A DNA stretch of 64,000 nt from Burkholderia sp. Bp8992 (GTDB lineage: Bacteria; Pseudomonadota; Gammaproteobacteria; Burkholderiales; Burkholderiaceae). Position 1 is the stretch's first letter, and each line of letters opens with the position of its first letter. Position numbers and translations under genes: made by a program. This document shows, piece after piece, positions 1 through 64,000 of the stretch. The stretch lies in the NCBI RefSeq assembly GCF_003853705.1, contig NZ_QTQI01000001.1, positions 310,001-374,000 of the forward strand. Direction: 5' to 3'. The notes beneath the pieces were generated by a model that saw nothing but the letters and a program-made list of their open reading frames with translations, ran no database searches and was not told where the DNA came from.

Positions 1-402
1 CTGGTCGCGGTCGTGACGCTCGCGCCGTCGCGCAATCGCCGCACCGATCTGGCGGAGGAGGCGCAGCGCCTCGCGAACCTGCTCGAATCGGCCGGCGACG
101 AGGCGCAGGTGCGATCGATGCCGATCGCATGGCAACCGGTCGGCGGCGGCTATCGCTTCGTGCAGCGCACCGACAGCGGCAGCTGGGCGCCGATGACCGA
201 CGATCTCTATCGCGCACGCCGCTGGGGCACCGAGGTAACGGGCGTGTCGGTGCGCTACACCGGCGGCGGCGAAGTGCCGTCGCGCGTGGTGCTCGGCAGC
301 GAAAGCATCGACGTGCCCGTGACGATCACGCTGTGGTCCGGCGACGTGCGGATGGCCGTCGTCGGCACGGGCATCGGCAGCTTCGTCGTGCGCCGGCCTT
401 GA
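1..402 (+). CDS. gspH: Type II secretion minor pseudopilin GspH, 5' truncated by the window edge
   Basis: The reading frame is open from base 1, beginning with the hydrophobic residues LVAVVTLA, and stops at 400-402, so the start and most of the N-terminal pilin helix lie upstream. The remaining part has the GspH layout: the end of the hydrophobic helix, then an amphipathic stretch (RTDLAEEAQRLANLLESA), then a beta-rich globular domain ending GTGIGSFVVRRP. GspH caps the type II secretion pseudopilus in the inner membrane and periplasm. The neighbouring sigma/anti-sigma genes and the separate gspK at 6.3-7.3 kb suggest that a type II secretion cluster continues to the left. The family call is fairly sure; which type II system it belongs to is not. 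Confidence 0.75.
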   Translation: MVAVVTLAPSRNRRTDLAEEAQRLANLLESAGDEAQVRSMPIAWQPVGGGYRFVQRTDSGSWAPMTDDLYRARRWGTEVTGVSVRYTGGGEVPSRVVLGSESIDVPVTITLWSGDVRMAVVGTGIGSFVVRRP

Positions 403-585
403 GCGACGCGTGGCGCCGCGCGCGAACACGATGGATGAACACGTCTGGATTGAATCGCGCCGCTGCATGCTTCACCTGACTGTCACACAGCCCGCTCACA
501 ATCTGTCGTTCGCTTGCGACGGAGCCGCTCCCGGGGGCGCGCGCTTCGGCACGCGGCGTGCAACTCCACTTCCGTCCAGGGATTC

Positions 586-1332
586 ATGACTCGTTCACGG
601 GCGCCGACCGGTGTCCTGGCGCTCGTCGCGTGGCTCGCGCTGGTCGTGCTGTGCATGCGCGGCGTGCACGCGCAGGAGACCGGTTCCATCGGCCGCCAGC
701 CGGGCCGCGCGGTGCATTTCGATCTGCCCGCGCAGCCGCTCGCGAAGACGTTGCAGGATTTCGCGCGGCTCACCGAGCTGATCGTGCTCGCGCCGGCGCC
801 GCTGCTCGACGGGCGCACGAGTGCGCCGGTCCAGGGCGATTTCACGCCGCGCGACGCGCTCGAGCGGATGCTGGCCGGAACGGGGTTGCGTGCGGAATTC
901 TCGCGTCCGGACGAAGCGATCATCGTCGCGCAGCCGGCCGCCGAGACGCCGCCCGCGACGGCCGACACGCCGGCGGATCCGGCGCTGCCGATCGACGGGA
1001 TCGGCGATTCGGGCGATCGGCGCGCGTTCGCGGGCCTGCTGCAGGCGCATCTGATCGATGCGCTGTGCGCGCAGCCGGCAGCCGTGCCGGGCAGCTATCG
1101 ACTCGTCGCGCAGGTGCGCATCGACAACAGGGGGGCGGTGGTGGCGGTCAACATGGTGGCATCGAGCGGTTCGGCCGCCCGCGACGCGGCGGTGATGCGC
1201 GCGCTGCGCGCGCTGAAGCTGGACGATGGGCCGCCGGCAGACTTGCCGCAGCCGGTCACGATCCTGCTGCGCCCGGCCGGCAACGGCGTGCATTTCCGTT
1301 GCCCGGCGCCGCAGCCGGCCGTCCGGGGCTAG
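586..1332 (+). CDS. Periplasmic signalling protein: STN domain plus TonB-like C-terminal domain (VreA-like)
   Basis: 248 residues. A signal peptide ends near residue 30 (GVHAQ). An STN (secretin/TonB N-terminus) domain spans about 43-115, with the typical FDLPAQPLAKTLQDFA start. A linker rich in Ala, Pro and Asp leads to a TonB-C-like domain at about 150-240 (VAQVRIDNRGAVVAVNMVASSG). No plug or beta-barrel follows, so this is not a normal TonB-dependent receptor. The ATG at 586 follows AGGGA, whereas the longer frame would lack a leader. Six bases separate it from the ECF sigma gene, and a FecR gene follows. From memory this is the architecture and gene order of VreA in the P. aeruginosa Vre/PUMA3 system. 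Its likely role is to pass a periplasmic or surface signal to the anti-sigma factor. The domain call is confident; the VreA equivalence is an inference. Confidence 0.8.
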   Translation: MTRSRAPTGVLALVAWLALVVLCMRGVHAQETGSIGRQPGRAVHFDLPAQPLAKTLQDFARLTELIVLAPAPLLDGRTSAPVQGDFTPRDALERMLAGTGLRAEFSRPDEAIIVAQPAAETPPATADTPADPALPIDGIGDSGDRRAFAGLLQAHLIDALCAQPAAVPGSYRLVAQVRIDNRGAVVAVNMVASSGSAARDAAVMRALRALKLDDGPPADLPQPVTILLRPAGNGVHFRCPAPQPAVRG

Positions 1333-1338
1333 GCCGCC

Positions 1339-1887
1339 ATGTCCGACAGCAACCGCTCCGGGCTCAGGCATCTGCTGGCGACGCGCTACGCGTACCTGGT
1401 CAGGCGGCTCGAACGCGTGACGGGGTCGAAGGACGGCGCCGCCGATGCGCTGCACGAAACCTGGCTGCGCCTCGAGAACGCGAACGTCTCCACGCAGGTG
1501 ACGAACGCGGACGCCTATATACTCGGGATGGCGAACAATGTCGCGATCGACCAGCATCGGCGCGAACGGCGGCATCTGCACGACGACGACGTCGAGACGC
1601 TGCTGGAAATGCCCGACGAACTCGCCGATCCCGAGCGCATCGTCGCGGCACGCCGCAAGGTCGAGACGCTGAAGGACGTGCTGCGCGGCCTGCCGCCTCG
1701 GCGCCGCGCGATCCTGCTGGCCGCCCGCGTGGACGGCCTGCTGAACCGCGAGATCGCCGAGCATTTCGGTATTTCGCTGCGGCTCGTCGAAAGCGAGTTG
1801 AGCGCGGCGATGAAGTACTGCCTGCAGCGCATGCAGGAAGACGGTGATTCGTACACGGGCACGCGAGGCGGCCCGCGCAAATTTTGA
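1339..1887 (+). CDS. ECF-family RNA polymerase sigma factor (FecI/VreI type)
   Basis: 182 residues, the usual ECF length. The sigma-2 region lies at about 10-80 (YAYLVRRLERVTGSKDGAAD, then HETWLRLE and YILGMANNVAIDQHRR). A sigma-4 helix-turn-helix lies at about 112-165 (LRGLPPRRRAILLAARVDGL, then NREIAEHFGISLRLVES). It is placed six bases after the STN/TonB-like gene and overlaps the upstream end of the FecR frame, the classic receptor-sigma-anti-sigma arrangement. It should redirect RNA polymerase to a small regulon when released by the anti-sigma factor; the transport cluster from 8.4 kb onward is the obvious candidate target but no promoter consensus could be proved. The family call is secure; the regulon is an inference. 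Confidence 0.9.
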   Translation: MSDSNRSGLRHLLATRYAYLVRRLERVTGSKDGAADALHETWLRLENANVSTQVTNADAYILGMANNVAIDQHRRERRHLHDDDVETLLEMPDELADPERIVAARRKVETLKDVLRGLPPRRRAILLAARVDGLLNREIAEHFGISLRLVESELSAAMKYCLQRMQEDGDSYTGTRGGPRKF

Positions 1888-1898
1888 GCATCCGGACG

Positions 1899-2894
1899 AT
1901 GACGAAAGCCCAGGCCCAACCTGCCCACGACGAACTCGACGAAGCGAGTGCGTGGCTGCTGCGTCTGCGCTCGGGAGAAGCGGGCCAGGCCGAAGCCGAT
2001 GCGTTCGAGCGCTGGTGTGCCGATCGTCCGCAAGCCGCCGATCTGCTGCGCGATACGTGGAGCTCGCTGCGCACGGCGGCGACCGAACTCGCGCACGAGG
2101 AGCGCACGGCTGCTGCCTGGGCAGACGTTGCAAAGCGCGAACGCACGATGCGCACCGGACGCCGCGCGTTCATCGGCTTCGCGGTCGCGGCCGGCACATC
2201 ATGGCTCGCGGTGCGGCCGCCGATGCAGCTGTGGCCGTCGCTCGGCGACATCGCGGCCGATTACCACACGGGTACCGGCGAGCAGCGCAGCGTCGCGCTG
2301 TCGTCGCGCGTGACGGTCGAGCTGAATACGCAGACGCGCCTCGACGTGCTGCCCGCGAGCGATGCCGCGCATGGCGTCGAAGTCGTCGCGGGCGAGGCCG
2401 AGATCGACGCGGCCGCACCGCCGGCCGGCCGTGCGACGCCGATCCAGCCCGTCACCGTGGTGGCGGGCGGCGGCCGCATGCAGGCGACGGTCGCGCGCTT
2501 CAACGTGCGGCGCACGGGTACGCAGGTCTGCGTGACCTGCCTGTCCGGCACGGTCGCGCTCGAGCATCCGCGCGGCGCACGCACGCTGAACGCCGACGAT
2601 CAGGTCGTCTACGACGATCGCGGCGTGCAGCCGGTGTCGCGGATCGATCCGGGCGCCGTCAGCGCATGGCGGCGCGGGATGCTGGTGTTCAACGGCGTGC
2701 CGCTGTCGGACGTCGTCGACGAGATCAACCGCTACCGGCGCGGCAAGGTCATCTTGCGCAGCGCGTCGCTCGGCGCGAACCGGATGCAGGCGCAGTTCCC
2801 GATCACGCGGCTCGACGACGTGATCGACATGGTCGGCCGCCTGTATGGCGCGCACATCACGCGCCTGCCCGGCAACATCGTGCTGCTGAGCTGA
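1899..2894 (+). CDS. FecR-family anti-sigma factor (VreR-like)
   Basis: 331 residues from the ATG at 1899; a TTG at 1884 would overlap the sigma stop. The N-terminal cytoplasmic anti-sigma domain (DUF4880) spans about 15-60 (EASAWLLRLRSGEAGQAEAD). A single membrane segment lies near 95-115 (RRAFIGFAVAAGTSWLAV), the periplasmic FecR domain covers about 130-245, and a short STN-like C-terminal domain follows at about 255-330 (GMLVFNGVPLSDVVDEINRY). It should hold the ECF sigma factor at the membrane and release or activate it when the periplasmic STN protein reports a signal. The C-terminal STN-like part is common in this family and is where the receptor signalling domain docks. Confidence 0.88.
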   Translation: MTKAQAQPAHDELDEASAWLLRLRSGEAGQAEADAFERWCADRPQAADLLRDTWSSLRTAATELAHEERTAAAWADVAKRERTMRTGRRAFIGFAVAAGTSWLAVRPPMQLWPSLGDIAADYHTGTGEQRSVALSSRVTVELNTQTRLDVLPASDAAHGVEVVAGEAEIDAAAPPAGRATPIQPVTVVAGGGRMQATVARFNVRRTGTQVCVTCLSGTVALEHPRGARTLNADDQVVYDDRGVQPVSRIDPGAVSAWRRGMLVFNGVPLSDVVDEINRYRRGKVILRSASLGANRMQAQFPITRLDDVIDMVGRLYGAHITRLPGNIVLLS

Positions 2895-3027
2895 CGCAGC
2901 TTCCCGCGTCTTCCGCTTCCTTCCCTTTCTTCCTGTCTCCGCCAGGCGGCGCGTTCGCCTGCTTCGGGGCTGCCTGCGCTGCGGGTTACGGCCCTTCGAT
3001 ACGACTTTATCCATGAGGGCCGGCAAA

Positions 3028-3057
3028 CGCCGGGCTGTCGTTCGCGACGGCCCGGCG
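3028..3057. other. 13-bp hairpin with a TTCG tetraloop between fecR-like genes
   Basis: The arms at 3028-3040 and 3045-3057 pair with one G-U wobble around a TTCG loop, an extra-stable tetraloop. It lies 134 bases after the FecR stop and about 100 bases before the orphan DUF4880 gene. No T tract follows, so it is not a standard intrinsic terminator. It could stabilise the 3' end of the sigma/anti-sigma mRNA or attenuate read-through. Confidence 0.5.
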
Positions 3058-3160
3058 GGGCGTCGTCGGACCCGAGGCGTGGGTGGCAAGCGCCCCGGCC
3101 GCGCAGCGATGCGCGGGGTGGGGAAGGTGTGTCGAATGAGCTTCGGGCGGTGGCGTGATC

Positions 3161-3421
3161 ATGAACGAATCGCAACGGGAATCGGATTCCGGCGACGCGG
3201 ACACGCGCGCCGATGCGATCCGCGAGGGCGCGGTGCGCTGGCTGCTGTGGCTGCGCGCCGGCGACACGACGGAGCAGGAACGCGACGCTTTCGGGCGCTG
3301 GCGCGCGCAGAGCGACGAGCATGCGCGCACGGTCCGCGAACTGATCTGGATGTGGGCCGTGCTGGAGACGGTCGGCCGCCAGGAGCCCGGCGAGCCGGGC
3401 GGGTCGACGCGCACGCATTGA
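3161..3421 (+). CDS. Orphan FecR N-terminal (DUF4880) domain protein
   Basis: 86 residues from the ATG at 3161; a GTG at 3155 would add two. Residues about 20-75 (GAVRWLLWLRAGDTTEQERD, then AFGRWRAQSDEHARTVRELI) align well with the cytoplasmic anti-sigma domain of the full FecR gene just upstream. There is no membrane segment and no periplasmic FecR domain, and the frame ends with an ordinary stop. It may be a remnant of a second anti-sigma gene, or a free cytosolic sigma-binding domain that competes with the membrane-bound one. The Shine-Dalgarno is weak, which leaves room for a pseudogene interpretation. Confidence 0.6.
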   Translation: MNESQRESDSGDADTRADAIREGAVRWLLWLRAGDTTEQERDAFGRWRAQSDEHARTVRELIWMWAVLETVGRQEPGEPGGSTRTH

Positions 3422-3532
3422 CCGGGTGCAGGGGCATCGCAAGAAAGTCTGCGGGTTAGCCGGGCCCGCTTCGACCTTGTATACGAGAGAGCGAGGGGGC
3501 CGTGCAGAGGGGCCGAGAGGCGGAGACCGGGA

Positions 3533-3556
3533 CCGGAAGCCTGAACGGGCTTCCGG
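3533..3556. terminator. Hairpin between converging genes
   Basis: Perfect 9-bp arms (CCGGAAGCC and GGCTTCCGG) enclose a six-base loop. It lies just past the stop of the leftward gene ending at 3565. There is no clear T run on either strand, so termination is plausible but weakly supported. Confidence 0.4.
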
Positions 3557-3564
3557 ATCGCCGT

Positions 3565-4377
3565 TCACGCGCGGTGGCCGCCGTGTGCGCCGCTCCAGGC
3601 GGCGTCGAGCGGATCGCGGGTGTCGCGCAGCGGCTCGCGCAGAAACGGAAAGCGTTCGACGAACGGTGCGGATTCTTGCAGGGACACGATATGGCCGACC
3701 ATCCATTGCAGCAGTTCGCCGCCGTGCCGGACCTGTTCCGGGCGCCAGTCCGGCATCGTCGAGAAGAGCGCGGAGAAGCCGCTCCAGCGCGACGGCCGGT
3801 CGTTGTCGCCGGGCCGGAGATAGGTGTTCATCGCGACGTCGTGCGCATCGGTCAGCGTGCCGACGAACAGCCCGTGCGGCGTCGGCACGCCGATCTGCTG
3901 CCAGCCTTCCGCGAGCGCGAGCGAACGCATCACGCGCGCCGCGACGAACGCGATGCGTGTCTCATGCTCGATTTCCGCCAGCGACATCACGCCGTTGCGC
4001 TGCATGCAGCGCGCGACCGCGTGCGGCCGAATCACGTTCGATGCGAAGCTGCGCAGCACGAGGTCGGGCACCGTCAGCTGAAGCTGGAATTCGCGCAGCC
4101 CGTGCTCGGCGCTCATCGTCGAGAAATTGACGAACAATCCTTCGGCATGACCGAGCACGCCGACGTACGGTTCGAGCCCGAGGCGCGCGAGCTTCGGCGC
4201 GATCTGGCGCTCGAGCAGCCGCATCAGGTTGCGGCGGTTGCGCACGCCCGTGAAATCGTCGATGCCGCGCGTGACGACGTCGCTGATCTCCCAGCGGCGC
4301 TCGTCGGCGACGAGCCGCGGGGAGCCGCTCAGGTCGAACCGGGCGCGGCCGTGCGCCACGCGGGGATCTACGTACAT
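3565..4377 (-). CDS. Conserved hypothetical cytoplasmic protein
   Basis: 270 residues from the ATG at 4377, chosen because GAGG sits seven bases upstream; the frame is open to 4491. I do not recognise the family. The sequence reads as a real globular protein: mixed composition and motifs such as RRWEISDVVTRGIDDFTGVR, QLQLTVPDLVLRSFASNVIR and WMVGHIVSLQESAPFVERFP. No signal peptide, membrane helix or coiled coil is visible. It faces away from the transposase-Phd gene, sharing a 182-bp divergent region with it. A role in the surrounding signalling and secretion locus is possible only by position. Confidence 0.65.
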   Translation of the reverse strand: MYVDPRVAHGRARFDLSGSPRLVADERRWEISDVVTRGIDDFTGVRNRRNLMRLLERQIAPKLARLGLEPYVGVLGHAEGLFVNFSTMSAEHGLREFQLQLTVPDLVLRSFASNVIRPHAVARCMQRNGVMSLAEIEHETRIAFVAARVMRSLALAEGWQQIGVPTPHGLFVGTLTDAHDVAMNTYLRPGDNDRPSRWSGFSALFSTMPDWRPEQVRHGGELLQWMVGHIVSLQESAPFVERFPFLREPLRDTRDPLDAAWSGAHGGHRA

Positions 4378-4559
4378 GCCGGTGCCTCGTGCATCGATTG
4401 CGGGCGGACCGTCGCGACGGCGCGGCGTCGCGCGGATCGGGTCGCCCACGATGCTGCGGTGTCGCCGGCGCGCCGTCAAGAGCGAACGCATCGCGACGCA
4501 CGCATGCGCATGCCGTCGCGGCGGCCCGCGCGATCAACCAGACAGTGTGGGGTATCCCG

Positions 4560-6191
4560 ATGATGCGCACGATCGTGGAACGCTTTGTCGAGCAGAGCCC
4601 GATGACGATCATGACGCGGCTCGTGCTGCAATGCGCGCTGCACGACGACTGGGTCGGCGCCGCGGCGGATGCCGGCGACGAGCCCGACGGCGAGTCGATC
4701 CGCGAGGCGCTGTTTGCCGTCGCCGTCGACGCGATCGCCGCGATTGCCGCGCGGCAGCGGACGCCCGATGCCGCCGCGGCCGTCGCGCCGGGGTTGGGTG
4801 CGACCGTGACGGCGCTGCACGATTGCATGAGCCGGTGGCGCTCGGGCTGGGGGCGCGCGCTGGCCAGGGACAGCGTCGACCTGCTGCTGCCGGTTGCGTC
4901 GGGGTGCAGCGTCGACGGCGCGCGCGCAGTCGACGGGATGCGGCTGCGCGTGCTGGACGGGTTCGGCGAGGCCTGCGCACCGCGGGCCGACGGTTGCGGC
5001 TGCGGGCGTGCGTGCGACGACCCCGCGCGCGATGCGGCGGCGGGCGGTGTGCGCGTCCTGCCGGTCTACGATCCGGATCTCGGGATGATCGTCGACCTGC
5101 TGCCTTGCGAACGCGGCCGGTCGCACGAGCGTGCCTTCGTCGGCGCGCTGCTCGAGACGGTCCGGCCCGGCGAGCTGTGGATCGTCGACGGGCGGTTCGA
5201 TACGGACGCGATCCTGTCCGGCTGGCCGCGCCGCGGCGGCGCATTCGTGCTGCGCGAATACGGCCGCTCGGCCGCATGCCGGCCGCTTGGCGACTGGCAG
5301 GAAGCCGGCGTGTTCGGCGGCGGCTGCGTTCGCGAACAGTCCGTCGGGATGGCCGGCGAAGGCGGCGTGTCGGGCGCGTTTCGGCGGATCGAATGGCACG
5401 GTGACGAGACGCCCGGCGACATCGTCACGCTGCTGACCGACCTGCCGGCCGAGCGGTTCGATGCGCCGCAGGTCGTGGCGCTGTCGCGCCGGCGCTGGCG
5501 CGACGCGTTGCCGCTGTCGCTCGAGCCCGTCACGGGCGGCGCGCCGTTCGGCGCCGTGCCCGCGCGCGCGGCGCTGCTGGCGTGCGGGATCGCCGCCTTC
5601 GCATACAACGCGTTCAGCGTGATGGCGCGCGTGGTCGGCGGTGCGCTCGATCTCGACGCGCGGGACGTCGACCGCCTGCCGTCGCTGATCGCCGACGGCG
5701 TGACGGCCACCTATGCGGGCATGATGATCGCGCTGCCGCCGGAGTGGTGGGCGCGCTACGACCAGTTGCCGGCGGCGACGCTGGGGCAGATCGTGCACAT
5801 GCTCGCCGTGCATGTCGACCCGCGCAGCGAGCGGCGCCGGCGCCGCGACAACCGGCTGTCCGCGAAGTCGCAGGCGTTACTGCGCGCGGCAACGCTCGAG
5901 CGCCTGATGCACGACGACGGCGACGATCCGGCCGCGAACGTGTTCAGCCTGCGCACGATCGCGATGGCCACGCGCGACTTCAGCAGTAATCCGTCGAAGG
6001 CGCTGCGGCACGCAGGCGAGGCGCTCGTGATGGTCACCAAGTACAACCGGCCGATCGCATTGCTCGTGTCGATCGACGACTGGAACCGGCTGCTCGGCGA
6101 AGTGCGCGAGACGAGCTTCACGCGGCTGACGTTCGATGCGGCGGCGCAGGGCCCGCGACCGGTGACGTTGAGTGAATCGTCGCTGAATTAG
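4560..6191 (+). CDS. IS4-type transposase-derived protein fused to a C-terminal Phd/YefM antitoxin domain (PhdA-like)
   Basis: 543 residues. The N-terminus (RFVEQSPMTIMTRLVLQCAL) is like that of IS4-group transposases. A DDE-like core follows: first Asp region AVDGMRLRVLDG (D125/D133) and second Asp in LWIVDGRFDTDAI (D210). The third site, where the family has RW-x-I-E, reads RW-R-D-A (313-316), so the catalytic Glu is replaced. Residues about 468-515 (MATRDFSSNPSKALRHAGEA, then LVSIDDWNRLL) are a Phd/YefM antitoxin fold. No terminal inverted repeats or target duplication were found at either edge and no toxin gene adjoins. It looks like a domesticated, catalytically inactive transposase acting as a DNA-binding regulator. 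From memory, P. aeruginosa PhdA (PA0691) sits at the equivalent place between the TPS genes. The fusion is clear; its function is an inference. Confidence 0.75.
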   Translation: MMRTIVERFVEQSPMTIMTRLVLQCALHDDWVGAAADAGDEPDGESIREALFAVAVDAIAAIAARQRTPDAAAAVAPGLGATVTALHDCMSRWRSGWGRALARDSVDLLLPVASGCSVDGARAVDGMRLRVLDGFGEACAPRADGCGCGRACDDPARDAAAGGVRVLPVYDPDLGMIVDLLPCERGRSHERAFVGALLETVRPGELWIVDGRFDTDAILSGWPRRGGAFVLREYGRSAACRPLGDWQEAGVFGGGCVREQSVGMAGEGGVSGAFRRIEWHGDETPGDIVTLLTDLPAERFDAPQVVALSRRRWRDALPLSLEPVTGGAPFGAVPARAALLACGIAAFAYNAFSVMARVVGGALDLDARDVDRLPSLIADGVTATYAGMMIALPPEWWARYDQLPAATLGQIVHMLAVHVDPRSERRRRRDNRLSAKSQALLRAATLERLMHDDGDDPAANVFSLRTIAMATRDFSSNPSKALRHAGEALVMVTKYNRPIALLVSIDDWNRLLGEVRETSFTRLTFDAAAQGPRPVTLSESSLN

Positions 6192-6223
6192 CGGGCACCG
6201 ATCGCACGTTGGCGACCCGGCCC

Positions 6224-6237
6224 GCAGTTCGAACTGC
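6224..6237. repeat. Perfect 14-bp palindrome GCAGTTCGAACTGC
   Basis: The palindrome has no loop and lies in the 69-bp gap between the convergent transposase-Phd gene and gspK. With no loop it is more like a protein-binding dyad than an RNA hairpin. No function can be assigned. Confidence 0.4.
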
Positions 6238-6260
6238 TTCGGCACAGCCCGCATCCGGCT

Positions 6261-7256
6261 TCAACTCGTCAGCCGCCGCACCCAGATGACCGACGTCCAC
6301 GCGAAATTGCCGCTGCCGTAGCGCGCGATCAGCGTGTCGATGCGTGCGTTGATCCGCGCCGAATGCACGCGGCAGTGCACGATGAAATAGCCGCTGTTCA
6401 CGCCGACGGCCGAGCCGTCCGGCAGCGTCGGGTTGCCGCCTTGCGCGGGCAGCAGGTATTCGGCGATGTCGCCGGTGCTGACGAAATACGCAGTCGCGCG
6501 CCGGTCGACGAGCCGCTTGGCCTGGCTCGCCGACAGCGTCGGGATCGCGGCGACGAGCACGGGTTCGGTCGCGGTGTTCGCGTTGACGACGGTCAGGTCG
6601 GGCAGGATCGTGACGAACGGCGCAAGCGTGTCGATCGCATGCGCGTCGTAGCCGGGAATGCGGGCGAGATCGTCGACGGACACGAGCTGCAGCGGCCAGC
6701 CGCCCGGGCCGTTCGCGTCGCGCAGCGAGCGCAGCATGTAGTCGGCCGTCGGTTGCGCGAGCGCCGGATCGAGCGACAGCTGGACGAGCAGGCGCCGGTA
6801 CGCCAGTACGCCTTCACCATTGGACTGCCACGGCTTGCCGGGCGCGACGCGCGACACGAGATTCGTCAGGTTGAAGCGCGCCTGCGCGTCCTCGACGCTG
6901 CCCGAGATCCACGCGCGCGACAACTCCGCATTGACCGCCAGTGCGTCGGACGGCAGCAGGTCCGAGAGCGGCACGTCGGCGACCGGCGCCGACCACGGCT
7001 GGCCGACGAACGTGACGTTCGACGTCGCGCTTTGCGCGCGCAGCGTCGCGCGTGCCCACTCGACCGCGGCGCGTTCGATCCACATCGTCTGCGTCGCGAG
7101 CCGCTGGTTCTCGACGTCGCGTGTCGCGACCTGCTGGCGCCACAGTACGCTGGCCGCGAGCGTGGCCGCCAGCGCGACGACGAGCAGCACCGTCACGATC
7201 GCGATGCCGCGTTCGCGCCGTGCGTGCGCCGTCCGTCCTGTCCCGTATCGATGCAT
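6261..7256 (-). CDS. gspK: Type II secretion minor pseudopilin GspK
   Basis: 331 residues. The leader MHRYGTGRTAHARRERG ends in the prepilin peptidase site, followed by the pilin helix IAIVTVLLVVALAATLAASV. The large globular region carries GspK features: IERAAVEWARATLRAQ, a long alpha domain with LVQLSLDPALAQPTADYMLR, DDLARIPGYDAHAIDTLAPF, and the conserved INANTA-like motif VVNANTATEPVLVAAIPTLS. Length matches the family (about 310-340). GspK crowns the pseudopilus tip with GspI and GspJ. Unusually, it is not next to other gsp genes: a membrane protein precedes it and the partial gspH lies 5.9 kb away on the other strand. Confidence 0.88.
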   Translation of the reverse strand: MHRYGTGRTAHARRERGIAIVTVLLVVALAATLAASVLWRQQVATRDVENQRLATQTMWIERAAVEWARATLRAQSATSNVTFVGQPWSAPVADVPLSDLLPSDALAVNAELSRAWISGSVEDAQARFNLTNLVSRVAPGKPWQSNGEGVLAYRRLLVQLSLDPALAQPTADYMLRSLRDANGPGGWPLQLVSVDDLARIPGYDAHAIDTLAPFVTILPDLTVVNANTATEPVLVAAIPTLSASQAKRLVDRRATAYFVSTGDIAEYLLPAQGGNPTLPDGSAVGVNSGYFIVHCRVHSARINARIDTLIARYGSGNFAWTSVIWVRRLTS

Positions 7257-7288
7257 CCGCGTGCCCCCGCAGTATCGGCGCGGCGCGC

Positions 7289-7873
7289 TCACACCTCGAA
7301 CGCCAGCCACGCATGCGCGATGCTCGCATGCGCAGATGACGTGACGCCGAACAGCGCGGCGAGCCCCGCGACCCAGCACGCGAGCGTCGCGGGCCGCATG
7401 CCGTCGGCCGCCAGCGGGCCGACGAGGCCGCCGATCGCGTGCGAGCGCCACAGCAGCAGCACGAACAGCGTGCAGCCGACGGTCATCGCGATCGCGAACA
7501 TGTGCGCCGCGATCGCGGGGCGCCGCGTGAACGGCGCGCGGTGATGCCGCTGGTTGGTCGCGACGATCGCGACCCCGTTCGCGACGGGCACGATCGCCAT
7601 CGCGAGCGCCCAGAACAGCGGCTGGTCGCTCGACGGATTGATCAGCAGCAGCGTGCCGATCATCCAGATCGGCGGCGCGAGCAGCGTGAGCACGGACCAC
7701 GACAGCAGCTGCCACGCGAGCCACGGCGTGCGCCAGCGCAGCGGCGGATCCGACGCGGCATGAGCGGCGCGCGGCCGCAGCCGGCCCGGCATTCCGGCGG
7801 CGCCGGCCAGCCGTCCGGCGAGCCACCGTACGAGCATCGTGGCGAATGACATGGCGTGTCCTGTCGTTGACAT
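7289..7873 (-). CDS. Multi-pass membrane protein of unknown family, upstream of gspK
   Basis: 194 residues from the ATG at 7873; an ATG at 7852 has a better Shine-Dalgarno (AGGA). Hydrophobic segments occur near 50-80 (LAWQLLSWSVLTLLAPPIWM), 88-110 (LFWALAMAIVPVANGVAIV), 125-145 (MFAIAMTVGCTLFVLLLW) and 165-185, so about four transmembrane helices. It is followed after 32 bases by gspK on the same strand, suggesting a two-gene operon. I do not recognise the family; a link to the type II apparatus rests on position only. Confidence 0.65.
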   Translation of the reverse strand: MSTTGHAMSFATMLVRWLAGRLAGAAGMPGRLRPRAAHAASDPPLRWRTPWLAWQLLSWSVLTLLAPPIWMIGTLLLINPSSDQPLFWALAMAIVPVANGVAIVATNQRHHRAPFTRRPAIAAHMFAIAMTVGCTLFVLLLWRSHAIGGLVGPLAADGMRPATLACWVAGLAALFGVTSSAHASIAHAWLAFEV

Positions 7874-8428
7874 GTTTCGTTCTCAATAGCTAGGACGAAG
7901 CGGGCAGCCGAAAACCGCAGGATTTCGCGCGTGCTCGCGATGCCGCGGTGCGGTGTAAACGGTCCCGCGTGGGTTTCGCGCGAACGCGTGCCGTGTTTTC
8001 GCGAGCGTTTCGTGAATATCTTCAGCGGAATGTCACAAAAACTTCCCGGTTGAAACCGGAGGATTGTCGGGCCGCACGCTGGCCGGCCGCGTTTTCGCGT
8101 GCACGTCGGCCAGGCAACGACACGTATACGAAAAAGGGGGCCACGCAAGGTCATGCGCCGCGTCTCGCGAGTCTCGCGCGAGGGAGCGGCTGCGCGCATT
8201 GCAGGCCGCTTGCGTCGACCGCTCGCCGGTGCCGGCGGATCGGTCGACGTCACGCGAAAAAAACATTGCGGCAATGCGCGCTTCGTTCCGTCTAGGTAGG
8301 TGGGAGCTGCGACTTGGTGCGTCGCGCGCGGCCCCGTTCGCGACCGACGCGCGTGCGTCGGGCCGGCGGGCGGGAGTACGCAAGCGGGCACATTTTTTCT
8401 CATCAGGCGGCGTGAAGCCGACAGGTGC
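7874..8428. other. 555-bp intergenic region before the export cluster
   Basis: No convincing gene is seen here. It separates the leftward gspK unit from the long rightward array. It holds an inverted repeat CCGGTT-GA-AACCGG at 8046-8059, a second one CATTGC-G-GCAATG at 8264-8276 just after an A7 run, and an 8-bp palindrome CGTATACG near 8123. The Shine-Dalgarno for the next gene is poor. The region is large enough for the main promoter, operators and a long leader of the export cluster. Confidence 0.5.
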
Positions 8429-9601
8429 ATGACAGTGGAACAGTTCGAGGAAACCCGGCCGGCGGGCGAAGGCGTTGCACCGACGGACGACGTATCGGCG
8501 CGACAGGCGGAAGCGCTGTCGCCGGTCATCAACCTGCGCGACACGGGGCGCTTCCTGCAGGTGCTCGAGGCGCTCGGGTGCTCGCTGGCCGTGAGCCGCC
8601 GCCCGTCCGGCGTGGCCGTGATCGGCGTCGACGACGGCGTGCCCACGCTGTCCGCGTGCCTGTTGCCGCGCTCGATGGGGATGGCCGTGTCGGGCAAGCG
8701 GCTCGCGGTCGCGACGATGCACGAGCTGATGGTATTCGCCAACGTGTCGACGCTCGCGCCGCACTATCCGGCCCGCCCGGATCACTACGACGCGATGTTC
8801 GTGCCGCGCATGTCCTACTACACGGGCGATCTCGACCTGCACGACATGGCGTTCGACAAGCACGTGCTGCTCGCGGTCAACACGCGCTATTCCTGCATCA
8901 GCGTGATCGACGGCTATTTCAACTTCACGCCGATATGGCAGCCGCCGTTCGTGACGGAGACCACGCCGGACGATCGCTGCCACCTGAACGGCATGGCGTT
9001 CGCCGACGGCAAGGTGCGGTTCGCGACGGCGCTCGGCATGAGCAACGAGCCGTTCGGCTGGCGCAGCGGGATGGCCGGCAGCGGCATCGTGATGGAGGTG
9101 CCGTCCGGCCGGGTCGTCGCTTCGGGGCTCTCGATGCCGCACTCGCCGCGTGTGATCGGCGGGCGCCTGCATGTGCTCGAAGGCGGCCGCGGCCACGTGC
9201 TGCAGATCGATCCGCAGTCCGGCGCGCGGCACGTGCTCGCGAAGCTGCCGGGCTTTACGCACGGTCTCGCGGCGTACGGCGGCGTGTTGTTCGTCGGGCT
9301 GTCGAAGCTGCGCGACAAACGCGGTCCGCAAGGGTTGCCGATCGAAAGTGAATCGGATGGGTTGGTCGCGGGCGTCGCTGCGCTCGACGCGAATACCGGC
9401 GACGTGCTCGGCATCCTGCAGTTCTTCAACGGCGTCGACGAGATCTTCGACGTGCAGGTGATCCCCGACGTGCGGCGTGCCGAAATCCTGAGCCCGCACC
9501 AATGGGCCGAGACGCCGTCGATCGTGACGATGCAGGGCGGCTTCTGGCAGACGCGTCCGCGCGAGGACGACGAACCCGCGAAGGCGGCGGAGCACGCGTG
9601 A
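8429..9601 (+). CDS. TIGR03032-family protein (beta-propeller-like, unknown function)
   Basis: 390 residues from the ATG at 8429. The middle carries the hallmark sequence of this family: RYSCISVIDGYFNFTPIWQP and CHLNGMAFADGKVRFATALG, and further on HSPRVIGGRLHVLEGGRGHV. The repeating short strands suggest a beta-propeller-like fold. No signal peptide is visible, so it is probably cytoplasmic. Its stop overlaps the start of the APS kinase gene (ATGA), so the two are translationally coupled. The biochemical role is not known to me; family members are often found near large surface-protein clusters. The family call is good, the function open. Confidence 0.75.
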   Translation: MTVEQFEETRPAGEGVAPTDDVSARQAEALSPVINLRDTGRFLQVLEALGCSLAVSRRPSGVAVIGVDDGVPTLSACLLPRSMGMAVSGKRLAVATMHELMVFANVSTLAPHYPARPDHYDAMFVPRMSYYTGDLDLHDMAFDKHVLLAVNTRYSCISVIDGYFNFTPIWQPPFVTETTPDDRCHLNGMAFADGKVRFATALGMSNEPFGWRSGMAGSGIVMEVPSGRVVASGLSMPHSPRVIGGRLHVLEGGRGHVLQIDPQSGARHVLAKLPGFTHGLAAYGGVLFVGLSKLRDKRGPQGLPIESESDGLVAGVAALDANTGDVLGILQFFNGVDEIFDVQVIPDVRRAEILSPHQWAETPSIVTMQGGFWQTRPREDDEPAKAAEHA

Positions 9602-10248
9602 TGAACGACGATCGATGCGGGTTTCAAGAGGTCGTTTCGTCCTTATCGGTAGACGTGGCTCGCGCATGGCGGGGCGTGTCGCCGCAACGGGCCGGCGGCG
9701 TGTTGTGGCTCACGGGGCTGTCGGGCGCGGGCAAGACGACGCTGGCCGACGCGGTGGCGGCGCGACTGCGCGACCGGCGCGTGCATCCGGTCGTGCTCGA
9801 CGGCGACCGGCTGCGGACCGGGCTGAATCGGGACCTCGGTTTTACGGTGCGGGACCGTTTCGAGAACGTGCGGCGCATCGCCGAAGTCGCGGCACTGACG
9901 AGCGAATCCGGCGCGCTGGCGATCGTCGCGGTCATTTCGCCGCTCGCGGCGATGCGCGATGCGGCGAGAGCGATCGTGGGGCCGGCCTTTCGTGAAGTGT
10001 ATGTGAGCACGACGCTGGCCTGCTGCGAGGCGCGGGATCCGAAAGGGCTGTACGCGAAGGCGCGGTGCGGCGCGCTGCCGGAATTCACAGGCGTTTCGGC
10101 GCCGTACGAACCGCCGGTGCGAGCCGATCTCGCGATCGATACCGGCGCTGCATCGCTCGCGACGTGTGTCGATACGCTGATGCAATTCGCGATGGCGCAG
10201 TTCGGTTTCCAGGCCGGTGTGCAGGCTTCGCTGACGCATCACGGCTGA
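9601..10248 (+). CDS. cysC: Adenylylsulfate (APS) kinase
   Basis: 215 residues. It phosphorylates APS at the 3' position to give PAPS, the sulfate donor. The Walker A motif GLSGAGKT is at 39-46. The diagnostic blocks follow: VVLDGDRLRTGLNRDLGF, DRFENVRRIAEVAAL and the C-terminal DPKGLYAKARCGALPEFTGV plus SAPYEPP. All key positions of an active CysC look present. It overlaps the TIGR03032 gene by one base. No ATP sulfurylase (cysD/cysN), PAPS reductase or recognisable sulfotransferase lies in the window, so this is not an assimilation operon; PAPS may serve a dedicated sulfation linked to the exported product, which is an inference. Confidence 0.88.
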   Translation: MNDDRCGFQEVVSSLSVDVARAWRGVSPQRAGGVLWLTGLSGAGKTTLADAVAARLRDRRVHPVVLDGDRLRTGLNRDLGFTVRDRFENVRRIAEVAALTSESGALAIVAVISPLAAMRDAARAIVGPAFREVYVSTTLACCEARDPKGLYAKARCGALPEFTGVSAPYEPPVRADLAIDTGAASLATCVDTLMQFAMAQFGFQAGVQASLTHHG

Positions 10249-10400
10249 GTTCGGATCGGCAGTAGCAGAAAGCATTGCGCAGTTCATGATAAGGATGGCG
10301 AATCAATCGTCATCAAAGTGAAACAGGCAACTGATAGCGGAGCGAGCGGCTGGTGCAGTGCGGCTTCGCTGCGATCCGGAACAACAAAGGGGAATGGCGC

Positions 10401-12053
10401 ATGCCGCCGAGAGTAGACCGCAAGTCACGCGAACGATGGCGGCTGAATGCCCGATGCCTGGCCGGCGCCGTGCTGGCCGGAGGGTTGAGCGTCGCACCGG
10501 GCATTCATGCGCAGGAAGCCGCGCCGGCCGCGAAGGCGGCACCGGCCGCGCCGCAGTCGTTCGACGTGAATGCCTTCGTGGTGCGCGGCAATACGACGTT
10601 GCCGACGCTCGAGATCGAGAAGGCCGTGTATCCGTACGAAGGGCCGGGCCGCACGCTCGCCGACGTGAATGCGGCCCGCGATGCGTTGCAGAAGGCGTAC
10701 CAGGATCGCGGCTACCAGTCGGTTGTCGTCGAGCTGCCGCAGCAGCAGGTGAAGAACGGCGTGATCCTGCTGCAGGTGACCGAGGCGAAGGTCGGGCGCC
10801 TGCGCGTGGACGGCGCGAAGTACAACTCGCCGCAGAACATCCGCGACGCGGTGCCCGCACTGGCCGAGGGCCAGGTGCCCGATTTCAACCAGGCGCAGCA
10901 GCAGCTCACCGAGCTGAACCGCTCGGCGGACCGGCAGGTGATTCCGGTGCTGAAGCCGGGCGCGCTGCCGCAGACGGTCGACGTCGACCTGAAGGTCGAC
11001 GATCACAGCCCGCTGCACGGCTCGCTCGAACTGAACAACGACAACAGCCCCGGCACGTCGACGCTGCGCACGACCGCGAGCCTCAGCTATTCGAATCTCT
11101 GGCAGCTCGGCCACGTGATTTCCGGCACCTACGTGATCGCGCCGCAGCATCCGAACGATGCGCGCGTCTACGCGTTCTCGTATCTCGCGCCGATCAAGGA
11201 TTCGCGCTGGAGCTTCCTCGCGACGGTCGTGCATTCGGACAGCAACGTCGCGTCGGTCGGCAACACCAACGTGCTCGGCAAGGGCACCACGTACGGCTTC
11301 ACCGCGATCTATTCGCTGCCGGCGACGGAGACCTACGCGCACTCGGTCAGCATCGAGATCGACCGCAAGCATTACGACGAAGACGTGTCGCTGCCGGGCC
11401 AGGGCGGCTCGACGGCACCGCTCACCTACGTGCCGGTCACGCTGTCGTACAACGGCCAGCTGAGCCTGAAGAATTCGCAGACTTCGTTCTCCGCGTCGCT
11501 GACGACGAACATCCGCGGCCTCGGCAGCGACTGGGGCGCATGGGACAACAAGCGCTACAACGCGACGCCCGATTTCGTGTACGGCAAGTTCGACGTGAAT
11601 CACACGCAGCGCTTCGCGAACGACATGCAGGCCAATGCGCACGTGAACGCACAGATCTCGAACTCGCCGCTCGTGTCGAGCGAGCAGTTCGCCGCGGGCG
11701 GGATGAACAGCGTGCGCGGCTACATGCAGGCCGAGAACACGGCCGACAGCGGCGTGATCGCGTCGCTCGAGCTGCGCAGCCCGTCGCTCGCGAAATGGCT
11801 GGGCGGCGCGGTCGGCAGCCGCCTGAACGAGTGGCGCTTCCACGCATTTTTCGACGCGGCGCACCTGTGGCTGCTGAGCCCGCTGCCGGAGCAGACGTCG
11901 CGCTTCAACCTGATGAGCGTCGGCGTCGGCACGCGGCTGCAGCTGATGAAGTACGCGAGTGCGGATTTCGAGGCCGGCTGGCCGTTGAAGGCGGGCGTCT
12001 ATACGCGGCAGTACAGCCCGCGGTTCGATTTCTACGTGAGGCTGGGGTTCTGA
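10401..12053 (+). CDS. Two-partner secretion outer-membrane pore TpsB (ShlB/FhaC/HecB family)
   Basis: 550 residues from the ATG at 10401, with AAAGGGGA eight bases upstream. A signal peptide ends near residue 38 (GIHAQ). POTRA-type ShlB domains cover about 53-215 (FDVNAFVVRGNTTLPTLEIE; KVGRLRVDGAKYNSPQNIRD). The 16-strand barrel runs from about 220 to the C-terminal Phe (FYVRLGF) and includes the loop-6 signature GGMNSVRGYMQAE. TpsB pores export one partner TpsA protein across the outer membrane. No TpsA with a TPS/haemagglutination domain is adjacent or anywhere in the window. The AT-richer leader at 10249-10400 probably holds its own promoter. It is followed directly by the DUF2341-ExbB, ExbD and TonB genes. 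Confidence 0.88.
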   Translation: MPPRVDRKSRERWRLNARCLAGAVLAGGLSVAPGIHAQEAAPAAKAAPAAPQSFDVNAFVVRGNTTLPTLEIEKAVYPYEGPGRTLADVNAARDALQKAYQDRGYQSVVVELPQQQVKNGVILLQVTEAKVGRLRVDGAKYNSPQNIRDAVPALAEGQVPDFNQAQQQLTELNRSADRQVIPVLKPGALPQTVDVDLKVDDHSPLHGSLELNNDNSPGTSTLRTTASLSYSNLWQLGHVISGTYVIAPQHPNDARVYAFSYLAPIKDSRWSFLATVVHSDSNVASVGNTNVLGKGTTYGFTAIYSLPATETYAHSVSIEIDRKHYDEDVSLPGQGGSTAPLTYVPVTLSYNGQLSLKNSQTSFSASLTTNIRGLGSDWGAWDNKRYNATPDFVYGKFDVNHTQRFANDMQANAHVNAQISNSPLVSSEQFAAGGMNSVRGYMQAENTADSGVIASLELRSPSLAKWLGGAVGSRLNEWRFHAFFDAAHLWLLSPLPEQTSRFNLMSVGVGTRLQLMKYASADFEAGWPLKAGVYTRQYSPRFDFYVRLGF

Positions 12054-12117
12054 CGGATTTTCTATCGTGGCGGGGCGATGCGACGAGCGCGGCGCCCGCC
12101 CATTCGGGGAGTGGATC

Positions 12118-13923
12118 GTGAAGCGAGTCTTGTTTTTCCTGTTGGCGGTGATGCTCGGCGTGCTGCCCGGCATCGCGAACGCATGGTGGCAGAACGACTG
12201 GTCGTACCGGAAGGCGATCACGATCGACGCGAGCGCGAAAGGCGCGAACCTGGCGGAGTCGGCCGGCCGCGTGCCGCTGCTGATCCGCCTGCATTCCGGC
12301 AACTTCCAGTTCGACGGGCTGGCCGACAACGGCGCCGACATCCGCTTCGTCGCCGCCGACGACAAGACGCCGCTGAATTTCCACGTCGAGCAATACGATC
12401 CCGTGCTCGGCGTCGCATTGATATGGGTCGACGTGCCGAAGATGCCGGCCGGCGCCGCGGAGTCGATCTGGATGTACTACGGCAACAAGAAAGCGCCGGA
12501 CGGCGGAAGGCCGGCCGAGACGTTCGATGCCGACTACACGCTCGTCTACCACTTCAACGGCGCGGCCGGCGTACCGCCGAAGGATGCGACCGCGTACGGC
12601 AACCACGCGCAGAACGCGTCGTTCCGCACGGTCGAGGACGGCATCGTCGGCAAGGGCGCGCGGTTCGACGGGACGGGTTCGCTGACGCTGCCTGCCAGCG
12701 CCTCGCTGAATGTGCCGGCCGGCGGCAGCTTCACGTTCAGCGCGTGGGTGAAGCCGTCGGCGCTGGCCGCGAACACGCTGTTGTACAGCCGTCGTGACGG
12801 AGCGAACGCGCTGCTGATCGGCCTCGACAACGGCGTGCCGTTCGCGGAAGTCGCCGGCGCGGCCGGCAATCCGGCGCCGGTGCGCACGCCGGCCGCACCG
12901 CCAGTCGCCGCGAACCAGTGGACCTACCTCGCGGTCACGGCCGACGGCAAGAACCTGACCGTCTACGTGAACGGCAAGCAGGCCGCGCAGGTCGCGGCGA
13001 CGCTGCCCGCGCTGAACGGTGCGGCGACGATCGGCGCGGACGTCGGCGGCGCGCCGGCCGGTTTCGCAGCCTATTCGGGTGCACTCGACGAACTGCGCCT
13101 GTCGAAGATCGCACGCTCGCCGGCCGCGATCGCCGTCGACGCGCTCGCGCAGGGTTCGGAATCGAAGCTCGTCGCGTACGGCGCCGACGAGAAGCAGTCG
13201 GGCTTCGGCTTCGGCTACTTCGGCGTGATCGTGCAGTCTGTAACCGTCGATGCGTGGGTCGTGATCACGATCCTGCTCGGCATGGCGCTCGTGTCGTGGA
13301 TCGTGATGTGGACGAAGGCGCGCTACGTCGGCACGGTCGACAAGGCCAACCAGTATTTCGTGCAGCGCTTTCGCGAAGTGGCCGGCCGCCACCTGGTCGG
13401 TCTCGCGCATGTCGACGAAGCGAGCGCCGACGGCCGCCGGCTGTACCAGTCGTCGCTGTACCGGCTGTACAAGGCCGGCGTGCATGAAATCCACAGCCGC
13501 GTGGACGGCAACGGCCGCACGGTGATCACGTCCGAATCGATCGAGGCGATCCGCGCGTCGATGGACGCGACGCTCGTGCGCGAGAACCAGCGGCTGTCGA
13601 AATCGATGGTGCTGCTGACGATCGCGATCTCGGGCGGCCCGTTCCTCGGCCTGCTCGGCACGGTGGTGGGCGTGATGATCACGTTCGCGGCGATCGCGGC
13701 GGCCGGCGACGTGAACGTGAACGCGATCGCACCGGGTATCGCGGCCGCGCTGCTCGCCACCGTCACGGGCCTGTTCGTCGCGATTCCGGCGCTGTTCGGC
13801 TACAACTACCTGCTGATCCGCAACAAGAACGTGACGGCGAACATGCAGGTGTTCGTCGACGAATTCGTCACGCGCCTCGCCGAAGCCCATCGCGCGCCCG
13901 ATCACGCGGTGCTGGCCGACTGA
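12118..13923 (+). CDS. exbB: DUF2341-LamG-ExbB fusion: proton-channel subunit with a large periplasmic sensor or adhesion domain
   Basis: 601 residues from a GTG at 12118 with GGGGA upstream. A cleavable signal (VKRVLFFLLAVMLGVLPGIA) precedes a DUF2341 domain at about 24-130 (WWQNDWSYRKAITID). A LamG/concanavalin-like domain lies at about 155-350 (FSAWVKPSALAANTLLYSRR; DELRLSKIARSPAAIAVDA). The MotA/TolQ/ExbB core is at about 375-595, with membrane helices at WVVITILLGMALVSWIVMW, GGPFLGLLGTVVGVMITFAA and GIAAALLATVTGLFVAIPAL. ExbB normally forms a pentameric proton channel around ExbD; here about 350 extra residues project into the periplasm. ExbD and TonB follow immediately. P. aeruginosa ExbB2 is, from memory, similarly enlarged. 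Confidence 0.85.
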   Translation: MKRVLFFLLAVMLGVLPGIANAWWQNDWSYRKAITIDASAKGANLAESAGRVPLLIRLHSGNFQFDGLADNGADIRFVAADDKTPLNFHVEQYDPVLGVALIWVDVPKMPAGAAESIWMYYGNKKAPDGGRPAETFDADYTLVYHFNGAAGVPPKDATAYGNHAQNASFRTVEDGIVGKGARFDGTGSLTLPASASLNVPAGGSFTFSAWVKPSALAANTLLYSRRDGANALLIGLDNGVPFAEVAGAAGNPAPVRTPAAPPVAANQWTYLAVTADGKNLTVYVNGKQAAQVAATLPALNGAATIGADVGGAPAGFAAYSGALDELRLSKIARSPAAIAVDALAQGSESKLVAYGADEKQSGFGFGYFGVIVQSVTVDAWVVITILLGMALVSWIVMWTKARYVGTVDKANQYFVQRFREVAGRHLVGLAHVDEASADGRRLYQSSLYRLYKAGVHEIHSRVDGNGRTVITSESIEAIRASMDATLVRENQRLSKSMVLLTIAISGGPFLGLLGTVVGVMITFAAIAAAGDVNVNAIAPGIAAALLATVTGLFVAIPALFGYNYLLIRNKNVTANMQVFVDEFVTRLAEAHRAPDHAVLAD

Positions 13924-13942
13924 CCGCACGCAGGAGACCACC

Positions 13943-14353
13943 ATGCAGGTTCAGGACGACGACAAGCCGTACGACGACATCAACATCACGCCGATGCTCG
14001 ACCTCGCGTACGTGCTGCTGATCATCTTCATCATCATGACGACCGCGTCGGTGCAGGGCATCAAGGTCGACCTGCCGAAGGCGAGCTCGTCCGCGAGCCT
14101 CGCGAAGCCGAAGACGAAGGCGATCACGGTCGCCGATTCGGGGCAGGTGTTCCTCGACGCGTACCCGGTGACGATGGACGAGCTCGAAAGCCGGCTGCGC
14201 ACCGAGAAGGCGACCAATCCGGAATTCCCGATCGTGCTGAAGGGCGACGCGGCCGTGCAGTACCAGAAGGTCATGGACGTGCTCGACCTGCTGCGCCGCC
14301 TCGACCTGTCGCAGGTCGGGCTCGTGACCGGCAAGGCGAAGCAGGGCGGCTAG
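13943..14353 (+). CDS. exbD: ExbD/TolR-type proton-motive energiser subunit
   Basis: 136 residues, typical ExbD length. The motif DDINITPMLDLAYVLLIIFI carries the conserved Asp of the single transmembrane helix that conducts protons. The periplasmic domain follows (VTMDELESRLRTEKATNPEF; MDVLDLLRRLDLSQVGLVTG). A strong Shine-Dalgarno (CAGGAG) precedes the ATG. It lies 19 bases after exbB and 4 bases before tonB, so the three form one operon. It should couple the proton gradient to TonB movement. Confidence 0.93.
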   Translation: MQVQDDDKPYDDINITPMLDLAYVLLIIFIIMTTASVQGIKVDLPKASSSASLAKPKTKAITVADSGQVFLDAYPVTMDELESRLRTEKATNPEFPIVLKGDAAVQYQKVMDVLDLLRRLDLSQVGLVTGKAKQGG

Positions 14354-14357
14354 CGCG

Positions 14358-15056
14358 ATGGAAATGACCTATAACGGCGGCCCGCCGCAGAAAGGCCCCG
14401 GCCGCTTCGTGAAGCCGCTGGCGATCGCGCTCGTGCTCGCGGGGCTGGCCGCGCTGATCTGGCATTTCGCGGGCGATACCGCGGGCGTGAAGCGCGTGAG
14501 CGCGCCGCAGGTGACGACGGTGATCCCGTTGCCGCCGCCCCCGCCGCCGCCGAAGCAGAAGCCGCCGCCCGAGAAGGTGAAGGAGGAGGTCAAGACGCCG
14601 GTCGAGCGGCCGACGATCGCGCCGAAGCCGTCCGAGGCGCCGAAGCCGTCGGACAACCAGCCGAAGCAGATGACGATGAATGCCGATGCGCAGGCCGGCA
14701 CCGACAGCTTCGGCATCGGCGCGGGCGACGGCTCGGGAATGATCGGCAGCGGCGGAGGCGGCAAGTTCGGCAATGCGAGCTACGCGCAATACATGGTGTA
14801 CGTGCTGCAGCGCGCGATCGAGCAGGACAAGGGCGTGCAGGACGCCGGCGGTGCGCGCTTCGCGGGCAGCCTGAACCTGTGGATGGATGCGTCGGGGCGG
14901 ATCACGAAGGTGACGATCGCGCAGTCGACCGGCGACGCGAAGATCGACACGGCCGTCGTCGCGGCGGTGGAGGCGCTCGGCCGGGTCGATGAAGTACCGC
15001 CGCCGGCGACGACGTATCCGGTGCTCGTCAGGCTCCAGGGCCGCAAGCCGGCATGA
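14358..15056 (+). CDS. tonB: TonB energy transducer
   Basis: 232 residues. One membrane anchor lies at about 14-37 (FVKPLAIALVLAGLAALIWH). A proline/lysine-rich periplasm-spanning stretch follows (VIPLPPPPPPPKQKPPPEKV; APKPSEAPKPS) and a TonB C-terminal domain lies at about 145-232 (AGSLNLWMDASGRITKVTIA; AVVAAVEALGRVDEVPPPA). It should contact an outer-membrane partner. There is no canonical TonB-dependent receptor in the window, so possible partners are the TpsB pore or the putative porin downstream, which would be unusual. The predicted start of the porin gene is 92 bases downstream. Confidence 0.9.
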   Translation: MEMTYNGGPPQKGPGRFVKPLAIALVLAGLAALIWHFAGDTAGVKRVSAPQVTTVIPLPPPPPPPKQKPPPEKVKEEVKTPVERPTIAPKPSEAPKPSDNQPKQMTMNADAQAGTDSFGIGAGDGSGMIGSGGGGKFGNASYAQYMVYVLQRAIEQDKGVQDAGGARFAGSLNLWMDASGRITKVTIAQSTGDAKIDTAVVAAVEALGRVDEVPPPATTYPVLVRLQGRKPA

Positions 15057-15148
15057 CGATGCGCGAGAGAGACCACGCAAGAATCATGGGGCAGCGCCGT
15101 CGCACGGATGCTGCCGGAAAAGAAACGAAAATTGTTCGGAGTGCTTCG

Positions 15149-16960
15149 ATGATTCGGAAGATGAACGAACGGGGTGGGGTGCCCCGCAACGGCGCGCTGC
15201 CCGCGCGCCTGTCGCGTGTCGGCGCGGCGGTGCTGACGCTCGGGCTGACGTGCACGTCTGCCGCGCACGGGCAATCGCTCGAAGCGCAGGCGGCATCGGG
15301 GAAGGCCGCGCCGACGGAAAGCGTGGTGATCAACCTGATCAACCTGCTCGTGAAGCGCGGCGTGCTCACGCAGCAGAACGCCAATGAGCTGATCAGCGAG
15401 GCGCGCACGGAAGCCGTGCAGGCGAGGTCGGCGCGCGCGTCGGGCGCGCCGGTCGTGGCGGGCGGCGTGGTCAACCCGCCGACGCAGCCGGGCGACGTCG
15501 CGGTGCCGTACGTGCCGCAGCTCGTGCGCGACCAGATCCGCGACCAGGTGAAGCAGGAAGTGATCGCGCAGGCGAAGGCCGAGAACTGGGCGCAGCCGAA
15601 CACGTTCCCCGACTGGGTGTCGCGCATCAAGCTCGACGGCGACCTGCGCGTGCGCGACGAATATCACTTCTACGGCAGCCGCAACGCGAACAACGTCACG
15701 AATTTCGCGGCGATCAACCAGGGCGGCGGGTTCGACATCAACCCGAACACCAACACGACGCAGCTGCCGACGCAGAACACCACGCAGAACCGCAACAACC
15801 TGCTGCGCTACCGCGCACGGCTCGGCGTGACGGCGACGCTGTCCGACGAAATGACGGCCGGGCTCCAGCTCGCGAGCGGCAACGACAACGGCCCGGTTTC
15901 CACCACGGGAACGGCCGGCGGCGGCTGGGGCAAGAAGAACATCTGGCTGAACAAGGCGTTCTTCGCGTACAAGCCGACGTCGTGGCTGAACCTGACGGCC
16001 GGCCGTTTCGACAACCCGTTCTTCAAGTCGGATCTCGTGTTCTCCGACGACCTGATGATGGACGGGCTCGCCGCGAACCTGCGCCATGCGCTGCCGTGGA
16101 ATCCGGACGTCACGCTGTTCGGCACGCTCGGCGTGTTCCCGATCCAGTACACGAGCGAGAACTTCCCGTCGAACAGCACCGAAAAGGCCGGCAGCGACAC
16201 GAAGTGGATGTTCGGCGCGCAGTTCGGCGCGGACTGGAAGATCGACGCGAAGAACCGGCTGCGCGGCGCGGTCGCGTACTACGACTTCCAGAACATGCGC
16301 GGCACGCTGTCGTCGCCGTGCGCGCTGGGGCAAGGCCCGACGAGCTGCAGCACCGACAACGAGGCGCCCACGTTCATGCAGGGCGGCAACACGCTGATCG
16401 CGCTGCGCAACATCGTGCAGAACCCGAACCTCGCGCCGGGAATGACGCCGCAGCCGCAACTGTTCGGGCTTGCGTACAACTACCGGCTGCTCGACCTGAA
16501 GGCGCAGTGGGACACGGTGGTGGCCGACCGCTTCAAGCTGCGGCTCGACGGCGAATACGTGCGCAACCTCGCGTACAACGACAACAAGGCGTTCGCGGCG
16601 GCGTCGCTGCCGGTCAACAACTATGAATCGACGTCGGTGAGCGCGACGCGCGCCGACTATCGCAGCGGCCCGAACGGCTTCCTCGCGAAGGCGACGGTCG
16701 GCGAGCCGGAACCGCGCGAGAAGGGCCAGTGGAATTTCTCGATCGCGTACAAGTACCTGCAGCCGGACGCCGTGCTCGATGCGTTCAACGATCCCGACTT
16801 CCATCTCGGCGGCACCAACGCGCGCGGCTACGTGATCGGCGCTGCGTATGCGGTCGCGCGCGACACGTGGGTGTCGGCCCGCTACCTGAGCTCGAAGGAA
16901 GTGTACGGGCCGCCGGTGTCGATCGACGTGTTGCAGATCGAGCTCAATGCTCGCTTCTGA
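15149..16960 (+). CDS. Putative outer-membrane porin (Porin_5-like)
   Basis: 603 residues from the ATG at 15149, which has CGGAG seven bases upstream; a longer in-frame start at 15053 overlaps tonB but adds a charged non-signal stretch. The signal peptide ends near HGQS. A helical segment (VVINLINLLVKRGVLTQQNA) precedes a long barrel region with alternating aromatic strands, e.g. IKLDGDLRVRDEYHFYGSR, LNLTAGRFDNPFFKSDLVFS and a C-terminal QIELNARF ending in Phe. This matches the proteobacterial putative porin family. Inside a TPS/Ton operon it may be the Ton-linked outer-membrane partner or an accessory channel. Confidence 0.8.
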   Translation: MIRKMNERGGVPRNGALPARLSRVGAAVLTLGLTCTSAAHGQSLEAQAASGKAAPTESVVINLINLLVKRGVLTQQNANELISEARTEAVQARSARASGAPVVAGGVVNPPTQPGDVAVPYVPQLVRDQIRDQVKQEVIAQAKAENWAQPNTFPDWVSRIKLDGDLRVRDEYHFYGSRNANNVTNFAAINQGGGFDINPNTNTTQLPTQNTTQNRNNLLRYRARLGVTATLSDEMTAGLQLASGNDNGPVSTTGTAGGGWGKKNIWLNKAFFAYKPTSWLNLTAGRFDNPFFKSDLVFSDDLMMDGLAANLRHALPWNPDVTLFGTLGVFPIQYTSENFPSNSTEKAGSDTKWMFGAQFGADWKIDAKNRLRGAVAYYDFQNMRGTLSSPCALGQGPTSCSTDNEAPTFMQGGNTLIALRNIVQNPNLAPGMTPQPQLFGLAYNYRLLDLKAQWDTVVADRFKLRLDGEYVRNLAYNDNKAFAAASLPVNNYESTSVSATRADYRSGPNGFLAKATVGEPEPREKGQWNFSIAYKYLQPDAVLDAFNDPDFHLGGTNARGYVIGAAYAVARDTWVSARYLSSKEVYGPPVSIDVLQIELNARF

Positions 16961-16972
16961 CCGGAGCCGCGA

Positions 16973-17644
16973 ATGAACACCACCACTCGCAGGATGCTGT
17001 CCGCCGCCGTGGCCGGCGCGCTGCTGTTCGCGGCCGGCGGCGCGCATGCGCAGAGCATCGAGGACAAGCTGCGCAGCCAGTTGCGCTCGACCGTGCAGGA
17101 GCTGCGCCAGCTGCAGGACGGCCAGGCGCAGTTGCAGAGCGACAAGGCGGCGGCCGAGAAGCAGCGCGACGACGCGCTCGCGCAACTGAAGGCGATGCAG
17201 GGTCAGCTTGCGGCGGCCCGCGGCGACTCGGGCGCCGAGGCGGCCGCGAAGCGCGCGCTCGCGCAGGAGCGGGCGGGCCGCGAGCAGGATGCGAAGTCGC
17301 TCGCGAAATACAAGGCGTCCTACGAAGACCTGCTCGCGGTGTCGCGCGCCCGCGATGCGCAGCACACGCAACTGCAGAAGGACGCCGCCGCGCGTGACAC
17401 GCAACTGAAAACCTGCCAGGCACACAATGCCGAGCTGTATCGCGTAGGACACGAGATTCTCGACGCGTACGAGCATGTCGGGATCGGCACGTTCTTCTCG
17501 TCGCGGCAGCCGTTCGCGCAGTCGGCGCGCGTGAAGTACGACGATCTCGCGCAACGCTACGGCGACGCGCTGTATGCGGGCAAGTACGACCCGGCCGCAC
17601 GTGCGGCCGTCGCGGCACCGGCATCGGCTGCAAGCGCACCGTGA
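16973..17644 (+). CDS. Exported coiled-coil protein of the export cluster
   Basis: 223 residues. A signal peptide ends near residue 27 (GGAHAQ). About 30-150 is an almost unbroken coiled coil rich in Gln, Lys, Ala and Glu (LRSTVQELRQLQDGQAQLQS; KAAAEKQRDDALAQLKAMQG). A small C-terminal domain follows (TCQAHNAELYRVGHEILDAY; VKYDDLAQRYGDALYAGKYD). It starts 12 bases after the porin gene. It is probably a periplasmic rod or chaperone-like component; I do not know a named family. Confidence 0.75.
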   Translation: MNTTTRRMLSAAVAGALLFAAGGAHAQSIEDKLRSQLRSTVQELRQLQDGQAQLQSDKAAAEKQRDDALAQLKAMQGQLAAARGDSGAEAAAKRALAQERAGREQDAKSLAKYKASYEDLLAVSRARDAQHTQLQKDAAARDTQLKTCQAHNAELYRVGHEILDAYEHVGIGTFFSSRQPFAQSARVKYDDLAQRYGDALYAGKYDPAARAAVAAPASAASAP

Positions 17645-17703
17645 GCGGGCAGCCGGGCACGTCATTGAAATTCATCGATTCGTCGAATACGGGGGACACC
17701 GAC

Positions 17704-18291
17704 ATGCAAGACAAGCAACCGAACGCCGGCGACGAACGCACGGCACACGATGCGCCGATCGAAGCGATCAGCGCCGACCGCCTGGCCGACGTGCTGCGCC
17801 GCGCGGGCTACCGCGTGACGGCGGCCGAGCAGAACGGCACGGTGCAGCTGATGAGCGCGAGCCAGGGCATCGGCTTTGCGGTGCGCTTCGGCAACCCGGC
17901 AGCGCCGCTTGCGCCGCAGGGTGCCGACACGCCGCTCGCCGCACTGCCGTACATCGACTACACGCTGTCGTGCGTGCTGCAGGTGCAGGGTGACCTGCCG
18001 GCCGAACTCGTCGCGGACTGGAACCGCACCAAGCGCTTCGCGCGTCTCGCGAGCCACGGGCAGTTTCTCGCGCTGGAGATGGACGTCGTCGTCGCGGGCG
18101 GCGTGTCGGAACGCTACCTGCGTTCGACGATCGAGCTGTGGGACCGGCTGATCCAGGAGTTCCTGCTGCACCTGCGCAATCGTCCCGCGATGGCCGAGCA
18201 GGAAGCGGCGGCGCGTGCGGCGGCGGGCGAGCGGCGCGGCGAGGCGGCAACTTCCGCCGCGGCCGGGATCGAGGCGGCCGCGCAATCATGA
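17704..18291 (+). CDS. YbjN-like (type III secretion chaperone fold) cytoplasmic protein
   Basis: 195 residues from the ATG at 17704, with GGGGGA seven bases upstream; a GTG at 17641 overlapping the previous stop is an alternative. Residues about 20-150 match the YbjN/CesT-like fold: ADRLADVLRRAGYRVTAAEQ, GFAVRFGN, then ADWNRTKRFARLASHGQFLA and LEMDVVVAGGVSERYLRSTI. The C-terminal tail is Ala/Glu rich. There is no signal peptide. YbjN-type proteins act as small binding or chaperone proteins. The stop overlaps the next start by ATGA, showing coupling within the export operon. Confidence 0.7.
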   Translation: MQDKQPNAGDERTAHDAPIEAISADRLADVLRRAGYRVTAAEQNGTVQLMSASQGIGFAVRFGNPAAPLAPQGADTPLAALPYIDYTLSCVLQVQGDLPAELVADWNRTKRFARLASHGQFLALEMDVVVAGGVSERYLRSTIELWDRLIQEFLLHLRNRPAMAEQEAAARAAAGERRGEAATSAAAGIEAAAQS

Positions 18292-18707
18292 TCGTCGCGC
18301 GCCGGATCGGCGCCGCGCTGCGCGCGTGGCTGCCGGGCCGCCCGCGATCCGGCGCGACGGCCGTGCATGATGCGCCCGCCGCGTGGGGCGACTATGCGCA
18401 ACATACGGCGCGCTGGTTTCAGACGGCGCTCGATGGCGACGATGTCGCCGCGAGCCGCCTGCGCGGCGATGTCGAGCGTTGGGCCGATGCGCTGGCCGAT
18501 GCCGGCGACGCCGAGCCCGTGCTGCCGGTGCGTGCGTGGCTCGACCGGCGCGGGCGGGTGACGCGCGTCGACAGCGCGGCGGCCGGGCCGGCGGCGCTCG
18601 ACGCCGCGCTGCACGCTGCGCTCGTTGGCAGGGCGGTCGGCCTGGCGCCGCCGCGCGGGATGGCGCAACCGCTCGTCCTGCGCGTGACGCTGACGGGCGC
18701 GCGCTGA
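18288..18707 (+). CDS. Small TonB C-terminal-like protein (first of two in the cluster)
   Basis: 139 residues. It overlaps the YbjN-like gene by four bases. The second half (VLPVRAWLDRRGRVTRVDSA, then LDAALHAALVGRAVG and LVLRVTL) matches the beta-alpha-beta pattern of a TonB C-terminal domain. The N-terminal part is a basic helix (IVARRIGAALRAWLPGRP) that is not a clear signal peptide or membrane anchor, so localisation is uncertain. The protein at 22391 has the same layout and is probably a paralogue. It may dock onto the same outer-membrane partner as TonB or interact with STN-type domains. Confidence 0.6.
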   Translation: MIVARRIGAALRAWLPGRPRSGATAVHDAPAAWGDYAQHTARWFQTALDGDDVAASRLRGDVERWADALADAGDAEPVLPVRAWLDRRGRVTRVDSAAAGPAALDAALHAALVGRAVGLAPPRGMAQPLVLRVTLTGAR

Positions 18708-18753
18708 TGCGGCGTCTGCATTTCAAGAGAGCAATCCAGAGGGCACTCGAACG

Positions 18754-19644
18754 ATGATGACGAAAATGAAGATGCGGGCGATGGTGGCAGGCAGTCTCGT
18801 GCTGGGCGCACCGTTCGTCGCGCATGCCCAGGACGACGTGATCGCGAACGCCGCGCAGGCGTCCGTCACGCAGGCCGACTTCGCGGCGCTGTTGAAGACC
18901 GTGGGCCCCGAAGGGCGCGAGCGCCTCGCGGCCGATCCGGCGGCGCTGGACCAGGTCGTGCGTGCGACGCTCGCGCAGAAGGCCGTGCTGGCCGAGGCGA
19001 AATCGAAGGGCTGGGACAAGCAGGCGCAGGTGCAGGCGGCCGTCGAGCAGGCACAGCGCGACATCGTCGTGCGCAGCTATCTGGCGTCGGTGAACGCGCC
19101 GGCGGCCGATTATCCGTCGGACGCGGAGCTCCAGTCCGCGTACGACAAGAACCGCGCGGCGTTCATGGCGCCGCGTGCGCTGCATGTCGCGCAGATCTAC
19201 ATCGCTGTGCCGCCGAACGCGGACGCCGCGACGCTCGACAAGGCGCGCAAGCAGGCGGCCGATCTCGCGAGCCGGGCACGCAGCGGCGATTTTGCGGTGC
19301 TGGCGAAGGCGAATTCGCAGGACAAGGCGAGCGCCGCGAACGGCGGCGATCTCGGCTTCGTGCCCGATCAGCTGATGGTGCCGGCGGTCCGCCAGGCGGC
19401 CGACGCGCTGAAGCCGGGCCAGGTCTCCGCGCCGATCCAGACGCCGTCCGGCTTTCACGTCGTGAAGCTGATCGAGATACGCGCGGCCGCGCCGCGCCCG
19501 CTGGCCGACGTGAAGGAGCAACTGCGCGCGATGCTGCGCGCGCAGCGCACGCAGCAGAATGCACAGGCGTATCTCGCGAAGCTGGCCGCGAACGCGCCCA
19601 TCAACGAAGACGCGCTGAAGAAAGCGCTCGCGTCCGCCCGGTAG
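18754..19644 (+). CDS. Periplasmic parvulin-type peptidyl-prolyl isomerase (PpiC/SurA-like)
   Basis: 296 residues. A signal peptide ends near residue 24 (VAHAQ). An N-terminal SurA-like helical region spans about 30-125 (LDQVVRATLAQKAVLAEAKS). A parvulin domain lies at about 128-245 (RALHVAQIYIAVPPNADAAT; GGDLGFVPDQLMVPAVRQA; IQTPSGFHVVKLIEIR). It should help fold outer-membrane or secreted clients in the periplasm, fitting the TpsB/porin neighbours. A PpiC-type gene is also present, from memory, in the P. aeruginosa PUMA3 region. Confidence 0.88.
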   Translation: MMTKMKMRAMVAGSLVLGAPFVAHAQDDVIANAAQASVTQADFAALLKTVGPEGRERLAADPAALDQVVRATLAQKAVLAEAKSKGWDKQAQVQAAVEQAQRDIVVRSYLASVNAPAADYPSDAELQSAYDKNRAAFMAPRALHVAQIYIAVPPNADAATLDKARKQAADLASRARSGDFAVLAKANSQDKASAANGGDLGFVPDQLMVPAVRQAADALKPGQVSAPIQTPSGFHVVKLIEIRAAAPRPLADVKEQLRAMLRAQRTQQNAQAYLAKLAANAPINEDALKKALASAR

Positions 19645-19652
19645 GCGCGCCC

Positions 19653-20480
19653 ATGGAAACCGTCCGTTCGACGCCGCGCGTCGAGGTGCCCGACGCGCGC
19701 ACGCCGGGGCGGCGTCGCGCGGCCGCCGCCGACCGTCCGCGCATGCCGAAGGCGAACCCGTGGCCGGGCCGGCCCGGCGAGTGGCCGACGCATTGCCCGC
19801 TGTGCTTCGGCGCGCTGGAGCCGCTGCCCGGTGCGGGCGGCTATGCGCGGCACCGGAGCGCGCGCTGTTCCGCGCAATGCGTGCTCACGACACGCCAGTA
19901 TCAACCGGACGAGCTGACGATACGCGGGGCGCGCGACGTGCAGGTCGCGGCGTTGCATCGCGAGCGTTTCGTCGCGCAGTGGCCGCGCCATTACGCGCTG
20001 ATGCGGCGCGCGTGGCCCGCGCTGACGATCGGGCGTTTCATCGCGGTGATCGCGTGCGTGGATGTCGCGGATCTCTGGTCGTACCGGATGTTGCGCGACG
20101 ACGATCTCGCGGCCGTGCTGCTCGTGCTGGCCGGCTTCCTGCGCGTGCCGGAGGTGTCGGGCGCCGCTGCGCCGGTCGACGACGCGCGCGCGCCCACGGT
20201 GCGATGGGTGCGGTTCTGGTTCGACGCGAGCGTGCGCGACGTCGGCGATCTGTGGACGGCCGGCAGCACCGCGCCGCCGCTGTTTCGCGTCGACTATCGG
20301 GAGCCGCTCGTCACGCCGTATCCGACCGGTGCGCAGGTGCACGCGTGGCAGCCGGTCGACGGCATGCGCGACGCGTGGGCGCAGCACGCCGACGCGCATG
20401 AACCGGCCGTCGACGCGGCCGAGCGCGCGGCGTTCGAGCGTTTCCTCGCGCGTGCGCAGGCGCCGGGCGCGAGTGTATGA
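19653..20480 (+). CDS. Hypothetical protein with a possible four-cysteine metal site
   Basis: 275 residues, starting 8 bases after the isomerase gene. After a basic N-terminus, residues about 48-75 hold CPLC and then CSAQC separated by 20 residues, a possible zinc-binding knuckle pair. The rest is a mixed globular sequence (HRERFVAQWPRHYALMRRAW; RWVRFWFDASVRDVGDLWTA; EPLVTPYPTGAQVHAWQPVD). No signal peptide or membrane helix is visible. I do not recognise the family. Its tight packing in the export operon is the only hint of function. Confidence 0.65.
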   Translation: METVRSTPRVEVPDARTPGRRRAAAADRPRMPKANPWPGRPGEWPTHCPLCFGALEPLPGAGGYARHRSARCSAQCVLTTRQYQPDELTIRGARDVQVAALHRERFVAQWPRHYALMRRAWPALTIGRFIAVIACVDVADLWSYRMLRDDDLAAVLLVLAGFLRVPEVSGAAAPVDDARAPTVRWVRFWFDASVRDVGDLWTAGSTAPPLFRVDYREPLVTPYPTGAQVHAWQPVDGMRDAWAQHADAHEPAVDAAERAAFERFLARAQAPGASV

Positions 20481-20527
20481 GTGCGAGTGCGGCCGCCGGC
20501 GCGATGACATCACTGAAGGAGGCGCGG

Positions 20528-20878
20528 ATGAAGGTGCGACGTAACGGATTCGCGACGATCGTCTGCCTGCTGCTGGCGGCCGGCGCACACGCACCGGCAC
20601 CGGCCAGCCCCGGATCGGCGGCGAAGCCGGTGTGCGTCGATGCGGAAGTCGACGGCAAGCGCGCGCTGTCGTACGACTGCCTGAGCCAGCAGCTGAAGCC
20701 GACGGCCGAGCCGCAGGCGGGCGCATCGCAAACGGATTCGGAGCGGTTGTCGAAGCAGCCGTCGAACCGTCTCGGCACGTTCAACCTGTCGACCGAACGG
20801 AACCGCTTCGGCACGAACTGGGGCCGGTCGATCACGCCGCAGCGGCCCGATGCGCCGGTCGCGGTGCCGCCGAAGTGA
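20528..20878 (+). CDS. Small exported protein of unknown function
   Basis: 116 residues from the ATG at 20528 with AAGGAGG five bases upstream; the longer frame from 20477 overlaps the previous stop but lacks a signal. The signal peptide ends near ASPGSA. The mature part is short and polar with two cysteines (VCVDAEVDGKRALSYDCLSQ), possibly a disulfide, then Gln/Thr/Arg/Pro-rich sequence (NRLGTFNLSTERNRFGTNWG). It is probably an unstructured or binding periplasmic peptide specific to this cluster. Confidence 0.65.
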   Translation: MKVRRNGFATIVCLLLAAGAHAPAPASPGSAAKPVCVDAEVDGKRALSYDCLSQQLKPTAEPQAGASQTDSERLSKQPSNRLGTFNLSTERNRFGTNWGRSITPQRPDAPVAVPPK

Positions 20879-20922
20879 TGCCCGCGCCGCGCGATTGGCC
20901 GGAACCGACGAGGAACAGCGAC

Positions 20923-22344
20923 ATGAGAGCGGTCAGGCAGACGGGCCGGGCGATGGTGCTGCGGGCAATGGCGGGCATGCTCGCATTCACGTGCGCTTGT
21001 ACTTGTGCGCCGGCACGGTCGGCCGAGCGCGCCGCGCAGCCCGGTGCCGCACCGCCGACCGCCGCGCTGCCGAACTTCGCCGCGCTGGTCCGGCGTGTCG
21101 GTCCGGCCGTCGTCAACATCAGCGTCACGCGCGAAGTCACGCAGATGGGCATCCAGTTGCCGCCCGGCATCGCGCCCGATCATCCGCTCGCGCCGTTTCT
21201 CGCGCGGCGCGTGATCGGCAACCGTGAGGAAGTGAGCCTCGGCTCCGGCTTCATCGTCAGTGCGGACGGCGTGATCCTGACCAACCGGCACGTGGTCGGC
21301 GACGCCGTCGCCATCGACGTGAAGCTGACCGACAAGCGGCAGTTCAAGGGGCGCGTGATCGGCAGCGATCCCGTGTCCGATGTCGCGGTGATCCGCATCG
21401 ACGCGCACGACCTGCCGGTCGTCGCGACCGGCGACCCCGCGCGCACGGAAGTCGGCGACTGGGTGATGGCGATCGGCTCGCCGTACGGGTTCGCGAACAC
21501 GGTCACGCAGGGCATCGTCAGCGCGAAATCGCGTTCGTTGCCCGGCGAGCGCGCGATCCCGTTCATCCAGACCGACGTGCCGATCAATCCCGGCAATTCG
21601 GGCGGCCCGCTGTTCGACCTCGGCGGCCGCGTGATCGCGATCAACTCGATGATCTTCTCGAAGACGGGCGGCTACCAGGGGCTCGCGTTCGCGATTCCGA
21701 TCGATATCGCGCTCGACGTGAAGGACCAGTTGCTGCGCACCGGCAAGGTCACGCGCGGCCGGCTCGGCGTCGCGTTGCAGGAGGTGAGCCAGGCGCTCGC
21801 GCGCTCGTTCGGCCTCGCCAGCCCCGACGGCGCGCTGGTCACGATGGTCGAGCCGGACGGCCCGGCCGCGCACGCGGGATTGCAGGCCGGCGACGTCGTG
21901 CTCGCAGTCGACGGCAAGCCGGTGGCCGAATCCGCGGACCTGCTCGGCACGGTCGCCGGCATGCGGGCCGGGCGGCAGGCCGACCTGCTCGTGTGGCGTG
22001 CCGGCCGCGCGATGCACGTGATCGCGACGGTCGGCGCATTCGACAGCGGTACGGCGTCGGCAGGCGGCGAACAGGGGCCCGCACGGTTCGGGCTCGCGCT
22101 GCGCGCGGCGACCGAGCAGGAGCGCGCGCGGCTCGGCGTCGGCCAGGCGCTCGTCGTCGAACAGGCGAGCGGCCAGGCCGCGCGTGCCGGCTTGCAGCCC
22201 GGCGATGTCGTGCTGTCGGTCAACGGCACGCCGGTTGCGAGCATCGGCGCGTTGATGACCGAGATCGACGCCGCGCACGGCAACGTCGCGCTGCTCGTCC
22301 AGCGCGGCGGCACGCGGCTGTATGTGCCGATCGAGATCGGGTGA
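20923..22344 (+). CDS. DegP/HtrA-like periplasmic serine protease (S1C) with two PDZ domains
   Basis: 473 residues. A signal or lipoprotein-like N-terminus (LAFTCACTCAPARSA) precedes a trypsin-like domain at about 50-270 with a complete triad: His123 in TNRHVV, Asp153 in VSDVAVI and Ser226 in NPGNSGGP. PDZ1 spans about 285-365 (RGRLGVALQEVSQALARSFG) and PDZ2 about 380-470 (VVEQASGQAARAGLQPGDVV). It would degrade or refold misfolded envelope proteins. Its place beside the parvulin suggests dedicated quality control for the exported or outer-membrane proteins of this cluster. The extra cysteines in the leader make exact processing uncertain. Confidence 0.9.
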   Translation: MRAVRQTGRAMVLRAMAGMLAFTCACTCAPARSAERAAQPGAAPPTAALPNFAALVRRVGPAVVNISVTREVTQMGIQLPPGIAPDHPLAPFLARRVIGNREEVSLGSGFIVSADGVILTNRHVVGDAVAIDVKLTDKRQFKGRVIGSDPVSDVAVIRIDAHDLPVVATGDPARTEVGDWVMAIGSPYGFANTVTQGIVSAKSRSLPGERAIPFIQTDVPINPGNSGGPLFDLGGRVIAINSMIFSKTGGYQGLAFAIPIDIALDVKDQLLRTGKVTRGRLGVALQEVSQALARSFGLASPDGALVTMVEPDGPAAHAGLQAGDVVLAVDGKPVAESADLLGTVAGMRAGRQADLLVWRAGRAMHVIATVGAFDSGTASAGGEQGPARFGLALRAATEQERARLGVGQALVVEQASGQAARAGLQPGDVVLSVNGTPVASIGALMTEIDAAHGNVALLVQRGGTRLYVPIEIG

Positions 22345-22390
22345 GCGGGCGCGGCCGGGCGGCGCGCGCGTGATTGAAATCGGAGGCGGG

Positions 22391-22879
22391 ATGAAGCGAA
22401 TGCAGGAGCGGGGCGCAACCGGATGGCTGCGGGGAATCGTCATGGCGTGTGCGCTGGTCGCGGGGGCCGCGCCCGCCGTCGCGCAAACCGTCGGCGTGCC
22501 GGCCACGTGGATCCGTTATGGCCAACTCGCCGGGCAGCAGTTCCAGGCGTGGCTCGAGGCGGACGGCGCGGCAGCCGACCGGCTGCACCGCTATCTCGAA
22601 GCACGCGTGCTGAACGCGCGTGCCGATGCGCCGCCGCCCGCGATCGTCGTGCGCGCGTGGATCGGTGCGAACGGCACCGTCACGCGCGTCGAGTTCGCGT
22701 CGCTCGGCGATCCCGATGCGGACGCGACGCTGCGGCAGCTGCTCACGGCCGGCCCGCTGGCGGAACCGCCGCCGCCCGACATGCTGCAGCCGCTGCGCGT
22801 GCGCCTGCGGCTTGCGCCGAATCCCGATGCGCAGGCAGTCGATCCGGCGTCGTCACCGGCGGCGGCACGCGCGCCGTAA
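22391..22879 (+). CDS. Exported TonB C-terminal-like protein (second of two in the cluster)
   Basis: 162 residues from the ATG at 22391, preceded by GGAGG. A signal peptide ends near residue 32 (APAVAQ). Residues about 85-145 (AIVVRAWIGANGTVTRVEFA, then LRQLLTAGPLAEPPPPDMLQ and LRVRLRL) match a TonB C-terminal fold. There is no membrane anchor or proline-rich spacer, so it cannot transmit force by itself. It resembles the smaller protein at 18288 and the C-terminus of the STN protein at 586. It may be a periplasmic adaptor or competitor in signalling. Confidence 0.65.
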   Translation: MKRMQERGATGWLRGIVMACALVAGAAPAVAQTVGVPATWIRYGQLAGQQFQAWLEADGAAADRLHRYLEARVLNARADAPPPAIVVRAWIGANGTVTRVEFASLGDPDADATLRQLLTAGPLAEPPPPDMLQPLRVRLRLAPNPDAQAVDPASSPAAARAP

Positions 22880-22998
22880 CGAGACGTGACGTGACGTGAC
22901 GCCCGGAGCCTGGTCGACGCCGGTGGATATCGTAATAAGATATGAAGTTATTGCGTTGGCGGGACGATGGTGTCCGTCTTCCTCACAAGGAGCTATCC

Positions 22999-23478
22999 AT
23001 GCAACTGACCCAGCTAGGCGGGCATGTCGCCCAATCCGGCCTCGGCGAACGGCAAAAACACGCGCAAGCGCTGATGTTCGGGATGGCCAACATCAACGAG
23101 TACGTATCCGGCGGAGTCTGCTATGACGCCGCGGCCTATGTCCGGTATCTGCTGCGCGCCGACGCGCTGATCTCGCCCGGTACGCTGCTCGACACGATCG
23201 GCCAGCTGTGGAAGCCGCGCTTCAATTTCGAGACCGGCGATCAGTGGGACGGGCGTGCGAGCATTCCGGCGGGCACCGCGGTCGGCTTCTCCCGGAACGG
23301 CAACGTGTTTCATGCCGCGATCGCCGTCGGCGGCAGCCGGATCCGCGCGATCAACGGCGGCCTGCTGGGCAGCGGCTGGATGTATGCGGTCGATCTTGCG
23401 CGGGTGCTGGAGCGGGACCCGGCCGGCGGCTTCACGTACGACCGCGCGAACCTTCGCGTCTACCTGTCGCGCCTGTAG
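22999..23478 (+). CDS. Hypothetical protein with a papain-like Cys...His pattern
   Basis: 159 residues from the ATG at 22999, with AAGGAG six bases upstream. No signal peptide is visible. The conserved-looking pieces are GGVCYDAAAYVRYLLRADAL and NVFHAAIAVGGSRIRAINGG: a Cys at the start of a helix and a His at the start of a strand, followed by Asn. That spacing is reminiscent of NlpC/P60 or other papain-like hydrolases, but I cannot place it in a family. The promoter region is locally AT-rich, with an ATATC-N7-GATAT dyad at 22927-22943. It appears separate from the export cluster. Confidence 0.6.
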   Translation: MQLTQLGGHVAQSGLGERQKHAQALMFGMANINEYVSGGVCYDAAAYVRYLLRADALISPGTLLDTIGQLWKPRFNFETGDQWDGRASIPAGTAVGFSRNGNVFHAAIAVGGSRIRAINGGLLGSGWMYAVDLARVLERDPAGGFTYDRANLRVYLSRL

Positions 23479-23759
23479 GCACACCGGTGCACCGGCGCGC
23501 CATGCCGGGCACGGGCCGGCCGCACCGTTCGGCCAGGCGGGCGTCGGCCCGTCGTCCGGCCATTTCCGCATGGCGTCGCGCCGTCCAACGCTGCTATCCT
23601 CTCGACCTTGAATGACACCGCATGGCGGCGTGGCAGCGCATGCTGCGTCGCGGCGATGCGTGCCGGTGCGATCCGGCGCGCGCGCTGAGGTAGCATGACT
23701 GAATATCCACGATGATCCATGACCTGTTCCGTGACTGATTTCCTTTCGTCCATGTCCAC

Positions 23760-24653
23760 ATGGTCAAGACAACGATGAGCGGCGCACCCGATCCGGCGCC
23801 GCCGGGCGACGACGAATCGTCCGGTGGCGCGTCGTCCTACCTGGTGCCGGGGCTCGAACGCGGGCTGCGGATCCTCGCCGAATTCTCCGCGCGCGAGCCC
23901 GTGCTCGGCGCGCCGGAGCTGTCGAAGCGCATCGGCATTCCGCGCACGACCACGTTCCGCCTGCTGCAGACGCTCGAGGCGCTCGGTTTCCTCGAGCGCG
24001 TGAACGGTGACCGCTATTTCCGGCTCGGCGTCGGCGTGCTGCGGCTCGGCTTCGAATACCTGAATTCGCTCGAACTGACTGATCTCGGCACGCCCGTGCT
24101 CGAACGGCTGCGCGATGCGACCGGCCTGTCGACGCACCTGCTGATCCGCGACCAGCGCGACGTCGTGTTCGTCGCGAAGGCGCAGAGCAATACGTCGATG
24201 TTCGGTTCGGTGAAGGTGCACGTCGGCACGCGCCTGCCCGCGCACGCCACCGTGCACGGCCACGTGCTGATGGGCGACCTGACGCGCGATGCGCTGCGTC
24301 AGCTCTATCCGGAGAAAAAGCTCGAGCAGTTCACCGAGCGCACGCCGGGCAGCGTCGATGAATTGTATGAACGCGTGCGCCACTACGCGCGGCTCGGCTA
24401 CGCGGTCAGCGAGGCGGCGTTCGAGAGCGGCATTTCCGCCGTGACGGCGCCCGTGCGCGATCAGTCGGGCTCGATCGTCGCGGCGATCACCGCGACGGTG
24501 CCGCGTTCGGAGATCGGCGAGGCCGGCGAGAAGGAGCGGCTCGTCGAAGCCGTGTGCGGCGCGGCGGTCGACCTGTCGCAGCGGCTGAACTACCGTCCGC
24601 TCGAAAGCGACCCGACGTTCGCGCATGCGCGCCACAAGGTCGCGATGTTCTGA
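23760..24653 (+). CDS. IclR-family transcriptional regulator (regulator 1 of the catabolic module)
   Basis: 297 residues. The winged HTH spans about 28-90 (PGLERGLRILAEFSAREPVL; IGIPRTTTFRLLQTLEALGF). The effector-binding domain follows (LRLGFEYLNSLELTDLGTPV; GTRLPAHATVHGHVLMGD; TAPVRDQSGSIVAAITATVP). It converges on the porin gene across a strong terminator. A second IclR protein inside the operon at 30273 has a nearly identical recognition helix, so both may bind the TGTTCC-N6-GGAACA operators. A TGTTCC half-site at 23725-23730 lies before this gene, hinting at weak autoregulation. Confidence 0.92.
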   Translation: MVKTTMSGAPDPAPPGDDESSGGASSYLVPGLERGLRILAEFSAREPVLGAPELSKRIGIPRTTTFRLLQTLEALGFLERVNGDRYFRLGVGVLRLGFEYLNSLELTDLGTPVLERLRDATGLSTHLLIRDQRDVVFVAKAQSNTSMFGSVKVHVGTRLPAHATVHGHVLMGDLTRDALRQLYPEKKLEQFTERTPGSVDELYERVRHYARLGYAVSEAAFESGISAVTAPVRDQSGSIVAAITATVPRSEIGEAGEKERLVEAVCGAAVDLSQRLNYRPLESDPTFAHARHKVAMF

Positions 24654-24696
24654 CGCGCGCTCATTGGACGGGCCGCTGCACGCGGCATCGCAAACG

Positions 24697-24725
24697 AAAA
24701 AGAGCGGCCCGCGGGCCGCTCTTTT
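24697..24725. terminator. Bidirectional intrinsic terminator between iclR and the porin gene
   Basis: A 28-base perfect palindrome made of AAAAGAGCGGCCCG and its complement gives a very GC-rich stem flanked by an A run on the left and a T run on the right. It can terminate both the rightward iclR transcript and the leftward porin transcript. Confidence 0.88.
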
Positions 24726-24753
24726 CATTTCCGGCATCGAATCCCGGCACCGC

Positions 24754-25833
24754 TCAGAACGAGTGGTGGATGCCGGTCAGCACGATCACCTGGTTCGCGG
24801 TGCTCGACACGCCGGCCGTGAAGAACGCAGCCTTGGCGCCGCCCGAGCCGTGTTCGTAGAGCACGTTCGCATAGAGCTGCGTGCGTTTCGACAGCGCGTA
24901 GATGTCGCCGAGCTCGACCTGCGTCCAGCGGCGGCCGGCCAGTGTCGTCGTCGCCGCACCGCCCGCGATCGTGTTGAACGCGCTGCTGCGGTAGTTCACG
25001 CCCGCGTCGTAGCTCTGGAACGTATCCGAAAAGCCGTTCGACTGCATCTTCGTGCGCGTGTAGAGACCATGGACGAGGAAGTCGCCGAACTGGTAGGACG
25101 CGCCCGCGCCGATGTTCTCGACCTTGCTCGCGAGATAGCCGTTCGCGGTGTTCTGCCCCTGGAACGACGTGATACCGGTCGTGCCGATCAGGATCGAGCG
25201 GTCGTGCTCGTTCGAGTACACGGCCGACGCCTTGAACGGCCCGTTCGCGTAGTTCAGCGCGACGCCGACCGACTTGCCGGTCGAGAAGTTCGTCGTGTTG
25301 CCGAGCGCCAGCGTGGCCGCGGCCGAGAAGCCCGCGAAGGTCGGCGAACGGTACTTGATCGCGTTGTTGTACGGCACGTTGCCGGTCGCGGCGAGCCCGT
25401 CGATGTTGCCGGGGTGGAACGCGTACCAGCTCAACGCGAGGTAGGCCGTGCTGAGCGGATCGAGATAGTCGAACGACAGCGGCGTCTGGCGGCCGAGCGT
25501 CAGCGTGCCGTAGCGGTCCGAGCTGAGGCCGACGAATGCCGCGCGGTTCCAGATCGTGTTCGCGGTCGCGAACTGGCCGTTGTTCGTATAGAAGCCGTTT
25601 TCGAGCTGGAAGATTGCCGACAGGCCGCTGCCGAGATCTTCCTTGCCCTTCAGGCCCCACCGGTCGGGCTGGGTGTTGCCCTGGATCATCGCCCACTTTG
25701 CATGGCCGCCGACGTTGTTTACGTAGGCGACGCCCGCATCGAGGCTGCCGTACAGCGTCACGCTGCTCTGCGCCCATGCGCCGGACGCGGCGCCCAATCC
25801 GATCACTGCTGCTGCTACCGCATGCTTGATCAT
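24754..25833 (-). CDS. Gram-negative general porin (OmpC-type, Burkholderiales family)
   Basis: 359 residues from the ATG at 25833 with AGGAG upstream. The signal peptide ends near residue 22 (ASGAWAQ). The mature N-terminus SSVTLYGSLDAGVAYVNNVG is the hallmark of Burkholderia 16-strand porins. Other family blocks are WGLKGKEDLGSGLSAIFQLE, RAAFVGLSSDRYGTLTLGRQ and the terminal GIHHSF. It is divergent from the Rieske operon and carries the same operator, so it is probably the entry channel for that pathway's substrate. Confidence 0.94.
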   Translation of the reverse strand: MIKHAVAAAVIGLGAASGAWAQSSVTLYGSLDAGVAYVNNVGGHAKWAMIQGNTQPDRWGLKGKEDLGSGLSAIFQLENGFYTNNGQFATANTIWNRAAFVGLSSDRYGTLTLGRQTPLSFDYLDPLSTAYLALSWYAFHPGNIDGLAATGNVPYNNAIKYRSPTFAGFSAAATLALGNTTNFSTGKSVGVALNYANGPFKASAVYSNEHDRSILIGTTGITSFQGQNTANGYLASKVENIGAGASYQFGDFLVHGLYTRTKMQSNGFSDTFQSYDAGVNYRSSAFNTIAGGAATTTLAGRRWTQVELGDIYALSKRTQLYANVLYEHGSGGAKAAFFTAGVSSTANQVIVLTGIHHSF

Positions 25834-25934
25834 TTGATCTCCTGAATCTCCAACCTGATGAAAACGTGCCGTGGCGTCGTGCGCGGGGACGGCCGTCCAT
25901 TGCGCAGGGATTCGCCACGTGGCGGGCATTTGTG

Positions 25935-25952
25935 TGTTCCATATAAGGAACA
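25935..25952. promoter_or_regulatory. Operator TGTTCC-N6-GGAACA for the porin gene
   Basis: A perfect 6+6 inverted repeat with an ATATAA spacer. It sits about 14-31 bases downstream of the predicted leftward transcription start, a repressor position. The same arms and spacer length occur at 26220-26237 before the operon. IclR family members commonly bind short inverted repeats of this kind; assignment to the local IclR proteins is inferred. Confidence 0.75.
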
Positions 25953-25972
25953 ATGTGCCTCTGGTGGAATGA

Positions 25973-26000
25973 AGTATAGAGGCGTCAAGCGCCGGATCAA
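25973..26000 (-). promoter_or_regulatory. Predicted sigma-70-like promoter of the porin gene
   Basis: On the minus strand TTGATC (25995-26000) and TATACT (25973-25978) are separated by 16 bases. Transcription would begin near 25966, leaving a leader of about 130 bases that includes the TGTTCC operator. Confidence 0.55.
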
Positions 26001-26174
26001 AAATAATTTTTTCGGGACGGAAGGGTTTCGTGTCGATGCCCGACGGCGGTGCGGCATGTCTCGAAAAAGACGATAAATCCCTGTCGAACAACAAAAAATT
26101 ACATTCGACAAGGTAATCGGGAGCGATTGCCAACCAGACGGTCAGTGTTTTCCCTAGGACATGCAGCTTTTTGT

Positions 26175-26202
26175 TTTGCTCGTGGAAAGTCACTTCTATA
26201 AT
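26175..26202 (+). promoter_or_regulatory. Predicted promoter of the Rieske oxygenase operon
   Basis: A consensus -10 TATAAT at 26197-26202 with a weak -35 (TTTGCT, 26175-26180; spacing 16). Transcription would start near 26209, about 70 bases before the first ATG. Confidence 0.55.
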
Positions 26203-26219
26203 CACCATCCATAAACTGA

Positions 26220-26237
26220 TGTTCCTAATATGGAACA
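26220..26237. promoter_or_regulatory. Operator TGTTCC-N6-GGAACA for the Rieske oxygenase operon
   Basis: A perfect 6+6 inverted repeat with a TAATAT spacer, located about 11-28 bases downstream of the predicted transcription start, mirroring the porin operator. A repressor bound here would block both genes' transcription until an aromatic effector arrives. Confidence 0.78.
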
Positions 26238-26279
26238 AATCGGAACAAACCGAGAGTCGATCAGAAGGAAGGGTGTGAG

Positions 26280-26597
26280 ATGTCTGAGCAATGGATTTGC
26301 GCCGGTCACGCCGGCGCGCTGTCGGAAGACACGCCGATCGAGTTCAAGCGGACCGACGGCGTCGAAATCGGGATCTACCGCGTCGGCGACGACGTGTATG
26401 CGCTCGAGAACGTGTGCCCGCATGCGTACGCGCTGCTGACGCAGGGGTTCGTCGACGAGGGTACGGTCGAATGCCCGCTGCACGAGGCCGTGTTCGACAT
26501 CAGGACGGGCGCATGCCTGAAGGGTCCGGGCGGACGCGCGCTGAAGCAGTACGCGGTGCGCCTCGCCGGTGAAGAAATCCAGATCAAGGTGGAATGA
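26280..26597 (+). CDS. Rieske [2Fe-2S] ferredoxin
   Basis: 105 residues. The cluster ligands are Cys46/His48 in CPH and Cys65/His68 in CPLH, within ALENVCPHAYALLTQGFVDE and TVECPLHEAVFDIRTGACL. Size and layout match the ferredoxin component of three-part ring-hydroxylating oxygenases. AAGGAAG lies before the ATG. It should carry electrons from the FAD reductase at 36945 to the oxygenase alpha subunit at 26971. It is the first gene of the operon. Confidence 0.93.
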   Translation: MSEQWICAGHAGALSEDTPIEFKRTDGVEIGIYRVGDDVYALENVCPHAYALLTQGFVDEGTVECPLHEAVFDIRTGACLKGPGGRALKQYAVRLAGEEIQIKVE

Positions 26598-26598
26598 C

Positions 26599-26910
26599 AT
26601 GAAAGAAGCGACCGTCAACTTCAATCCCTTCCTGAAGCCGTGGGTGGCGCCGCAGCCGAACAACGTCGCGGGCAAGGGGCAGATCGAGATCCCCGGGCAG
26701 GTCGAGAACCAGGTCTGGCAGAACCGCAAGGCCGCACCGACGCAGTACGAGAACGACCTCGGCGACGCGCTCGAGCGCGTGTTCGAAGCCGGCGCAACCG
26801 AGCTGGACGACGTCGTCGCGGGCCTGAACCGCATCGGCTTCCGCGCACCGGACGGCACCGCGTGGACCGCGGAGCGCTTCCGCGCCGAAATGGCCTCGCT
26901 GGCGGAATGA
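26599..26910 (+). CDS. Small recombinase-like helix-turn-helix protein of oxygenase operons
   Basis: 103 residues, starting one base after the ferredoxin stop. The N-terminus (ATVNFNPFLKPWVAPQPNNV) is extended. The C-terminal half (YENDLGDALERVFEAGATEL; LNRIGFRAPDGTAWTAERFR) resembles the HTH found in serine recombinases. Similar small proteins accompany Rieske oxygenase genes in related bacteria, as far as I recall. It might be a small subunit, an assembly factor or a regulator; the helix-turn-helix label does not prove DNA binding. Confidence 0.7.
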   Translation: MKEATVNFNPFLKPWVAPQPNNVAGKGQIEIPGQVENQVWQNRKAAPTQYENDLGDALERVFEAGATELDDVVAGLNRIGFRAPDGTAWTAERFRAEMASLAE

Positions 26911-26970
26911 ACGCACCGACCGCGCCGCGCGCCTGAGCGCCGACCCGACAACCGCATCCGGAGCACACTG

Positions 26971-28041
26971 ATGACGTCCCCCGTACAACACGCAGTCCAA
27001 CACGACCCGGTCCGTGACTATCTCGACCGCGGCATCAAGAACTACTGGTATCCCGTTGCACCGAGCTGGCAGGTGTCGAACGCGCCCGTCGGCCTCACGC
27101 GCCTGTCCGAGCAAATCGTGCTGTGGCGCGATCACGACGGCAAGGTCCACGCTCTGGAAGATCGCTGCCCGCACCGCGGCGCGCGCCTGTCGCTCGGCTG
27201 GAACCTCGGCGGCAACATCGCGTGCTGGTATCACGGCATCGAAGTCGACGGCGGCGGCACGGTCAATCGCGTGCCGGCCGTGTCGAACTGTCCGCTCGAA
27301 GGCACGAAGTGCGTGAAGTCGTATCCGGTCGAAGAGAAGGCCGGCGCGATCTTCCTGTGGTTCGGCGATGAAGCGCACGGCGAGCCGGCGCCGCTGAACC
27401 TGCCCGAGGAACTGGTCGCCGACGAGTACGGCCACTTCCTGTGCGTGTCGAACTGGAAGTGCAATTACCAGTACGCGATCGACAACGTGATGGACCCGAT
27501 GCACGGCGCGTATCTGCACGCCACCTCGCACTCGATGGCCGAAGGCGACAAGCAGGCCGACATGCGCGTGCGCAAGACGGAAACGGGCCTGATGTTCGAG
27601 AAGATCGGCCAGCGCGACGTGAACTTCGACTGGGTCGAGCTCGGCGAAACGGGCTGCCTGTGGATGCGCCTCGCGATTCCGTACAAGCAGAAGTTCGGCC
27701 CGGGCGGCAACTTCGGGATCATCGGCTTCGCGACGCCGGTCGACGGCGACAACTGCCAGGTCTATTTCTGGCGGACGCGCAAGGTCAGCGGCTGGCAGCG
27801 CGACGTGTGGCGCTTCATGTACCGCAACCGCCTCGAAGGCCTGCACTGGGACGTGCTCGAGCAGGACCGCTACGTCCTCGAAAGCCTCGCGCCGCACGCG
27901 CGCGATCACGAATACCTGTACCAGCACGACGTCGGCATCACGCGCGTGCGCCGGATGCTGCGCCAGCGTGCGCAGGAACACCTGTCCGCACTCGATGCAC
28001 ATCGCGCGGCACAGGCCGCGTCGGAGCCCGCGCATGGCTGA
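26971..28041 (+). CDS. Ring-hydroxylating oxygenase alpha subunit (Rieske/mononuclear iron, phthalate/vanillate-oxygenase type)
   Basis: 356 residues. The Rieske site is Cys66-x-His68 and Cys85-x2-His88 (CPHRGARLSLGWNLGGNIAC, then WYHG). The mononuclear iron site is in DNVMDPMHGAYLHATSHS, with His178 and His183. Length and the absence of a beta subunit gene fit the homo-oligomeric group. It should add oxygen to an aromatic ring or O/N-methyl group using electrons from the local ferredoxin and reductase. The exact substrate cannot be read from sequence. Its stop overlaps the SDR start. Confidence 0.92.
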   Translation: MTSPVQHAVQHDPVRDYLDRGIKNYWYPVAPSWQVSNAPVGLTRLSEQIVLWRDHDGKVHALEDRCPHRGARLSLGWNLGGNIACWYHGIEVDGGGTVNRVPAVSNCPLEGTKCVKSYPVEEKAGAIFLWFGDEAHGEPAPLNLPEELVADEYGHFLCVSNWKCNYQYAIDNVMDPMHGAYLHATSHSMAEGDKQADMRVRKTETGLMFEKIGQRDVNFDWVELGETGCLWMRLAIPYKQKFGPGGNFGIIGFATPVDGDNCQVYFWRTRKVSGWQRDVWRFMYRNRLEGLHWDVLEQDRYVLESLAPHARDHEYLYQHDVGITRVRRMLRQRAQEHLSALDAHRAAQAASEPAHG

Positions 28042-28804
28042 GCTCGCTCCGGTCGTGTCGCTGCCGGGGCGCCGCGTGCTCGTCACGGGCGGTGCGCGCG
28101 GGCTCGGCGCGGCGTTTGTGAAGGCGCTCGTCGTAGCCGGCGCGCAGGTCGCGTTCGGCGACGTGCTCGTCGACGAGGGCCGTGCGCTGGCCGCCGAACT
28201 CACGCAAGCCGGCCACGTCGCGCATTTCTTCGCGCTCGACCTCGCCGATCCGGCCAGCATCGACGCGTTCGTCGCGCAGGGCGCGGCGGCGCTCGGCGGC
28301 ATCGACGCACTGATCAACAACGCGGCGATCACGAACTCGGGCGGCAAGCTGTCCACGGAGCTCGACGTGTCGACGTGGGACGCCGTGATGAACGTGAACG
28401 TGCGCGGCGTGTGGCTCGTCAGCAATGCAGCGCTGCCGCACCTCGCGCAGTCGGGCCGCGGCGCGATCGTGAACCTCGCGTCGGACACCGCGCTGTGGGG
28501 CGCGCCGAAGCTGCTCGCGTACGTCGCGAGCAAGGGCGCGGTGATCGCGATGACGCATGCGCAGGCACGCGAGTTCGGCGCGCACGGCGTGACGGTCAAC
28601 GCGATCGCGCCGGGGCTCACCGAAGTCGAGGCGACCGCCTACGTACCGGCCGAGCGTCATGCGTTCTACCTGCAGGGCCGCGCGCTGACACGCGCGCAGG
28701 TGCCCGACGACGTTACGGGCCCCGTGCTGTTCCTGCTGTCGGACGGCGCGCGCTTCGTGACGGGTCAATTGCTGCCGGTGAACGGCGGCTTCGTAATGAA
28801 TTGA
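28034..28804 (+). CDS. Short-chain dehydrogenase/reductase (classical)
   Basis: 256 residues, overlapping the oxygenase gene by 8 bases. The NAD(P) site TGGARGLG is at 18-25, NNAA at 95-98, and the catalytic set is Ser150, Tyr163 and Lys167 (AYVASKG). The acidic residue in FGDV after strand 2 favours NAD. Position directly behind the oxygenase suggests oxidation of a cis-dihydrodiol or hydroxylated intermediate. Confidence 0.9.
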   Translation: MAELAPVVSLPGRRVLVTGGARGLGAAFVKALVVAGAQVAFGDVLVDEGRALAAELTQAGHVAHFFALDLADPASIDAFVAQGAAALGGIDALINNAAITNSGGKLSTELDVSTWDAVMNVNVRGVWLVSNAALPHLAQSGRGAIVNLASDTALWGAPKLLAYVASKGAVIAMTHAQAREFGAHGVTVNAIAPGLTEVEATAYVPAERHAFYLQGRALTRAQVPDDVTGPVLFLLSDGARFVTGQLLPVNGGFVMN

Positions 28805-28833
28805 TGTTTTCACACTGAATGAAGGAGAGGACG

Positions 28834-29361
28834 ATGGCGGACGCCGATCTCGAACGCAAGTCGTGGGACCAGCCGGAAGGCGCAAGCTTCGACGACTGGA
28901 TGGAAGGGCGCGTCGCGCGTTACGCGACGCGGCGCTACGACTGGGACGCGCTGAAGTTCCAGGCCGACTACGACCCGAAGTACCGCCGTGCGCAGATGCG
29001 CTACGTCGGCACGGGCGGCACGGGCGTCGCGAAGGACGTCAACACGGTGCCGGCCGGCGGCTTCACGTTCTCGACGATGGTCATCCCGGCCGGCAACATC
29101 GGCCCGAGCCACATCCACATGGACGTCGAGGAAATCTTCTTCGTGCTGCGCGGCAAGATGAAGGTGATCTGCGAGCGCGACGGCGAGACCTGGGAAGCGG
29201 TCCTCGGCGAGCGCGACCTGATCTCGGTGCCGCCGGGCGTGTATCGCACGGAAATCAACATCGGCGAGGAAGATGCGCTGATGTGCGTGATGCTCGGTTC
29301 GCCGAAGCCGGTCACGCCGACGTATCCGCCCGATTCGCCGCTCGCGAAGATCAAGCGTTGA
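28834..29361 (+). CDS. Cupin-domain protein
   Basis: 175 residues from the ATG at 28834 with AAGGAGAGG upstream. The cupin metal motif GPSHIHMDVEEIFFVLRG gives His-x-His and Glu ligands, followed by the second motif near DLISVPPGVYRTEINIGEED. The N-terminal 60 residues (SWDQPEGASFDDWMEGRVAR) are family-specific. It may be an isomerase, a dioxygenase or a binding protein for a pathway intermediate. The fold is secure; the reaction is unknown. Confidence 0.85.
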   Translation: MADADLERKSWDQPEGASFDDWMEGRVARYATRRYDWDALKFQADYDPKYRRAQMRYVGTGGTGVAKDVNTVPAGGFTFSTMVIPAGNIGPSHIHMDVEEIFFVLRGKMKVICERDGETWEAVLGERDLISVPPGVYRTEINIGEEDALMCVMLGSPKPVTPTYPPDSPLAKIKR

Positions 29362-29379
29362 GACGGAGCCGGTGAAGCA

Positions 29380-30276
29380 ATGAGTGTCATCGACAAACGT
29401 GAACGCGACCGCACCGCGGCGTTCGCTGCGCTGCTCGGGCGGTTTCCCGAGCAGCGTTGCGCAACCGGCGCGGCGGGCACGATCGGCTACCGCGAGGCCG
29501 GCGCGCAGCATGCGGGCCGTGCGCTGCCCGTCGTGCTGCTGCACGGGATCGGCTCGGGCGCCGCATCGTGGGTCCGCCAGCTCGACACGCTCGGCGCGTC
29601 GCGCCGCGTGCTCGCGTGGGATGCGCCCGGCTACGGCGTGTCGACGCCCGTGCACGGCGCGTCGCCGGCCGCCGCCGATTACGCGGCATCGCTTGACGCG
29701 TGGCTCGAGGCACTCGGCATCGAGCGTTGCGTGCTGGTCGGTCATTCGCTCGGCGCGATCATTGCGGGCGGTCTCGCCCGCGTGATGCCCGCGCGGATCG
29801 CCGGCCTGCTGCTCGTGTCGCCCGCGGGCGGCTACGGCAGCGCACCGGCCGAAACGCGCGAATCGCGCCGCGACGCGCGGCTCGCGATGCTCGCGGAACT
29901 CGGCCCGGCCGGGCTCGCCGAGCAGCGCAGCGGCAACATGCTGTCCGGTTTCGCGAACGAGGATGCAAAGGCGTGGGTGCGCTGGAACATGGCGCGCATC
30001 GTGCCGGCCGGCTACGCGCAGGCCACGCATCTGCTCGCGAACGCCGATCTCGCCGCCGATCTCGCCGGCTTTCGCGGTCGTACGGCCGTGGCCGTCGGTG
30101 CGAACGACGCGATCACGCCGCCCGCCGCGTGCGAGCGGATCGCCGCGGCCGCGCACGTCGCGCTGCAGGTGATTCCGCAAGCCGGTCATGCCGGCTACGT
30201 GGAGGCACCGGCCGTTTATTCCGCGCTGATCGAAACGTTCTGCCGCCAGTGCGACCAACAGCGGGGGCAGGCATGA
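29380..30276 (+). CDS. Alpha/beta hydrolase (possible ring-cleavage product hydrolase)
   Basis: 298 residues. The oxyanion region is LLHGIGSGAASW, the nucleophile elbow is GHSLG, the acid is probably in VGANDAITPP and the His in PQAGHAGYVE. The sequence resembles the MhpC/BphD-like group that hydrolyses C-C bonds in meta-cleavage products. With an extradiol-type dioxygenase in the same operon this role is attractive but unproved. Its end overlaps the second IclR gene by four bases. Confidence 0.88.
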   Translation: MSVIDKRERDRTAAFAALLGRFPEQRCATGAAGTIGYREAGAQHAGRALPVVLLHGIGSGAASWVRQLDTLGASRRVLAWDAPGYGVSTPVHGASPAAADYAASLDAWLEALGIERCVLVGHSLGAIIAGGLARVMPARIAGLLLVSPAGGYGSAPAETRESRRDARLAMLAELGPAGLAEQRSGNMLSGFANEDAKAWVRWNMARIVPAGYAQATHLLANADLAADLAGFRGRTAVAVGANDAITPPAACERIAAAAHVALQVIPQAGHAGYVEAPAVYSALIETFCRQCDQQRGQA

Positions 30277-31130
30277 GCGAACCGCTGGAACAACCGGTTT
30301 CCGACAACGCGAAGTCCGACGCCGGCTATGTGGTGCCCGGCCTCGAGCGCGGGTTGCGGATCCTCGCCGAATTCTCGCCGCGCGAGCCCGTGCTCGGCGC
30401 GCCCGAATTGTCGAAGCGGCTCGGCATTCCGCGCACGACGGTGTTCCGTCTGCTGCAGACGCTGGAATCGCTCGGCTTCCTCGAGCGTGCGGACAAGGAT
30501 CGCAACTACAAGCTCGGGATCGCCGTGCTGCGGCTCGGCTTCGAATACCTGAGCTCGCTGGAGCTGACCGATCTCGGCCTGCCGGTGATCGAAAGCCTGC
30601 GCGATGCGACCGGCTTCACGACGCACATCGTGATCCGCGACGGCCGCGACGTGGTGTTCGTCGCGAAGGCGCAGAGCCAGTCGCCGGTGTTCAGCTCGAT
30701 CCGCGTGAACGTCGGCACGCGCCTGCCCGCGCATGCGACGACCCACGGCCACGTGCTGATGGGCGACCTGTCGCTGAAGGAGCTGCACGCGCTGTATCCG
30801 GAAGGCGCGCTGAACCGGATGACGAACGCGACGCCGGAAACGGTCGACGCGCTGTACGAAGTAATCCGCGAGGATGCACTGCGCGGCTACGGCGTCAGCA
30901 ATTCGTCGTTCGAGCGCGGGATTTCGGTGGTGACGGCGCCGGTGCGAAACGAGACGCAGAAGATCGTCGCGTGCATCACGGTGACGGTGCCGCGTCCGGA
31001 AATCGACGCGGCGCTGATCGCGGACGGACTGATCGACAAGGTGCAGCGCGCGGCGGCGGAACTGTCGCGGCGGCTCAATTACCGCTCGGATGACGAGCAC
31101 ACGTTTCTGAAAGCATTAGGACTCCGATGA
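30273..31130 (+). CDS. IclR-family transcriptional regulator (regulator 2, inside the operon)
   Basis: 285 residues. It overlaps the hydrolase and the next SDR by ATGA, so it is co-transcribed with the enzymes. The HTH (LGIPRTTVFRLLQTLESLGF) differs from that of the IclR at 23760 by only a few residues, and the effector domain is about two-thirds identical by eye. It would feed back on its own operon through the TGTTCC-N6-GGAACA sites. The pair looks like a local duplication followed by divergence in effector binding. Confidence 0.92.
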   Translation: MSEPLEQPVSDNAKSDAGYVVPGLERGLRILAEFSPREPVLGAPELSKRLGIPRTTVFRLLQTLESLGFLERADKDRNYKLGIAVLRLGFEYLSSLELTDLGLPVIESLRDATGFTTHIVIRDGRDVVFVAKAQSQSPVFSSIRVNVGTRLPAHATTHGHVLMGDLSLKELHALYPEGALNRMTNATPETVDALYEVIREDALRGYGVSNSSFERGISVVTAPVRNETQKIVACITVTVPRPEIDAALIADGLIDKVQRAAAELSRRLNYRSDDEHTFLKALGLR

Positions 31131-31916
31131 TCCAGATCGATCTGACCGGGCAGGTTGCGGTAGTGACGGGCGGTTCGTCCGGCATTGGCCTCGCGACGGC
31201 CGAACGGTTTCTGCAGGCCGGTGCGTCGGTTGCCATCTGCGGCCGCGACAGCGACCGCCTTGCACGCGCCGAAGCGATGCTGCGCGACAAGTACGCCGAT
31301 GCGCAACTGCTGGCCGCACGCTGCAACGTGCTCGACGAAGCCGACGTGACTGCGTTCGCACAAGCGGTATCCGCCCGCTTCGGCCGCGCCGACATGCTGG
31401 TCAACAACGCCGGCCAGGGCCGCGTGTCGACCTTCGCGGATACGACCGACGACGCATGGCGCGAAGAACTCGAACTGAAGTACTTCAGTATCATCCGCCC
31501 GACGCGTGCGTTCCTGCCGCTGCTGCGCGACGCTCAGGCGCCGACGATCACCTGCGTGAACTCGCTGCTTGCATTGCAGCCCGAGCCGCACATGGTCGCG
31601 ACGTCGTCGGCGCGCGCGGGCGTGCTGAGCCTCGTGAAGTCGCTCGCGACCGAGCTGGCGCCGCAACGCATCCGCGTGAACTCGATCCTGATCGGCATCG
31701 TCGAGTCGGGGCAGTGGCGCCGTCGCTACGAAACGCAGGCACAACCCGGCGAAAGCTGGGAAGACTGGACGGGCGCGCTCGCCCGCAAGAAGAACATTCC
31801 GCTGAATCGCTTCGGCAAGCCTGACGAGGCCGCCTGGGCACTGTTTTATCTCGCAACGCATCTGTCGTCGTACACGACGGGCAGCCATATCGACGTTTCT
31901 GGAGGCTTTGCACGCC

Positions 31917-31924
<8 letters not shown>
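31127..31924 (+). CDS. SDR-fold protein lacking the canonical Tyr-x3-Lys motif
   Basis: 265 residues. The Rossmann motif TGGSSGIG and NNAG (93-96) are intact and Ser146 is at the expected place, but where Tyr and Lys should be the sequence reads T159-S-S-A-R163. It may act with altered chemistry or be a non-classical dehydrogenase; I recall similar TSxAR variants in beta-proteobacteria, so this need not be a mutation. It overlaps the upstream iclR and the downstream ThDP gene, so expression is tightly coupled. Confidence 0.85.
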
Positions 31925-34404
<2,480 letters not shown>

Positions 34405-34476
34405 CCGGGCCTTGGACCGTCCGCCCGCGCCACGGCGAGGGCGGACGCGCAGAGACAGATTTGTGGGACTTGTGAC

Positions 34477-35967
34477 ATGACTCCTTTCGATACGAGCCTC
34501 GTACCCGACGGCAACATCCTGATCGGCGGCGAGTGGCGGCGCGGCCGTGGCGCGCCCTACGCGAGCATCTATCCGGCCGACCAGTCGCTGAACATGGAAG
34601 TGTCGACGGCGAACGCGGAAGACGCGGCCGAAGCCGTCGAGGCCGCCGACGCCGCGTGGCGCCGCGCCGACTGGGCCGGGCTGAAGCCGCACCAGCGCGC
34701 GCAGGTGCTGTACCGCATCGCCGACCTGATCATGCAGCGCCACGAGGCGCTCGCGAACCTGCAGCGTCGCGACAACGGCAAGCCGATCGGCGAGACGCGC
34801 GTGCTGGTGGCCAGCGCCGCGAACACGTTCCGCTATTTCGCGGCGTGCCTCGAAACGCTCGACGAGGAGCTGACGCCGTCGCGCGGCGACTACCTGACGA
34901 TGAGCGTGTACGAGCCGATCGGCGTGATCGCGGCGATCACGCCGTGGAATTCGCCGATCGCATCCGATGCGCAGAAGCTCGCACCGGCGCTCGCCGGCGG
35001 CAATGCAGTCGTGCTCAAGCCGGCCGAGGTCACGCCGCTCGTGTCGCTCGCGCTGGCGCGCATCTGCGAGGAAGCCGGCGTACCGAAGGGCGTGCTGAGC
35101 GTGCTGCCGGGCAAGGGCTCCGTGATCGGCGACGTGCTCGTGCGTCATCCGCTCGTGAAGAAGGTGTCGTTCACTGGCGGTACCGAAGTGGGCCGCGGCA
35201 TCGCGCGCATCGCGGCCGAGAAGCTGATGCCCGTGTCGCTCGAGCTCGGCGGCAAGTCGCCGACGATCGTGTGCGACGACGCCGATCTCGATCACGCGGT
35301 CAACGGCGTGCTGTACGGCATCTTCAGTTCGTCGGGCGAGGCGTGCATCGCAGGTTCGCGGCTGTTCGTGCAGCGCGCGGTATACGACGAATTCATGAAA
35401 CGCCTGGTGGCCGGCGCCCGCAAGCTGCGCGTGGGCGACCCGACGCGGCCCGACACGCAGATGGGGCCGCTGATCACCGCGAAGCATCGCGAATCGGTCG
35501 AGCGCTACGTCGCGCTCGGCCTCGAGGAAGGCGGCCGCCTGCTGTGCGGCGGCGAGCGGCCGTCGGGCGACGGGCGCGAGCACGGTTTCTTCTATCAGCC
35601 GACCATTCTCGAAGGCTTGCCGAACAGCGCGCGCATCTGCCAGGAGGAAATCTTCGGGCCCGTGCTCGTCGCGATGCCGTTCGACGACGAAGCGTCGCTG
35701 ATCGCGCAGGCGAACGACAGTGTGTTCGGCCTGGCGGCCGGCATCTGGACGCGCGACTACAAGCGGGCATGGCGCATCGCGCGCGCGCTGGAAACGGGCA
35801 CCGTGTGGATCAACACGTACAAGCTGTTCTCGATCTCCACGCCGTTCTCGGGCTGGAAGGAGAGCGGGATGGGGCGCGAGAAAGGGCGCCTCGGCATCCG
35901 CGAGTACATGCAGCAGAAGAGCCTCTACTGGGGCTTGAACGACGCGCCGCTGCCGTGGGCGAACTGA
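34477..35967 (+). CDS. Aldehyde dehydrogenase (NAD(P)-dependent)
   Basis: 496 residues, normal family length. Cofactor residues are in AAITPWNSPIASDAQKLAPA and FTGGTEVGRGI, the general base Glu is in LELGGKSPTIV, and the catalytic Cys is in SSGEACIAGSR. It would oxidise the aldehyde formed in the pathway to a carboxylate. The 72-base gap upstream is the largest in this half of the operon. Confidence 0.92.
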   Translation: MTPFDTSLVPDGNILIGGEWRRGRGAPYASIYPADQSLNMEVSTANAEDAAEAVEAADAAWRRADWAGLKPHQRAQVLYRIADLIMQRHEALANLQRRDNGKPIGETRVLVASAANTFRYFAACLETLDEELTPSRGDYLTMSVYEPIGVIAAITPWNSPIASDAQKLAPALAGGNAVVLKPAEVTPLVSLALARICEEAGVPKGVLSVLPGKGSVIGDVLVRHPLVKKVSFTGGTEVGRGIARIAAEKLMPVSLELGGKSPTIVCDDADLDHAVNGVLYGIFSSSGEACIAGSRLFVQRAVYDEFMKRLVAGARKLRVGDPTRPDTQMGPLITAKHRESVERYVALGLEEGGRLLCGGERPSGDGREHGFFYQPTILEGLPNSARICQEEIFGPVLVAMPFDDEASLIAQANDSVFGLAAGIWTRDYKRAWRIARALETGTVWINTYKLFSISTPFSGWKESGMGREKGRLGIREYMQQKSLYWGLNDAPLPWAN

Positions 35968-35985
35968 GCGAAGGGGAATGACGCA

Positions 35986-36948
35986 ATGAGCATTTTGGGA
36001 ATCGAGCAGATCACGTACGGCGTCGACGACCTCGCGACCTGCCGGCGCTTTTTCGCCGACTGGGGGATGAAGGAAGTCGCGCACGACGATACGCGCGCGC
36101 GTTTCGAGACGCTGAACGGCTGCACCGTGCTCGCGGTCAAGGCCGACGATCCGGCGCTGCCGCCTGCTTTCGAGGCAGGCCCGACGCTGCGGGAAGTCAC
36201 GTGGGGCGTCGCGACGCAGGGCGAACTCGACGCGCTGCGCACGAAGCTTGCCGGCCAGCCCGGCTACTACGCGCAGGACGATGCGGTCGGCTGCATCGAC
36301 CCGAACGGGATGGCGATCCGCGTCGAGGTCACGCGCAAGCGCGAACTCGACATCACGGGCTCGCCGTCGAACGTGTGGGGCCGGACGCTGCGCGTCGACC
36401 AGCCGAGCCCGATCTATGCGCGCGCCGAGCCGGTCGAGGTCGGCCATGTCGTGTTCTTCACGAACTGCCTCGACGCGCAGGAGAAGTTCTATCACGAGCT
36501 GCTCGGCTTCGAGACGTCGGACCGTTATCCGGGCCGCGGCGCGTTCATGCGCTGCGCGCCGCACGGCGGCCACCACGACCTGTTCCTGCTCGCGCTGCCG
36601 AATGGCAAGCGCGGCCTGAACCACGTCGCGTTCACCGTGCGCGACATCCATGAAGTGTTCGGCGGCGGCATGCACATCGACCGCTGCGGCTGGGAAACGC
36701 AACTCGGCCCGGGCCGCCATCCCGTGTCGTCCGCGTACTTCTGGTACTTCCAGAATCCGGCCGGCGGCCTGATCGAGTACTACGCGGACGAAGACATGCT
36801 GACGCCCGAGTGGCAGCCGCGCGAATTCGAGCCGGGCCCGACCGTGTTCGCCGAATGGGCCGTCGACGGCGGCCTCGACGGCAATACGCGCCGGCAGAAG
36901 AACGCGCAGGCGCCGGAAGGCAAGTTCATGACGGAGCGCAAATCGTGA
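35986..36948 (+). CDS. VOC-family extradiol-type dioxygenase (two-domain)
   Basis: 320 residues. Two vicinal-oxygen-chelate modules are present. The second carries a complete 2-His-1-Glu facial triad: His154 (EVGHVVFF), His213 (LNHVAFTV) and Glu264 (GGLIEYYAD). This is the pattern of type I extradiol dioxygenases that cleave catechols. The N-terminal module is shorter and lacks the ligands, as usual. It should open the ring made by the oxygenase/SDR pair. Confidence 0.85.
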   Translation: MSILGIEQITYGVDDLATCRRFFADWGMKEVAHDDTRARFETLNGCTVLAVKADDPALPPAFEAGPTLREVTWGVATQGELDALRTKLAGQPGYYAQDDAVGCIDPNGMAIRVEVTRKRELDITGSPSNVWGRTLRVDQPSPIYARAEPVEVGHVVFFTNCLDAQEKFYHELLGFETSDRYPGRGAFMRCAPHGGHHDLFLLALPNGKRGLNHVAFTVRDIHEVFGGGMHIDRCGWETQLGPGRHPVSSAYFWYFQNPAGGLIEYYADEDMLTPEWQPREFEPGPTVFAEWAVDGGLDGNTRRQKNAQAPEGKFMTERKS

Positions 36949-38189
36949 GCGAAACGAACTCGCAGGAATCGGCCGCGCCTGGCACGGTCGTCGTGATCGG
37001 CGGCGGCCAGGCCGCCGGCTGGGTGCTGAAGACGCTGCGCGCGGAAGGGTTCGCGGGCCGCCTCGTGATGATCGCCGACGAGCCGCATCTGCCGTACGAG
37101 CGCCCGCCGCTGTCGAAAGCGGTGCTGGCCGGCGACGCGGACATCGAAACCGTGCGTGTCGTGCGTCCCGACGAATTCGACGCGCTGAACGTCGAAGCCT
37201 GGCAGCCGGAACGCGCGGCCTCGATCGATCGCGCACGCCGCGTGGTGACGACCGCAAGCGGTCGCGCGATCGAATACGACCGGCTCGTGATCGCGACCGG
37301 CGGCACGTCGCGCCGCTTGCCCGATGCAATCGTCAGCACACCGAACCTGCATTACCTGCGCACACTCGACGAAGCGGCCGCGCTCGGCGAAAAGCTGCGT
37401 GCGAGCCGGCGCGTGCTCGTGATCGGCGGCGGCTGGATCGGCCTCGAAGTCGCGGCGACCGCGCGCAAGCTCGGCGTCGAAGCGGTCGTGGTCGAAGGCG
37501 CGCCGCGCCTGTGCGGCCGCTCGGTGCCGCAGATCGTGTCGGATTTCCTGCTTGACCTGCATCGTTCGAACGGCGTCGACGTGCGCACGGGCGCGGCGCT
37601 CGCGTCGCTCGACGCGCAGCCCGGCGATGCATCGAAGGTGCGCGCGACGCTCGCCGACGGCACGACGATCGACGCAGACTTCGCGGTGGCCGGCATCGGC
37701 CTCGCGCTGAACGCGTCGCTCGCGAGCGACGCGGGGCTGGCGGTCGACGACGGCATCGTTGTCGACGAATACGGCGCGACCAGCGACCCGGCGATCTTCG
37801 CGTGCGGCGACGTCGCGAACCATCACAACGGCTGGCTGAAGCGGCGCGTGCGGCTCGAATCGTGGGCCAACGCGCAGAACCAGGCGATCGCGGCGGCGAA
37901 GGCCGTGCTCGGCGTGCGCGCACCGTACGCGGAGATTCCGTGGTTCTGGTCCGATCAGTACGACGTGAACCTGCAGATCCTCGGCGATCTGCCGGCCGAT
38001 GCGCAGCTCGTCGTGCGCGGCGATCTCGCCGCGCGCCGTGCGACGCTGTTTTTTGTGGGCGACGGGCATGTGAGAGGTGTCATCGCCGTCAACAACGCGC
38101 GCGAGCTGAAGCTCGCACGCAAGTGGATGAACCAGGGCCGGGCAGTGGATACGGAAGCCCTGGCAGACACGACCCAAGCGCTTGCCTGA
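36945..38189 (+). CDS. FAD-dependent ferredoxin reductase of the oxygenase system
   Basis: 414 residues from a GTG at 36945 overlapping the previous stop by four bases. Two Rossmann motifs are visible: VVIGGGQAAGW for FAD and VLVIGGGWIGLEVA for NAD(P)H. Other marks are PPLSKAVLAGDAD and IFACGDVANHHNGW, as in putidaredoxin/rhodocoxin reductases, with the reductase C-terminal domain at about 330-414. It passes electrons from NAD(P)H to the Rieske ferredoxin. Confidence 0.92.
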   Translation: MSETNSQESAAPGTVVVIGGGQAAGWVLKTLRAEGFAGRLVMIADEPHLPYERPPLSKAVLAGDADIETVRVVRPDEFDALNVEAWQPERAASIDRARRVVTTASGRAIEYDRLVIATGGTSRRLPDAIVSTPNLHYLRTLDEAAALGEKLRASRRVLVIGGGWIGLEVAATARKLGVEAVVVEGAPRLCGRSVPQIVSDFLLDLHRSNGVDVRTGAALASLDAQPGDASKVRATLADGTTIDADFAVAGIGLALNASLASDAGLAVDDGIVVDEYGATSDPAIFACGDVANHHNGWLKRRVRLESWANAQNQAIAAAKAVLGVRAPYAEIPWFWSDQYDVNLQILGDLPADAQLVVRGDLAARRATLFFVGDGHVRGVIAVNNARELKLARKWMNQGRAVDTEALADTTQALA

Positions 38190-38216
38190 CCGGCGAAAGA
38201 CCAGGAGACACCCCGC

Positions 38217-39617
38217 ATGAGCACTTTCGACAATGTCGTGGCCGGTCGCGCCACGATGGAAGCTGCCGCCTCCACGCCCGGCGCGATCATCGCGCGGCTC
38301 GAGCGGCTTCCGGCCAACGCGATGCAGATCCGCGCGCGCGTGCTGATCGGCACCGCGACGTTCTTCGACGGCTTCGACGTGATCACGATCGCGGCGACGC
38401 TGCCGTTGCTGATCCACAAATGGGGGCTGTCGCCGACGCAGATCGGCATGCTGATCGCGTCCGGCGCGATCGGCCAGCTGATCGGCGCTTTCCTGTTTCC
38501 GGCGCTCGCGGAAAAGCACGGCCGCGTGAAGGCGATCGCGTGGAGCTCGGCCGTGATCGGCGTCACGAGCATCGCGTGCGGCTTCGCGCCGACCTTCGAG
38601 GTGTTCGTGCTGCTGCGGATCCTGCAGGGGCTCGGGCTCGGCGGCGAACTGCCGGTCGCCGCGACGTACATCAACGAGATCACGCGCGCACATGGCCGCG
38701 GCCGTTTCGTGCTGCTGTACGAGATCGTGTTCCCGATCGGCCTGCTCGTGTCGATGGCGCTCGGCGCGTGGCTCGTGCCGCGCTTCGGCTGGGAAATCAT
38801 GTACTTCGTCGGCGGGCTGCCGCTGATCCTGTCGCTCGTGCTCACGCACCTCGTGCCGGAATCGCCGCGCTGGCTGGCGTCGCGCGGGCGGCTCCCGGAA
38901 GCCGGGCGCGCGGTGGGCGTGTTCGAAGCGTCGGTGCGCGGCGAACTGCCGCCCGTCACGCAGGTGGCCGCGTTCGACGAGATGGTGCGCCAGCATCCGA
39001 AGCGCAAGATGAGCGACCTGTTCAGCGCGGCCTATCGCAAGCGTACGCTCGCGGTGGCGACGTTGTGGGCGACCTGCGGGTTCATCCAGTACGGGCTGTC
39101 GACGTGGCTGCCGACGATCTACAAGAACTTCTATCACGCGCCGCTGCAGCTCGCGCTGAACCTCGCGGTGATCGGCTCGGTGATGGGCGTGCTCGGCTCG
39201 CTGGCGTCGGCGCTGCTGGTCGACAAGCTCGGCCGCAAGCCGGTGATCGTGTGGTCGTTCGTGCTGTGCGCGCTGTCGCTGGCGCTCGCGGGTGTCTATC
39301 ACGCGTCGTCGGTGTATGTCGTCGCGATCTTCTGCTCGCTGTCGCTCGGGTTGATGGCGTCGGGGTTCATCACCGCGTACGTCTATACGCCGGAGCAGTA
39401 TCCGACGAGCATTCGCGCATCGGGCTGCGGGCTCGGCAGCGCGTGGCTGAAGATCGCGTCGTTCGTCGCACCGATGGTCGTGCCGCACGCGATCATCGGC
39501 GGGAACCTCGCGCCGGCGTTCTACCTGATCGGCATCGTGCCGCTGATCGCGGCGGTGACCGTGCACTTCGTCGGGATCGAGACGAAGGGGAAGGTGCTGG
39601 AGGCGCTGGAGGCGTGA
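38217..39617 (+). CDS. MFS transporter, aromatic acid:H+ symporter (AAHS)-like
   Basis: 466 residues with about 12 membrane helices. The first helix carries TFFDGFDVITIAATLPLL, the D-G-F-D motif of aromatic acid symporters; the loop 2-3 motif is ALAEKHGRVKAIAW and the second half has LLVDKLGRKPVIVWSF. A large cytoplasmic loop (VREGELPP-like region and KRKMSDLFSAAYRKRTLAVA) separates the halves. It closes the operon and probably imports the aromatic substrate. Confidence 0.9.
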   Translation: MSTFDNVVAGRATMEAAASTPGAIIARLERLPANAMQIRARVLIGTATFFDGFDVITIAATLPLLIHKWGLSPTQIGMLIASGAIGQLIGAFLFPALAEKHGRVKAIAWSSAVIGVTSIACGFAPTFEVFVLLRILQGLGLGGELPVAATYINEITRAHGRGRFVLLYEIVFPIGLLVSMALGAWLVPRFGWEIMYFVGGLPLILSLVLTHLVPESPRWLASRGRLPEAGRAVGVFEASVRGELPPVTQVAAFDEMVRQHPKRKMSDLFSAAYRKRTLAVATLWATCGFIQYGLSTWLPTIYKNFYHAPLQLALNLAVIGSVMGVLGSLASALLVDKLGRKPVIVWSFVLCALSLALAGVYHASSVYVVAIFCSLSLGLMASGFITAYVYTPEQYPTSIRASGCGLGSAWLKIASFVAPMVVPHAIIGGNLAPAFYLIGIVPLIAAVTVHFVGIETKGKVLEALEA

Positions 39618-39772
39618 GTGTCTTCCGCTGCGGTGGATGGAGTGAACCGAAAGGCCCGGGCGATGCTCCCCGCGCTTGTTTTCGGGGCGCTCCCGCAGCG
39701 GCGCGCAGGGTGCGCGCGATTGTTGGGGCACGGCGGGCGTGTTCTAATGCACGGTCCCGATTTCGTCAGACC

Positions 39773-40327
39773 ATGGCCATGCCCTTGTTCGAACCCGTCA
39801 CGCTGCATACCTCGCGCCTCGTCCTGCGGCCGCTTCGCGACGCCGACGCACAGGCTTTCTTCGAGATCTGGTCCGATGCGGAAGCGATGCGCTACTTCTC
39901 GTTCTCGCCGATGACGCAGATCGAGCAGGCCGAGGCGCGCGTCGCGCGCAACCTGCAGACGTCGGCGACGGGGCAGGACCTGATTTGCGTGCTCGAATTG
40001 CGGGAAACCGGCGAAGCGCTCGGCGAATGCGTGCTGTTCCATGCGAACGAGCAATGCCGGCGCGCGGAGATCGGCTTCAGCCTGCGGCGCACGTTCTGGC
40101 GCGGCGGATACATGCGCGAAGCGGCGTCGGCCGTGATCGATCATGCGTTCGGCACGCTGCGGCTGAACCGGATCGAGGCCGATATCGATCCGCGCAACGT
40201 CGCGTCGGCACAGCTGCTCGAACGGCTCGGCTTCGTCCGGGAAGGGCTGCTGCGCGAACGCTGGATCGTCGGTGACGAAGTGTCGGACAGCGCGCTGTAC
40301 GGGTTGCTGGCGAGCGATCGTCGCTGA
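39773..40327 (+). CDS. GNAT-family N-acetyltransferase (RimJ/RimL-like)
   Basis: 184 residues from the ATG at 39773 (an in-frame ATG at 39779 is equally possible). Family blocks are TSRLVLRPLRDADAQAFFEI, AEIGFSLRRTFWRGGYMREA for acetyl-CoA binding and NRIEADIDPRNVASAQLLER plus LGFVREGLLRERW. It acetylates the N-terminus of a protein or a small amine; the target is unknown. It is 155 bases downstream of the MFS gene and not clearly part of that operon. Confidence 0.88.
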   Translation: MAMPLFEPVTLHTSRLVLRPLRDADAQAFFEIWSDAEAMRYFSFSPMTQIEQAEARVARNLQTSATGQDLICVLELRETGEALGECVLFHANEQCRRAEIGFSLRRTFWRGGYMREAASAVIDHAFGTLRLNRIEADIDPRNVASAQLLERLGFVREGLLRERWIVGDEVSDSALYGLLASDRR

Positions 40328-40453
40328 TGCGGCTGCGGCTGCTGCGAGCTATTTCGCGGCAGGGACGATCACGCACGTGTTGATGCAACTGCACGGGGCA
40401 ATCGGGTTCGGCTCGAGAGGTTCGATTCAACTGACGGCCGGTGATGGGTGTGC

Positions 40454-41380
40454 TCACAGCTTCGCGAGCCAGCCCTCGACCTTGTCTTTCCCGCGCAGCG
40501 TTGCAACCCAACGTTCAGGTAGCGCATGTTCGCCGTACAGCACGCCGGCGAGGCTGCCTGCGATGGCCGCCGTCGTATCCGTATCGTTGCCGAGCGCGAT
40601 CGCGCGTTTCACGCAATCCTCGTAGCTGCCCGTCGACAGCAGGCAATGGATCGCCGACCAGAAGCTGTCGACCACATAGCCCGATCCTTGCGGCGCGTCG
40701 AAGCGGCCGTCGAGCACGATCTTCAGTTCGATTTCGTCGGCCGTGCCTTCGTGGCGCGCGAGCAGTTCATCCTCGGCCGCGCGGACAGCATCGGGCGCTG
40801 GCTGGCCGTCGACGATTCCGAGGGCCGTCAGGCAATAGAGTGCGCAACACAGCTGCGAACGCACGTGGCCGTGCGTGACGATGCTTTGCTTGTGCGCGAG
40901 CCGGATCGCGTCGTCGCGCGACGCGGCGACCATCACGACGGGGAAGCAGCGCATCAGCGAGCCGTTGCCGTTGTCGCGCTCGTCGCCGGGCCCGGCCACT
41001 GCGGGCGCGGCGCCCGCCGCCAGCGCGTGGAACGCGCGCTGCGTCTGCAGGCCGACGTCGAATACGCGGCCGTCCGGCGTGAATGCGCCGCGATGAAACC
41101 AGTCCAGCAGGTTGCCGGCGAACGTATCGAGATTCAGGTCGCGCTCGCGCAGCAGCGCGTCGAGCAGCGCGAGCGCCTGCGCGCCGTCGTCGCTCCAGGT
41201 GCCGGGCGGCACGCCGTCGTGTGCGCGCGCGAAGCCCGGCGGCGGGGTCATGTCGATCGCGGCAGGCGGCGGAATCGACGCGGCGTCGTGGAATTCGTAC
41301 GGCACGCCGAGCGCGTCGCCGATCAGCAGGCCAAGCAGGCCGCCGCGCAGGCGGGATCTTCGGTTCGGAGTCGGTGTCAT
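40454..41380 (-). CDS. ADP-ribosylglycohydrolase (DraG-like) family protein
   Basis: 308 residues from the ATG at 41380; no good Shine-Dalgarno was seen and a GTG at 41428 is in frame. The metal-site blocks are LGLLIGDALGVPYEFHDA, GTWSDDGAQALALLDALL and GNDTDTTAAIAGSLAGVLYG, matching the two-magnesium DraG fold. It would remove ADP-ribose from proteins or related ligands. It stands alone; no ADP-ribosyltransferase is close by. Confidence 0.88.
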   Translation of the reverse strand: MTPTPNRRSRLRGGLLGLLIGDALGVPYEFHDAASIPPPAAIDMTPPPGFARAHDGVPPGTWSDDGAQALALLDALLRERDLNLDTFAGNLLDWFHRGAFTPDGRVFDVGLQTQRAFHALAAGAAPAVAGPGDERDNGNGSLMRCFPVVMVAASRDDAIRLAHKQSIVTHGHVRSQLCCALYCLTALGIVDGQPAPDAVRAAEDELLARHEGTADEIELKIVLDGRFDAPQGSGYVVDSFWSAIHCLLSTGSYEDCVKRAIALGNDTDTTAAIAGSLAGVLYGEHALPERWVATLRGKDKVEGWLAKL

Positions 41381-41548
41381 CAAAGAGAGTTCGGGTTGCG
41401 GCGGCTTGCGTCGCGCAAGACCGTGCACAAGACCTTGAGTTGAACTCCGTCATTATGCCGTCGCCGCCAATTGGCGTACTTTCAGACTGTTCGCCGGGCG
41501 CCTTCGCGCGGTGGCGGCCGCAGTCGTCGTTGAAACGACCCGCGACGA

Positions 41549-42517
41549 TTACGTCAACGCTCGCCCGGCCGCCACGTCGACAGGCACTTCGCGCTCCAGT
41601 GCCTTGGCGGCGAGTTCCCCGACCCAGTCTGCATCGGCGGGATCGACGACGCCATATTGGTCCGGCGGAAAAAAAGCATGGTGGTGGGCCGCCGCAGTCA
41701 GGCGCTCACATTCGGCGTGAGACAGCAGGTAGGACGTCACGGTCAATGGCGCCGCCGGTCCACTCCATCTCGATCCGATGCGGATATGGGTGCGTGGCGC
41801 AAACGCCATTGCCAATTCTCGCCGCGGGATCAATCGTTTCGTCTCCGAGGGGAACGTTGGCGGCGCGTACCAATTGTCTGCCGCAATTCGATGATCCAGC
41901 ACCAGCCAATGACCGACGGACGTTCGGGCCAGGATCCACTGCCTGAGTCGGGTCTTGCTGGATTTGAGCTTGCCGTCGATCCATTCCTCGACGTAGAGGG
42001 GCTCCGGATCGTAGTCGTCCGACCACACGACGATTGCCGAACATAGCGTATGGCGCTCCAATTCGACATGCCCGTTGGACGGCATTTCGCGCCAGTACCG
42101 CTGTCGGGTACCGTACGTCGCGACGCACCAGTTCAGGCCGATCCACGCTGCGATGAAGAGCGCCGTGACCCATATGACGGTGACGGCTGTTTCGCCCACC
42201 GCTCGATCCATATCAAAGGCCGGATCCACCATTCCGTGGTAAGCAAGCATACCCAGCAAATACGCGAGCACCGGGATCACCGGTCCGACTACGACCGGCA
42301 GCATCAGAATGGCGAGCCAGTTCCGGACATGCACGGTCGCCGCCGACTTGGCGCGTGCACGCTCCTCATCGCTCATTGCCGCGACTTCCCGCGCGGCAAT
42401 GTCGTCGCTCGGGGTGTGGAACCGCTCATACGTATTCTGGCATGTGGGCATTCGACGGGGCGTGCGGTGAAAGGGTGCGATAAAGCAGGGATTTCCTCGA
42501 GGAACTGATTCTTGCAT
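41549..42517 (-). CDS. Hypothetical inner-membrane protein
   Basis: Up to 322 residues; ATG codons at 42451 and 42376 are alternatives and the last has the best upstream purine run. Two adjacent transmembrane helices occur near 68-130 (NWLAILMLPVVVGPVIPVLA; AVTVIWVTALFIAAWIGLNW). A soluble C-terminal domain of about 190 residues follows (YWREMPSNGHVELERHTLCS; SVGHWLVLDHRIAADNWYAP). Codon use and GC are slightly lower than in its neighbours. I do not recognise the family. Confidence 0.6.
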   Translation of the reverse strand: MQESVPRGNPCFIAPFHRTPRRMPTCQNTYERFHTPSDDIAAREVAAMSDEERARAKSAATVHVRNWLAILMLPVVVGPVIPVLAYLLGMLAYHGMVDPAFDMDRAVGETAVTVIWVTALFIAAWIGLNWCVATYGTRQRYWREMPSNGHVELERHTLCSAIVVWSDDYDPEPLYVEEWIDGKLKSSKTRLRQWILARTSVGHWLVLDHRIAADNWYAPPTFPSETKRLIPRRELAMAFAPRTHIRIGSRWSGPAAPLTVTSYLLSHAECERLTAAAHHHAFFPPDQYGVVDPADADWVGELAAKALEREVPVDVAAGRALT

Positions 42518-42765
42518 ACGTTAGGGTCGATTTTCAGACGCACGTGTGTGCGTTCCGTGCGTCAGCAAACCGATGCGCTGCGGCTGGTACGAAACCATGC
42601 CACAGGGGGCCGTATGCGCGGGTGACCCGGAGTGGAACGGCAGCGGATGGAGCGACGCCGCGAAGACACCGACGCGCGGGGATTATCGAGTGCGGCCGAC
42701 TTGCCGGATTCACGGCGCGAACGTACGCTTGGTCGATACCGCGATCGACCCACAGGTTCTCGACC

Positions 42766-43179
42766 ATGCAAGCCCATCCTTTGCGTCTTTCCCCCGGCGA
42801 CGATCTGCGCGGCGCCATCGAGGCAGCGCTACACCAGCATGAAGCGCAGGCGGCCTTCGTGATCCAGGGCATCGGCAGCCTGAGCGTCGCGCAGTTGCGC
42901 TTCGCCGGCGTCGACCAGCCGACCGAGCTGCGCGGCGACCTCGAAATCCTGACGCTGGCCGGCTCGGTGTCGCCGGACGGCGCGCACCTGCACATGTCCG
43001 TCTCGGATGCGGACGGCCGCGTGACGGGCGGCCATGTCGCGAGCGGTTGCGTGGTGCGCACGACGGCCGAGATCCTGCTTGCGCTGCTGCCGGCGCATCG
43101 CTTTTCGCGCGAACTCGACGCGGGCACCGGCTTCAACGAACTGGTGATCCGCCCCGAGCCGGGCGGCGATGCCGCGTGA
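42766..43179 (+). CDS. PPC/DUF296-domain DNA-binding protein
   Basis: 137 residues covering one PPC domain. Typical features are the opening LRLSPGDDLRGAIEAALHQH, FVIQGIGSLSVAQLRFAG, the strand block LEILTLAGSVSPDGAHLHMS and GGHVASGCVVRTTAEILLAL. Such single-domain bacterial proteins form trimers with a putative metal or ligand site and are thought to bind DNA or ligands. Function here is unknown. Confidence 0.85.
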   Translation: MQAHPLRLSPGDDLRGAIEAALHQHEAQAAFVIQGIGSLSVAQLRFAGVDQPTELRGDLEILTLAGSVSPDGAHLHMSVSDADGRVTGGHVASGCVVRTTAEILLALLPAHRFSRELDAGTGFNELVIRPEPGGDAA

Positions 43180-43254
43180 GTGTCGCGAAGCAGCGCTAGA
43201 ATCGCGCGTTATTCGACGCTTTCCGCCATTCACTCTTCTGCAAGGCCGCCGTCC

Positions 43255-43764
43255 ATGGACGATTCCGAAATCGAACCAAAAGTGTGGGAAATCGTGCGTA
43301 CCTGGCTCGAGGGCGCGACGCCCGAGCAATGGCACCGGTTCGCCGCGCGCTCCAATTACGACGGCAACGGCCGCGCGTTGCGCTGGCTGCTCGACAACCG
43401 CAACATCGATCGTGCCACCGCGCTGCTGATCTACTGGAATCTCGGCGCCGCATGGTTCGTGCAGTACGCGAGCGAAAGCGACCTGGGCGACGCGTCATAT
43501 CAACTGGACACGTTCCGGCTGGTGCGCGAAGTCGAGCAGCGTTACGCGGAAGGCTATTACGCCGATCACGGCATCTGGTTCGACCCGCATGACTTCGAAG
43601 GTGCGGGCCCGAACGACTATCCCGATGTACCGGTCGCGCGGCCGGTGCCGGCACTGATGCTACAGCCGACCAACGGCCGCGAGTATGTCGATCTCGACGA
43701 GGAAGGGTACGACGAGGGCTTGCCGTTCGAGGTGGCCGAGCGGATTTTCGCGCTTTACGACTGA
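43255..43764 (+). CDS. DUF4274-domain protein
   Basis: 169 residues. The block RALRWLLDNRNIDRATALLI followed by YWNLGAAWF is the DUF4274 pattern. The second half is acidic (LDEEGYDEGLPFEVAERIF) and includes a Tyr-rich DTFRLVREVEQRYAEGYYAD stretch. It is cytoplasmic with no catalytic motif that I can name. It converges with acnB across a terminator. Confidence 0.75.
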   Translation: MDDSEIEPKVWEIVRTWLEGATPEQWHRFAARSNYDGNGRALRWLLDNRNIDRATALLIYWNLGAAWFVQYASESDLGDASYQLDTFRLVREVEQRYAEGYYADHGIWFDPHDFEGAGPNDYPDVPVARPVPALMLQPTNGREYVDLDEEGYDEGLPFEVAERIFALYD

Positions 43765-43794
43765 CTAGGCCGCGACGGCCAACCGGCGCCGGAT

Positions 43795-43834
43795 AAAAAA
43801 ATGGCGTCGCGGGCATTCAGCCTGCGACGCCATT
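43795..43834 (-). terminator. Intrinsic terminator of acnB
   Basis: The arms at 43800-43814 and 43820-43834 (AATGGCGTCGC and its partner) form a long stem with one mismatch and a five-base loop. On the minus strand the stem is followed by a run of T (the A6 at 43795-43800), a textbook terminator just beyond the acnB stop. It may also help to end the converging DUF4274 transcript. Confidence 0.85.
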
Positions 43835-43880
43835 GCGTGGCGCTGCGACGTCAACCACCCGCCGCAGCCCGACTGCGTGC

Positions 43881-46466
43881 TTACAGCTGCACGGTGTCGG
43901 CCACTTCCTTGAAGTCTTCGATCTGGTCGAAGTTCATGTACTGGTAGATCTTGTCGCCGTTCGCGGTGAGCACGCCCATGTCGGCCATGTACTCTTCCTT
44001 GGTCGGAATCTTGCCCAGACGCGAGCAGATTGCCGCCAGTTCCGCCGAGCCGAGATACACGTTCGTGTTCTTGCCGAGACGGTTCGGGAAGTTGCGGGTC
44101 GACGTCGACATGACCGTCGCGCCTTCGCGCACCTGAGCCTGGTTACCCATGCACAGCGAGCAGCCCGGCATTTCGGTACGCGCACCGGCCGTGCCGAACA
44201 CGCCGTAGTGGCCTTCTTCCGTCAGCTGCTTCTGGTCCATCTTGGTCGGCGGCGCGACCCACAGCTTGACCGGAATGTCGCGCTTGCCTTCCAGCAGCTT
44301 CGACGCGGCACGGAAGTGACCGATGTTGGTCATGCACGAACCGATGAACACTTCGTCGATCTTCGCACCGGCGACGTCGGACAGCGTCTTCACGTCGTCC
44401 GGGTCGTTCGGGCACGCGACGATCGGCTCGTGGATGTCGGCGAGGTCGATCTCGATGACGGCCGCGTACTCGGCGTCGGCATCCGGCGACAGCAGTTGCG
44501 GGTCGGCCAGCCACTGTTCCATCGCCGCGATACGGCGTTGCAGGCTGCGCGGGTCCTGGTAGCCCTGCGCGATCATCCACTTGAGCAGCGTGATGTTGCT
44601 GTTCAGGTACTCGATGATCGGTTCCTTGTTCAGGTGCACCGAGCAACCGGCGGCTGAACGCTCGGCCGACGCATCCGACAGCTCGAACGCTTGCTCGACC
44701 TTCAGGTCGGGCAGGCCTTCGATTTCGAGGATGCGGCCCGAGAAGATGTTCTTCTTGCCTTGCTTGGCGACCGTCAGCATGCCTTGCTTGATCGCGTACA
44801 GCGGGATCGCGTTGACGAGGTCACGCAGCGTGACGCCCGGCTGCATCTTGCCCTTGAAGCGGACCAGCACCGATTCCGGCATGTCCAGCGGCATCGTGCC
44901 GGTGGCGGCCGCGAACGCGACCAGGCCCGAACCTGCCGGGAAGCTGATGCCGATCGGGAAGCGCGTGTGCGAATCGCCGCCGGTGCCGACGGTGTCGGGC
45001 AGCAGCATGCGGTTCAGCCACGAGTGGATCACGCCGTCGCCCGGGCGCAGCGCGATGCCGCCGCGCGTGCTGATGAAGTTCGGCAGCGTCTGGTGCGTCT
45101 TCACGTCGACCGGCTTCGGATACGCGGCGGTGTGGCAGAACGACTGCATCACGAGGTCGGCCGAGAAGCCGAGGCACGCGAGGTCCTTCAGTTCGTCGCG
45201 GGTCATCGGGCCCGTGGTGTCCTGCGAGCCGACCGAGGTCATCTTCGGTTCGCAGTACGTGCCCGGGCGCACGCCCTGGCCTTCCGGCAGACCGCACGCG
45301 CGGCCGACCATCTTCTGCGCGAGCGAGAAGCCCTTGCCGCTGTCGGCCGGCTGGTGCGGTAGGCGGAACAGCGTCGACGGCGCGAGGCCGAGCGCTTCAC
45401 GTGCCTTCGCGGTCAGGCCGCGGCCGATGATCAACGGAATGCGGCCGCCGGCGCGCACTTCGTCGAACAGCACGTCGGACTTGACCTGGAATTCGGCGAT
45501 GACCTTGCCGTCCTTCAGCGCCTTGCCTTCGTACGGGCGCAGTTCGACCACGTCGCCCATTTCCATCTGCGACACGTCGAGCTCGATCGGCAGCGCGCCG
45601 GCATCTTCCATCGTGTTGTAGAAGATCGGGGCGATCTTGCCGCCGAGGCACACGCCGCCGAAGCGCTTGTTCGGGACGAACGGGATGTCTTCGCCGGTGA
45701 ACCACAGCACCGAGTTGGTGGCCGACTTGCGCGAGGAGCCGGTGCCGACCACGTCGCCCACGTACGCGACCAGGTGCCCCTTTTCCTTCAGCGATTCGAT
45801 GAACTTGACCGGGCCGCGCTTGCCGTCTTCTTCCGGCGTGATGCCCGGGCGCGCGTTCTTCAGCATCGCCAGCGCGTGCATCGGGATGTCCGGGCGGGTG
45901 GTGGCGTCCGGCGCCGGCGACAGGTCGTCGGTGTTGGTCTCGCCCGTCACCTTGAACACGGTGATGGTCAGGCTTTGCGGCACTTCCGGGCGGCTCGTGA
46001 ACCATTCGGCATCGGCCCAGCTCTGCAGCACGGCCCTCGCGTGCGCGTTGCCCTTGTCGGCGAGTTCCTTCACGTCATGGAACTGGTCGAACATCAGCAG
46101 GGTTTTCTTCAGCGCGTCGGCTGCGACAGCCGCGACGGCGTCGTCGGACAGCAGTTCGATCAGCGGCTGGATGTTGTAGCCGCCCAGCATCGTGCCGAGC
46201 AGTTCGGTCGCGCGTGCACGCGAGATCAGCGGGCAGGCGGTCTCGCCCTTGGCCACGGCGGCCAGGAAGCCGGCCTTCACGCGGGCGGCTTCGTCGACGC
46301 CTGCGGGTACGCGATGGGTGATCAGGTCGACGAGCGTCTGCTCTTCGCCGGCCGGCGGGTTCGTCAGCAATTCGACCAGTTCGGCGGTCTGCTGAGCCGT
46401 CAGCGGCAGGGGAGGAATACCGAGCGCGGCGCGGGCGGCCACGTGAGCACGAAAGTTTTCAAGCAT
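43881..46466 (-). CDS. acnB: Aconitate hydratase B (also 2-methylisocitrate dehydratase)
   Basis: 861 residues, the AcnB length. The N-terminal HEAT-like domain ([40 protein letters not shown]) is specific to AcnB. Iron-sulfur ligands are in [18 protein letters not shown] and CSLCMGNQA, and the swivel domain contains [20 protein letters not shown]. It interconverts citrate and isocitrate in the TCA cycle. The promoter at 46547-46575 and a palindrome at 46586-46597 lie upstream; no other TCA gene is adjacent. Confidence 0.97.
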
Positions 46467-46546
46467 GGGGAGACCTGCTGATATTGCGTTTGAGGGGAAG
46501 GCCTTGCCGGCACTCCGGGGCTATTCCAGGCACTGCTTTGAGCGGG

Positions 46547-46575
46547 ATTCTAATCTCAATGGTCTGGAACGTCAA
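46547..46575 (-). promoter_or_regulatory. Predicted acnB promoter
   Basis: On the minus strand TTGACG (46570-46575) and TAGAAT (46547-46552) are spaced 17 bases apart, close to the sigma-70 consensus. Transcription would begin near 46540, giving a leader of about 75 bases. Confidence 0.7.
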
Positions 46576-46585
46576 ATGTCTTATG

Positions 46586-46597
46586 TCTTATATAAGA
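46586..46597. promoter_or_regulatory. Palindrome TCTTATATAAGA upstream of acnB
   Basis: A perfect 12-bp dyad with an additional TCTTAT half-site seven bases to its left, centred about 52 bases upstream of the predicted acnB start. The sequence resembles GntR-type operators reported for TCA-cycle genes of beta-proteobacteria as I recall them. The rest of the 408-bp gap (46467-46874) shows no gene. Confidence 0.55.
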
Positions 46598-46874
46598 GTT
46601 GGCAGGCGAAGGACCGGGGGCCGTGGCCGCATGGCGGAAGCGGCCTTGTCTGGCGTGGCTCGATGGGCGGGTTGTCGGGGCGGGCTCAGGTTGCCGACGG
46701 CGCACATTTCTGCACATGCACGCAGGAAACGGTACACACGCGGCGCTTTCGCGCGTCTACGCTTCCTGCCACGCAGCTTGCGATCGGCGTTCGAAAACGC
46801 AGGGCGGGATTTGGCGCGTGCCCGTCGATTCGTCCCGTGCGGCTGCGGTCCTTCTTACTCGGGTGATCAGGAAC

Positions 46875-47639
46875 ATGCGATCCAGCGATTCGATTTTCGT
46901 GGTGATGGCGCTTGTCGCGTCGTCGGTCGTTCAGGCGGCGACCGCCGGCGACGAAGCGCGTCGCGAGGCCAGCCGGCCCGTCGCGCTGGTCTATCGCGGC
47001 CCCGCCGCGTGCGATGGCTGCCCCGAGGCGATCGCCGGCCGCCTGCGGGAATCGGACTACAAATTCCGGGTGATCTACGTCGGCCCCGCGGAAAAGCTCA
47101 GGATCACGCCCGCGGCGCTGGCCGGTGCCGCGCTCTATGTGCAGCCCGGCGGCGGCCAGGACATTGCTGGCGCGGCAGCCAGCATCGGCCGAAATGAAAT
47201 CCGGGCCGTGCGGCGATACGTAGCGAACGGCGGTCGATACCTCGGGCTCTGCATGGGCGCCTACCTGGCCGGCGGACAGGGGTTCGGGCTGGTCGCCGGC
47301 GATATCGACTCCGAGGTCGACCGGCCGGGTTCGACGCTTCACGGCATCGCCGACACGGTGACGCCGGTCGTCTGGCGCGGGAAAAAACGCTGGATCTACT
47401 ATCAGGACGGCGCGAGGCTCCCGGTCGCGCCGATCGGCTCCGGCGGGATCGTGCTGGCGATCTACCCGAACAAGGACATCGCGGCCGCCACCTACCGTTA
47501 CGGCAAAGGGCGCGTCGGCCTTGCCGGCCCGCATCCGGAGGCCGACGAAAGCTGGTATCGCCAGAATGGTCTCGAGAATCCGGACGGCGTAGTGCCGGAC
47601 ATGGCCTACGACCTGATCAACGCGACGATGAAGCCGTAG
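46875..47639 (+). CDS. Exported BPL-N / glutamine-amidotransferase-like protein
   Basis: 254 residues from the ATG at 46875. The signal peptide ends near residue 22 (VVQAATA). The core fits the biotin-protein-ligase N-terminal-like family, a class I glutamine amidotransferase fold: VALVYRGPAACDGCPEAIAG, LYVQPGGGQDI and the nucleophile-elbow-like GGRYLGLCMGAYLAGGQGFG with a Cys. The last part (KDIAAATYRYGKGRVGLAGP; HPEADESWY) carries the conserved HPE. Its substrate is unknown; export to the periplasm is predicted. Confidence 0.8.
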   Translation: MRSSDSIFVVMALVASSVVQAATAGDEARREASRPVALVYRGPAACDGCPEAIAGRLRESDYKFRVIYVGPAEKLRITPAALAGAALYVQPGGGQDIAGAAASIGRNEIRAVRRYVANGGRYLGLCMGAYLAGGQGFGLVAGDIDSEVDRPGSTLHGIADTVTPVVWRGKKRWIYYQDGARLPVAPIGSGGIVLAIYPNKDIAAATYRYGKGRVGLAGPHPEADESWYRQNGLENPDGVVPDMAYDLINATMKP

Positions 47640-47661
47640 CGAAGCGGCCGCTGCGTGCGGC

Positions 47662-48135
47662 TTATCGCCGTTTGGCGCGATACGCGTCGAGATTTTTCCG
47701 TGCCTGCGCGCGGATTGCGCGCTGCACGAAAGGCGTCCAGCCGAGCAGCGCGCCCTTCAGCCCGAGCGCCTGACGCGCCCAGCGCCACAGGTCGAAACTG
47801 TCGCGATGCTCGACGATGCGCCCGTCGCGAAACCGGAACCGCGCGTCGATCCGGTTGACCACCATGCGGCCTGTCGCGGTGAACCGGTAGTGCGCGATCC
47901 ACTCCGCGCGGCCGGCCTGCTCGTCGGCGGCGACTTCGCCGAACGTCAACGAGAAATCCTGCGCTCGCGCGACGAGCATGCGCCACATGTCGCGAGCGAG
48001 GTCGCCGCGCAGTTCGCCGAACGCGGGATCGCTGAAGACGATGTCGTCGGCATAGCAGGCAAGCATCGCGTCGACGTCGCGCTGCTGGAAGGCCGTGTAG
48101 AAACGCTGGATCAGTTCGGTGTTCGGATGGCTCAT
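47662..48135 (-). CDS. NTF2/SnoaL-like protein
   Basis: 157 residues. The start NTELIQRFYTAFQQRDVDAM and LACYADDIVFSDPAFGELRG are typical of the SnoaL-like cone fold, with the later strand block RMVVNRIDARFRFRDGRIVE and HRDSFDLWRWARQALGL. Such proteins bind or isomerise small hydrophobic molecules; many have no known reaction. It is a single gene converging with the BPL-N protein 22 bases away. Confidence 0.88.
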   Translation of the reverse strand: MSHPNTELIQRFYTAFQQRDVDAMLACYADDIVFSDPAFGELRGDLARDMWRMLVARAQDFSLTFGEVAADEQAGRAEWIAHYRFTATGRMVVNRIDARFRFRDGRIVEHRDSFDLWRWARQALGLKGALLGWTPFVQRAIRAQARKNLDAYRAKRR

Positions 48136-48365
48136 CTGTTGATTGGCTGTCGTTGTAGATGATGCGGAGTCTCGGCGTTCGGCCGGAGGCCGAAGGACGG
48201 GCAAGCCACTGTAGCGGAAATTCGACGCGCCGTGGCCGACGGGCGCGGCTGCGTGCGCCGGACGCTTTCCGGCGGTTCCGCGAACCGGTAGATTGGCGGA
48301 CAATCGCGCGCTGGAGGCCGGTCGAGCCACGATCCGGGCACGCGTTGACCGTCGAGAAGCCATTC

Positions 48366-49748
48366 ATGAAATTCCACGTAGAAGCGTCACTGCGGCGCAC
48401 GTTGTTGCCCGTGCTGCTGGCGCATGCATTCCCGGGCGTCGCGGCAGGGCTCGACTGCGCCCAGGCAACCAGCTCGACGGAACAGGCCGTCTGCGCGTCG
48501 AACGACCTGCATCTGGACGACGGCAGGCTGTCGGCCTTTTACCGGAAGCTGTCCGGTGCGTTGCCGCAGGATCAGCGCGCGGCGTTGCGCACCGCGCAGC
48601 TCGGCTGGCTGAAGACGCGCGATCTATGCGGCGCCGATCATGGCTGTCTCGAGCAGCGCTATCTCACGCGGATCGGCGACCTGCAATCGCAACTGGCCGC
48701 GGTGCTCGCCTATCGGCCCGACGCCGAAGACAAGGCTGCGCTCGCGGACTTGCGTTCGCTCGTCGATCAGGCTCGCCGAACGGATGCAGGCTCGCCGGTC
48801 GAGAGCGTGATCGAACGGCTGCGGATCAAGACGGCAGTCACGCGGTTTTCCAGCGCGTCCGACGATGGGCAGGGTGCCGCGTTTCCGACGGCCCGGCCCG
48901 ATGGCGTGACGGTCGACGAATGGAACGCGTTGAAGGCGTCGCACGTCGACGGCGACGGTACGGAGACGAGTGCGTCCTACACGCTGATCGATCTCGATGG
49001 CAACGGGCAGCGCGATCTGGTGATCGAATCGGCGGCGAACGGAACGGGGTTGTGGTCGTCGGTCGACGTCCTGCGCCGCAACGGCGGCAAGTTCGAGACG
49101 CCCGGCGAGTCGAACGAGGCGATCGACCGCAGCGTGTACACGCTGAATGGCCGCGGCGCAAATCAGGCGGCCGACTGGATTCGGCTGCGCGGGCGTGTCT
49201 ACGCGCTGTATCGCGACAGTCACTACGGTGTGGACGAGTTTTACCTGCTGCGGCCGTTTACCGTCGTCGACCAGGTGCCGATCCTGACCGTGCATTATCG
49301 CTACCGCCTGTCGGTGCCGATCGCGCAGCACAAGGAAGGCAAGGCTGCGCCGACGATGCTCGACGGCACACTGCATGCGGCGCTCGAACAGGCGCTGCAC
49401 GACGTGAGCGACAGCGCCGCGCGCGATGCCGGCGCCGCCCGGCCGCTGTGTCCGATTCCGCCGTCGGTGCAGGGCGATGACCGCGACGCGTATTCGAACT
49501 GTGGCCCCGGTCACTATGCGTACGAGATCGTCGGCGACATGCCGGTTCATGTCGGCGGCACGTGCTACATCGGCCGGTTGATCGACTGGTTCGGCCAGTA
49601 CGGCAAGGACGGCCTGGCGGCACGGCTGTCGATGCGTCTTCCCGCCAACGATACGGACCGCGAGCAGACGTTCAGCGTGACCGGCGTCCGGACCGTGACG
49701 TCCGTCGCGACGTCGATCGGGAAAATGACGGTCAACAGCGGGAATTGA
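48366..49748 (+). CDS. Exported protein with an LprI-like N-terminal domain
   Basis: 460 residues. The signal peptide ends near residue 27 (GVAAG). Residues about 28-115 match the LprI-type domain: LDCAQATSSTEQAVCASNDL, FYRKLSGALPQDQRAALRTA and QLGWLKTRDLCGADHGCLEQ with four spaced cysteines. The following 340 residues are unfamiliar (ASYTLIDLDGNGQRDLVIES, an FG-GAP/calcium-loop-like stretch). It is likely periplasmic; a link to lysozyme inhibition is only suggested by the domain. Confidence 0.72.
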   Translation: MKFHVEASLRRTLLPVLLAHAFPGVAAGLDCAQATSSTEQAVCASNDLHLDDGRLSAFYRKLSGALPQDQRAALRTAQLGWLKTRDLCGADHGCLEQRYLTRIGDLQSQLAAVLAYRPDAEDKAALADLRSLVDQARRTDAGSPVESVIERLRIKTAVTRFSSASDDGQGAAFPTARPDGVTVDEWNALKASHVDGDGTETSASYTLIDLDGNGQRDLVIESAANGTGLWSSVDVLRRNGGKFETPGESNEAIDRSVYTLNGRGANQAADWIRLRGRVYALYRDSHYGVDEFYLLRPFTVVDQVPILTVHYRYRLSVPIAQHKEGKAAPTMLDGTLHAALEQALHDVSDSAARDAGAARPLCPIPPSVQGDDRDAYSNCGPGHYAYEIVGDMPVHVGGTCYIGRLIDWFGQYGKDGLAARLSMRLPANDTDREQTFSVTGVRTVTSVATSIGKMTVNSGN

Positions 49749-49813
49749 AGCGCACGCATGCGGCTGCGCTCGGCCGCATCGACTTGAACGCGGCCGGCAC
49801 GCCACCGGATGCG

Positions 49814-50062
49814 TCACCGGTTCGCCAGCGCGACGTCCTGGTTGCCGCGTCCGGTCACCAGGCAGCCCGACATGAAGGCCTCGCTCTGGCTACCGGCGGC
49901 CGCGTCGCCGAAGCCGCGGCCGAGCGCATCGGCCCTGACCTGCGCGGCGCCTTGCTCGCATGCGAGCGGGCTGGCGTCGCGACCCTGTGCATGCAGGATC
50001 GCGCGATCGCCGATGAGATAGGCCAGCAGCGCGAAAACAGCGATATGTACGGCTCGTCTCAT
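49814..50062 (-). CDS. Small exported protein with two cysteines
   Basis: 82 residues with a strong GAGGAG before the ATG at 50062. A signal peptide covers about 1-27 (AVHIAVFALLAYLIGDRAIL, then HAQ). The mature peptide of about 56 residues holds two Cys (PLACEQGAAQVRADALGRGF; EAFMSGCLVTGRG), probably forming a disulfide. No family is known to me. It has no operon partner. Confidence 0.65.
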   Translation of the reverse strand: MRRAVHIAVFALLAYLIGDRAILHAQGRDASPLACEQGAAQVRADALGRGFGDAAAGSQSEAFMSGCLVTGRGNQDVALANR

Positions 50063-50375
50063 GATTCGTCTCCTCGTCGCTCAAGCGTAACGCGGACACG
50101 TTCGACGAAGCACTTGGGGCTTCCCCCGGTAAACGTCTGCTGAAAGCGGTGGCGGGGCGCTGGAACCCGACCCGATTATTTGCCGGAACCCGGCACGACG
50201 GCGATGCGCGCGAGTTTGACGAATGTCAGGGTCCGGGCGGGAGCGAACGGTCGCGCGACCGCTCGAGGCGATAGCATGAATGCATGATTTGACGGAACGC
50301 GATGGCGGATGAACGCATCGGCTCCGGCAAGCAGGTCCGCGATGAATATCGCTGTCGAAATAGTGAGGAATCCAA
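50063..50375. other. 313-bp intergenic region with short dyads
   Basis: It holds no gene that I can support. A perfect hairpin TGCCGG-AAC-CCGGCA lies at 50181-50195 and a loop-free 14-bp palindrome CGGTCGCGCGACCG at 50248-50261. It must contain the promoters of the divergent small genes on either side. Confidence 0.4.
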
Positions 50376-50486
50376 ATGTTGAACGTCTCTTCCGTGCTGA
50401 TCAGTCTCGCTCCGCTGTGGGCCATCCTGCTGGTGGCGTCGTCGGCGGCCGCCTATTTCGTGTTCTGGCGCAAGGTCATCGACTGA
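50376..50486 (+). CDS. 36-residue single-pass membrane protein
   Basis: The ATG at 50376 follows GAGGA at good spacing. The peptide starts MLNVSSVLISLAPLWAILLV, continues hydrophobic to about residue 28, and ends with WRKVID, giving one transmembrane helix with a positively charged end. This is the usual look of a bacterial small membrane protein that modulates a larger partner. The partner is unknown. It lies in front of a leftward universal stress protein gene. Confidence 0.55.
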   Translation: MLNVSSVLISLAPLWAILLVASSAAAYFVFWRKVID

Positions 50487-50538
50487 GTGCAGCGCGCCAC
50501 GCGTGCGCATCGTGCGCATGCACGGCGTGCGATGTCCG

Positions 50539-50973
50539 TCATTGCACCGCCGTCACCGGCACATTCGAAATCCGCACCAGCCGGCCCATCACGCTGCGGC
50601 GAAACACCGACATCAGCGCATGCAGCGGATCCTGGCGCGGCGCGACCACCACGATCTCGTCGCACCCGGTCTCGGCCGCGACGGATGCGATCGTATCGGC
50701 CACCGGCCCGACCTTCATCACGACGGTGTATTTCACGCCGGCCTCTCGCAAAATCCGCTCGGCCATGGCCAGATCGTCGGCCGCGAACTTCTCCTCGATC
50801 GAGCGCAGTCGCGACAGCGGGTGGTAGGCTTCGAGCCGCGTCGATTCGAGCGGCGCCTGGACGTTGATCAGCACCACCTCCGACGCGCAGCGCTCGCGAT
50901 ACAGGAATGTCGCGTGGCGAACGGCCTGAAGCGAGCGCGGCGAGTGGCCGACCGGAACCAGCAGCTTGAGCAT
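50539..50973 (-). CDS. Universal stress protein (UspA family)
   Basis: 144 residues, one Usp domain. The first strand and loop read KLLVPVGHSPRSLQAVRHAT, the middle VVLINVQAPL, and the end TGCDEIVVVAPRQDPLHALM and GRLVRISNVPVTAV. The usual G-x2-G-x9-G nucleotide loop is altered (no clear Gly pair), so ATP binding is doubtful. It is expressed away from the amidase gene, sharing a 370-bp divergent region with it. Confidence 0.88.
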   Translation of the reverse strand: MLKLLVPVGHSPRSLQAVRHATFLYRERCASEVVLINVQAPLESTRLEAYHPLSRLRSIEEKFAADDLAMAERILREAGVKYTVVMKVGPVADTIASVAAETGCDEIVVVAPRQDPLHALMSVFRRSVMGRLVRISNVPVTAVQ

Positions 50974-51343
50974 GGACGATGTCCTGGGAACGAGATGCTT
51001 CCAGCGTAGCGCGCGGCCGGTGCGGGCAACCTAAAGAGATCGGGCGGTCGCGTAAAAATGTCGTTAACGTGCGCCGCCGCGTGACGCGCCTATTAGAAAT
51101 ATAAGAAATTTAAGTTTATGCGCATAAACGATTTCATCGGCCGGGACGGTGCGAGCGGCCCGGTACGCGTCGCCGCGATTCAGTCGGATCCGCAATGAAT
51201 CGCGACGGAAAATATCGGAGGTCGCCGATCCGGCGTCGCGTAGAGTAGAGCATCGGCCGCGGCGCGGCCTCTTCCGGCGGGTTCGGGAGCGACTGCAGCC
51301 GCCACGCGGCCCGCCATTCCATTTCGAATCCAGGAGACCCCGC
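50974..51343. other. 370-bp divergent regulatory region
   Basis: No gene is seen. The centre at about 51085-51130 is strikingly AT-rich for this genome and holds the palindrome described separately. It should contain the start sites for the leftward stress protein and the rightward amidase. Confidence 0.45.
51114..51129. promoter_or_regulatory. Perfect 16-bp palindrome GTTTATGCGCATAAAC
   Basis: The dyad has no spacer and lies in the AT-rich centre of the gap between the stress protein and the amidase, about 215 bases before the amidase ATG. Its form suits a dimeric repressor such as a GntR or TetR protein. No such regulator gene adjoins it. Confidence 0.55.
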
Positions 51344-52828
51344 ATGCCGCACGGCGCCCCGCAGCTTCTCGCTCCCGCTTCCATCTCCGTCGATCCGATC
51401 GTGCGCCTGTCGGCAGGCGAGCTTGCCGGCGCGATCCGCAGCAAGACGGTTTCGTGCGTCGAGACGATGCGTGCGTACCTCGATCACGTCGAGCGCGTGA
51501 ACGGCGCAATCAACGCGATCGTCGCACTGCGCGACCGTGACGCGCTGCTGGCCGAAGCCGCGGAAAAGGACGCCGCACTGGCGCGTGGCGAGTATCACGG
51601 CTGGATGCACGGGATGCCGCAGGCGCCGAAGGATCTGGCGATGACGAAGGGGCTGCGGACGACCTACGGCTCGCCGATCTTCCGCGAGAACGTGCCGCAG
51701 GCCGATTCCGTCGGCGTCGCGCGGATGCGCGCGGCCGGCGCGATCTTCATCGGCAAGACCAATACGCCCGAATTCGGGCTCGGCTCGCACACGTTCAACG
51801 AGGTCCATGGCGCAACGCGCAACCCGTACGACCTGACGAAGAGTGCGGGCGGCAGCAGCGGCGGCACGGCGGCGGCGCTCGCCGCGCGGATGCTGCCGGT
51901 CGCGGATGGCAGCGATTTCGGCGGCTCGCTGCGCAACCCGGCCGCGTTCTGCAACATCTACGGCTTCCGTCCGTCGCAGGGCCGCGTGCCGCGCTGGCCG
52001 GGCGTCGACGTGTTCATGCAGCAGCTCGGCATCGAAGGGCCGATGGGCCGCACCGTCGGCGACGTCGCGCAGCTGCTCGCGATCCAGGCCGGCTACGACG
52101 CGAACGATCCGCTGTCGCTCGCGGAAGATCCGGCCGTGTTCGCGCAGCCGCTCGACGCGGACCTGCGCGGCAAGCGCATCGCGTGGGTCGGCGACTGGAA
52201 CGGCTATCTCGCGACCGAGGCCGGCGTGCTTTCGCAGTGCGAGGCGGGGCTCGCGACGCTGCGCGAGATCGGCTGCGACGTCGATGCCGCGTTGCCGGCG
52301 TTCGCGCCCGACCGGATCTGGCGCCTGTGGCTCACGCACCGGCACCTGCTGTCGGGCGGCGGGCTGCTCGCGCACTATCGCGACCCGGCGCGGCGCGCGC
52401 TGCTGAAGCCCGAGGCGATCTACGAAGTCGAAGGGCTGCTCGCGATGCAGGGTGCGGCGGTGTTCGACGCGAGCGTCGAGCGAACCGCGTGGCATCAGGC
52501 CGTGCTGAGCTTCTTCGACCGCTACGACTTCATCGCGGCGCCGACCGCGCAGGTGTTCCCGTTCGACGTCGACCAGCGCTGGCCGAAGGAGATCGCGGGC
52601 CGCACGATGGACACTTACCACCGCTGGATGGAAACGGTCGTGCCGTGGACGCTGGCCGGCTGCCCGGTGATCAACGTGCCGGTCGGCTTCAACGATGCGG
52701 GGCTGCCGATGGGCATGCAGCTGATCGGGCGCCCGCGTGCCGATCTCGCGGTGCTGCAACTTGCGCGCGGCTACGAGCAGGCGGCCGACTGGGTCAACCA
52801 GCGGTTGCCGGCGTGGATGGCCGCATAA
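51344..52828 (+). CDS. Amidase-signature hydrolase
   Basis: 494 residues from the ATG at 51344 with CAGGAG seven bases upstream. The Ser-cisSer-Lys triad is visible: Lys in APKDLAMTKGLRTTYGS, the cis-Ser in KSAGGSSGGTAAALAARMLP and the nucleophile Ser in ADGSDFGGSLRNPAAFCNIY. Length and C-terminus (PMGMQLIGRPRADLAVLQLA) fit the family. It hydrolyses a carboxamide; the substrate cannot be predicted. A terminator follows. Confidence 0.92.
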   Translation: MPHGAPQLLAPASISVDPIVRLSAGELAGAIRSKTVSCVETMRAYLDHVERVNGAINAIVALRDRDALLAEAAEKDAALARGEYHGWMHGMPQAPKDLAMTKGLRTTYGSPIFRENVPQADSVGVARMRAAGAIFIGKTNTPEFGLGSHTFNEVHGATRNPYDLTKSAGGSSGGTAAALAARMLPVADGSDFGGSLRNPAAFCNIYGFRPSQGRVPRWPGVDVFMQQLGIEGPMGRTVGDVAQLLAIQAGYDANDPLSLAEDPAVFAQPLDADLRGKRIAWVGDWNGYLATEAGVLSQCEAGLATLREIGCDVDAALPAFAPDRIWRLWLTHRHLLSGGGLLAHYRDPARRALLKPEAIYEVEGLLAMQGAAVFDASVERTAWHQAVLSFFDRYDFIAAPTAQVFPFDVDQRWPKEIAGRTMDTYHRWMETVVPWTLAGCPVINVPVGFNDAGLPMGMQLIGRPRADLAVLQLARGYEQAADWVNQRLPAWMAA

Positions 52829-53177
52829 CGTCGCGGCCAGGCTGGCCAACGAGCCGGTAGCAGGGCGATGAAACGGGCGGCGGCGAGTCGCCCGTTTTGT
52901 CTGGCGCGGCGAACGCGACGCGTGGCGGCGCTGCGTTTTGCTGCACTGCATGCAAAGGCCCCACTCAGCCTGCATTGACGCAACCGGAGAACGAATGCCG
53001 ATACCCGCGTGACATCGCACGGCAAACGTGGACGAATCCACGTGACGACGCCTGCCGGTCGCGGAATTGCAAGCGGCCGCACGCCGTGATTTCGTTTCGA
53101 TGTGTTTCAGTCGTTGCGGCATCGCGCGACGCGCTTCGACAATATCGGCCTCAATCATTCGGGCACGAGGAAAGCAC
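52829..53177. other. 349-bp intergenic region
   Basis: Apart from the amidase terminator at 52871-52899 I see no gene here. The right part is the leader of the exported protein at 53178, with GAGGAAAG as its ribosome binding site. Confidence 0.45.
52871..52899 (+). terminator. Intrinsic terminator after the amidase gene
   Basis: Arms AAACGGGCG (52871-52879) and CGCCCGTTT (52889-52897) pair perfectly around a nine-base loop and are followed by T-rich sequence. Confidence 0.75.
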
Positions 53178-53870
53178 ATGAAGCACATTCGCGCGACGGG
53201 CCGTCACCTGGCCTCGGCAGGCATCGCGTTCGGCATCCTGATCAGTCACGCCGCGCACGCGCAGCTCGACTTGCAGTCGCTGGGCGCGTCGCTGCTCGGC
53301 GGCGGTCAGCAACAGCAGGCGGCGCCCGCGCAGGGCGGCGGTGTCGCGCAGTTGCTGCAGGCCTATGTCGGCGCGAACCGGCAGGTGCTGACCGGCCAGT
53401 CGTCGCTCGCGTCCGCGATGGGGCTGACCGGGGCGGCGGGGCAGGCGCAGCAGGCCGCGAGCCAGCTGTCCGGCGGCGATGCGCTGACGCCGGCCACGCT
53501 GTCGCAGATGGGCGGCGCGCAGCAGTCGGTGTCGCAGGCGCTCGGCCAGGCGTTCGCGAGCGGCGGTGCAACGCACGGTCCGATCGACAAGCAGGCGTTC
53601 AGCAACGGCCTCGCATCGCTCGGGCAAGGCCTCACGCAGTATTCGCAGCTGCAGTCGGGGCTCGGCAATCTCGGTTCGACGAGCGCGGCGTCGCTGCTGC
53701 AATCGGGCCTGAATCCGCAGAACATGCAGGCCGCTTCGTATATCGCGCAAAGCGCGCCGGGCCAGCTGCAGTCGCTCGCGGCGACGCTCAGCCAGGCCGT
53801 GCAGTTCGCGACGAGCCAGGGCATTTCGGTGCCGTCGGTCGCATCGTCCGCGCTGAAGCTGCTGCCGTAG
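53178..53870 (+). CDS. Exported low-complexity Gln/Ala/Ser/Gly-rich protein
   Basis: 230 residues. The signal peptide ends near residue 29 (SHAAHAQ). The mature protein is almost entirely built of Gln, Ala, Ser, Gly and Leu (GGGQQQQAAPAQGGG; QQAASQLSGGDALTPATLSQ; QALGQAFASGGATHGPIDKQ), without cysteine or tryptophan, and is probably helical or disordered. No family is known to me. It stands alone between terminator-bounded genes. Confidence 0.7.
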   Translation: MKHIRATGRHLASAGIAFGILISHAAHAQLDLQSLGASLLGGGQQQQAAPAQGGGVAQLLQAYVGANRQVLTGQSSLASAMGLTGAAGQAQQAASQLSGGDALTPATLSQMGGAQQSVSQALGQAFASGGATHGPIDKQAFSNGLASLGQGLTQYSQLQSGLGNLGSTSAASLLQSGLNPQNMQAASYIAQSAPGQLQSLAATLSQAVQFATSQGISVPSVASSALKLLP

Positions 53871-53993
53871 CGTCGTGCGGGCGTACGCGCGATGCGGTGC
53901 CGGCATCGCGCGCGGCGATGGACAATCGCCCCGCGCAACATGGGGATTTCGCGTGATGCTATCGTGGCGAGTCCCTTTTATCGGTGCAGGTTC

Positions 53994-54830
53994 ATGACTG
54001 ACTCGTTCGACCTCTCGCGCTATTTCTCCCGCATCGGCTACGACGGCCCGGCCAAGCCGACGCTCGACGTGCTGCGCCGGTTGCATCTGCTGCATCCGCA
54101 GGCGATCCCGTTCGAAAACCTCAATCCGTTGACCGGCGCGCACGTCGCGCTCGACCTGCCGGCGCTTGTCGACAAGGTGATCGAGCGCCGCCGCGGCGGC
54201 TACTGCTTCGAACTCAACAAGCTGTTCTACACCGCGCTCACGACGATCGGCTTTCGCGTGACGCCGATGATCGCGCGCGTGCTCTGGATGCGGCCGCCGG
54301 AACTGCCGGCCGCGCCGCATACGCACATGCTGCTGCGCATCGATCTCGACGGCGTGGCGTGGCTCGCGGACATCGGTTTCGGCAGCGCGACGCTGACGGC
54401 GCCGCTGCGTTTCGTGCCGGACGAGCGGCAACTGACGCCGCACGGTGCATTCCGCGTCGTCGCCGCGCCGGTCGGCGGCGAATTCGACATGCAGTTCGAG
54501 ACGCCGGACGGCTGGCAGACCACCTACCGCTTCCAGCCGAAGCAGGTCGAATGGATCGATTACGATGTCGCGAACTGGTTCACGTCGACCTATCCCGACT
54601 CGATCTTCCTGCATGACCTGATCGCGTGCCGCGTGCTGCCGGACGGCCGCGCCGCGCTGCGCAACACCACGCTGACGCTGCGCGACGCGGCGGGCGCGGG
54701 GCGCTCCGTCACGTTCGACAGCGCGGCCGAGTGGGGCGCGTGCCTGCGCGACACGATCGGCGTCAATACGGACGGTTTCGATCTCGACGCGCTGTTTGCG
54801 CGGCTCGCGGCGCGCGCCGCCGCGCAATAG
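53994..54830 (+). CDS. nat: Arylamine N-acetyltransferase
   Basis: 278 residues. The Cys-His-Asp triad is visible: Cys in RRGGYCFELN, His in PHTHMLLRIDLDG and Asp in VAWLADIGFGSATLTAPL. The N-terminal part has IPFENLNPLTGAHVALDLPA. It transfers acetyl from acetyl-CoA to arylamines, hydrazines or aromatic amino compounds. It is monocistronic and unrelated in position to the aromatic operon. Confidence 0.93.
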   Translation: MTDSFDLSRYFSRIGYDGPAKPTLDVLRRLHLLHPQAIPFENLNPLTGAHVALDLPALVDKVIERRRGGYCFELNKLFYTALTTIGFRVTPMIARVLWMRPPELPAAPHTHMLLRIDLDGVAWLADIGFGSATLTAPLRFVPDERQLTPHGAFRVVAAPVGGEFDMQFETPDGWQTTYRFQPKQVEWIDYDVANWFTSTYPDSIFLHDLIACRVLPDGRAALRNTTLTLRDAAGAGRSVTFDSAAEWGACLRDTIGVNTDGFDLDALFARLAARAAAQ

Positions 54831-54846
54831 CGCGAACGCGCGGCAG

Positions 54847-54866
54847 GCGGCCCGCACGCGGGCCGC
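54847..54866. terminator. GC hairpin after the acetyltransferase gene
   Basis: Arms GCGGCCCG and CGGGCCGC flank a CACG loop 16 bases after the stop. The T run is weak, so the terminator assignment is moderate. Confidence 0.45.
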
Positions 54867-54902
54867 ACCCGTTTCCCGGCATTCATCCCGCCGCCCCCGC
54901 GA

Positions 54903-54934
54903 TTGACTTTTGCTAGATTGCTAGCATACTAGCC
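54903..54934 (+). promoter_or_regulatory. Promoter with three 8-bp operator repeats for the RHH operon
   Basis: TTGACT (54903-54908) and CATACT (54925-54930) form a -35/-10 pair spaced 16 bases. Overlapping them are three tandem 8-bp units TGCTAGAT, TGCTAGCA and TACTAGCC (54911-54934) with CTAG in the same place each time; the first two also form the dyad TGCTAG-ATTG-CTAGCA. MetJ-like ribbon-helix-helix repressors bind tandem 8-bp boxes, so the RHH protein encoded next very likely represses its own operon. Confidence 0.72.
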
Positions 54935-54937
54935 ATC

Positions 54938-55114
54938 ATGACCGACGAAGAAGTGAAGCAATTCAACGTGTACCTGCCGCTCGGACTGATCCGGCAGGTC
55001 AAGCATCGCGCCATCGAGACGGAGCAATCGCTGTCCGCGCTGGTGGCCGATGCGCTACGCGCGTACCTGGCCGCGCCGTCGCCAGGTGCGGAACCGTCCA
55101 CCAAGGAGAAATGA
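54938..55114 (+). CDS. Ribbon-helix-helix (CopG-like) DNA-binding protein
   Basis: 58 residues. The strand [18 protein letters not shown] and the helices [20 protein letters not shown] fit the ribbon-helix-helix fold (strand, helix, turn, helix). The predicted transcription start lies only about a base upstream of the ATG, so the mRNA may be leaderless. The following VOC gene begins one base after the stop. It resembles an antitoxin-type repressor, but no toxin is present; it probably regulates the VOC-methyltransferase pair. Confidence 0.8.
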
Positions 55115-55115
55115 C

Positions 55116-55466
55116 ATGTCATCCGAGCGAATCGAAGCCGTGTACCTGACGACGCACAACTGGGGCAAGTCGGCGAAGTTCTTCCAGGCGCTGGGCTTCA
55201 AGCTGGAATTCGAAACCGATCACAACTCGGGCCAGCTGCGCAGCGGCGACGGTCCGTTCCTGTTCATCGCGGAAGTGCCGCCGGGCGAGACGCCGGATAT
55301 GCAGGTCGTGCTCAAGGTGGCCGACGAGCAGGCGGTGCGGCCGCAGCCGATCGTCGATGTCGTCACGCCGTTCGTGGACACGCACTGGGGCACGCGGGAC
55401 ATGACCGTGCGCGATCCCGACGGCCGTGTGTGGCGCCTGCAGGCGCCGGGCAAGCAGGGCGCGTGA
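55116..55466 (+). CDS. VOC/glyoxalase-like protein
   Basis: 116 residues, one VOC module: IEAVYLTTHNWGKSAKFFQA then LGFKLEFETDHNSGQLRSGD and VRDPDGRVWRLQAPG. The Shine-Dalgarno AAGGAG lies inside the RHH gene's tail. The metal ligands expected for glyoxalase are not all visible, so it could be a resistance or binding protein of the bleomycin-binding type. It is the second gene of the RHH operon. Confidence 0.85.
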   Translation: MSSERIEAVYLTTHNWGKSAKFFQALGFKLEFETDHNSGQLRSGDGPFLFIAEVPPGETPDMQVVLKVADEQAVRPQPIVDVVTPFVDTHWGTRDMTVRDPDGRVWRLQAPGKQGA

Positions 55467-55473
55467 GGCCGGC

Positions 55474-56334
55474 ATGACCGAGATCCGCGAAGACGCCCCC
55501 GACAGCACGGCCGCTCGCGTCGCGCTGTGGCGCGCGCTGCACGTCGAACTCGACGCGCCGCCGCACGTGTTTGCCGACGAAGTCGGGCTTCAGTTGCTCG
55601 CGCCGCCGCCGGGCTGGCAGCAGCGCGGCGACATGGATCCGCAGTTCACGCGGCCGTTTCGCGCGTCGATCGTCGCGCGGGCGCGTTTCATCGAGGATCT
55701 CGTGGCCGAGCAGGGCGCGCGCGGCGTGAGCCAGTATGTGATCCTCGGCGCGGGCCTCGACAGCTTCGTGCAGCGCCGTCCCGACATGGCGTCGCGCGTG
55801 ACCGTGTTCGAAGTCGACCCGCCCGCGCCGCAGGCATGGAAGCAGCGCCGCCTGGTCGAACTCGGTTTCGGCGTGCCCGACTGGCTGCGTTTCGTACCGG
55901 TCGATTTCGAGGCGAAACAGTCGTGGCGCGCTGCGCTCGTCGGCGCGGGCTTCGATGCCGGCAGGCCGGCTGTCGTGGTGTCGACGGGCGTCAGCATGTA
56001 CCTGACGCGCGAAGCGAACGCGGCCGCGTTGCGCGAAGTCGCGTCGCTCGCGCCGGGCTCGACGCTCGCGATGACATTCTTGCTGCCGTTGGAGAACGCG
56101 GACCTGGACGTGCGTCCGGCGCTCGACATGGCCGCGAAGGGCGCACGCGCGAGCGGCACGCCGTTCATCAGCTTCTTCATGCCGGCGCAGATCCGGGCGC
56201 TCGCGCTGGAGGCCGGTTTTGCGAAGGCCGAGCACGTGTCGGCCGCCGAACTGACGCGTCGTTATTTCGCCGATCGCACGGACGGCCTGCGGCCGCCGAA
56301 CCACGCGGAAGAGCTGCTGGTCGCGACAGTCTGA
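55474..56334 (+). CDS. SAM-dependent methyltransferase (TIGR00027/LCMT-like)
   Basis: 286 residues, starting 7 bases after the VOC gene. The SAM motif is YVILGAGLDSFVQRRPDM, followed by VTVFEVDPPAPQAWKQRRLV and VVVSTGVSMYLTREANAAAL, the order of the leucine-carboxyl-methyltransferase-like family. It would methylate a small molecule; the substrate is unknown. It converges with the glutamate dehydrogenase gene across 22 bases. Confidence 0.88.
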   Translation: MTEIREDAPDSTAARVALWRALHVELDAPPHVFADEVGLQLLAPPPGWQQRGDMDPQFTRPFRASIVARARFIEDLVAEQGARGVSQYVILGAGLDSFVQRRPDMASRVTVFEVDPPAPQAWKQRRLVELGFGVPDWLRFVPVDFEAKQSWRAALVGAGFDAGRPAVVVSTGVSMYLTREANAAALREVASLAPGSTLAMTFLLPLENADLDVRPALDMAAKGARASGTPFISFFMPAQIRALALEAGFAKAEHVSAAELTRRYFADRTDGLRPPNHAEELLVATV

Positions 56335-56356
56335 ATAACGGCGCGCGCGATCCCCG

Positions 56357-59300
56357 TCACGCGCGTTCGAGCACGGCCATTTCCCGCACGACCACGAGCA
56401 GCACCGCCAGGCTCGCGCCGCCCGACGCGCGCAAGTCCGCGAGCAGGTGCTCGTAGCGTGCGAGCGCGGCGTTGCGGCGCTCGCGCCACGCACCGACGAT
56501 CGTCTCCGGCGTCGTCGAATCCGGCGACTCCGCGAGTGCGCTCGTCGTCAGCGTGCGCTTCAGGCGCGCGACTTCCGCGAGTGCGGCGGCGCGTGCCAGC
56601 ATGTCCCAGTGCGTCGGCGTCGGCAGCGTCGCCGCGCGCTCGCTGATCCAGCCGTAATTGAGCAGCGTGCCGAGCGAGAAATACACACCCGCGACGAGTT
56701 CGAGACTGCGGTTGCAGGTCGCGGCCACTTCGGCGATGTCGAGCAGCGCGGCTGAAATGTCGCCGCTCGCGACGCGTACCGCGAGCGCACTGTCAACACC
56801 GGCTTCGACCAGCACGCGCTGCCGCTCGGACAGCGCATCGAGATCGTCGGCCGGCAGCAGCGACGGCAGTTGCGGGGCGAGCCGTTCCGCCGCGTCGCGG
56901 CAACGCGCGATCAGCTCGGCGACGCCGCCGTCCGCCACCGCACCGGATTGCAGGTGGCGCAGGAACCACAGCGCCGCACGCTCCAGCAGCCGCGCGACGT
57001 CGACGAACATGCGCGCCTGCACGTCGTCGGCCACGCGGTTGTCGAGCGCGTCGATGTCGCGCCATACCGCGTCGAGGTCGAACACGTCGCGCGCCATGAT
57101 GCATGCGCGGACGATGTCGCCCGGCTTCGCGTCGGTTTCCTCCATCAGCCGGTGCACGAACGCGCAGCCGACGCGGTTCACGAGCGCGTTGGTCAGGTGC
57201 GTCGCGAGAATCTCGCGGCGCAGCGGATGGCGGCCCATCGGCTCGCTGAAGCGTTGCTGCAGCGGCTTCGGGAAGTAGTCGACGAGCATCGCGGCCACCA
57301 GCGGATCCTCGGGCACGTCGGATTCGAGCAGCGCGTCGTAGAGCCACATCTTGCTGTACGCGAGCAGCACCGCGCGCTCCGGCGACGTGAGGCCGGCCTT
57401 CGCGGCCTGCCGCTCGGCGACTTCGTCGTCGGTCGGCAGGAATTCGATCACGCGGTTCAGCCGGCCCGCGCGTTCGAGCCAGCGCATCAGGCGCGCTTCG
57501 GCGTCGAGCAGCTCGACCGCATAGCGGCCGGCGATCGACAGCGCCTGCGTCTGGTAGTAGTTGTCGCGCAGCACGAGCAGCCCGACTTCGTCGGTCATTT
57601 CCGCGAGCAGTGCGTTGCGCTGCTTCTCGGTCATTTCGCCGTCCGACACGACGAGCCCGAGCAGGATCTTGATGTTGACTTCGTGATCCGAACAATCGAC
57701 ACCGGCCGAGTTGTCGATCGCATCGGTGTTGATGCGGCCGCCGCGCTGCGCGAACTCGATGCGGCCGAACTGCGTGCAGCCGAGGTTGCCGCCTTCGCCG
57801 ACCACCTTGCAGCGCAGGTCCGCGCCGTTCACGCGCACCGCGTCGTTCGCGCGGTCGCCGACCTGCAGGTGGGTTTCGCGCGCGGCCTTCACGTAGGTGC
57901 CGATGCCGCCGTTGTACAGCAGGTCGACCGGCGCCTGCAGGATCGCGCGGATCAGGTCGGTCGGCGGCAGTGCGTGGGCGTCGATGCCGAGCGCGGCCTG
58001 CACGGCCGGCGACAGCGGGATCGTCTTCGCGGTGCGCGGATACACGCCGCCGCCCGACGAAATCGCTGCCGGATCGTAGTCGGCCCAGCTCGAGCGTTCG
58101 AGCGCGAACATGCGCGCGCGCTCCGCGAAGCTCGTCGCGGGATCGGGGTTCGGGTCGAGAAACACGTGGCGGTGATCGAACGCGGCGACGAGCCGGATAT
58201 GCGGCGACAGCAGCATCCCGTTGCCGAACACGTCGCCCGACATGTCGCCGACGCCGACCACGGTGAAGTCGGTGGTCTGCGTATCGATGCCCATCTCGCG
58301 GAAGTGCCGCTTCACCGATTCCCACGCGCCGCGCGCGGTGATCGCCATCTTCTTGTGGTCGTAGCCGACCGAGCCGCCGGACGCGAACGCGTCGTCGAGC
58401 CAGAAGCCGTATTCGTGCGAGATCGCGTTCGCGTAGTCGGAGAAGGTGGCCGTGCCCTTGTCGGCGGCGACGACCAGATACGGATCGTCGGCGTCATGGC
58501 GCACCACGTCGGGCGGCGGCACGATCGCGTTGCCGACGAGGTTGTCGGTCAGGTCGAGCAGCCCGCGCAGGAAGGTCTGGTAGCACGCGACGCCTTCGCG
58601 CATCCACGCTTCGCGATCGCTCGGCGGCGGCGGGTTCTTCACGACGAAGCCGCCTTTCGAGCCGACCGGCACGATCACGACGTTCTTCACCATCTGCGCC
58701 TTCATCAGCCCGAGCACCTCGGTGCGGAAATCCTCGCGTCGATCCGACCAGCGCAGGCCGCCGCGCGCGACGCGCCCGCCGCGCAGATGCACGCCCTCGA
58801 CACGCGGTGAATATACCCAGATCTCGAACATCGGCTTCGGTTCGGGCAGGCCGGGCACCTTGGCCGGATCGAACTTGAACGACAGGTACGGTTTCGAGTC
58901 GCCGCTTGCGTCGACGAGGAAGTAGTTCGTGCGCTCGGTCGCGTTGATCACGCCGAGGAACTGGCGCAGGATGCGGTCCTCGTCGAGGTTCGGCACCTGG
59001 TCGAGCGCGCCTTCGATCGCCTTCAGCAGGCGTTCGGCCTGCACGCCGCGCGTGTCGCCGGTGGCCGGGTCGAAGCGCAGCAGGAACAGCTCGACGAGCT
59101 GTCGGGCGATCGCCGGATTGCCGGTCAGCGCGCGCTCGATATACGCGTCGCTGAACGTCGAGCCGACCTGCCGCAGGTATTTCGCATACGCGCGCAGGAT
59201 CGTGACTTCGCGCGCGCTCAGGTGCGCACGCAGCACGAGGCGGTTGAAGTCGTCGTTCTCGATCCGGCCGCTCCAGATCCGGTCGAACGCATCCTCGAAC

Positions 59301-61198
59301 AGGCCCTTCACGCGCTCGATGTCGAACTCGGTATCGTCCGCGAGCTCGAGGCCGAAATCGTGTACCCATGCGTGCGTCGCGTCCTGCGTCTGGATCCGGT
59401 ACGGGCGCTCCTCGTCGACGCGCACGCCGAGATGCTCGAGCATCGGCAGGCTGCGCGACAGCGCGATCGGGTCGCCAGCGCGATAGACCTTGAAGCGGAA
59501 CGCGCGCGGCTCGGCCTCGATCGGGCGGTACAGGTTCATCGCGAGCTGCCCCGTGTCCTTCACGCGCTCGATCAGCTCGATGTCGCGCACGGCCGTGCGG
59601 GCCGGGTAGTCGTCGCGATAGCCGGCCGGGAACGAATCGGCGTAGCGCTGCAGCAGTCGGTTGCCTTGCTCTTCGCCGAATGCGTCGAGCAGCGCGTCGG
59701 CGAGATCGTCCTGCCAGCGGCGCGTGACCTGCACGAGCCGCGTTTCGAGCTCGCGCGTGTCGACATCGGGCATCGTGCCCGGTTCCGCATGGACAACGAA
59801 ATGAATGCGCGCGATCGCCGATTCCGACAGCAGCGGCGTGAATTCGACGTTCACGCCGTTGTACGCGTCGACGAGGAGTTTCGCGATGCGGCGGCGCAGG
59901 TCGGTGTTGTACTTGTCGCGCGGCACGAACACGAGGCACGACACGAAGCGGTCGAACCGGTCGCGCCGCACGAACAGCCGCGTGCGCTGGTGTTCCTGCA
60001 GCCGCAGGATGCCGAGCGCGATGTCGTAGAGCTGGTCTTCGTCGGCCTGGAACAGTTCGTCGCGCGGATAGGTTTCGAGCACCGTCACGAGCGACTTGCC
60101 GAGATGCCCCTTCGGCAGGAAGCCTGCGCGCCGCACGATGTTCGCGCACTTGCGGCGCACGATCGGGATCTCGGCGCTCGACACCATGTAGGCGGTCGAC
60201 GTGTAGAGCCCGATGAAGCGGCGCTCGCCGGTGACCTTGCCGTCCGCGCCGACGAGTTTCACGCCCACATAGTCGAGATAGCCCGGCCGGTGCACGGTCG
60301 CACGCGAGTTCGCCTTCGTCAGGAAGATCGGCCACGCGCCGGTGATGATGTCGGCGGCGGCCTGCGGCAGCGGCGTCACGTCGGGCGCGCCCGACGTGCG
60401 CAGCGATTCGCGCAGGATGCCGTAGCCCGAGCCTTCGACGCCGCGCAGGCCGAAGCCCGTGCCGTGCGACACCAGCGCATAGTCGCGCTGGCCGAGGAAC
60501 GTGAAATGGTCGGCGGCCATCCATTCGAGGAACGCGCGCGCCTCGATGTCTTCCGCGGTCGATTCGCGCGCCTTCATCTCCTTGATCGTCGCACGGGCGA
60601 TGTCGACGATCTTCGGCCAGTCCTCGACCGACGCGCGCACGTCGCCGAGCACGCGTGCGATGTCCTCGCGCAGCGTGTCGAGCAGCGCGGCGTCGCCGCA
60701 GCGGTCGACCTCGAAATGGATGAACGACGCGAGCTGCGACTGGCCGTCGCCGGGCGTCGCACCGCCCGCGTCGACGCGCTCGATGCCGCCGCCCGCGCCG
60801 CGCCAGATGCGGAACACCGGGTGCAGCGCCGAATGCAGCGCGAGCCCGAGGCGGTTGACGGCCATCGACACCGAGTCGACGAGGAACGGCATGTCGTCGT
60901 TGACGATCTCGATCACCGTGTGATCGGAATGCCAGCCGTGCTGTTCGAGGATCGGGTTGTACACGCGCAGCCGCTCGCTGCCGGGCACGAATTTCTGGGC
61001 GGTCTGCCAGTGCGCCATCGCGGCGCCGTACAGGTCGGCGATGCTGCGGCTCTGCAGATCGTCGGCGTCGACGAAATCGTAGTAATGACGCAGGAAGGGT
61101 TCGACGATCCGGAAGGTGGCTTCGGGCAGGCGCCCGCGCGCGAATTCGACGACATCGGAGAGCAGGTGTGCGACGACTTCCTCGTTCTTCGCTTCCAT
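56357..61198 (-). CDS. gdhB: Large NAD-specific glutamate dehydrogenase (GDH-180 class)
   Basis: 1613 residues from the ATG at 61198 with GAGGAG upstream; length agrees with the 180-kDa class. The long N-terminal part has ACT-like regulatory segments (FLVDSVSMAVNRLGLALHSA). The catalytic domain contains RGGLRWSDRREDFRTEVLGL, the active-site Lys in VGSKGGFVVKNPP, and VVGVGDMSGDVFGNGMLLSP for NAD. It deaminates glutamate to 2-oxoglutarate, feeding the TCA cycle; it is a single-gene unit. Confidence 0.96.
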   Translation of the reverse strand: MEAKNEEVVAHLLSDVVEFARGRLPEATFRIVEPFLRHYYDFVDADDLQSRSIADLYGAAMAHWQTAQKFVPGSERLRVYNPILEQHGWHSDHTVIEIVNDDMPFLVDSVSMAVNRLGLALHSALHPVFRIWRGAGGGIERVDAGGATPGDGQSQLASFIHFEVDRCGDAALLDTLREDIARVLGDVRASVEDWPKIVDIARATIKEMKARESTAEDIEARAFLEWMAADHFTFLGQRDYALVSHGTGFGLRGVEGSGYGILRESLRTSGAPDVTPLPQAAADIITGAWPIFLTKANSRATVHRPGYLDYVGVKLVGADGKVTGERRFIGLYTSTAYMVSSAEIPIVRRKCANIVRRAGFLPKGHLGKSLVTVLETYPRDELFQADEDQLYDIALGILRLQEHQRTRLFVRRDRFDRFVSCLVFVPRDKYNTDLRRRIAKLLVDAYNGVNVEFTPLLSESAIARIHFVVHAEPGTMPDVDTRELETRLVQVTRRWQDDLADALLDAFGEEQGNRLLQRYADSFPAGYRDDYPARTAVRDIELIERVKDTGQLAMNLYRPIEAEPRAFRFKVYRAGDPIALSRSLPMLEHLGVRVDEERPYRIQTQDATHAWVHDFGLELADDTEFDIERVKGLFEDAFDRIWSGRIENDDFNRLVLRAHLSAREVTILRAYAKYLRQVGSTFSDAYIERALTGNPAIARQLVELFLLRFDPATGDTRGVQAERLLKAIEGALDQVPNLDEDRILRQFLGVINATERTNYFLVDASGDSKPYLSFKFDPAKVPGLPEPKPMFEIWVYSPRVEGVHLRGGRVARGGLRWSDRREDFRTEVLGLMKAQMVKNVVIVPVGSKGGFVVKNPPPPSDREAWMREGVACYQTFLRGLLDLTDNLVGNAIVPPPDVVRHDADDPYLVVAADKGTATFSDYANAISHEYGFWLDDAFASGGSVGYDHKKMAITARGAWESVKRHFREMGIDTQTTDFTVVGVGDMSGDVFGNGMLLSPHIRLVAAFDHRHVFLDPNPDPATSFAERARMFALERSSWADYDPAAISSGGGVYPRTAKTIPLSPAVQAALGIDAHALPPTDLIRAILQAPVDLLYNGGIGTYVKAARETHLQVGDRANDAVRVNGADLRCKVVGEGGNLGCTQFGRIEFAQRGGRINTDAIDNSAGVDCSDHEVNIKILLGLVVSDGEMTEKQRNALLAEMTDEVGLLVLRDNYYQTQALSIAGRYAVELLDAEARLMRWLERAGRLNRVIEFLPTDDEVAERQAAKAGLTSPERAVLLAYSKMWLYDALLESDVPEDPLVAAMLVDYFPKPLQQRFSEPMGRHPLRREILATHLTNALVNRVGCAFVHRLMEETDAKPGDIVRACIMARDVFDLDAVWRDIDALDNRVADDVQARMFVDVARLLERAALWFLRHLQSGAVADGGVAELIARCRDAAERLAPQLPSLLPADDLDALSERQRVLVEAGVDSALAVRVASGDISAALLDIAEVAATCNRSLELVAGVYFSLGTLLNYGWISERAATLPTPTHWDMLARAAALAEVARLKRTLTTSALAESPDSTTPETIVGAWRERRNAALARYEHLLADLRASGGASLAVLLVVVREMAVLERA

Positions 61199-61389
61199 GG
61201 CGGTCTCCTCGTCGGGTGGCCATTGGCTGCTGCGTCTGTCCGGCATTATGGCCCCGATCGCGTGACAAAGCGATGTGCGGGCGCACAACGCGGGCGGCCC
61301 GAGGCGGCCGCGTGCGGCGCCCGTCGCGGGCGGCGCGGCGTGTGTTCAGCGCGGGGCGGGCGGTGTCGAAGCATCGCCGCCCCTGACGC

Positions 61390-61578
61390 TCAGCGCTCGT
61401 CGCTCCACAGCTTCCCGGCCGTCGCCCAGTTCTCCTTTTTCACGTCGGTCAGGATGATGTCGACCGAGCCCGGCTCGCAGCCGAGCGTCTCGCACGTGAC
61501 GCGCGTGATCGCTTCGACGAATGCGCGCTTCTGGTCGACGGTGCGGCCTTCGAACAGCTGGATATTGAAAGTCGGCAT
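61390..61578 (-). CDS. 4-oxalocrotonate tautomerase-like protein
   Basis: 62 residues. After removal of Met the catalytic Pro is exposed (MPTFNIQLFEGRTVDQKRAF), Arg near position 12 is conserved and the tail KKENWATAGKLWSDE supplies the aromatic residue. Size and pattern match the small tautomerases that form hexamers. It could act in breakdown of aromatic ring-cleavage products, but is not in the catabolic operon. Confidence 0.88.
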   Translation of the reverse strand: MPTFNIQLFEGRTVDQKRAFVEAITRVTCETLGCEPGSVDIILTDVKKENWATAGKLWSDER

Positions 61579-61635
61579 GGCAATGCTCCGGTTGAGGTTG
61601 AACGATTCGGCAGGATGAGGATGAGGACGACGGCG

Positions 61636-62412
61636 TCAGTCGCGATACGACGGATCGATCCGGTCGAGCCGACGCAGCAGCGCCGGCCATTCCAGTTCGC
61701 CTTCGATCGCGCCGCCGTCGCGCAGTTGTGCGGCCGTGCGGTCCGCGATGGCCGGGTCGGGCAGCACGAGCGGCCCGCCGCCTGCTTGCGCGCGCACCTG
61801 GATGTCGCAGGCCTTGATCAGCGTATCCATCAGCACATAGGCTTCGGCGACGGTGCGGCCGACCGTCAGCGTGCCGTGATTGCGCAGCAGCATCGCGGAT
61901 TTCGCGCCGAGGCTCGCGGTCAGTCGCGCGCCTTCGGCCGGCGAGAACGCGAGCGCCTCGTAGTCGTGGTACGCGAGGTCGCCATGAAAGCGCAGCGCGT
62001 GCTGCGACGCGGGCAGCAGCCCGTCGCGCTGGATCGACACGGCGATGCCGGGTGTATTGTGCAGGTGCATCACGCAGACGGCATCGGCGCGCGCGGCGTG
62101 CACGGCCGCATGCAGCGCGAAGCCCGTCACGTTGACCGCATGCTCGCCGTCGCCGATCCGGTTGCCGGCCAGATCGATCTTCACGAGGTTCGATGCGCGG
62201 ACCTCGTCGAACGTGAGGCCGAACGGGTTGATCAGGAAGTGGCCGGGCTCGCCGGGCACGGTCGCGGACAGGTGCGTGTAGATCAGGTCGTCCCAGCCGT
62301 TCAGCGCGACGAGCCGGTAGGCTGCGGCGAGATCGACGCGCATCCGGCGTTCGGCGTCCGAGATCGGGCCGCCGGGTTTCACGGCATCAGGACGGTGTGC
62401 GAATGACGACAT
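61636..62412 (-). CDS. Class II aldolase/adducin-family protein
   Basis: 258 residues. Zinc ligands appear as CVMHLHNTPGIAVSIQRDG (His-x-His) and LLRNHGTLTVG (His), with the start RVDLAAAYRLVALNGWDDLI and THLSATVPGEPGHFLINPFG typical of the family. Many such proteins act as aldolases or decarboxylases on small hydroxy acids; the exact substrate is unknown. Its start overlaps the end of the urea transporter gene by 26 bases, so they are co-transcribed. Confidence 0.88.
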   Translation of the reverse strand: MSSFAHRPDAVKPGGPISDAERRMRVDLAAAYRLVALNGWDDLIYTHLSATVPGEPGHFLINPFGLTFDEVRASNLVKIDLAGNRIGDGEHAVNVTGFALHAAVHAARADAVCVMHLHNTPGIAVSIQRDGLLPASQHALRFHGDLAYHDYEALAFSPAEGARLTASLGAKSAMLLRNHGTLTVGRTVAEAYVLMDTLIKACDIQVRAQAGGGPLVLPDPAIADRTAAQLRDGGAIEGELEWPALLRRLDRIDPSYRD

Positions 62413-63280
62413 CGGGTTCTCCGAGGGTGAAGCGGCGCGCGACGTAGACGGTCGCCCATGATGCGAGCGCGAACGGCGCCGTGAACACGGGGACGTCCGC
62501 GCGCATCGCGAGCCACTGGATCAGCGCGGCGAGGGCGGCGGCGGCAAGCGCCGCGCGCGGGCCGCGCGGCATCAACGCAAGTGCGGCGAGCGCGCCGTTG
62601 AAGCCGAGGAGGCCATCGGCGAGCCATGCGCCGTTTGCGCCGAGCGCGACCAGCAGCACGGTCGACACGATCGCACCGCCGAGCGCGAACGCGGCCGCGC
62701 GGCGCGACGCGACGGCGAGACCGGCGACGATCAGTATGCCGGCCCATGCGCCTTGCGCGAAGGTGGTCTGCGCGACGCCCGACAACAGGGCGTCGGCGGT
62801 GGAAGCAAGCGTCGGCGCCGCGCCGGCCGTCGCGCCGCTCGCATGCTGCGGCGCGACAAACGGCAGCCACAGCGTGGTGACGGCGAGGCACGGGCTCGAA
62901 TACGGGCACTGCCGCCAGCGGGCGAGCGGCCCGCGCATCGCACGCTGCACGAGTGCGGCGCCGATCGAGACCAGCGGCACCAGCGCGACGGCTGCGAGTT
63001 GATGGGGCGCGAACAGCACGGCGATCAGTGCGGCGAGCGCACCATTGAAGCCGTGCAGCCCCTGTTCGACGTCGCGGCGCTCGGCGCCGGTCAGCACGGC
63101 GGTCATGCTGGCGGCGGCCGAGCCGACCAGCGCCGCGCTCGCGAGCCGCAGGTCGGTCAGTGCCAGCGCGGCGAGCAGCAGCGCGCCGGTGAATGCGTTC
63201 GCCTGCAGCACGATCTGCCCGATGCCGCGCAGCAGGATACGCAGGTCGATCGACGGCGGGACGGGGCGGACGGTAGGCAT
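62387..63280 (-). CDS. Urea transporter (UT family)
   Basis: 297 residues from the ATG at 63280. About ten membrane helices in two repeats are seen; the first has IVLQANAFTGALLLAALALT, the loop GLHGFNGALAALIAVLF recurs as LLGFNGALAALALMPRG, and CLAVTTLWLPFVA precedes the second half. This is the urea channel fold. No urease gene lies in the window, so it may serve urea uptake for a distant urease or another small amide. Confidence 0.85.
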   Translation of the reverse strand: MPTVRPVPPSIDLRILLRGIGQIVLQANAFTGALLLAALALTDLRLASAALVGSAAASMTAVLTGAERRDVEQGLHGFNGALAALIAVLFAPHQLAAVALVPLVSIGAALVQRAMRGPLARWRQCPYSSPCLAVTTLWLPFVAPQHASGATAGAAPTLASTADALLSGVAQTTFAQGAWAGILIVAGLAVASRRAAAFALGGAIVSTVLLVALGANGAWLADGLLGFNGALAALALMPRGPRAALAAAALAALIQWLAMRADVPVFTAPFALASWATVYVARRFTLGEPDVVIRTPS

Positions 63281-63371
63281 GATGGCTGCGGAACAGGACG
63301 AGCCGCGAGCATAGGACACAATCCCGTGCACCGTAATAGGGAATTCTGGATAGTCAGGATTTGTTCAACGA

Positions 63372-63388
63372 TGCCCCGCATTGGGGCA
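63372..63388. other. Hairpin touching the ribosome binding site of the glycolipid-binding-like gene
   Basis: Arms TGCCCC and GGGGCA enclose a five-base loop four bases before the Shine-Dalgarno GGAGG (63392-63396) in the 123-bp divergent region. It could be an operator or modulate translation; it is short and may be chance. Confidence 0.35.
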
Positions 63389-63403
63389 AACGGAGGCGGA
63401 AAG

Positions 63404-63964
63404 ATGCGCGAAGTGCGTTGGGCGTCGCTCGAGGGCGACGGAGTCGAACATCTGACGTTCGACCGGAGCGACGGCGCGATCGTCGTCGAAAGCGCGGTGG
63501 TCGGCCAGCGGTACGGCCGCGCATACGGGCTCGCGTATCGCGTCGAGTGCGATCCGCAATGGCGCGTGACCTACGCGGTGCTCAAGGTGATGGGCGGCGG
63601 CACGCTCGAGTTGCGCGGCGACGGCGCCGGCCACTGGCGCGATGGCTCGGGCCGAGCGCTGCCGGCGCTCGACGGCTGCATCGACATCGACATCGCGGCG
63701 ACGCCGTTTACGAATGCGCTGCCGATCGGCCGCCTGGGGCTCGCGCGCGGCGAGCGGCGGCCGATCGACGTCGCGTACATCTCGACGCCGGACCTGAAGG
63801 TCACGCCGGTCAAGCAGGCTTATGCGTGCATCGAGCCGGGCCGGCGCTACCGCTACGAAGGGATCTTCCGGAATTTCACGGCCGAGATGGAGATCGACGA
63901 CGACGGGCTCGTCGTCGACTACGAGACGCTGTTCAGGCGCCTGCCGGCGCCGACGGGGCGCTGA
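63404..63964 (+). CDS. Putative glycolipid-binding family protein
   Basis: 186 residues from the ATG at 63404 with GGAGG seven bases upstream. The blocks VRWASLEGDGVEHLTFDRSD, YGLAYRVECDPQWRVTYAVL and the late RRYRYEGIFRNFTAEMEIDD match the family annotated as putative glycolipid-binding (DUF1089). It is cytoplasmic and beta-rich, and the actual ligand is unproved. It is divergent from the urea transporter. Confidence 0.85.
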   Translation: MREVRWASLEGDGVEHLTFDRSDGAIVVESAVVGQRYGRAYGLAYRVECDPQWRVTYAVLKVMGGGTLELRGDGAGHWRDGSGRALPALDGCIDIDIAATPFTNALPIGRLGLARGERRPIDVAYISTPDLKVTPVKQAYACIEPGRRYRYEGIFRNFTAEMEIDDDGLVVDYETLFRRLPAPTGR

Positions 63965-64000
63965 ACCGCGGCGCTCGTGGCCGCCGGCCGCTCGTGCGCG

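Follow-up and report, generated by a model that had tools for sequence, protein, structure and literature searches.

The window, the 64,000-nucleotide stretch of Burkholderia sp. Bp8992 analysed here, opens inside a type II secretion (T2SS) pseudopilin gene. We called its genes with Pfam, NCBIfam and our own profiles. The genes listed in the original prediction are present as claimed, with Pfam/NCBIfam or own-profile support, although the Phd match lies below the Pfam cut-off.

1..402, plus strand: gspH/hxc-type pseudopilin, truncated at its 5' end where the window starts (PF12019, E 3.5e-5)
514..1332, plus strand: VreA-like protein, STN plus TonB C-terminal domain (TonB_2) (PF07660, E 1.3e-10; PF13103, E 5.8e-8)
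1339..1887, plus strand: VreI-like ECF sigma factor (PF08281, E 2.7e-12; PF04542, E 8.3e-7)
1884..2894, plus strand: VreR/FecR-like anti-sigma factor (FecR model NF007296, E 1.7e-20, under the model's own cut-off)
3155..3421, plus strand: 88-aa protein resembling the N-terminal region of FecR alone (own FecR profile, E 1.8e-14)
4389..6191, plus strand: PhdA-like protein, IS4-type DDE (transposase) domain plus Phd/YefM domain (PF01609, E 1.2e-6; PF02604, 21.2 bits against a cut-off of 29.8)
6261..7211, minus strand: gspK/hxcX-like pseudopilin, T2SSK (NF037980, E 1.3e-73)
8300..9601, plus strand: TIGR03032/DUF4915 protein of a variable cassette, start likely near 8429 (TIGR03032, E 3.5e-131)
9502..10248, plus strand: APS kinase (APSK) of the same variable cassette (PF01583, E 5.6e-55)
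10353..12053, plus strand: TpsB (PdtB-like), POTRA region plus barrel (PF08479, E 8.7e-18; PF03865, E 7.7e-25)
12067..13923, plus strand: ExbB/TolQ-type stator with a DUF2341 + LamG module in front (PF10102, PF13385, PF01618)
13943..14353, plus strand: ExbD, transmembrane Asp retained (PF02472, E 1.8e-28)
14358..15056, plus strand: TonB, tonB4-like (PF13103, E 2.3e-5)
15053..16960, plus strand: outer-membrane protein of the Porin_5 family, resembling PA0696 in position and family name (PF16930, E 3.5e-191)
16973..17644, plus strand: predicted periplasmic coiled-coil protein without a Pfam family, PA0697-like by position
17641..18291, plus strand: YbjN-family protein, PA0698-like (PF10722, E 4e-9)
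18138..18707, plus strand: orphan TonB-C-like protein overlapping the end of ybjN (own TonB profile, E 2.7e-14)
18754..19644, plus strand: parvulin-type prolyl isomerase, PA0699-like (PF00639, E 8.2e-23)
19653..20480, plus strand: conserved protein of no known family, no match in Pfam or NCBIfam (own profile, 25 frames in 79 loci)
20632..22344, plus strand: DegP-like S1C protease with PDZ domains (PF13365, E 2.3e-32; PDZ)
22322..22879, plus strand: orphan TonB-C-like protein, no Pfam match (own TonB profile, E 1.2e-20)

The likeness to a Vre/PUMA3 locus, in which a TpsB has a Ton-type motor of its own, was borne out by gene order. The P. aeruginosa order pdtB-exbB2-exbD2-tonB4-PA0696 (porin)-PA0697-PA0698 (YbjN)-PA0699 (PPIase), as given in PMC7035377, is reproduced from TpsB to the prolyl isomerase when compared by published gene names. 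The two loci, the P. aeruginosa one comprising vreAIR, hxc, pdtA, phdA, pdtB, exbB2-exbD2-tonB4 and PA0696-PA0701, also share PhdA, hxc-type T2SS genes and the STN-TonB/ECF/FecR trio, whose members stand in a row here. In contrast to P. aeruginosa, T2SS genes here flank the ECF trio on both sides (with TpsA among the T2SS genes in relatives), phdA and tpsB have a gspK block on the minus strand between them, and the locus includes a TIGR03032/APSK cassette, an S1C protease and a pair of orphan TonB-C proteins. A layout like that inferred here is already in print for the PUMA3 locus of B. vietnamiensis, which is described with exbBD downstream of tpsB (PMC2729926).

These extra genes do not support the proposal that this locus is specially enlarged: the TIGR03032/APSK cassette is variable (9/17 relatives), and most loci from Burkholderia, Paraburkholderia and Trinickia also carry the S1C and TonB-C genes. 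The small FecR-N-like protein was found by tblastn in 17/17 relatives. TIGR03032 was rejected as a core part, with strong matches (E <1e-50) in 28/299 genomes and, among nine motor genomes, in G001 only. Scanning 10 frames next to TIGR03032 at other sites, drawn from 7 of 20 loci, revealed a GT41 protein with TPR in 4/7 loci, HlyD in 2/7 and FG-GAP/RTX in 3/7; that the cassette modifies the exoprotein is only a guess.

The original prediction also held that the locus is missing its TpsA. Our TpsA_N and TpsA_C profiles match no window frame, so the absence from 64 kb is literally true; a 1,643-aa ORF (56357-61288) considered as a hidden TpsA is an NAD-glutamate dehydrogenase. However, the absence is an artefact of the window edge, because the window opens inside gspH, of which the nearest relative has an intact copy (L031:11748-12317), and the TpsA of relatives lies beyond that edge. 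All 17 relatives examined from the same genus have a giant TpsA frame (4,217-4,331 codons in 16 of them) that ends 4.1-6.3 kb left of the base-1 equivalent; in the nearest genome, T2SS genes lie on either side of it. We infer from these relatives that tpsA of this strain lies a few kb left of base 1. True loss of TpsA, with TpsB exporting another cargo, would fit the empty 64 kb but, given this arrangement, is highly improbable.

The TpsA of the nearest relative has TPS-type motifs and matches ordinary TpsAs by blastp (E 7e-12 to 1e-9), with no PF05860 match at E 0.01. PF05860 does match the same frames that bear DUF3739 in G042, G053, G155, G190, G314 and G342, and DUF3739 sits near the extreme C-terminus of TpsA. 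Within 10-kb flanks, a TpsA match was seen in only 30/79 loci. On this comparison of sequences, the window contains the right-hand portion of a PUMA3-type locus, which would export a giant DUF3739-type TpsA.

Scattered homologs in other genomes would have refuted the original prediction, but the genes of this locus are co-located. Counting adjacency by frame midpoints on the same strand, in loci with enough flank, we found the block TpsB-stator-ExbD-TonB-Porin_5-PA0697 in nearly all: TpsB lies directly upstream of the stator in 73/75 and ExbD directly downstream in 76/76, Porin_5 is in place in 71/72, and the PA0697-like coiled-coil protein is a neighbor in 66/68. A TonB-profile match is in place in 73/73, a count that is not specific to tonB4 because the profile picks up further TonB-C proteins as well (157 frames). 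One exception is L112, where stator, ExbD and TonB are present but neither TpsB nor Porin_5 lies within 10 kb; its genome has DUF3739 on a different contig from the motor. The 20 TPS regions of generic type in the genus, 15 of which show TpsB within the slice, contain no ExbB, ExbD, TonB or Porin_5 match.

The ExbB of this motor is a 618-aa fusion with periplasmic DUF2341 (E 6e-18) and LamG (E 6.5e-25) ahead of the ExbB part, a feature that the original prediction overlooked; DUF2341 is listed as an appendage of ExbB-like stators among domains of unknown function (PMC12505986). In an AF2 model searched with Foldseek, the LamG part resembles domain 4 of AbnA and the core resembles TolQ. The core also scores closer to TolQ (E 2.9e-20) than to ExbB (E 4.9e-12). 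The transmembrane Asp of ExbD is present in 78/78 proteins in which it was located (1/79 loci not located). However, the Glu conserved in the TolQ/ExbB channel helix, present in the comparison chains with alignments shown (four TolQ, one ExbB), is Ala in 74/74 located stators (5/79 not located), so the proton mechanism may differ. Among 30 frames from 1-26 kb, Pfam revealed no outer-membrane client with a plug and TonB box.

TpsB combines POTRA domains with an Omp85-type barrel (16 strands in the AF2 model, by our own count from the DSSP line), and its best structural match is CdiB (6wim). The TpsBs of these loci have a median of 24 and a minimum of 5 residues before POTRA1, rich in Ala/Pro (66/79 measured), compared with 45-63 residues in ordinary TpsBs (n=14), although 6/66 have at least 45 and overlap the ordinary length. 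In the model of the window protein, residues 1-48 have pLDDT <50, with a signal-peptide helix only and nothing ordered before the first POTRA. Judged from length, composition and this model, plug helix H1, expected at the N-terminus ahead of POTRA1, seems to be absent from these TpsBs; we treat this as a variant feature of type Vb secretion and not as exclusion from it. In the TpsB N-termini and Porin_5 sequences inspected by eye, no clear TonB box was seen. A loose helical-hairpin pattern at the Porin_5 N-terminus fits 53/72 proteins and is not specific.

The DUF3739 domain and the LamG stator occur in identical sets of genomes, 25/61 among relatives and 9/299 across the phylum (naive Fisher p 1e-17 and 2e-17, uncorrected for kinship). 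In a class sample of 284 genomes, 21 were positive: 18 with both, two with DUF3739 only and one with the stator only. A stator fragment where a contig begins probably accounts for the mismatch in G461; G464 (85% complete) has the stator without a DUF3739 match, G555 (64% complete) has DUF3739 without the stator, and G578 lacks the LamG stator, its DUF3739 match falling short of the cut-off. Within the genus, 22/37 genomes carry the stator. The generic TPS domain, by comparison, is found in 105/299 genomes, including all nine with the motor, and in 11/13 motor-free same-genus genomes tested (13 of the 15 such genomes). The motor thus follows DUF3739 TpsAs and not TPS proteins at large. What is new is that the LamG stator and a TpsA with C-terminal DUF3739 occur in the same genomes.

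The P. aeruginosa locus is reported to respond to phosphate starvation (PMC4971064). A scan for pho-box-like sites found one, with 2 mismatches; this is no excess over chance, which predicts 2.06 sites at ≤3 mismatches. Conserved non-coding blocks lie upstream of 8300, where no promoter model matched. Conserved stretches occur both upstream of TpsA (compared in 16 genomes) and upstream of TIGR03032/TpsB (window and 17 genomes), with no shared motif defensible by eye. That the ECF factor would control the locus rests on the P. aeruginosa papers.

Compared with generic two-partner secretion (FhaB/FhaC, CdiA/CdiB), these loci share the TpsB fold and, in relatives, a TPS-type TpsA N-terminus, but differ in the short TpsB N-terminus without a plug helix, the dedicated motor, the porin and DUF3739 at the TpsA C-terminus. 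We lean slightly toward reading them as a type Vb variant that is coupled to a Tol/Ton motor. Under such a model, the ECF/FecR/STN-TonB switch would turn on the locus, TpsA would pass the inner membrane, and the parvulin and S1C protease would keep it export-competent. TpsB, lacking its own plug helix, might be gated by a partner. Proton flow through ExbB/ExbD would move TonB and/or the ring of LamG domains, which would engage TpsB or the C-terminal DUF3739 domain of TpsA; the last translocation step would then be driven, or the exoprotein held, tensioned and released, as SiiAB is said to do for a type I system. More tentatively, and with somewhat less than even confidence, these loci may form a distinct, widespread type Vb branch that pairs an unplugged TpsB with a DUF3739 TpsA and powers them by a dedicated proton motor, whose stator subunits would extend a crown of lectin-like LamG domains into the periplasm to grip the exoprotein and drive its export. 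Energised export is plausible and better motivated now, but a report that type V export proceeds in vitro with no energy supplied (PMC5422565) counts against this reading.

The motor may instead act only after translocation, holding, tensioning or releasing a TpsA whose DUF3739 would stay in the periplasm. The position of DUF3739 near the C-terminal extreme, its being the domain that tracks the motor, and the SiiAB precedent (PMC12204202) are consistent with such a role, which sequence alone does not separate from driven export; we consider it rather unlikely, but worth weighing. Somewhat less likely still is that the motor energises uptake through Porin_5, with TpsA capturing a ligand outside, by analogy to HxuCBA scavenging, which includes a TPS pair (HxuA/HxuB/HxuC; PMC5422565). 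Porin_5 occurs in 24/25 motor genomes, with one weak partial match in a motor-free genome (G060), and so tracks the motor as tightly as DUF3739 does and could be its client; the phosphate-starvation response in P. aeruginosa also fits uptake. However, the porin domain (residues 90-635) comes with no TonB-receptor plug domain by Pfam, and, unlike in HxuCBA, no TonB-dependent receptor was found in the 30 frames, leaving only Porin_5. The direct neighbor of the stator is TpsB and not the porin, and uptake would account neither for the shortness of the TpsB N-terminus nor for the link to DUF3739. The TolQ-like stator core would also suit a motor and porin that are simply co-regulated envelope parts in a Tol-Pal-like stabilising role, with no tie to TpsA. 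Such operon hitch-hiking seems improbable, as it fails to explain the genome-wide co-occurrence of motor and DUF3739, even across contigs (L112).

Other systems offer parallels for motor-assisted secretion. SiiAB of type I secretion likewise places an ExbBD/MotAB-class proton motor beside a secretion system, but uses another outer-membrane route, and the part of the account drawn on here (PMC12204202) mentions no LamG module. In M. xanthus, Oar/PopC is described as a Ton system used for protein export, but through a TonB-dependent transporter with a TonB box and not a TpsB (PMC6434023).

The exbB2-exbD2-tonB4 system of P. aeruginosa is still called uncharacterized in PMC7035377. Here, a motor of odd, sugar-binding-like design was found almost only in bacteria with a giant protein of the DUF3739 class, which suggests that in this class an export route thought to be energy-free is linked to a motor. 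The co-occurrence gives the orphan LamG stator a likely client and singles out a TPS class suited to testing for an energised step. If true, a motor would be driving export along a pathway regarded as requiring no energy source.

Profile scans of the open frames in 1-26 kb recovered the genes listed for this locus in the original prediction. Its ExbB call also stood, although an N-terminal module had been overlooked in this gene:

12067-13923, stator gene encoding 618 residues, DUF2341 and LamG followed by an ExbB/TolQ core (profile scan)

An AlphaFold2 model of the stator (mean pLDDT 84, pTM 0.61; 48-sequence alignment) was compared with solved structures in Foldseek. The core resembled TolQ (TM up to 0.87 by target), and for the LamG part the match was the arabinanase AbnA, in its domain 4 (TM 0.73 by target). 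The core also scores nearer TolQ than ExbB. The closest named locus among the matches listed was that of Burkholderia sp. BCC1644, with a stator identity of 98%.

TpsA, which had been predicted to be missing, lies outside the window in related genomes. Base 1 of the window falls within gspH. The stator was present in 22 of 37 same-genus genomes, and for 17 of these 22 we took approximately 40 kb upstream. All 17 contained a giant TpsA frame, ending 4.1-6.3 kb left of the base-1 equivalent and carrying DUF3739. The frame spans 4,217-4,331 codons in 16 relatives and 3,455 in G009; the latter falls about 850 codons below the others, through decay or sequencing errors. In the nearest genome, the TpsA C-terminus matched DUF3739 (E 4.5e-38), and the N-terminus carried TPS-type motifs and, in blastp, picked up ordinary TpsAs from this genus (E 7e-12 to 1e-9); PF05860 did not match this N-terminus at E 0.01. 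PF05860 matched the same frames as DUF3739 in six sampled genomes (G042, G053, G155, G190, G314 and G342). The gene order in the nearest genome is gspI, a pilin-like gene, three TPR/GT9-like genes and TpsA, then two minus-strand PBP_like_2 genes, gspF, gspG, gspH and the window region. This layout is reported for B. vietnamiensis in PMC2729926. The PBP_like_2 pair between TpsA and gspF (L031:14979-17951, fetched region of the nearest relative) is possibly type II secretion cargo.

A single scan across GTDB genomes turned up 79 distinct loci, which rank as the best among at least 501 relatives; one Paraburkholderia locus is from P. kururiensis, and titles include Burkholderia, Paraburkholderia, Trinickia, Alcaligenes, Bordetella, Pseudomonas brenneri, Luteibacter, Stenotrophomonas, Bradyrhizobium, Caulobacter and Verrucomicrobia. 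Neighbours were counted on the same strand, in loci with sufficient flank, using profiles derived from the 79 loci. TpsB lay directly upstream of the stator in 73/75 loci, the exceptions being L112 and L128, and the stator was accompanied by ExbD (76/76), TonB (73/73), Porin_5 (71/72) and the PA0697-like protein (66/68); YbjN (48/67) and the PPIase (43/67) were less constant. Anywhere in the fetched flanks of the 79 loci, we found FecR in 47, the ECF sigma factor in 38, TpsA in 30, S1C in 25, PhdA in 23, TIGR03032 in 19 and APS kinase in 12. ExbB, ExbD, TonB and Porin_5 were found in none of 20 control regions around ordinary TPS matches in the same genus, 15 of which had a visible TpsB. In the L112 locus, from a Sphingomonadales MAG, a beta-helix protein comes after the LamG stator, ExbD and TonB; neither TpsB nor Porin_5 was found within 10 kb, and the DUF3739 frame of this genome is on a separate contig.

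The transmembrane Asp was kept in all 78 ExbDs where it was located (one was not). At stator residue 560, Ala replaces the Glu that is conserved in the aligned TolQ and ExbB chains; this held in 74/74 loci where the motif was found, with five not located. In E. coli ExbB this Glu has the number 176. One stator is split over two overlapping frames (G026:C3:1249038-1250868), through decay or sequencing errors.

At the level of whole genomes, the LamG stator and DUF3739 TpsAs occur together. Among 61 relatives, DUF3739 and the LamG stator each occurred in 25 genomes and the sets were identical. A stator was counted here if its match covered the LamG part; of 38 genomes with a match at E 1e-20, the other 13 matched in the ExbB core only. 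The sets were again identical in the phylum sample (9/299 each), where 141 genomes match the stator at E 1e-20, the non-counted ones via the core only, and where G342 was counted on a contig-start piece (stator residues 334-610, E 1.3e-67). In the class sample, DUF3739 exceeded the cut-off in 20/284 genomes, and additionally fell below it in G578, which has ordinary ExbB cores only. The stator was counted in 19/284, with 18 genomes in common; this count used a LamG-part query and frames of 587-728 residues whose cores were not confirmed one by one, and omits G461, G520 and G529, where matches lie in frames of other sizes. G461 and G555 had DUF3739 only and G464 the stator only. G461 is probably concordant because one of its contigs starts with a 71-residue piece of the stator; G555 and G464 are 64% and 85% complete. 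Ten of ten genomes picked through their stator loci carried DUF3739, and coordinates and E-values identify the L112 and L128 genomes as G327 and G384. Some genomes belong to more than one sample (G001, G080 and G155 count as positives for the phylum and also for the class), and the Fisher values for co-occurrence leave kinship out of account.

Because generic TPS is also common without the motor, the motor tracks DUF3739 TpsAs and not TPS at large: PF05860 matched 105/299 phylum-sample genomes, including all nine with the motor, and of the 13 same-genus genomes tested that lack the motor, 11 had generic TPS. DUF3739 frames outnumber stators in G010 (three versus one), G259 (three versus one) and G342 (two versus one), and several TpsAs may share a single motor.

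The TpsBs of these loci have a short N-terminus. Signal cleavage and the start of POTRA were set by a single rule, which allowed 66 of the 79 to be measured; these had a median of 24 residues ahead of POTRA1 (range 5-69), Ala/Pro-rich by eye, with at least 45 in six. Fourteen ordinary TpsBs from the control regions had 45-63. An AlphaFold2 model of the window TpsB (pLDDT 84, pTM 0.73; 49-sequence alignment) has CdiB (6wim) as its nearest solved fold, and residues 1-48 fall below pLDDT 50 with a signal-type helix only. Ordinary TpsBs are plugged by helix H1, according to PMC5422565; from its sequence and model, the locus TpsB looks unplugged.

Several further features accompany the core genes:

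3155-3421, 88-residue protein resembling the N-terminal part of FecR/VreR alone, in 17/17 relatives (identity 60-94%)
3565-4491, minus strand, conserved protein beside phdA, in 15/17 relatives (tblastn)
about 8006-8074 and 8258-8310, conserved non-coding stretches that lie upstream of TIGR03032/tpsB and are shared by the 17 relatives, with the TIGR03032/APS kinase cassette present or absent

The first is perhaps a free-standing anti-sigma protein or sigma-activating tail rather than debris. The second had no Pfam or NCBIfam match. The non-coding stretches had no match in Rfam and are putative promoter or untranslated-region elements. The cassette sits between the common upstream non-coding region and tpsB in 9/17 relatives and is absent from eight. 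TIGR03032 adjoins GT41 glycosyltransferases at 4/7 other loci scanned. In the nearest relative, TpsA is immediately preceded by a tandem set of three proteins, each about 760 residues long (L051:10931-17781). They have TPR repeats and a weak GT9-like C-terminus (E 7e-5 to 4e-4, with a single protein above the cut-off) and are candidate glycosyltransferases for TpsA. Three such genes stand ahead of TpsA in 17/17 relatives. That the accessory genes decorate TpsA is a guess.

Clusters in P. aeruginosa and B. vietnamiensis that co-locate with TPS and exbBD are already published, as PMC2729926 describes, and a PdtA/PdtB paper is cited in PMC7035377. PAO1 insertion mutants in tpsB, tonB and PA0696 also exist (PMC2729926). 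Searches covering the literature outside most subscription journals found no paper on DUF3739 or on a link between the DUF2341/LamG stator and TPS.

The motor might serve Porin_5 rather than TpsA/TpsB as its client. Porin_5 shows the pattern of the motor, occurring in 24/25 motor genomes, with a weak extra match in motor-free G060; it was not found in motor genome G032. The sequence fits either client, and we consider the porin an unlikely one. Gene composition, gene order, genome-level partnership and the short TpsB N-terminus are established at the level of sequence. In the more probable reading, with TpsA/TpsB as the client, proton flow through the motor would act on this pair, and that action may be either to drive TpsA or to retain it.
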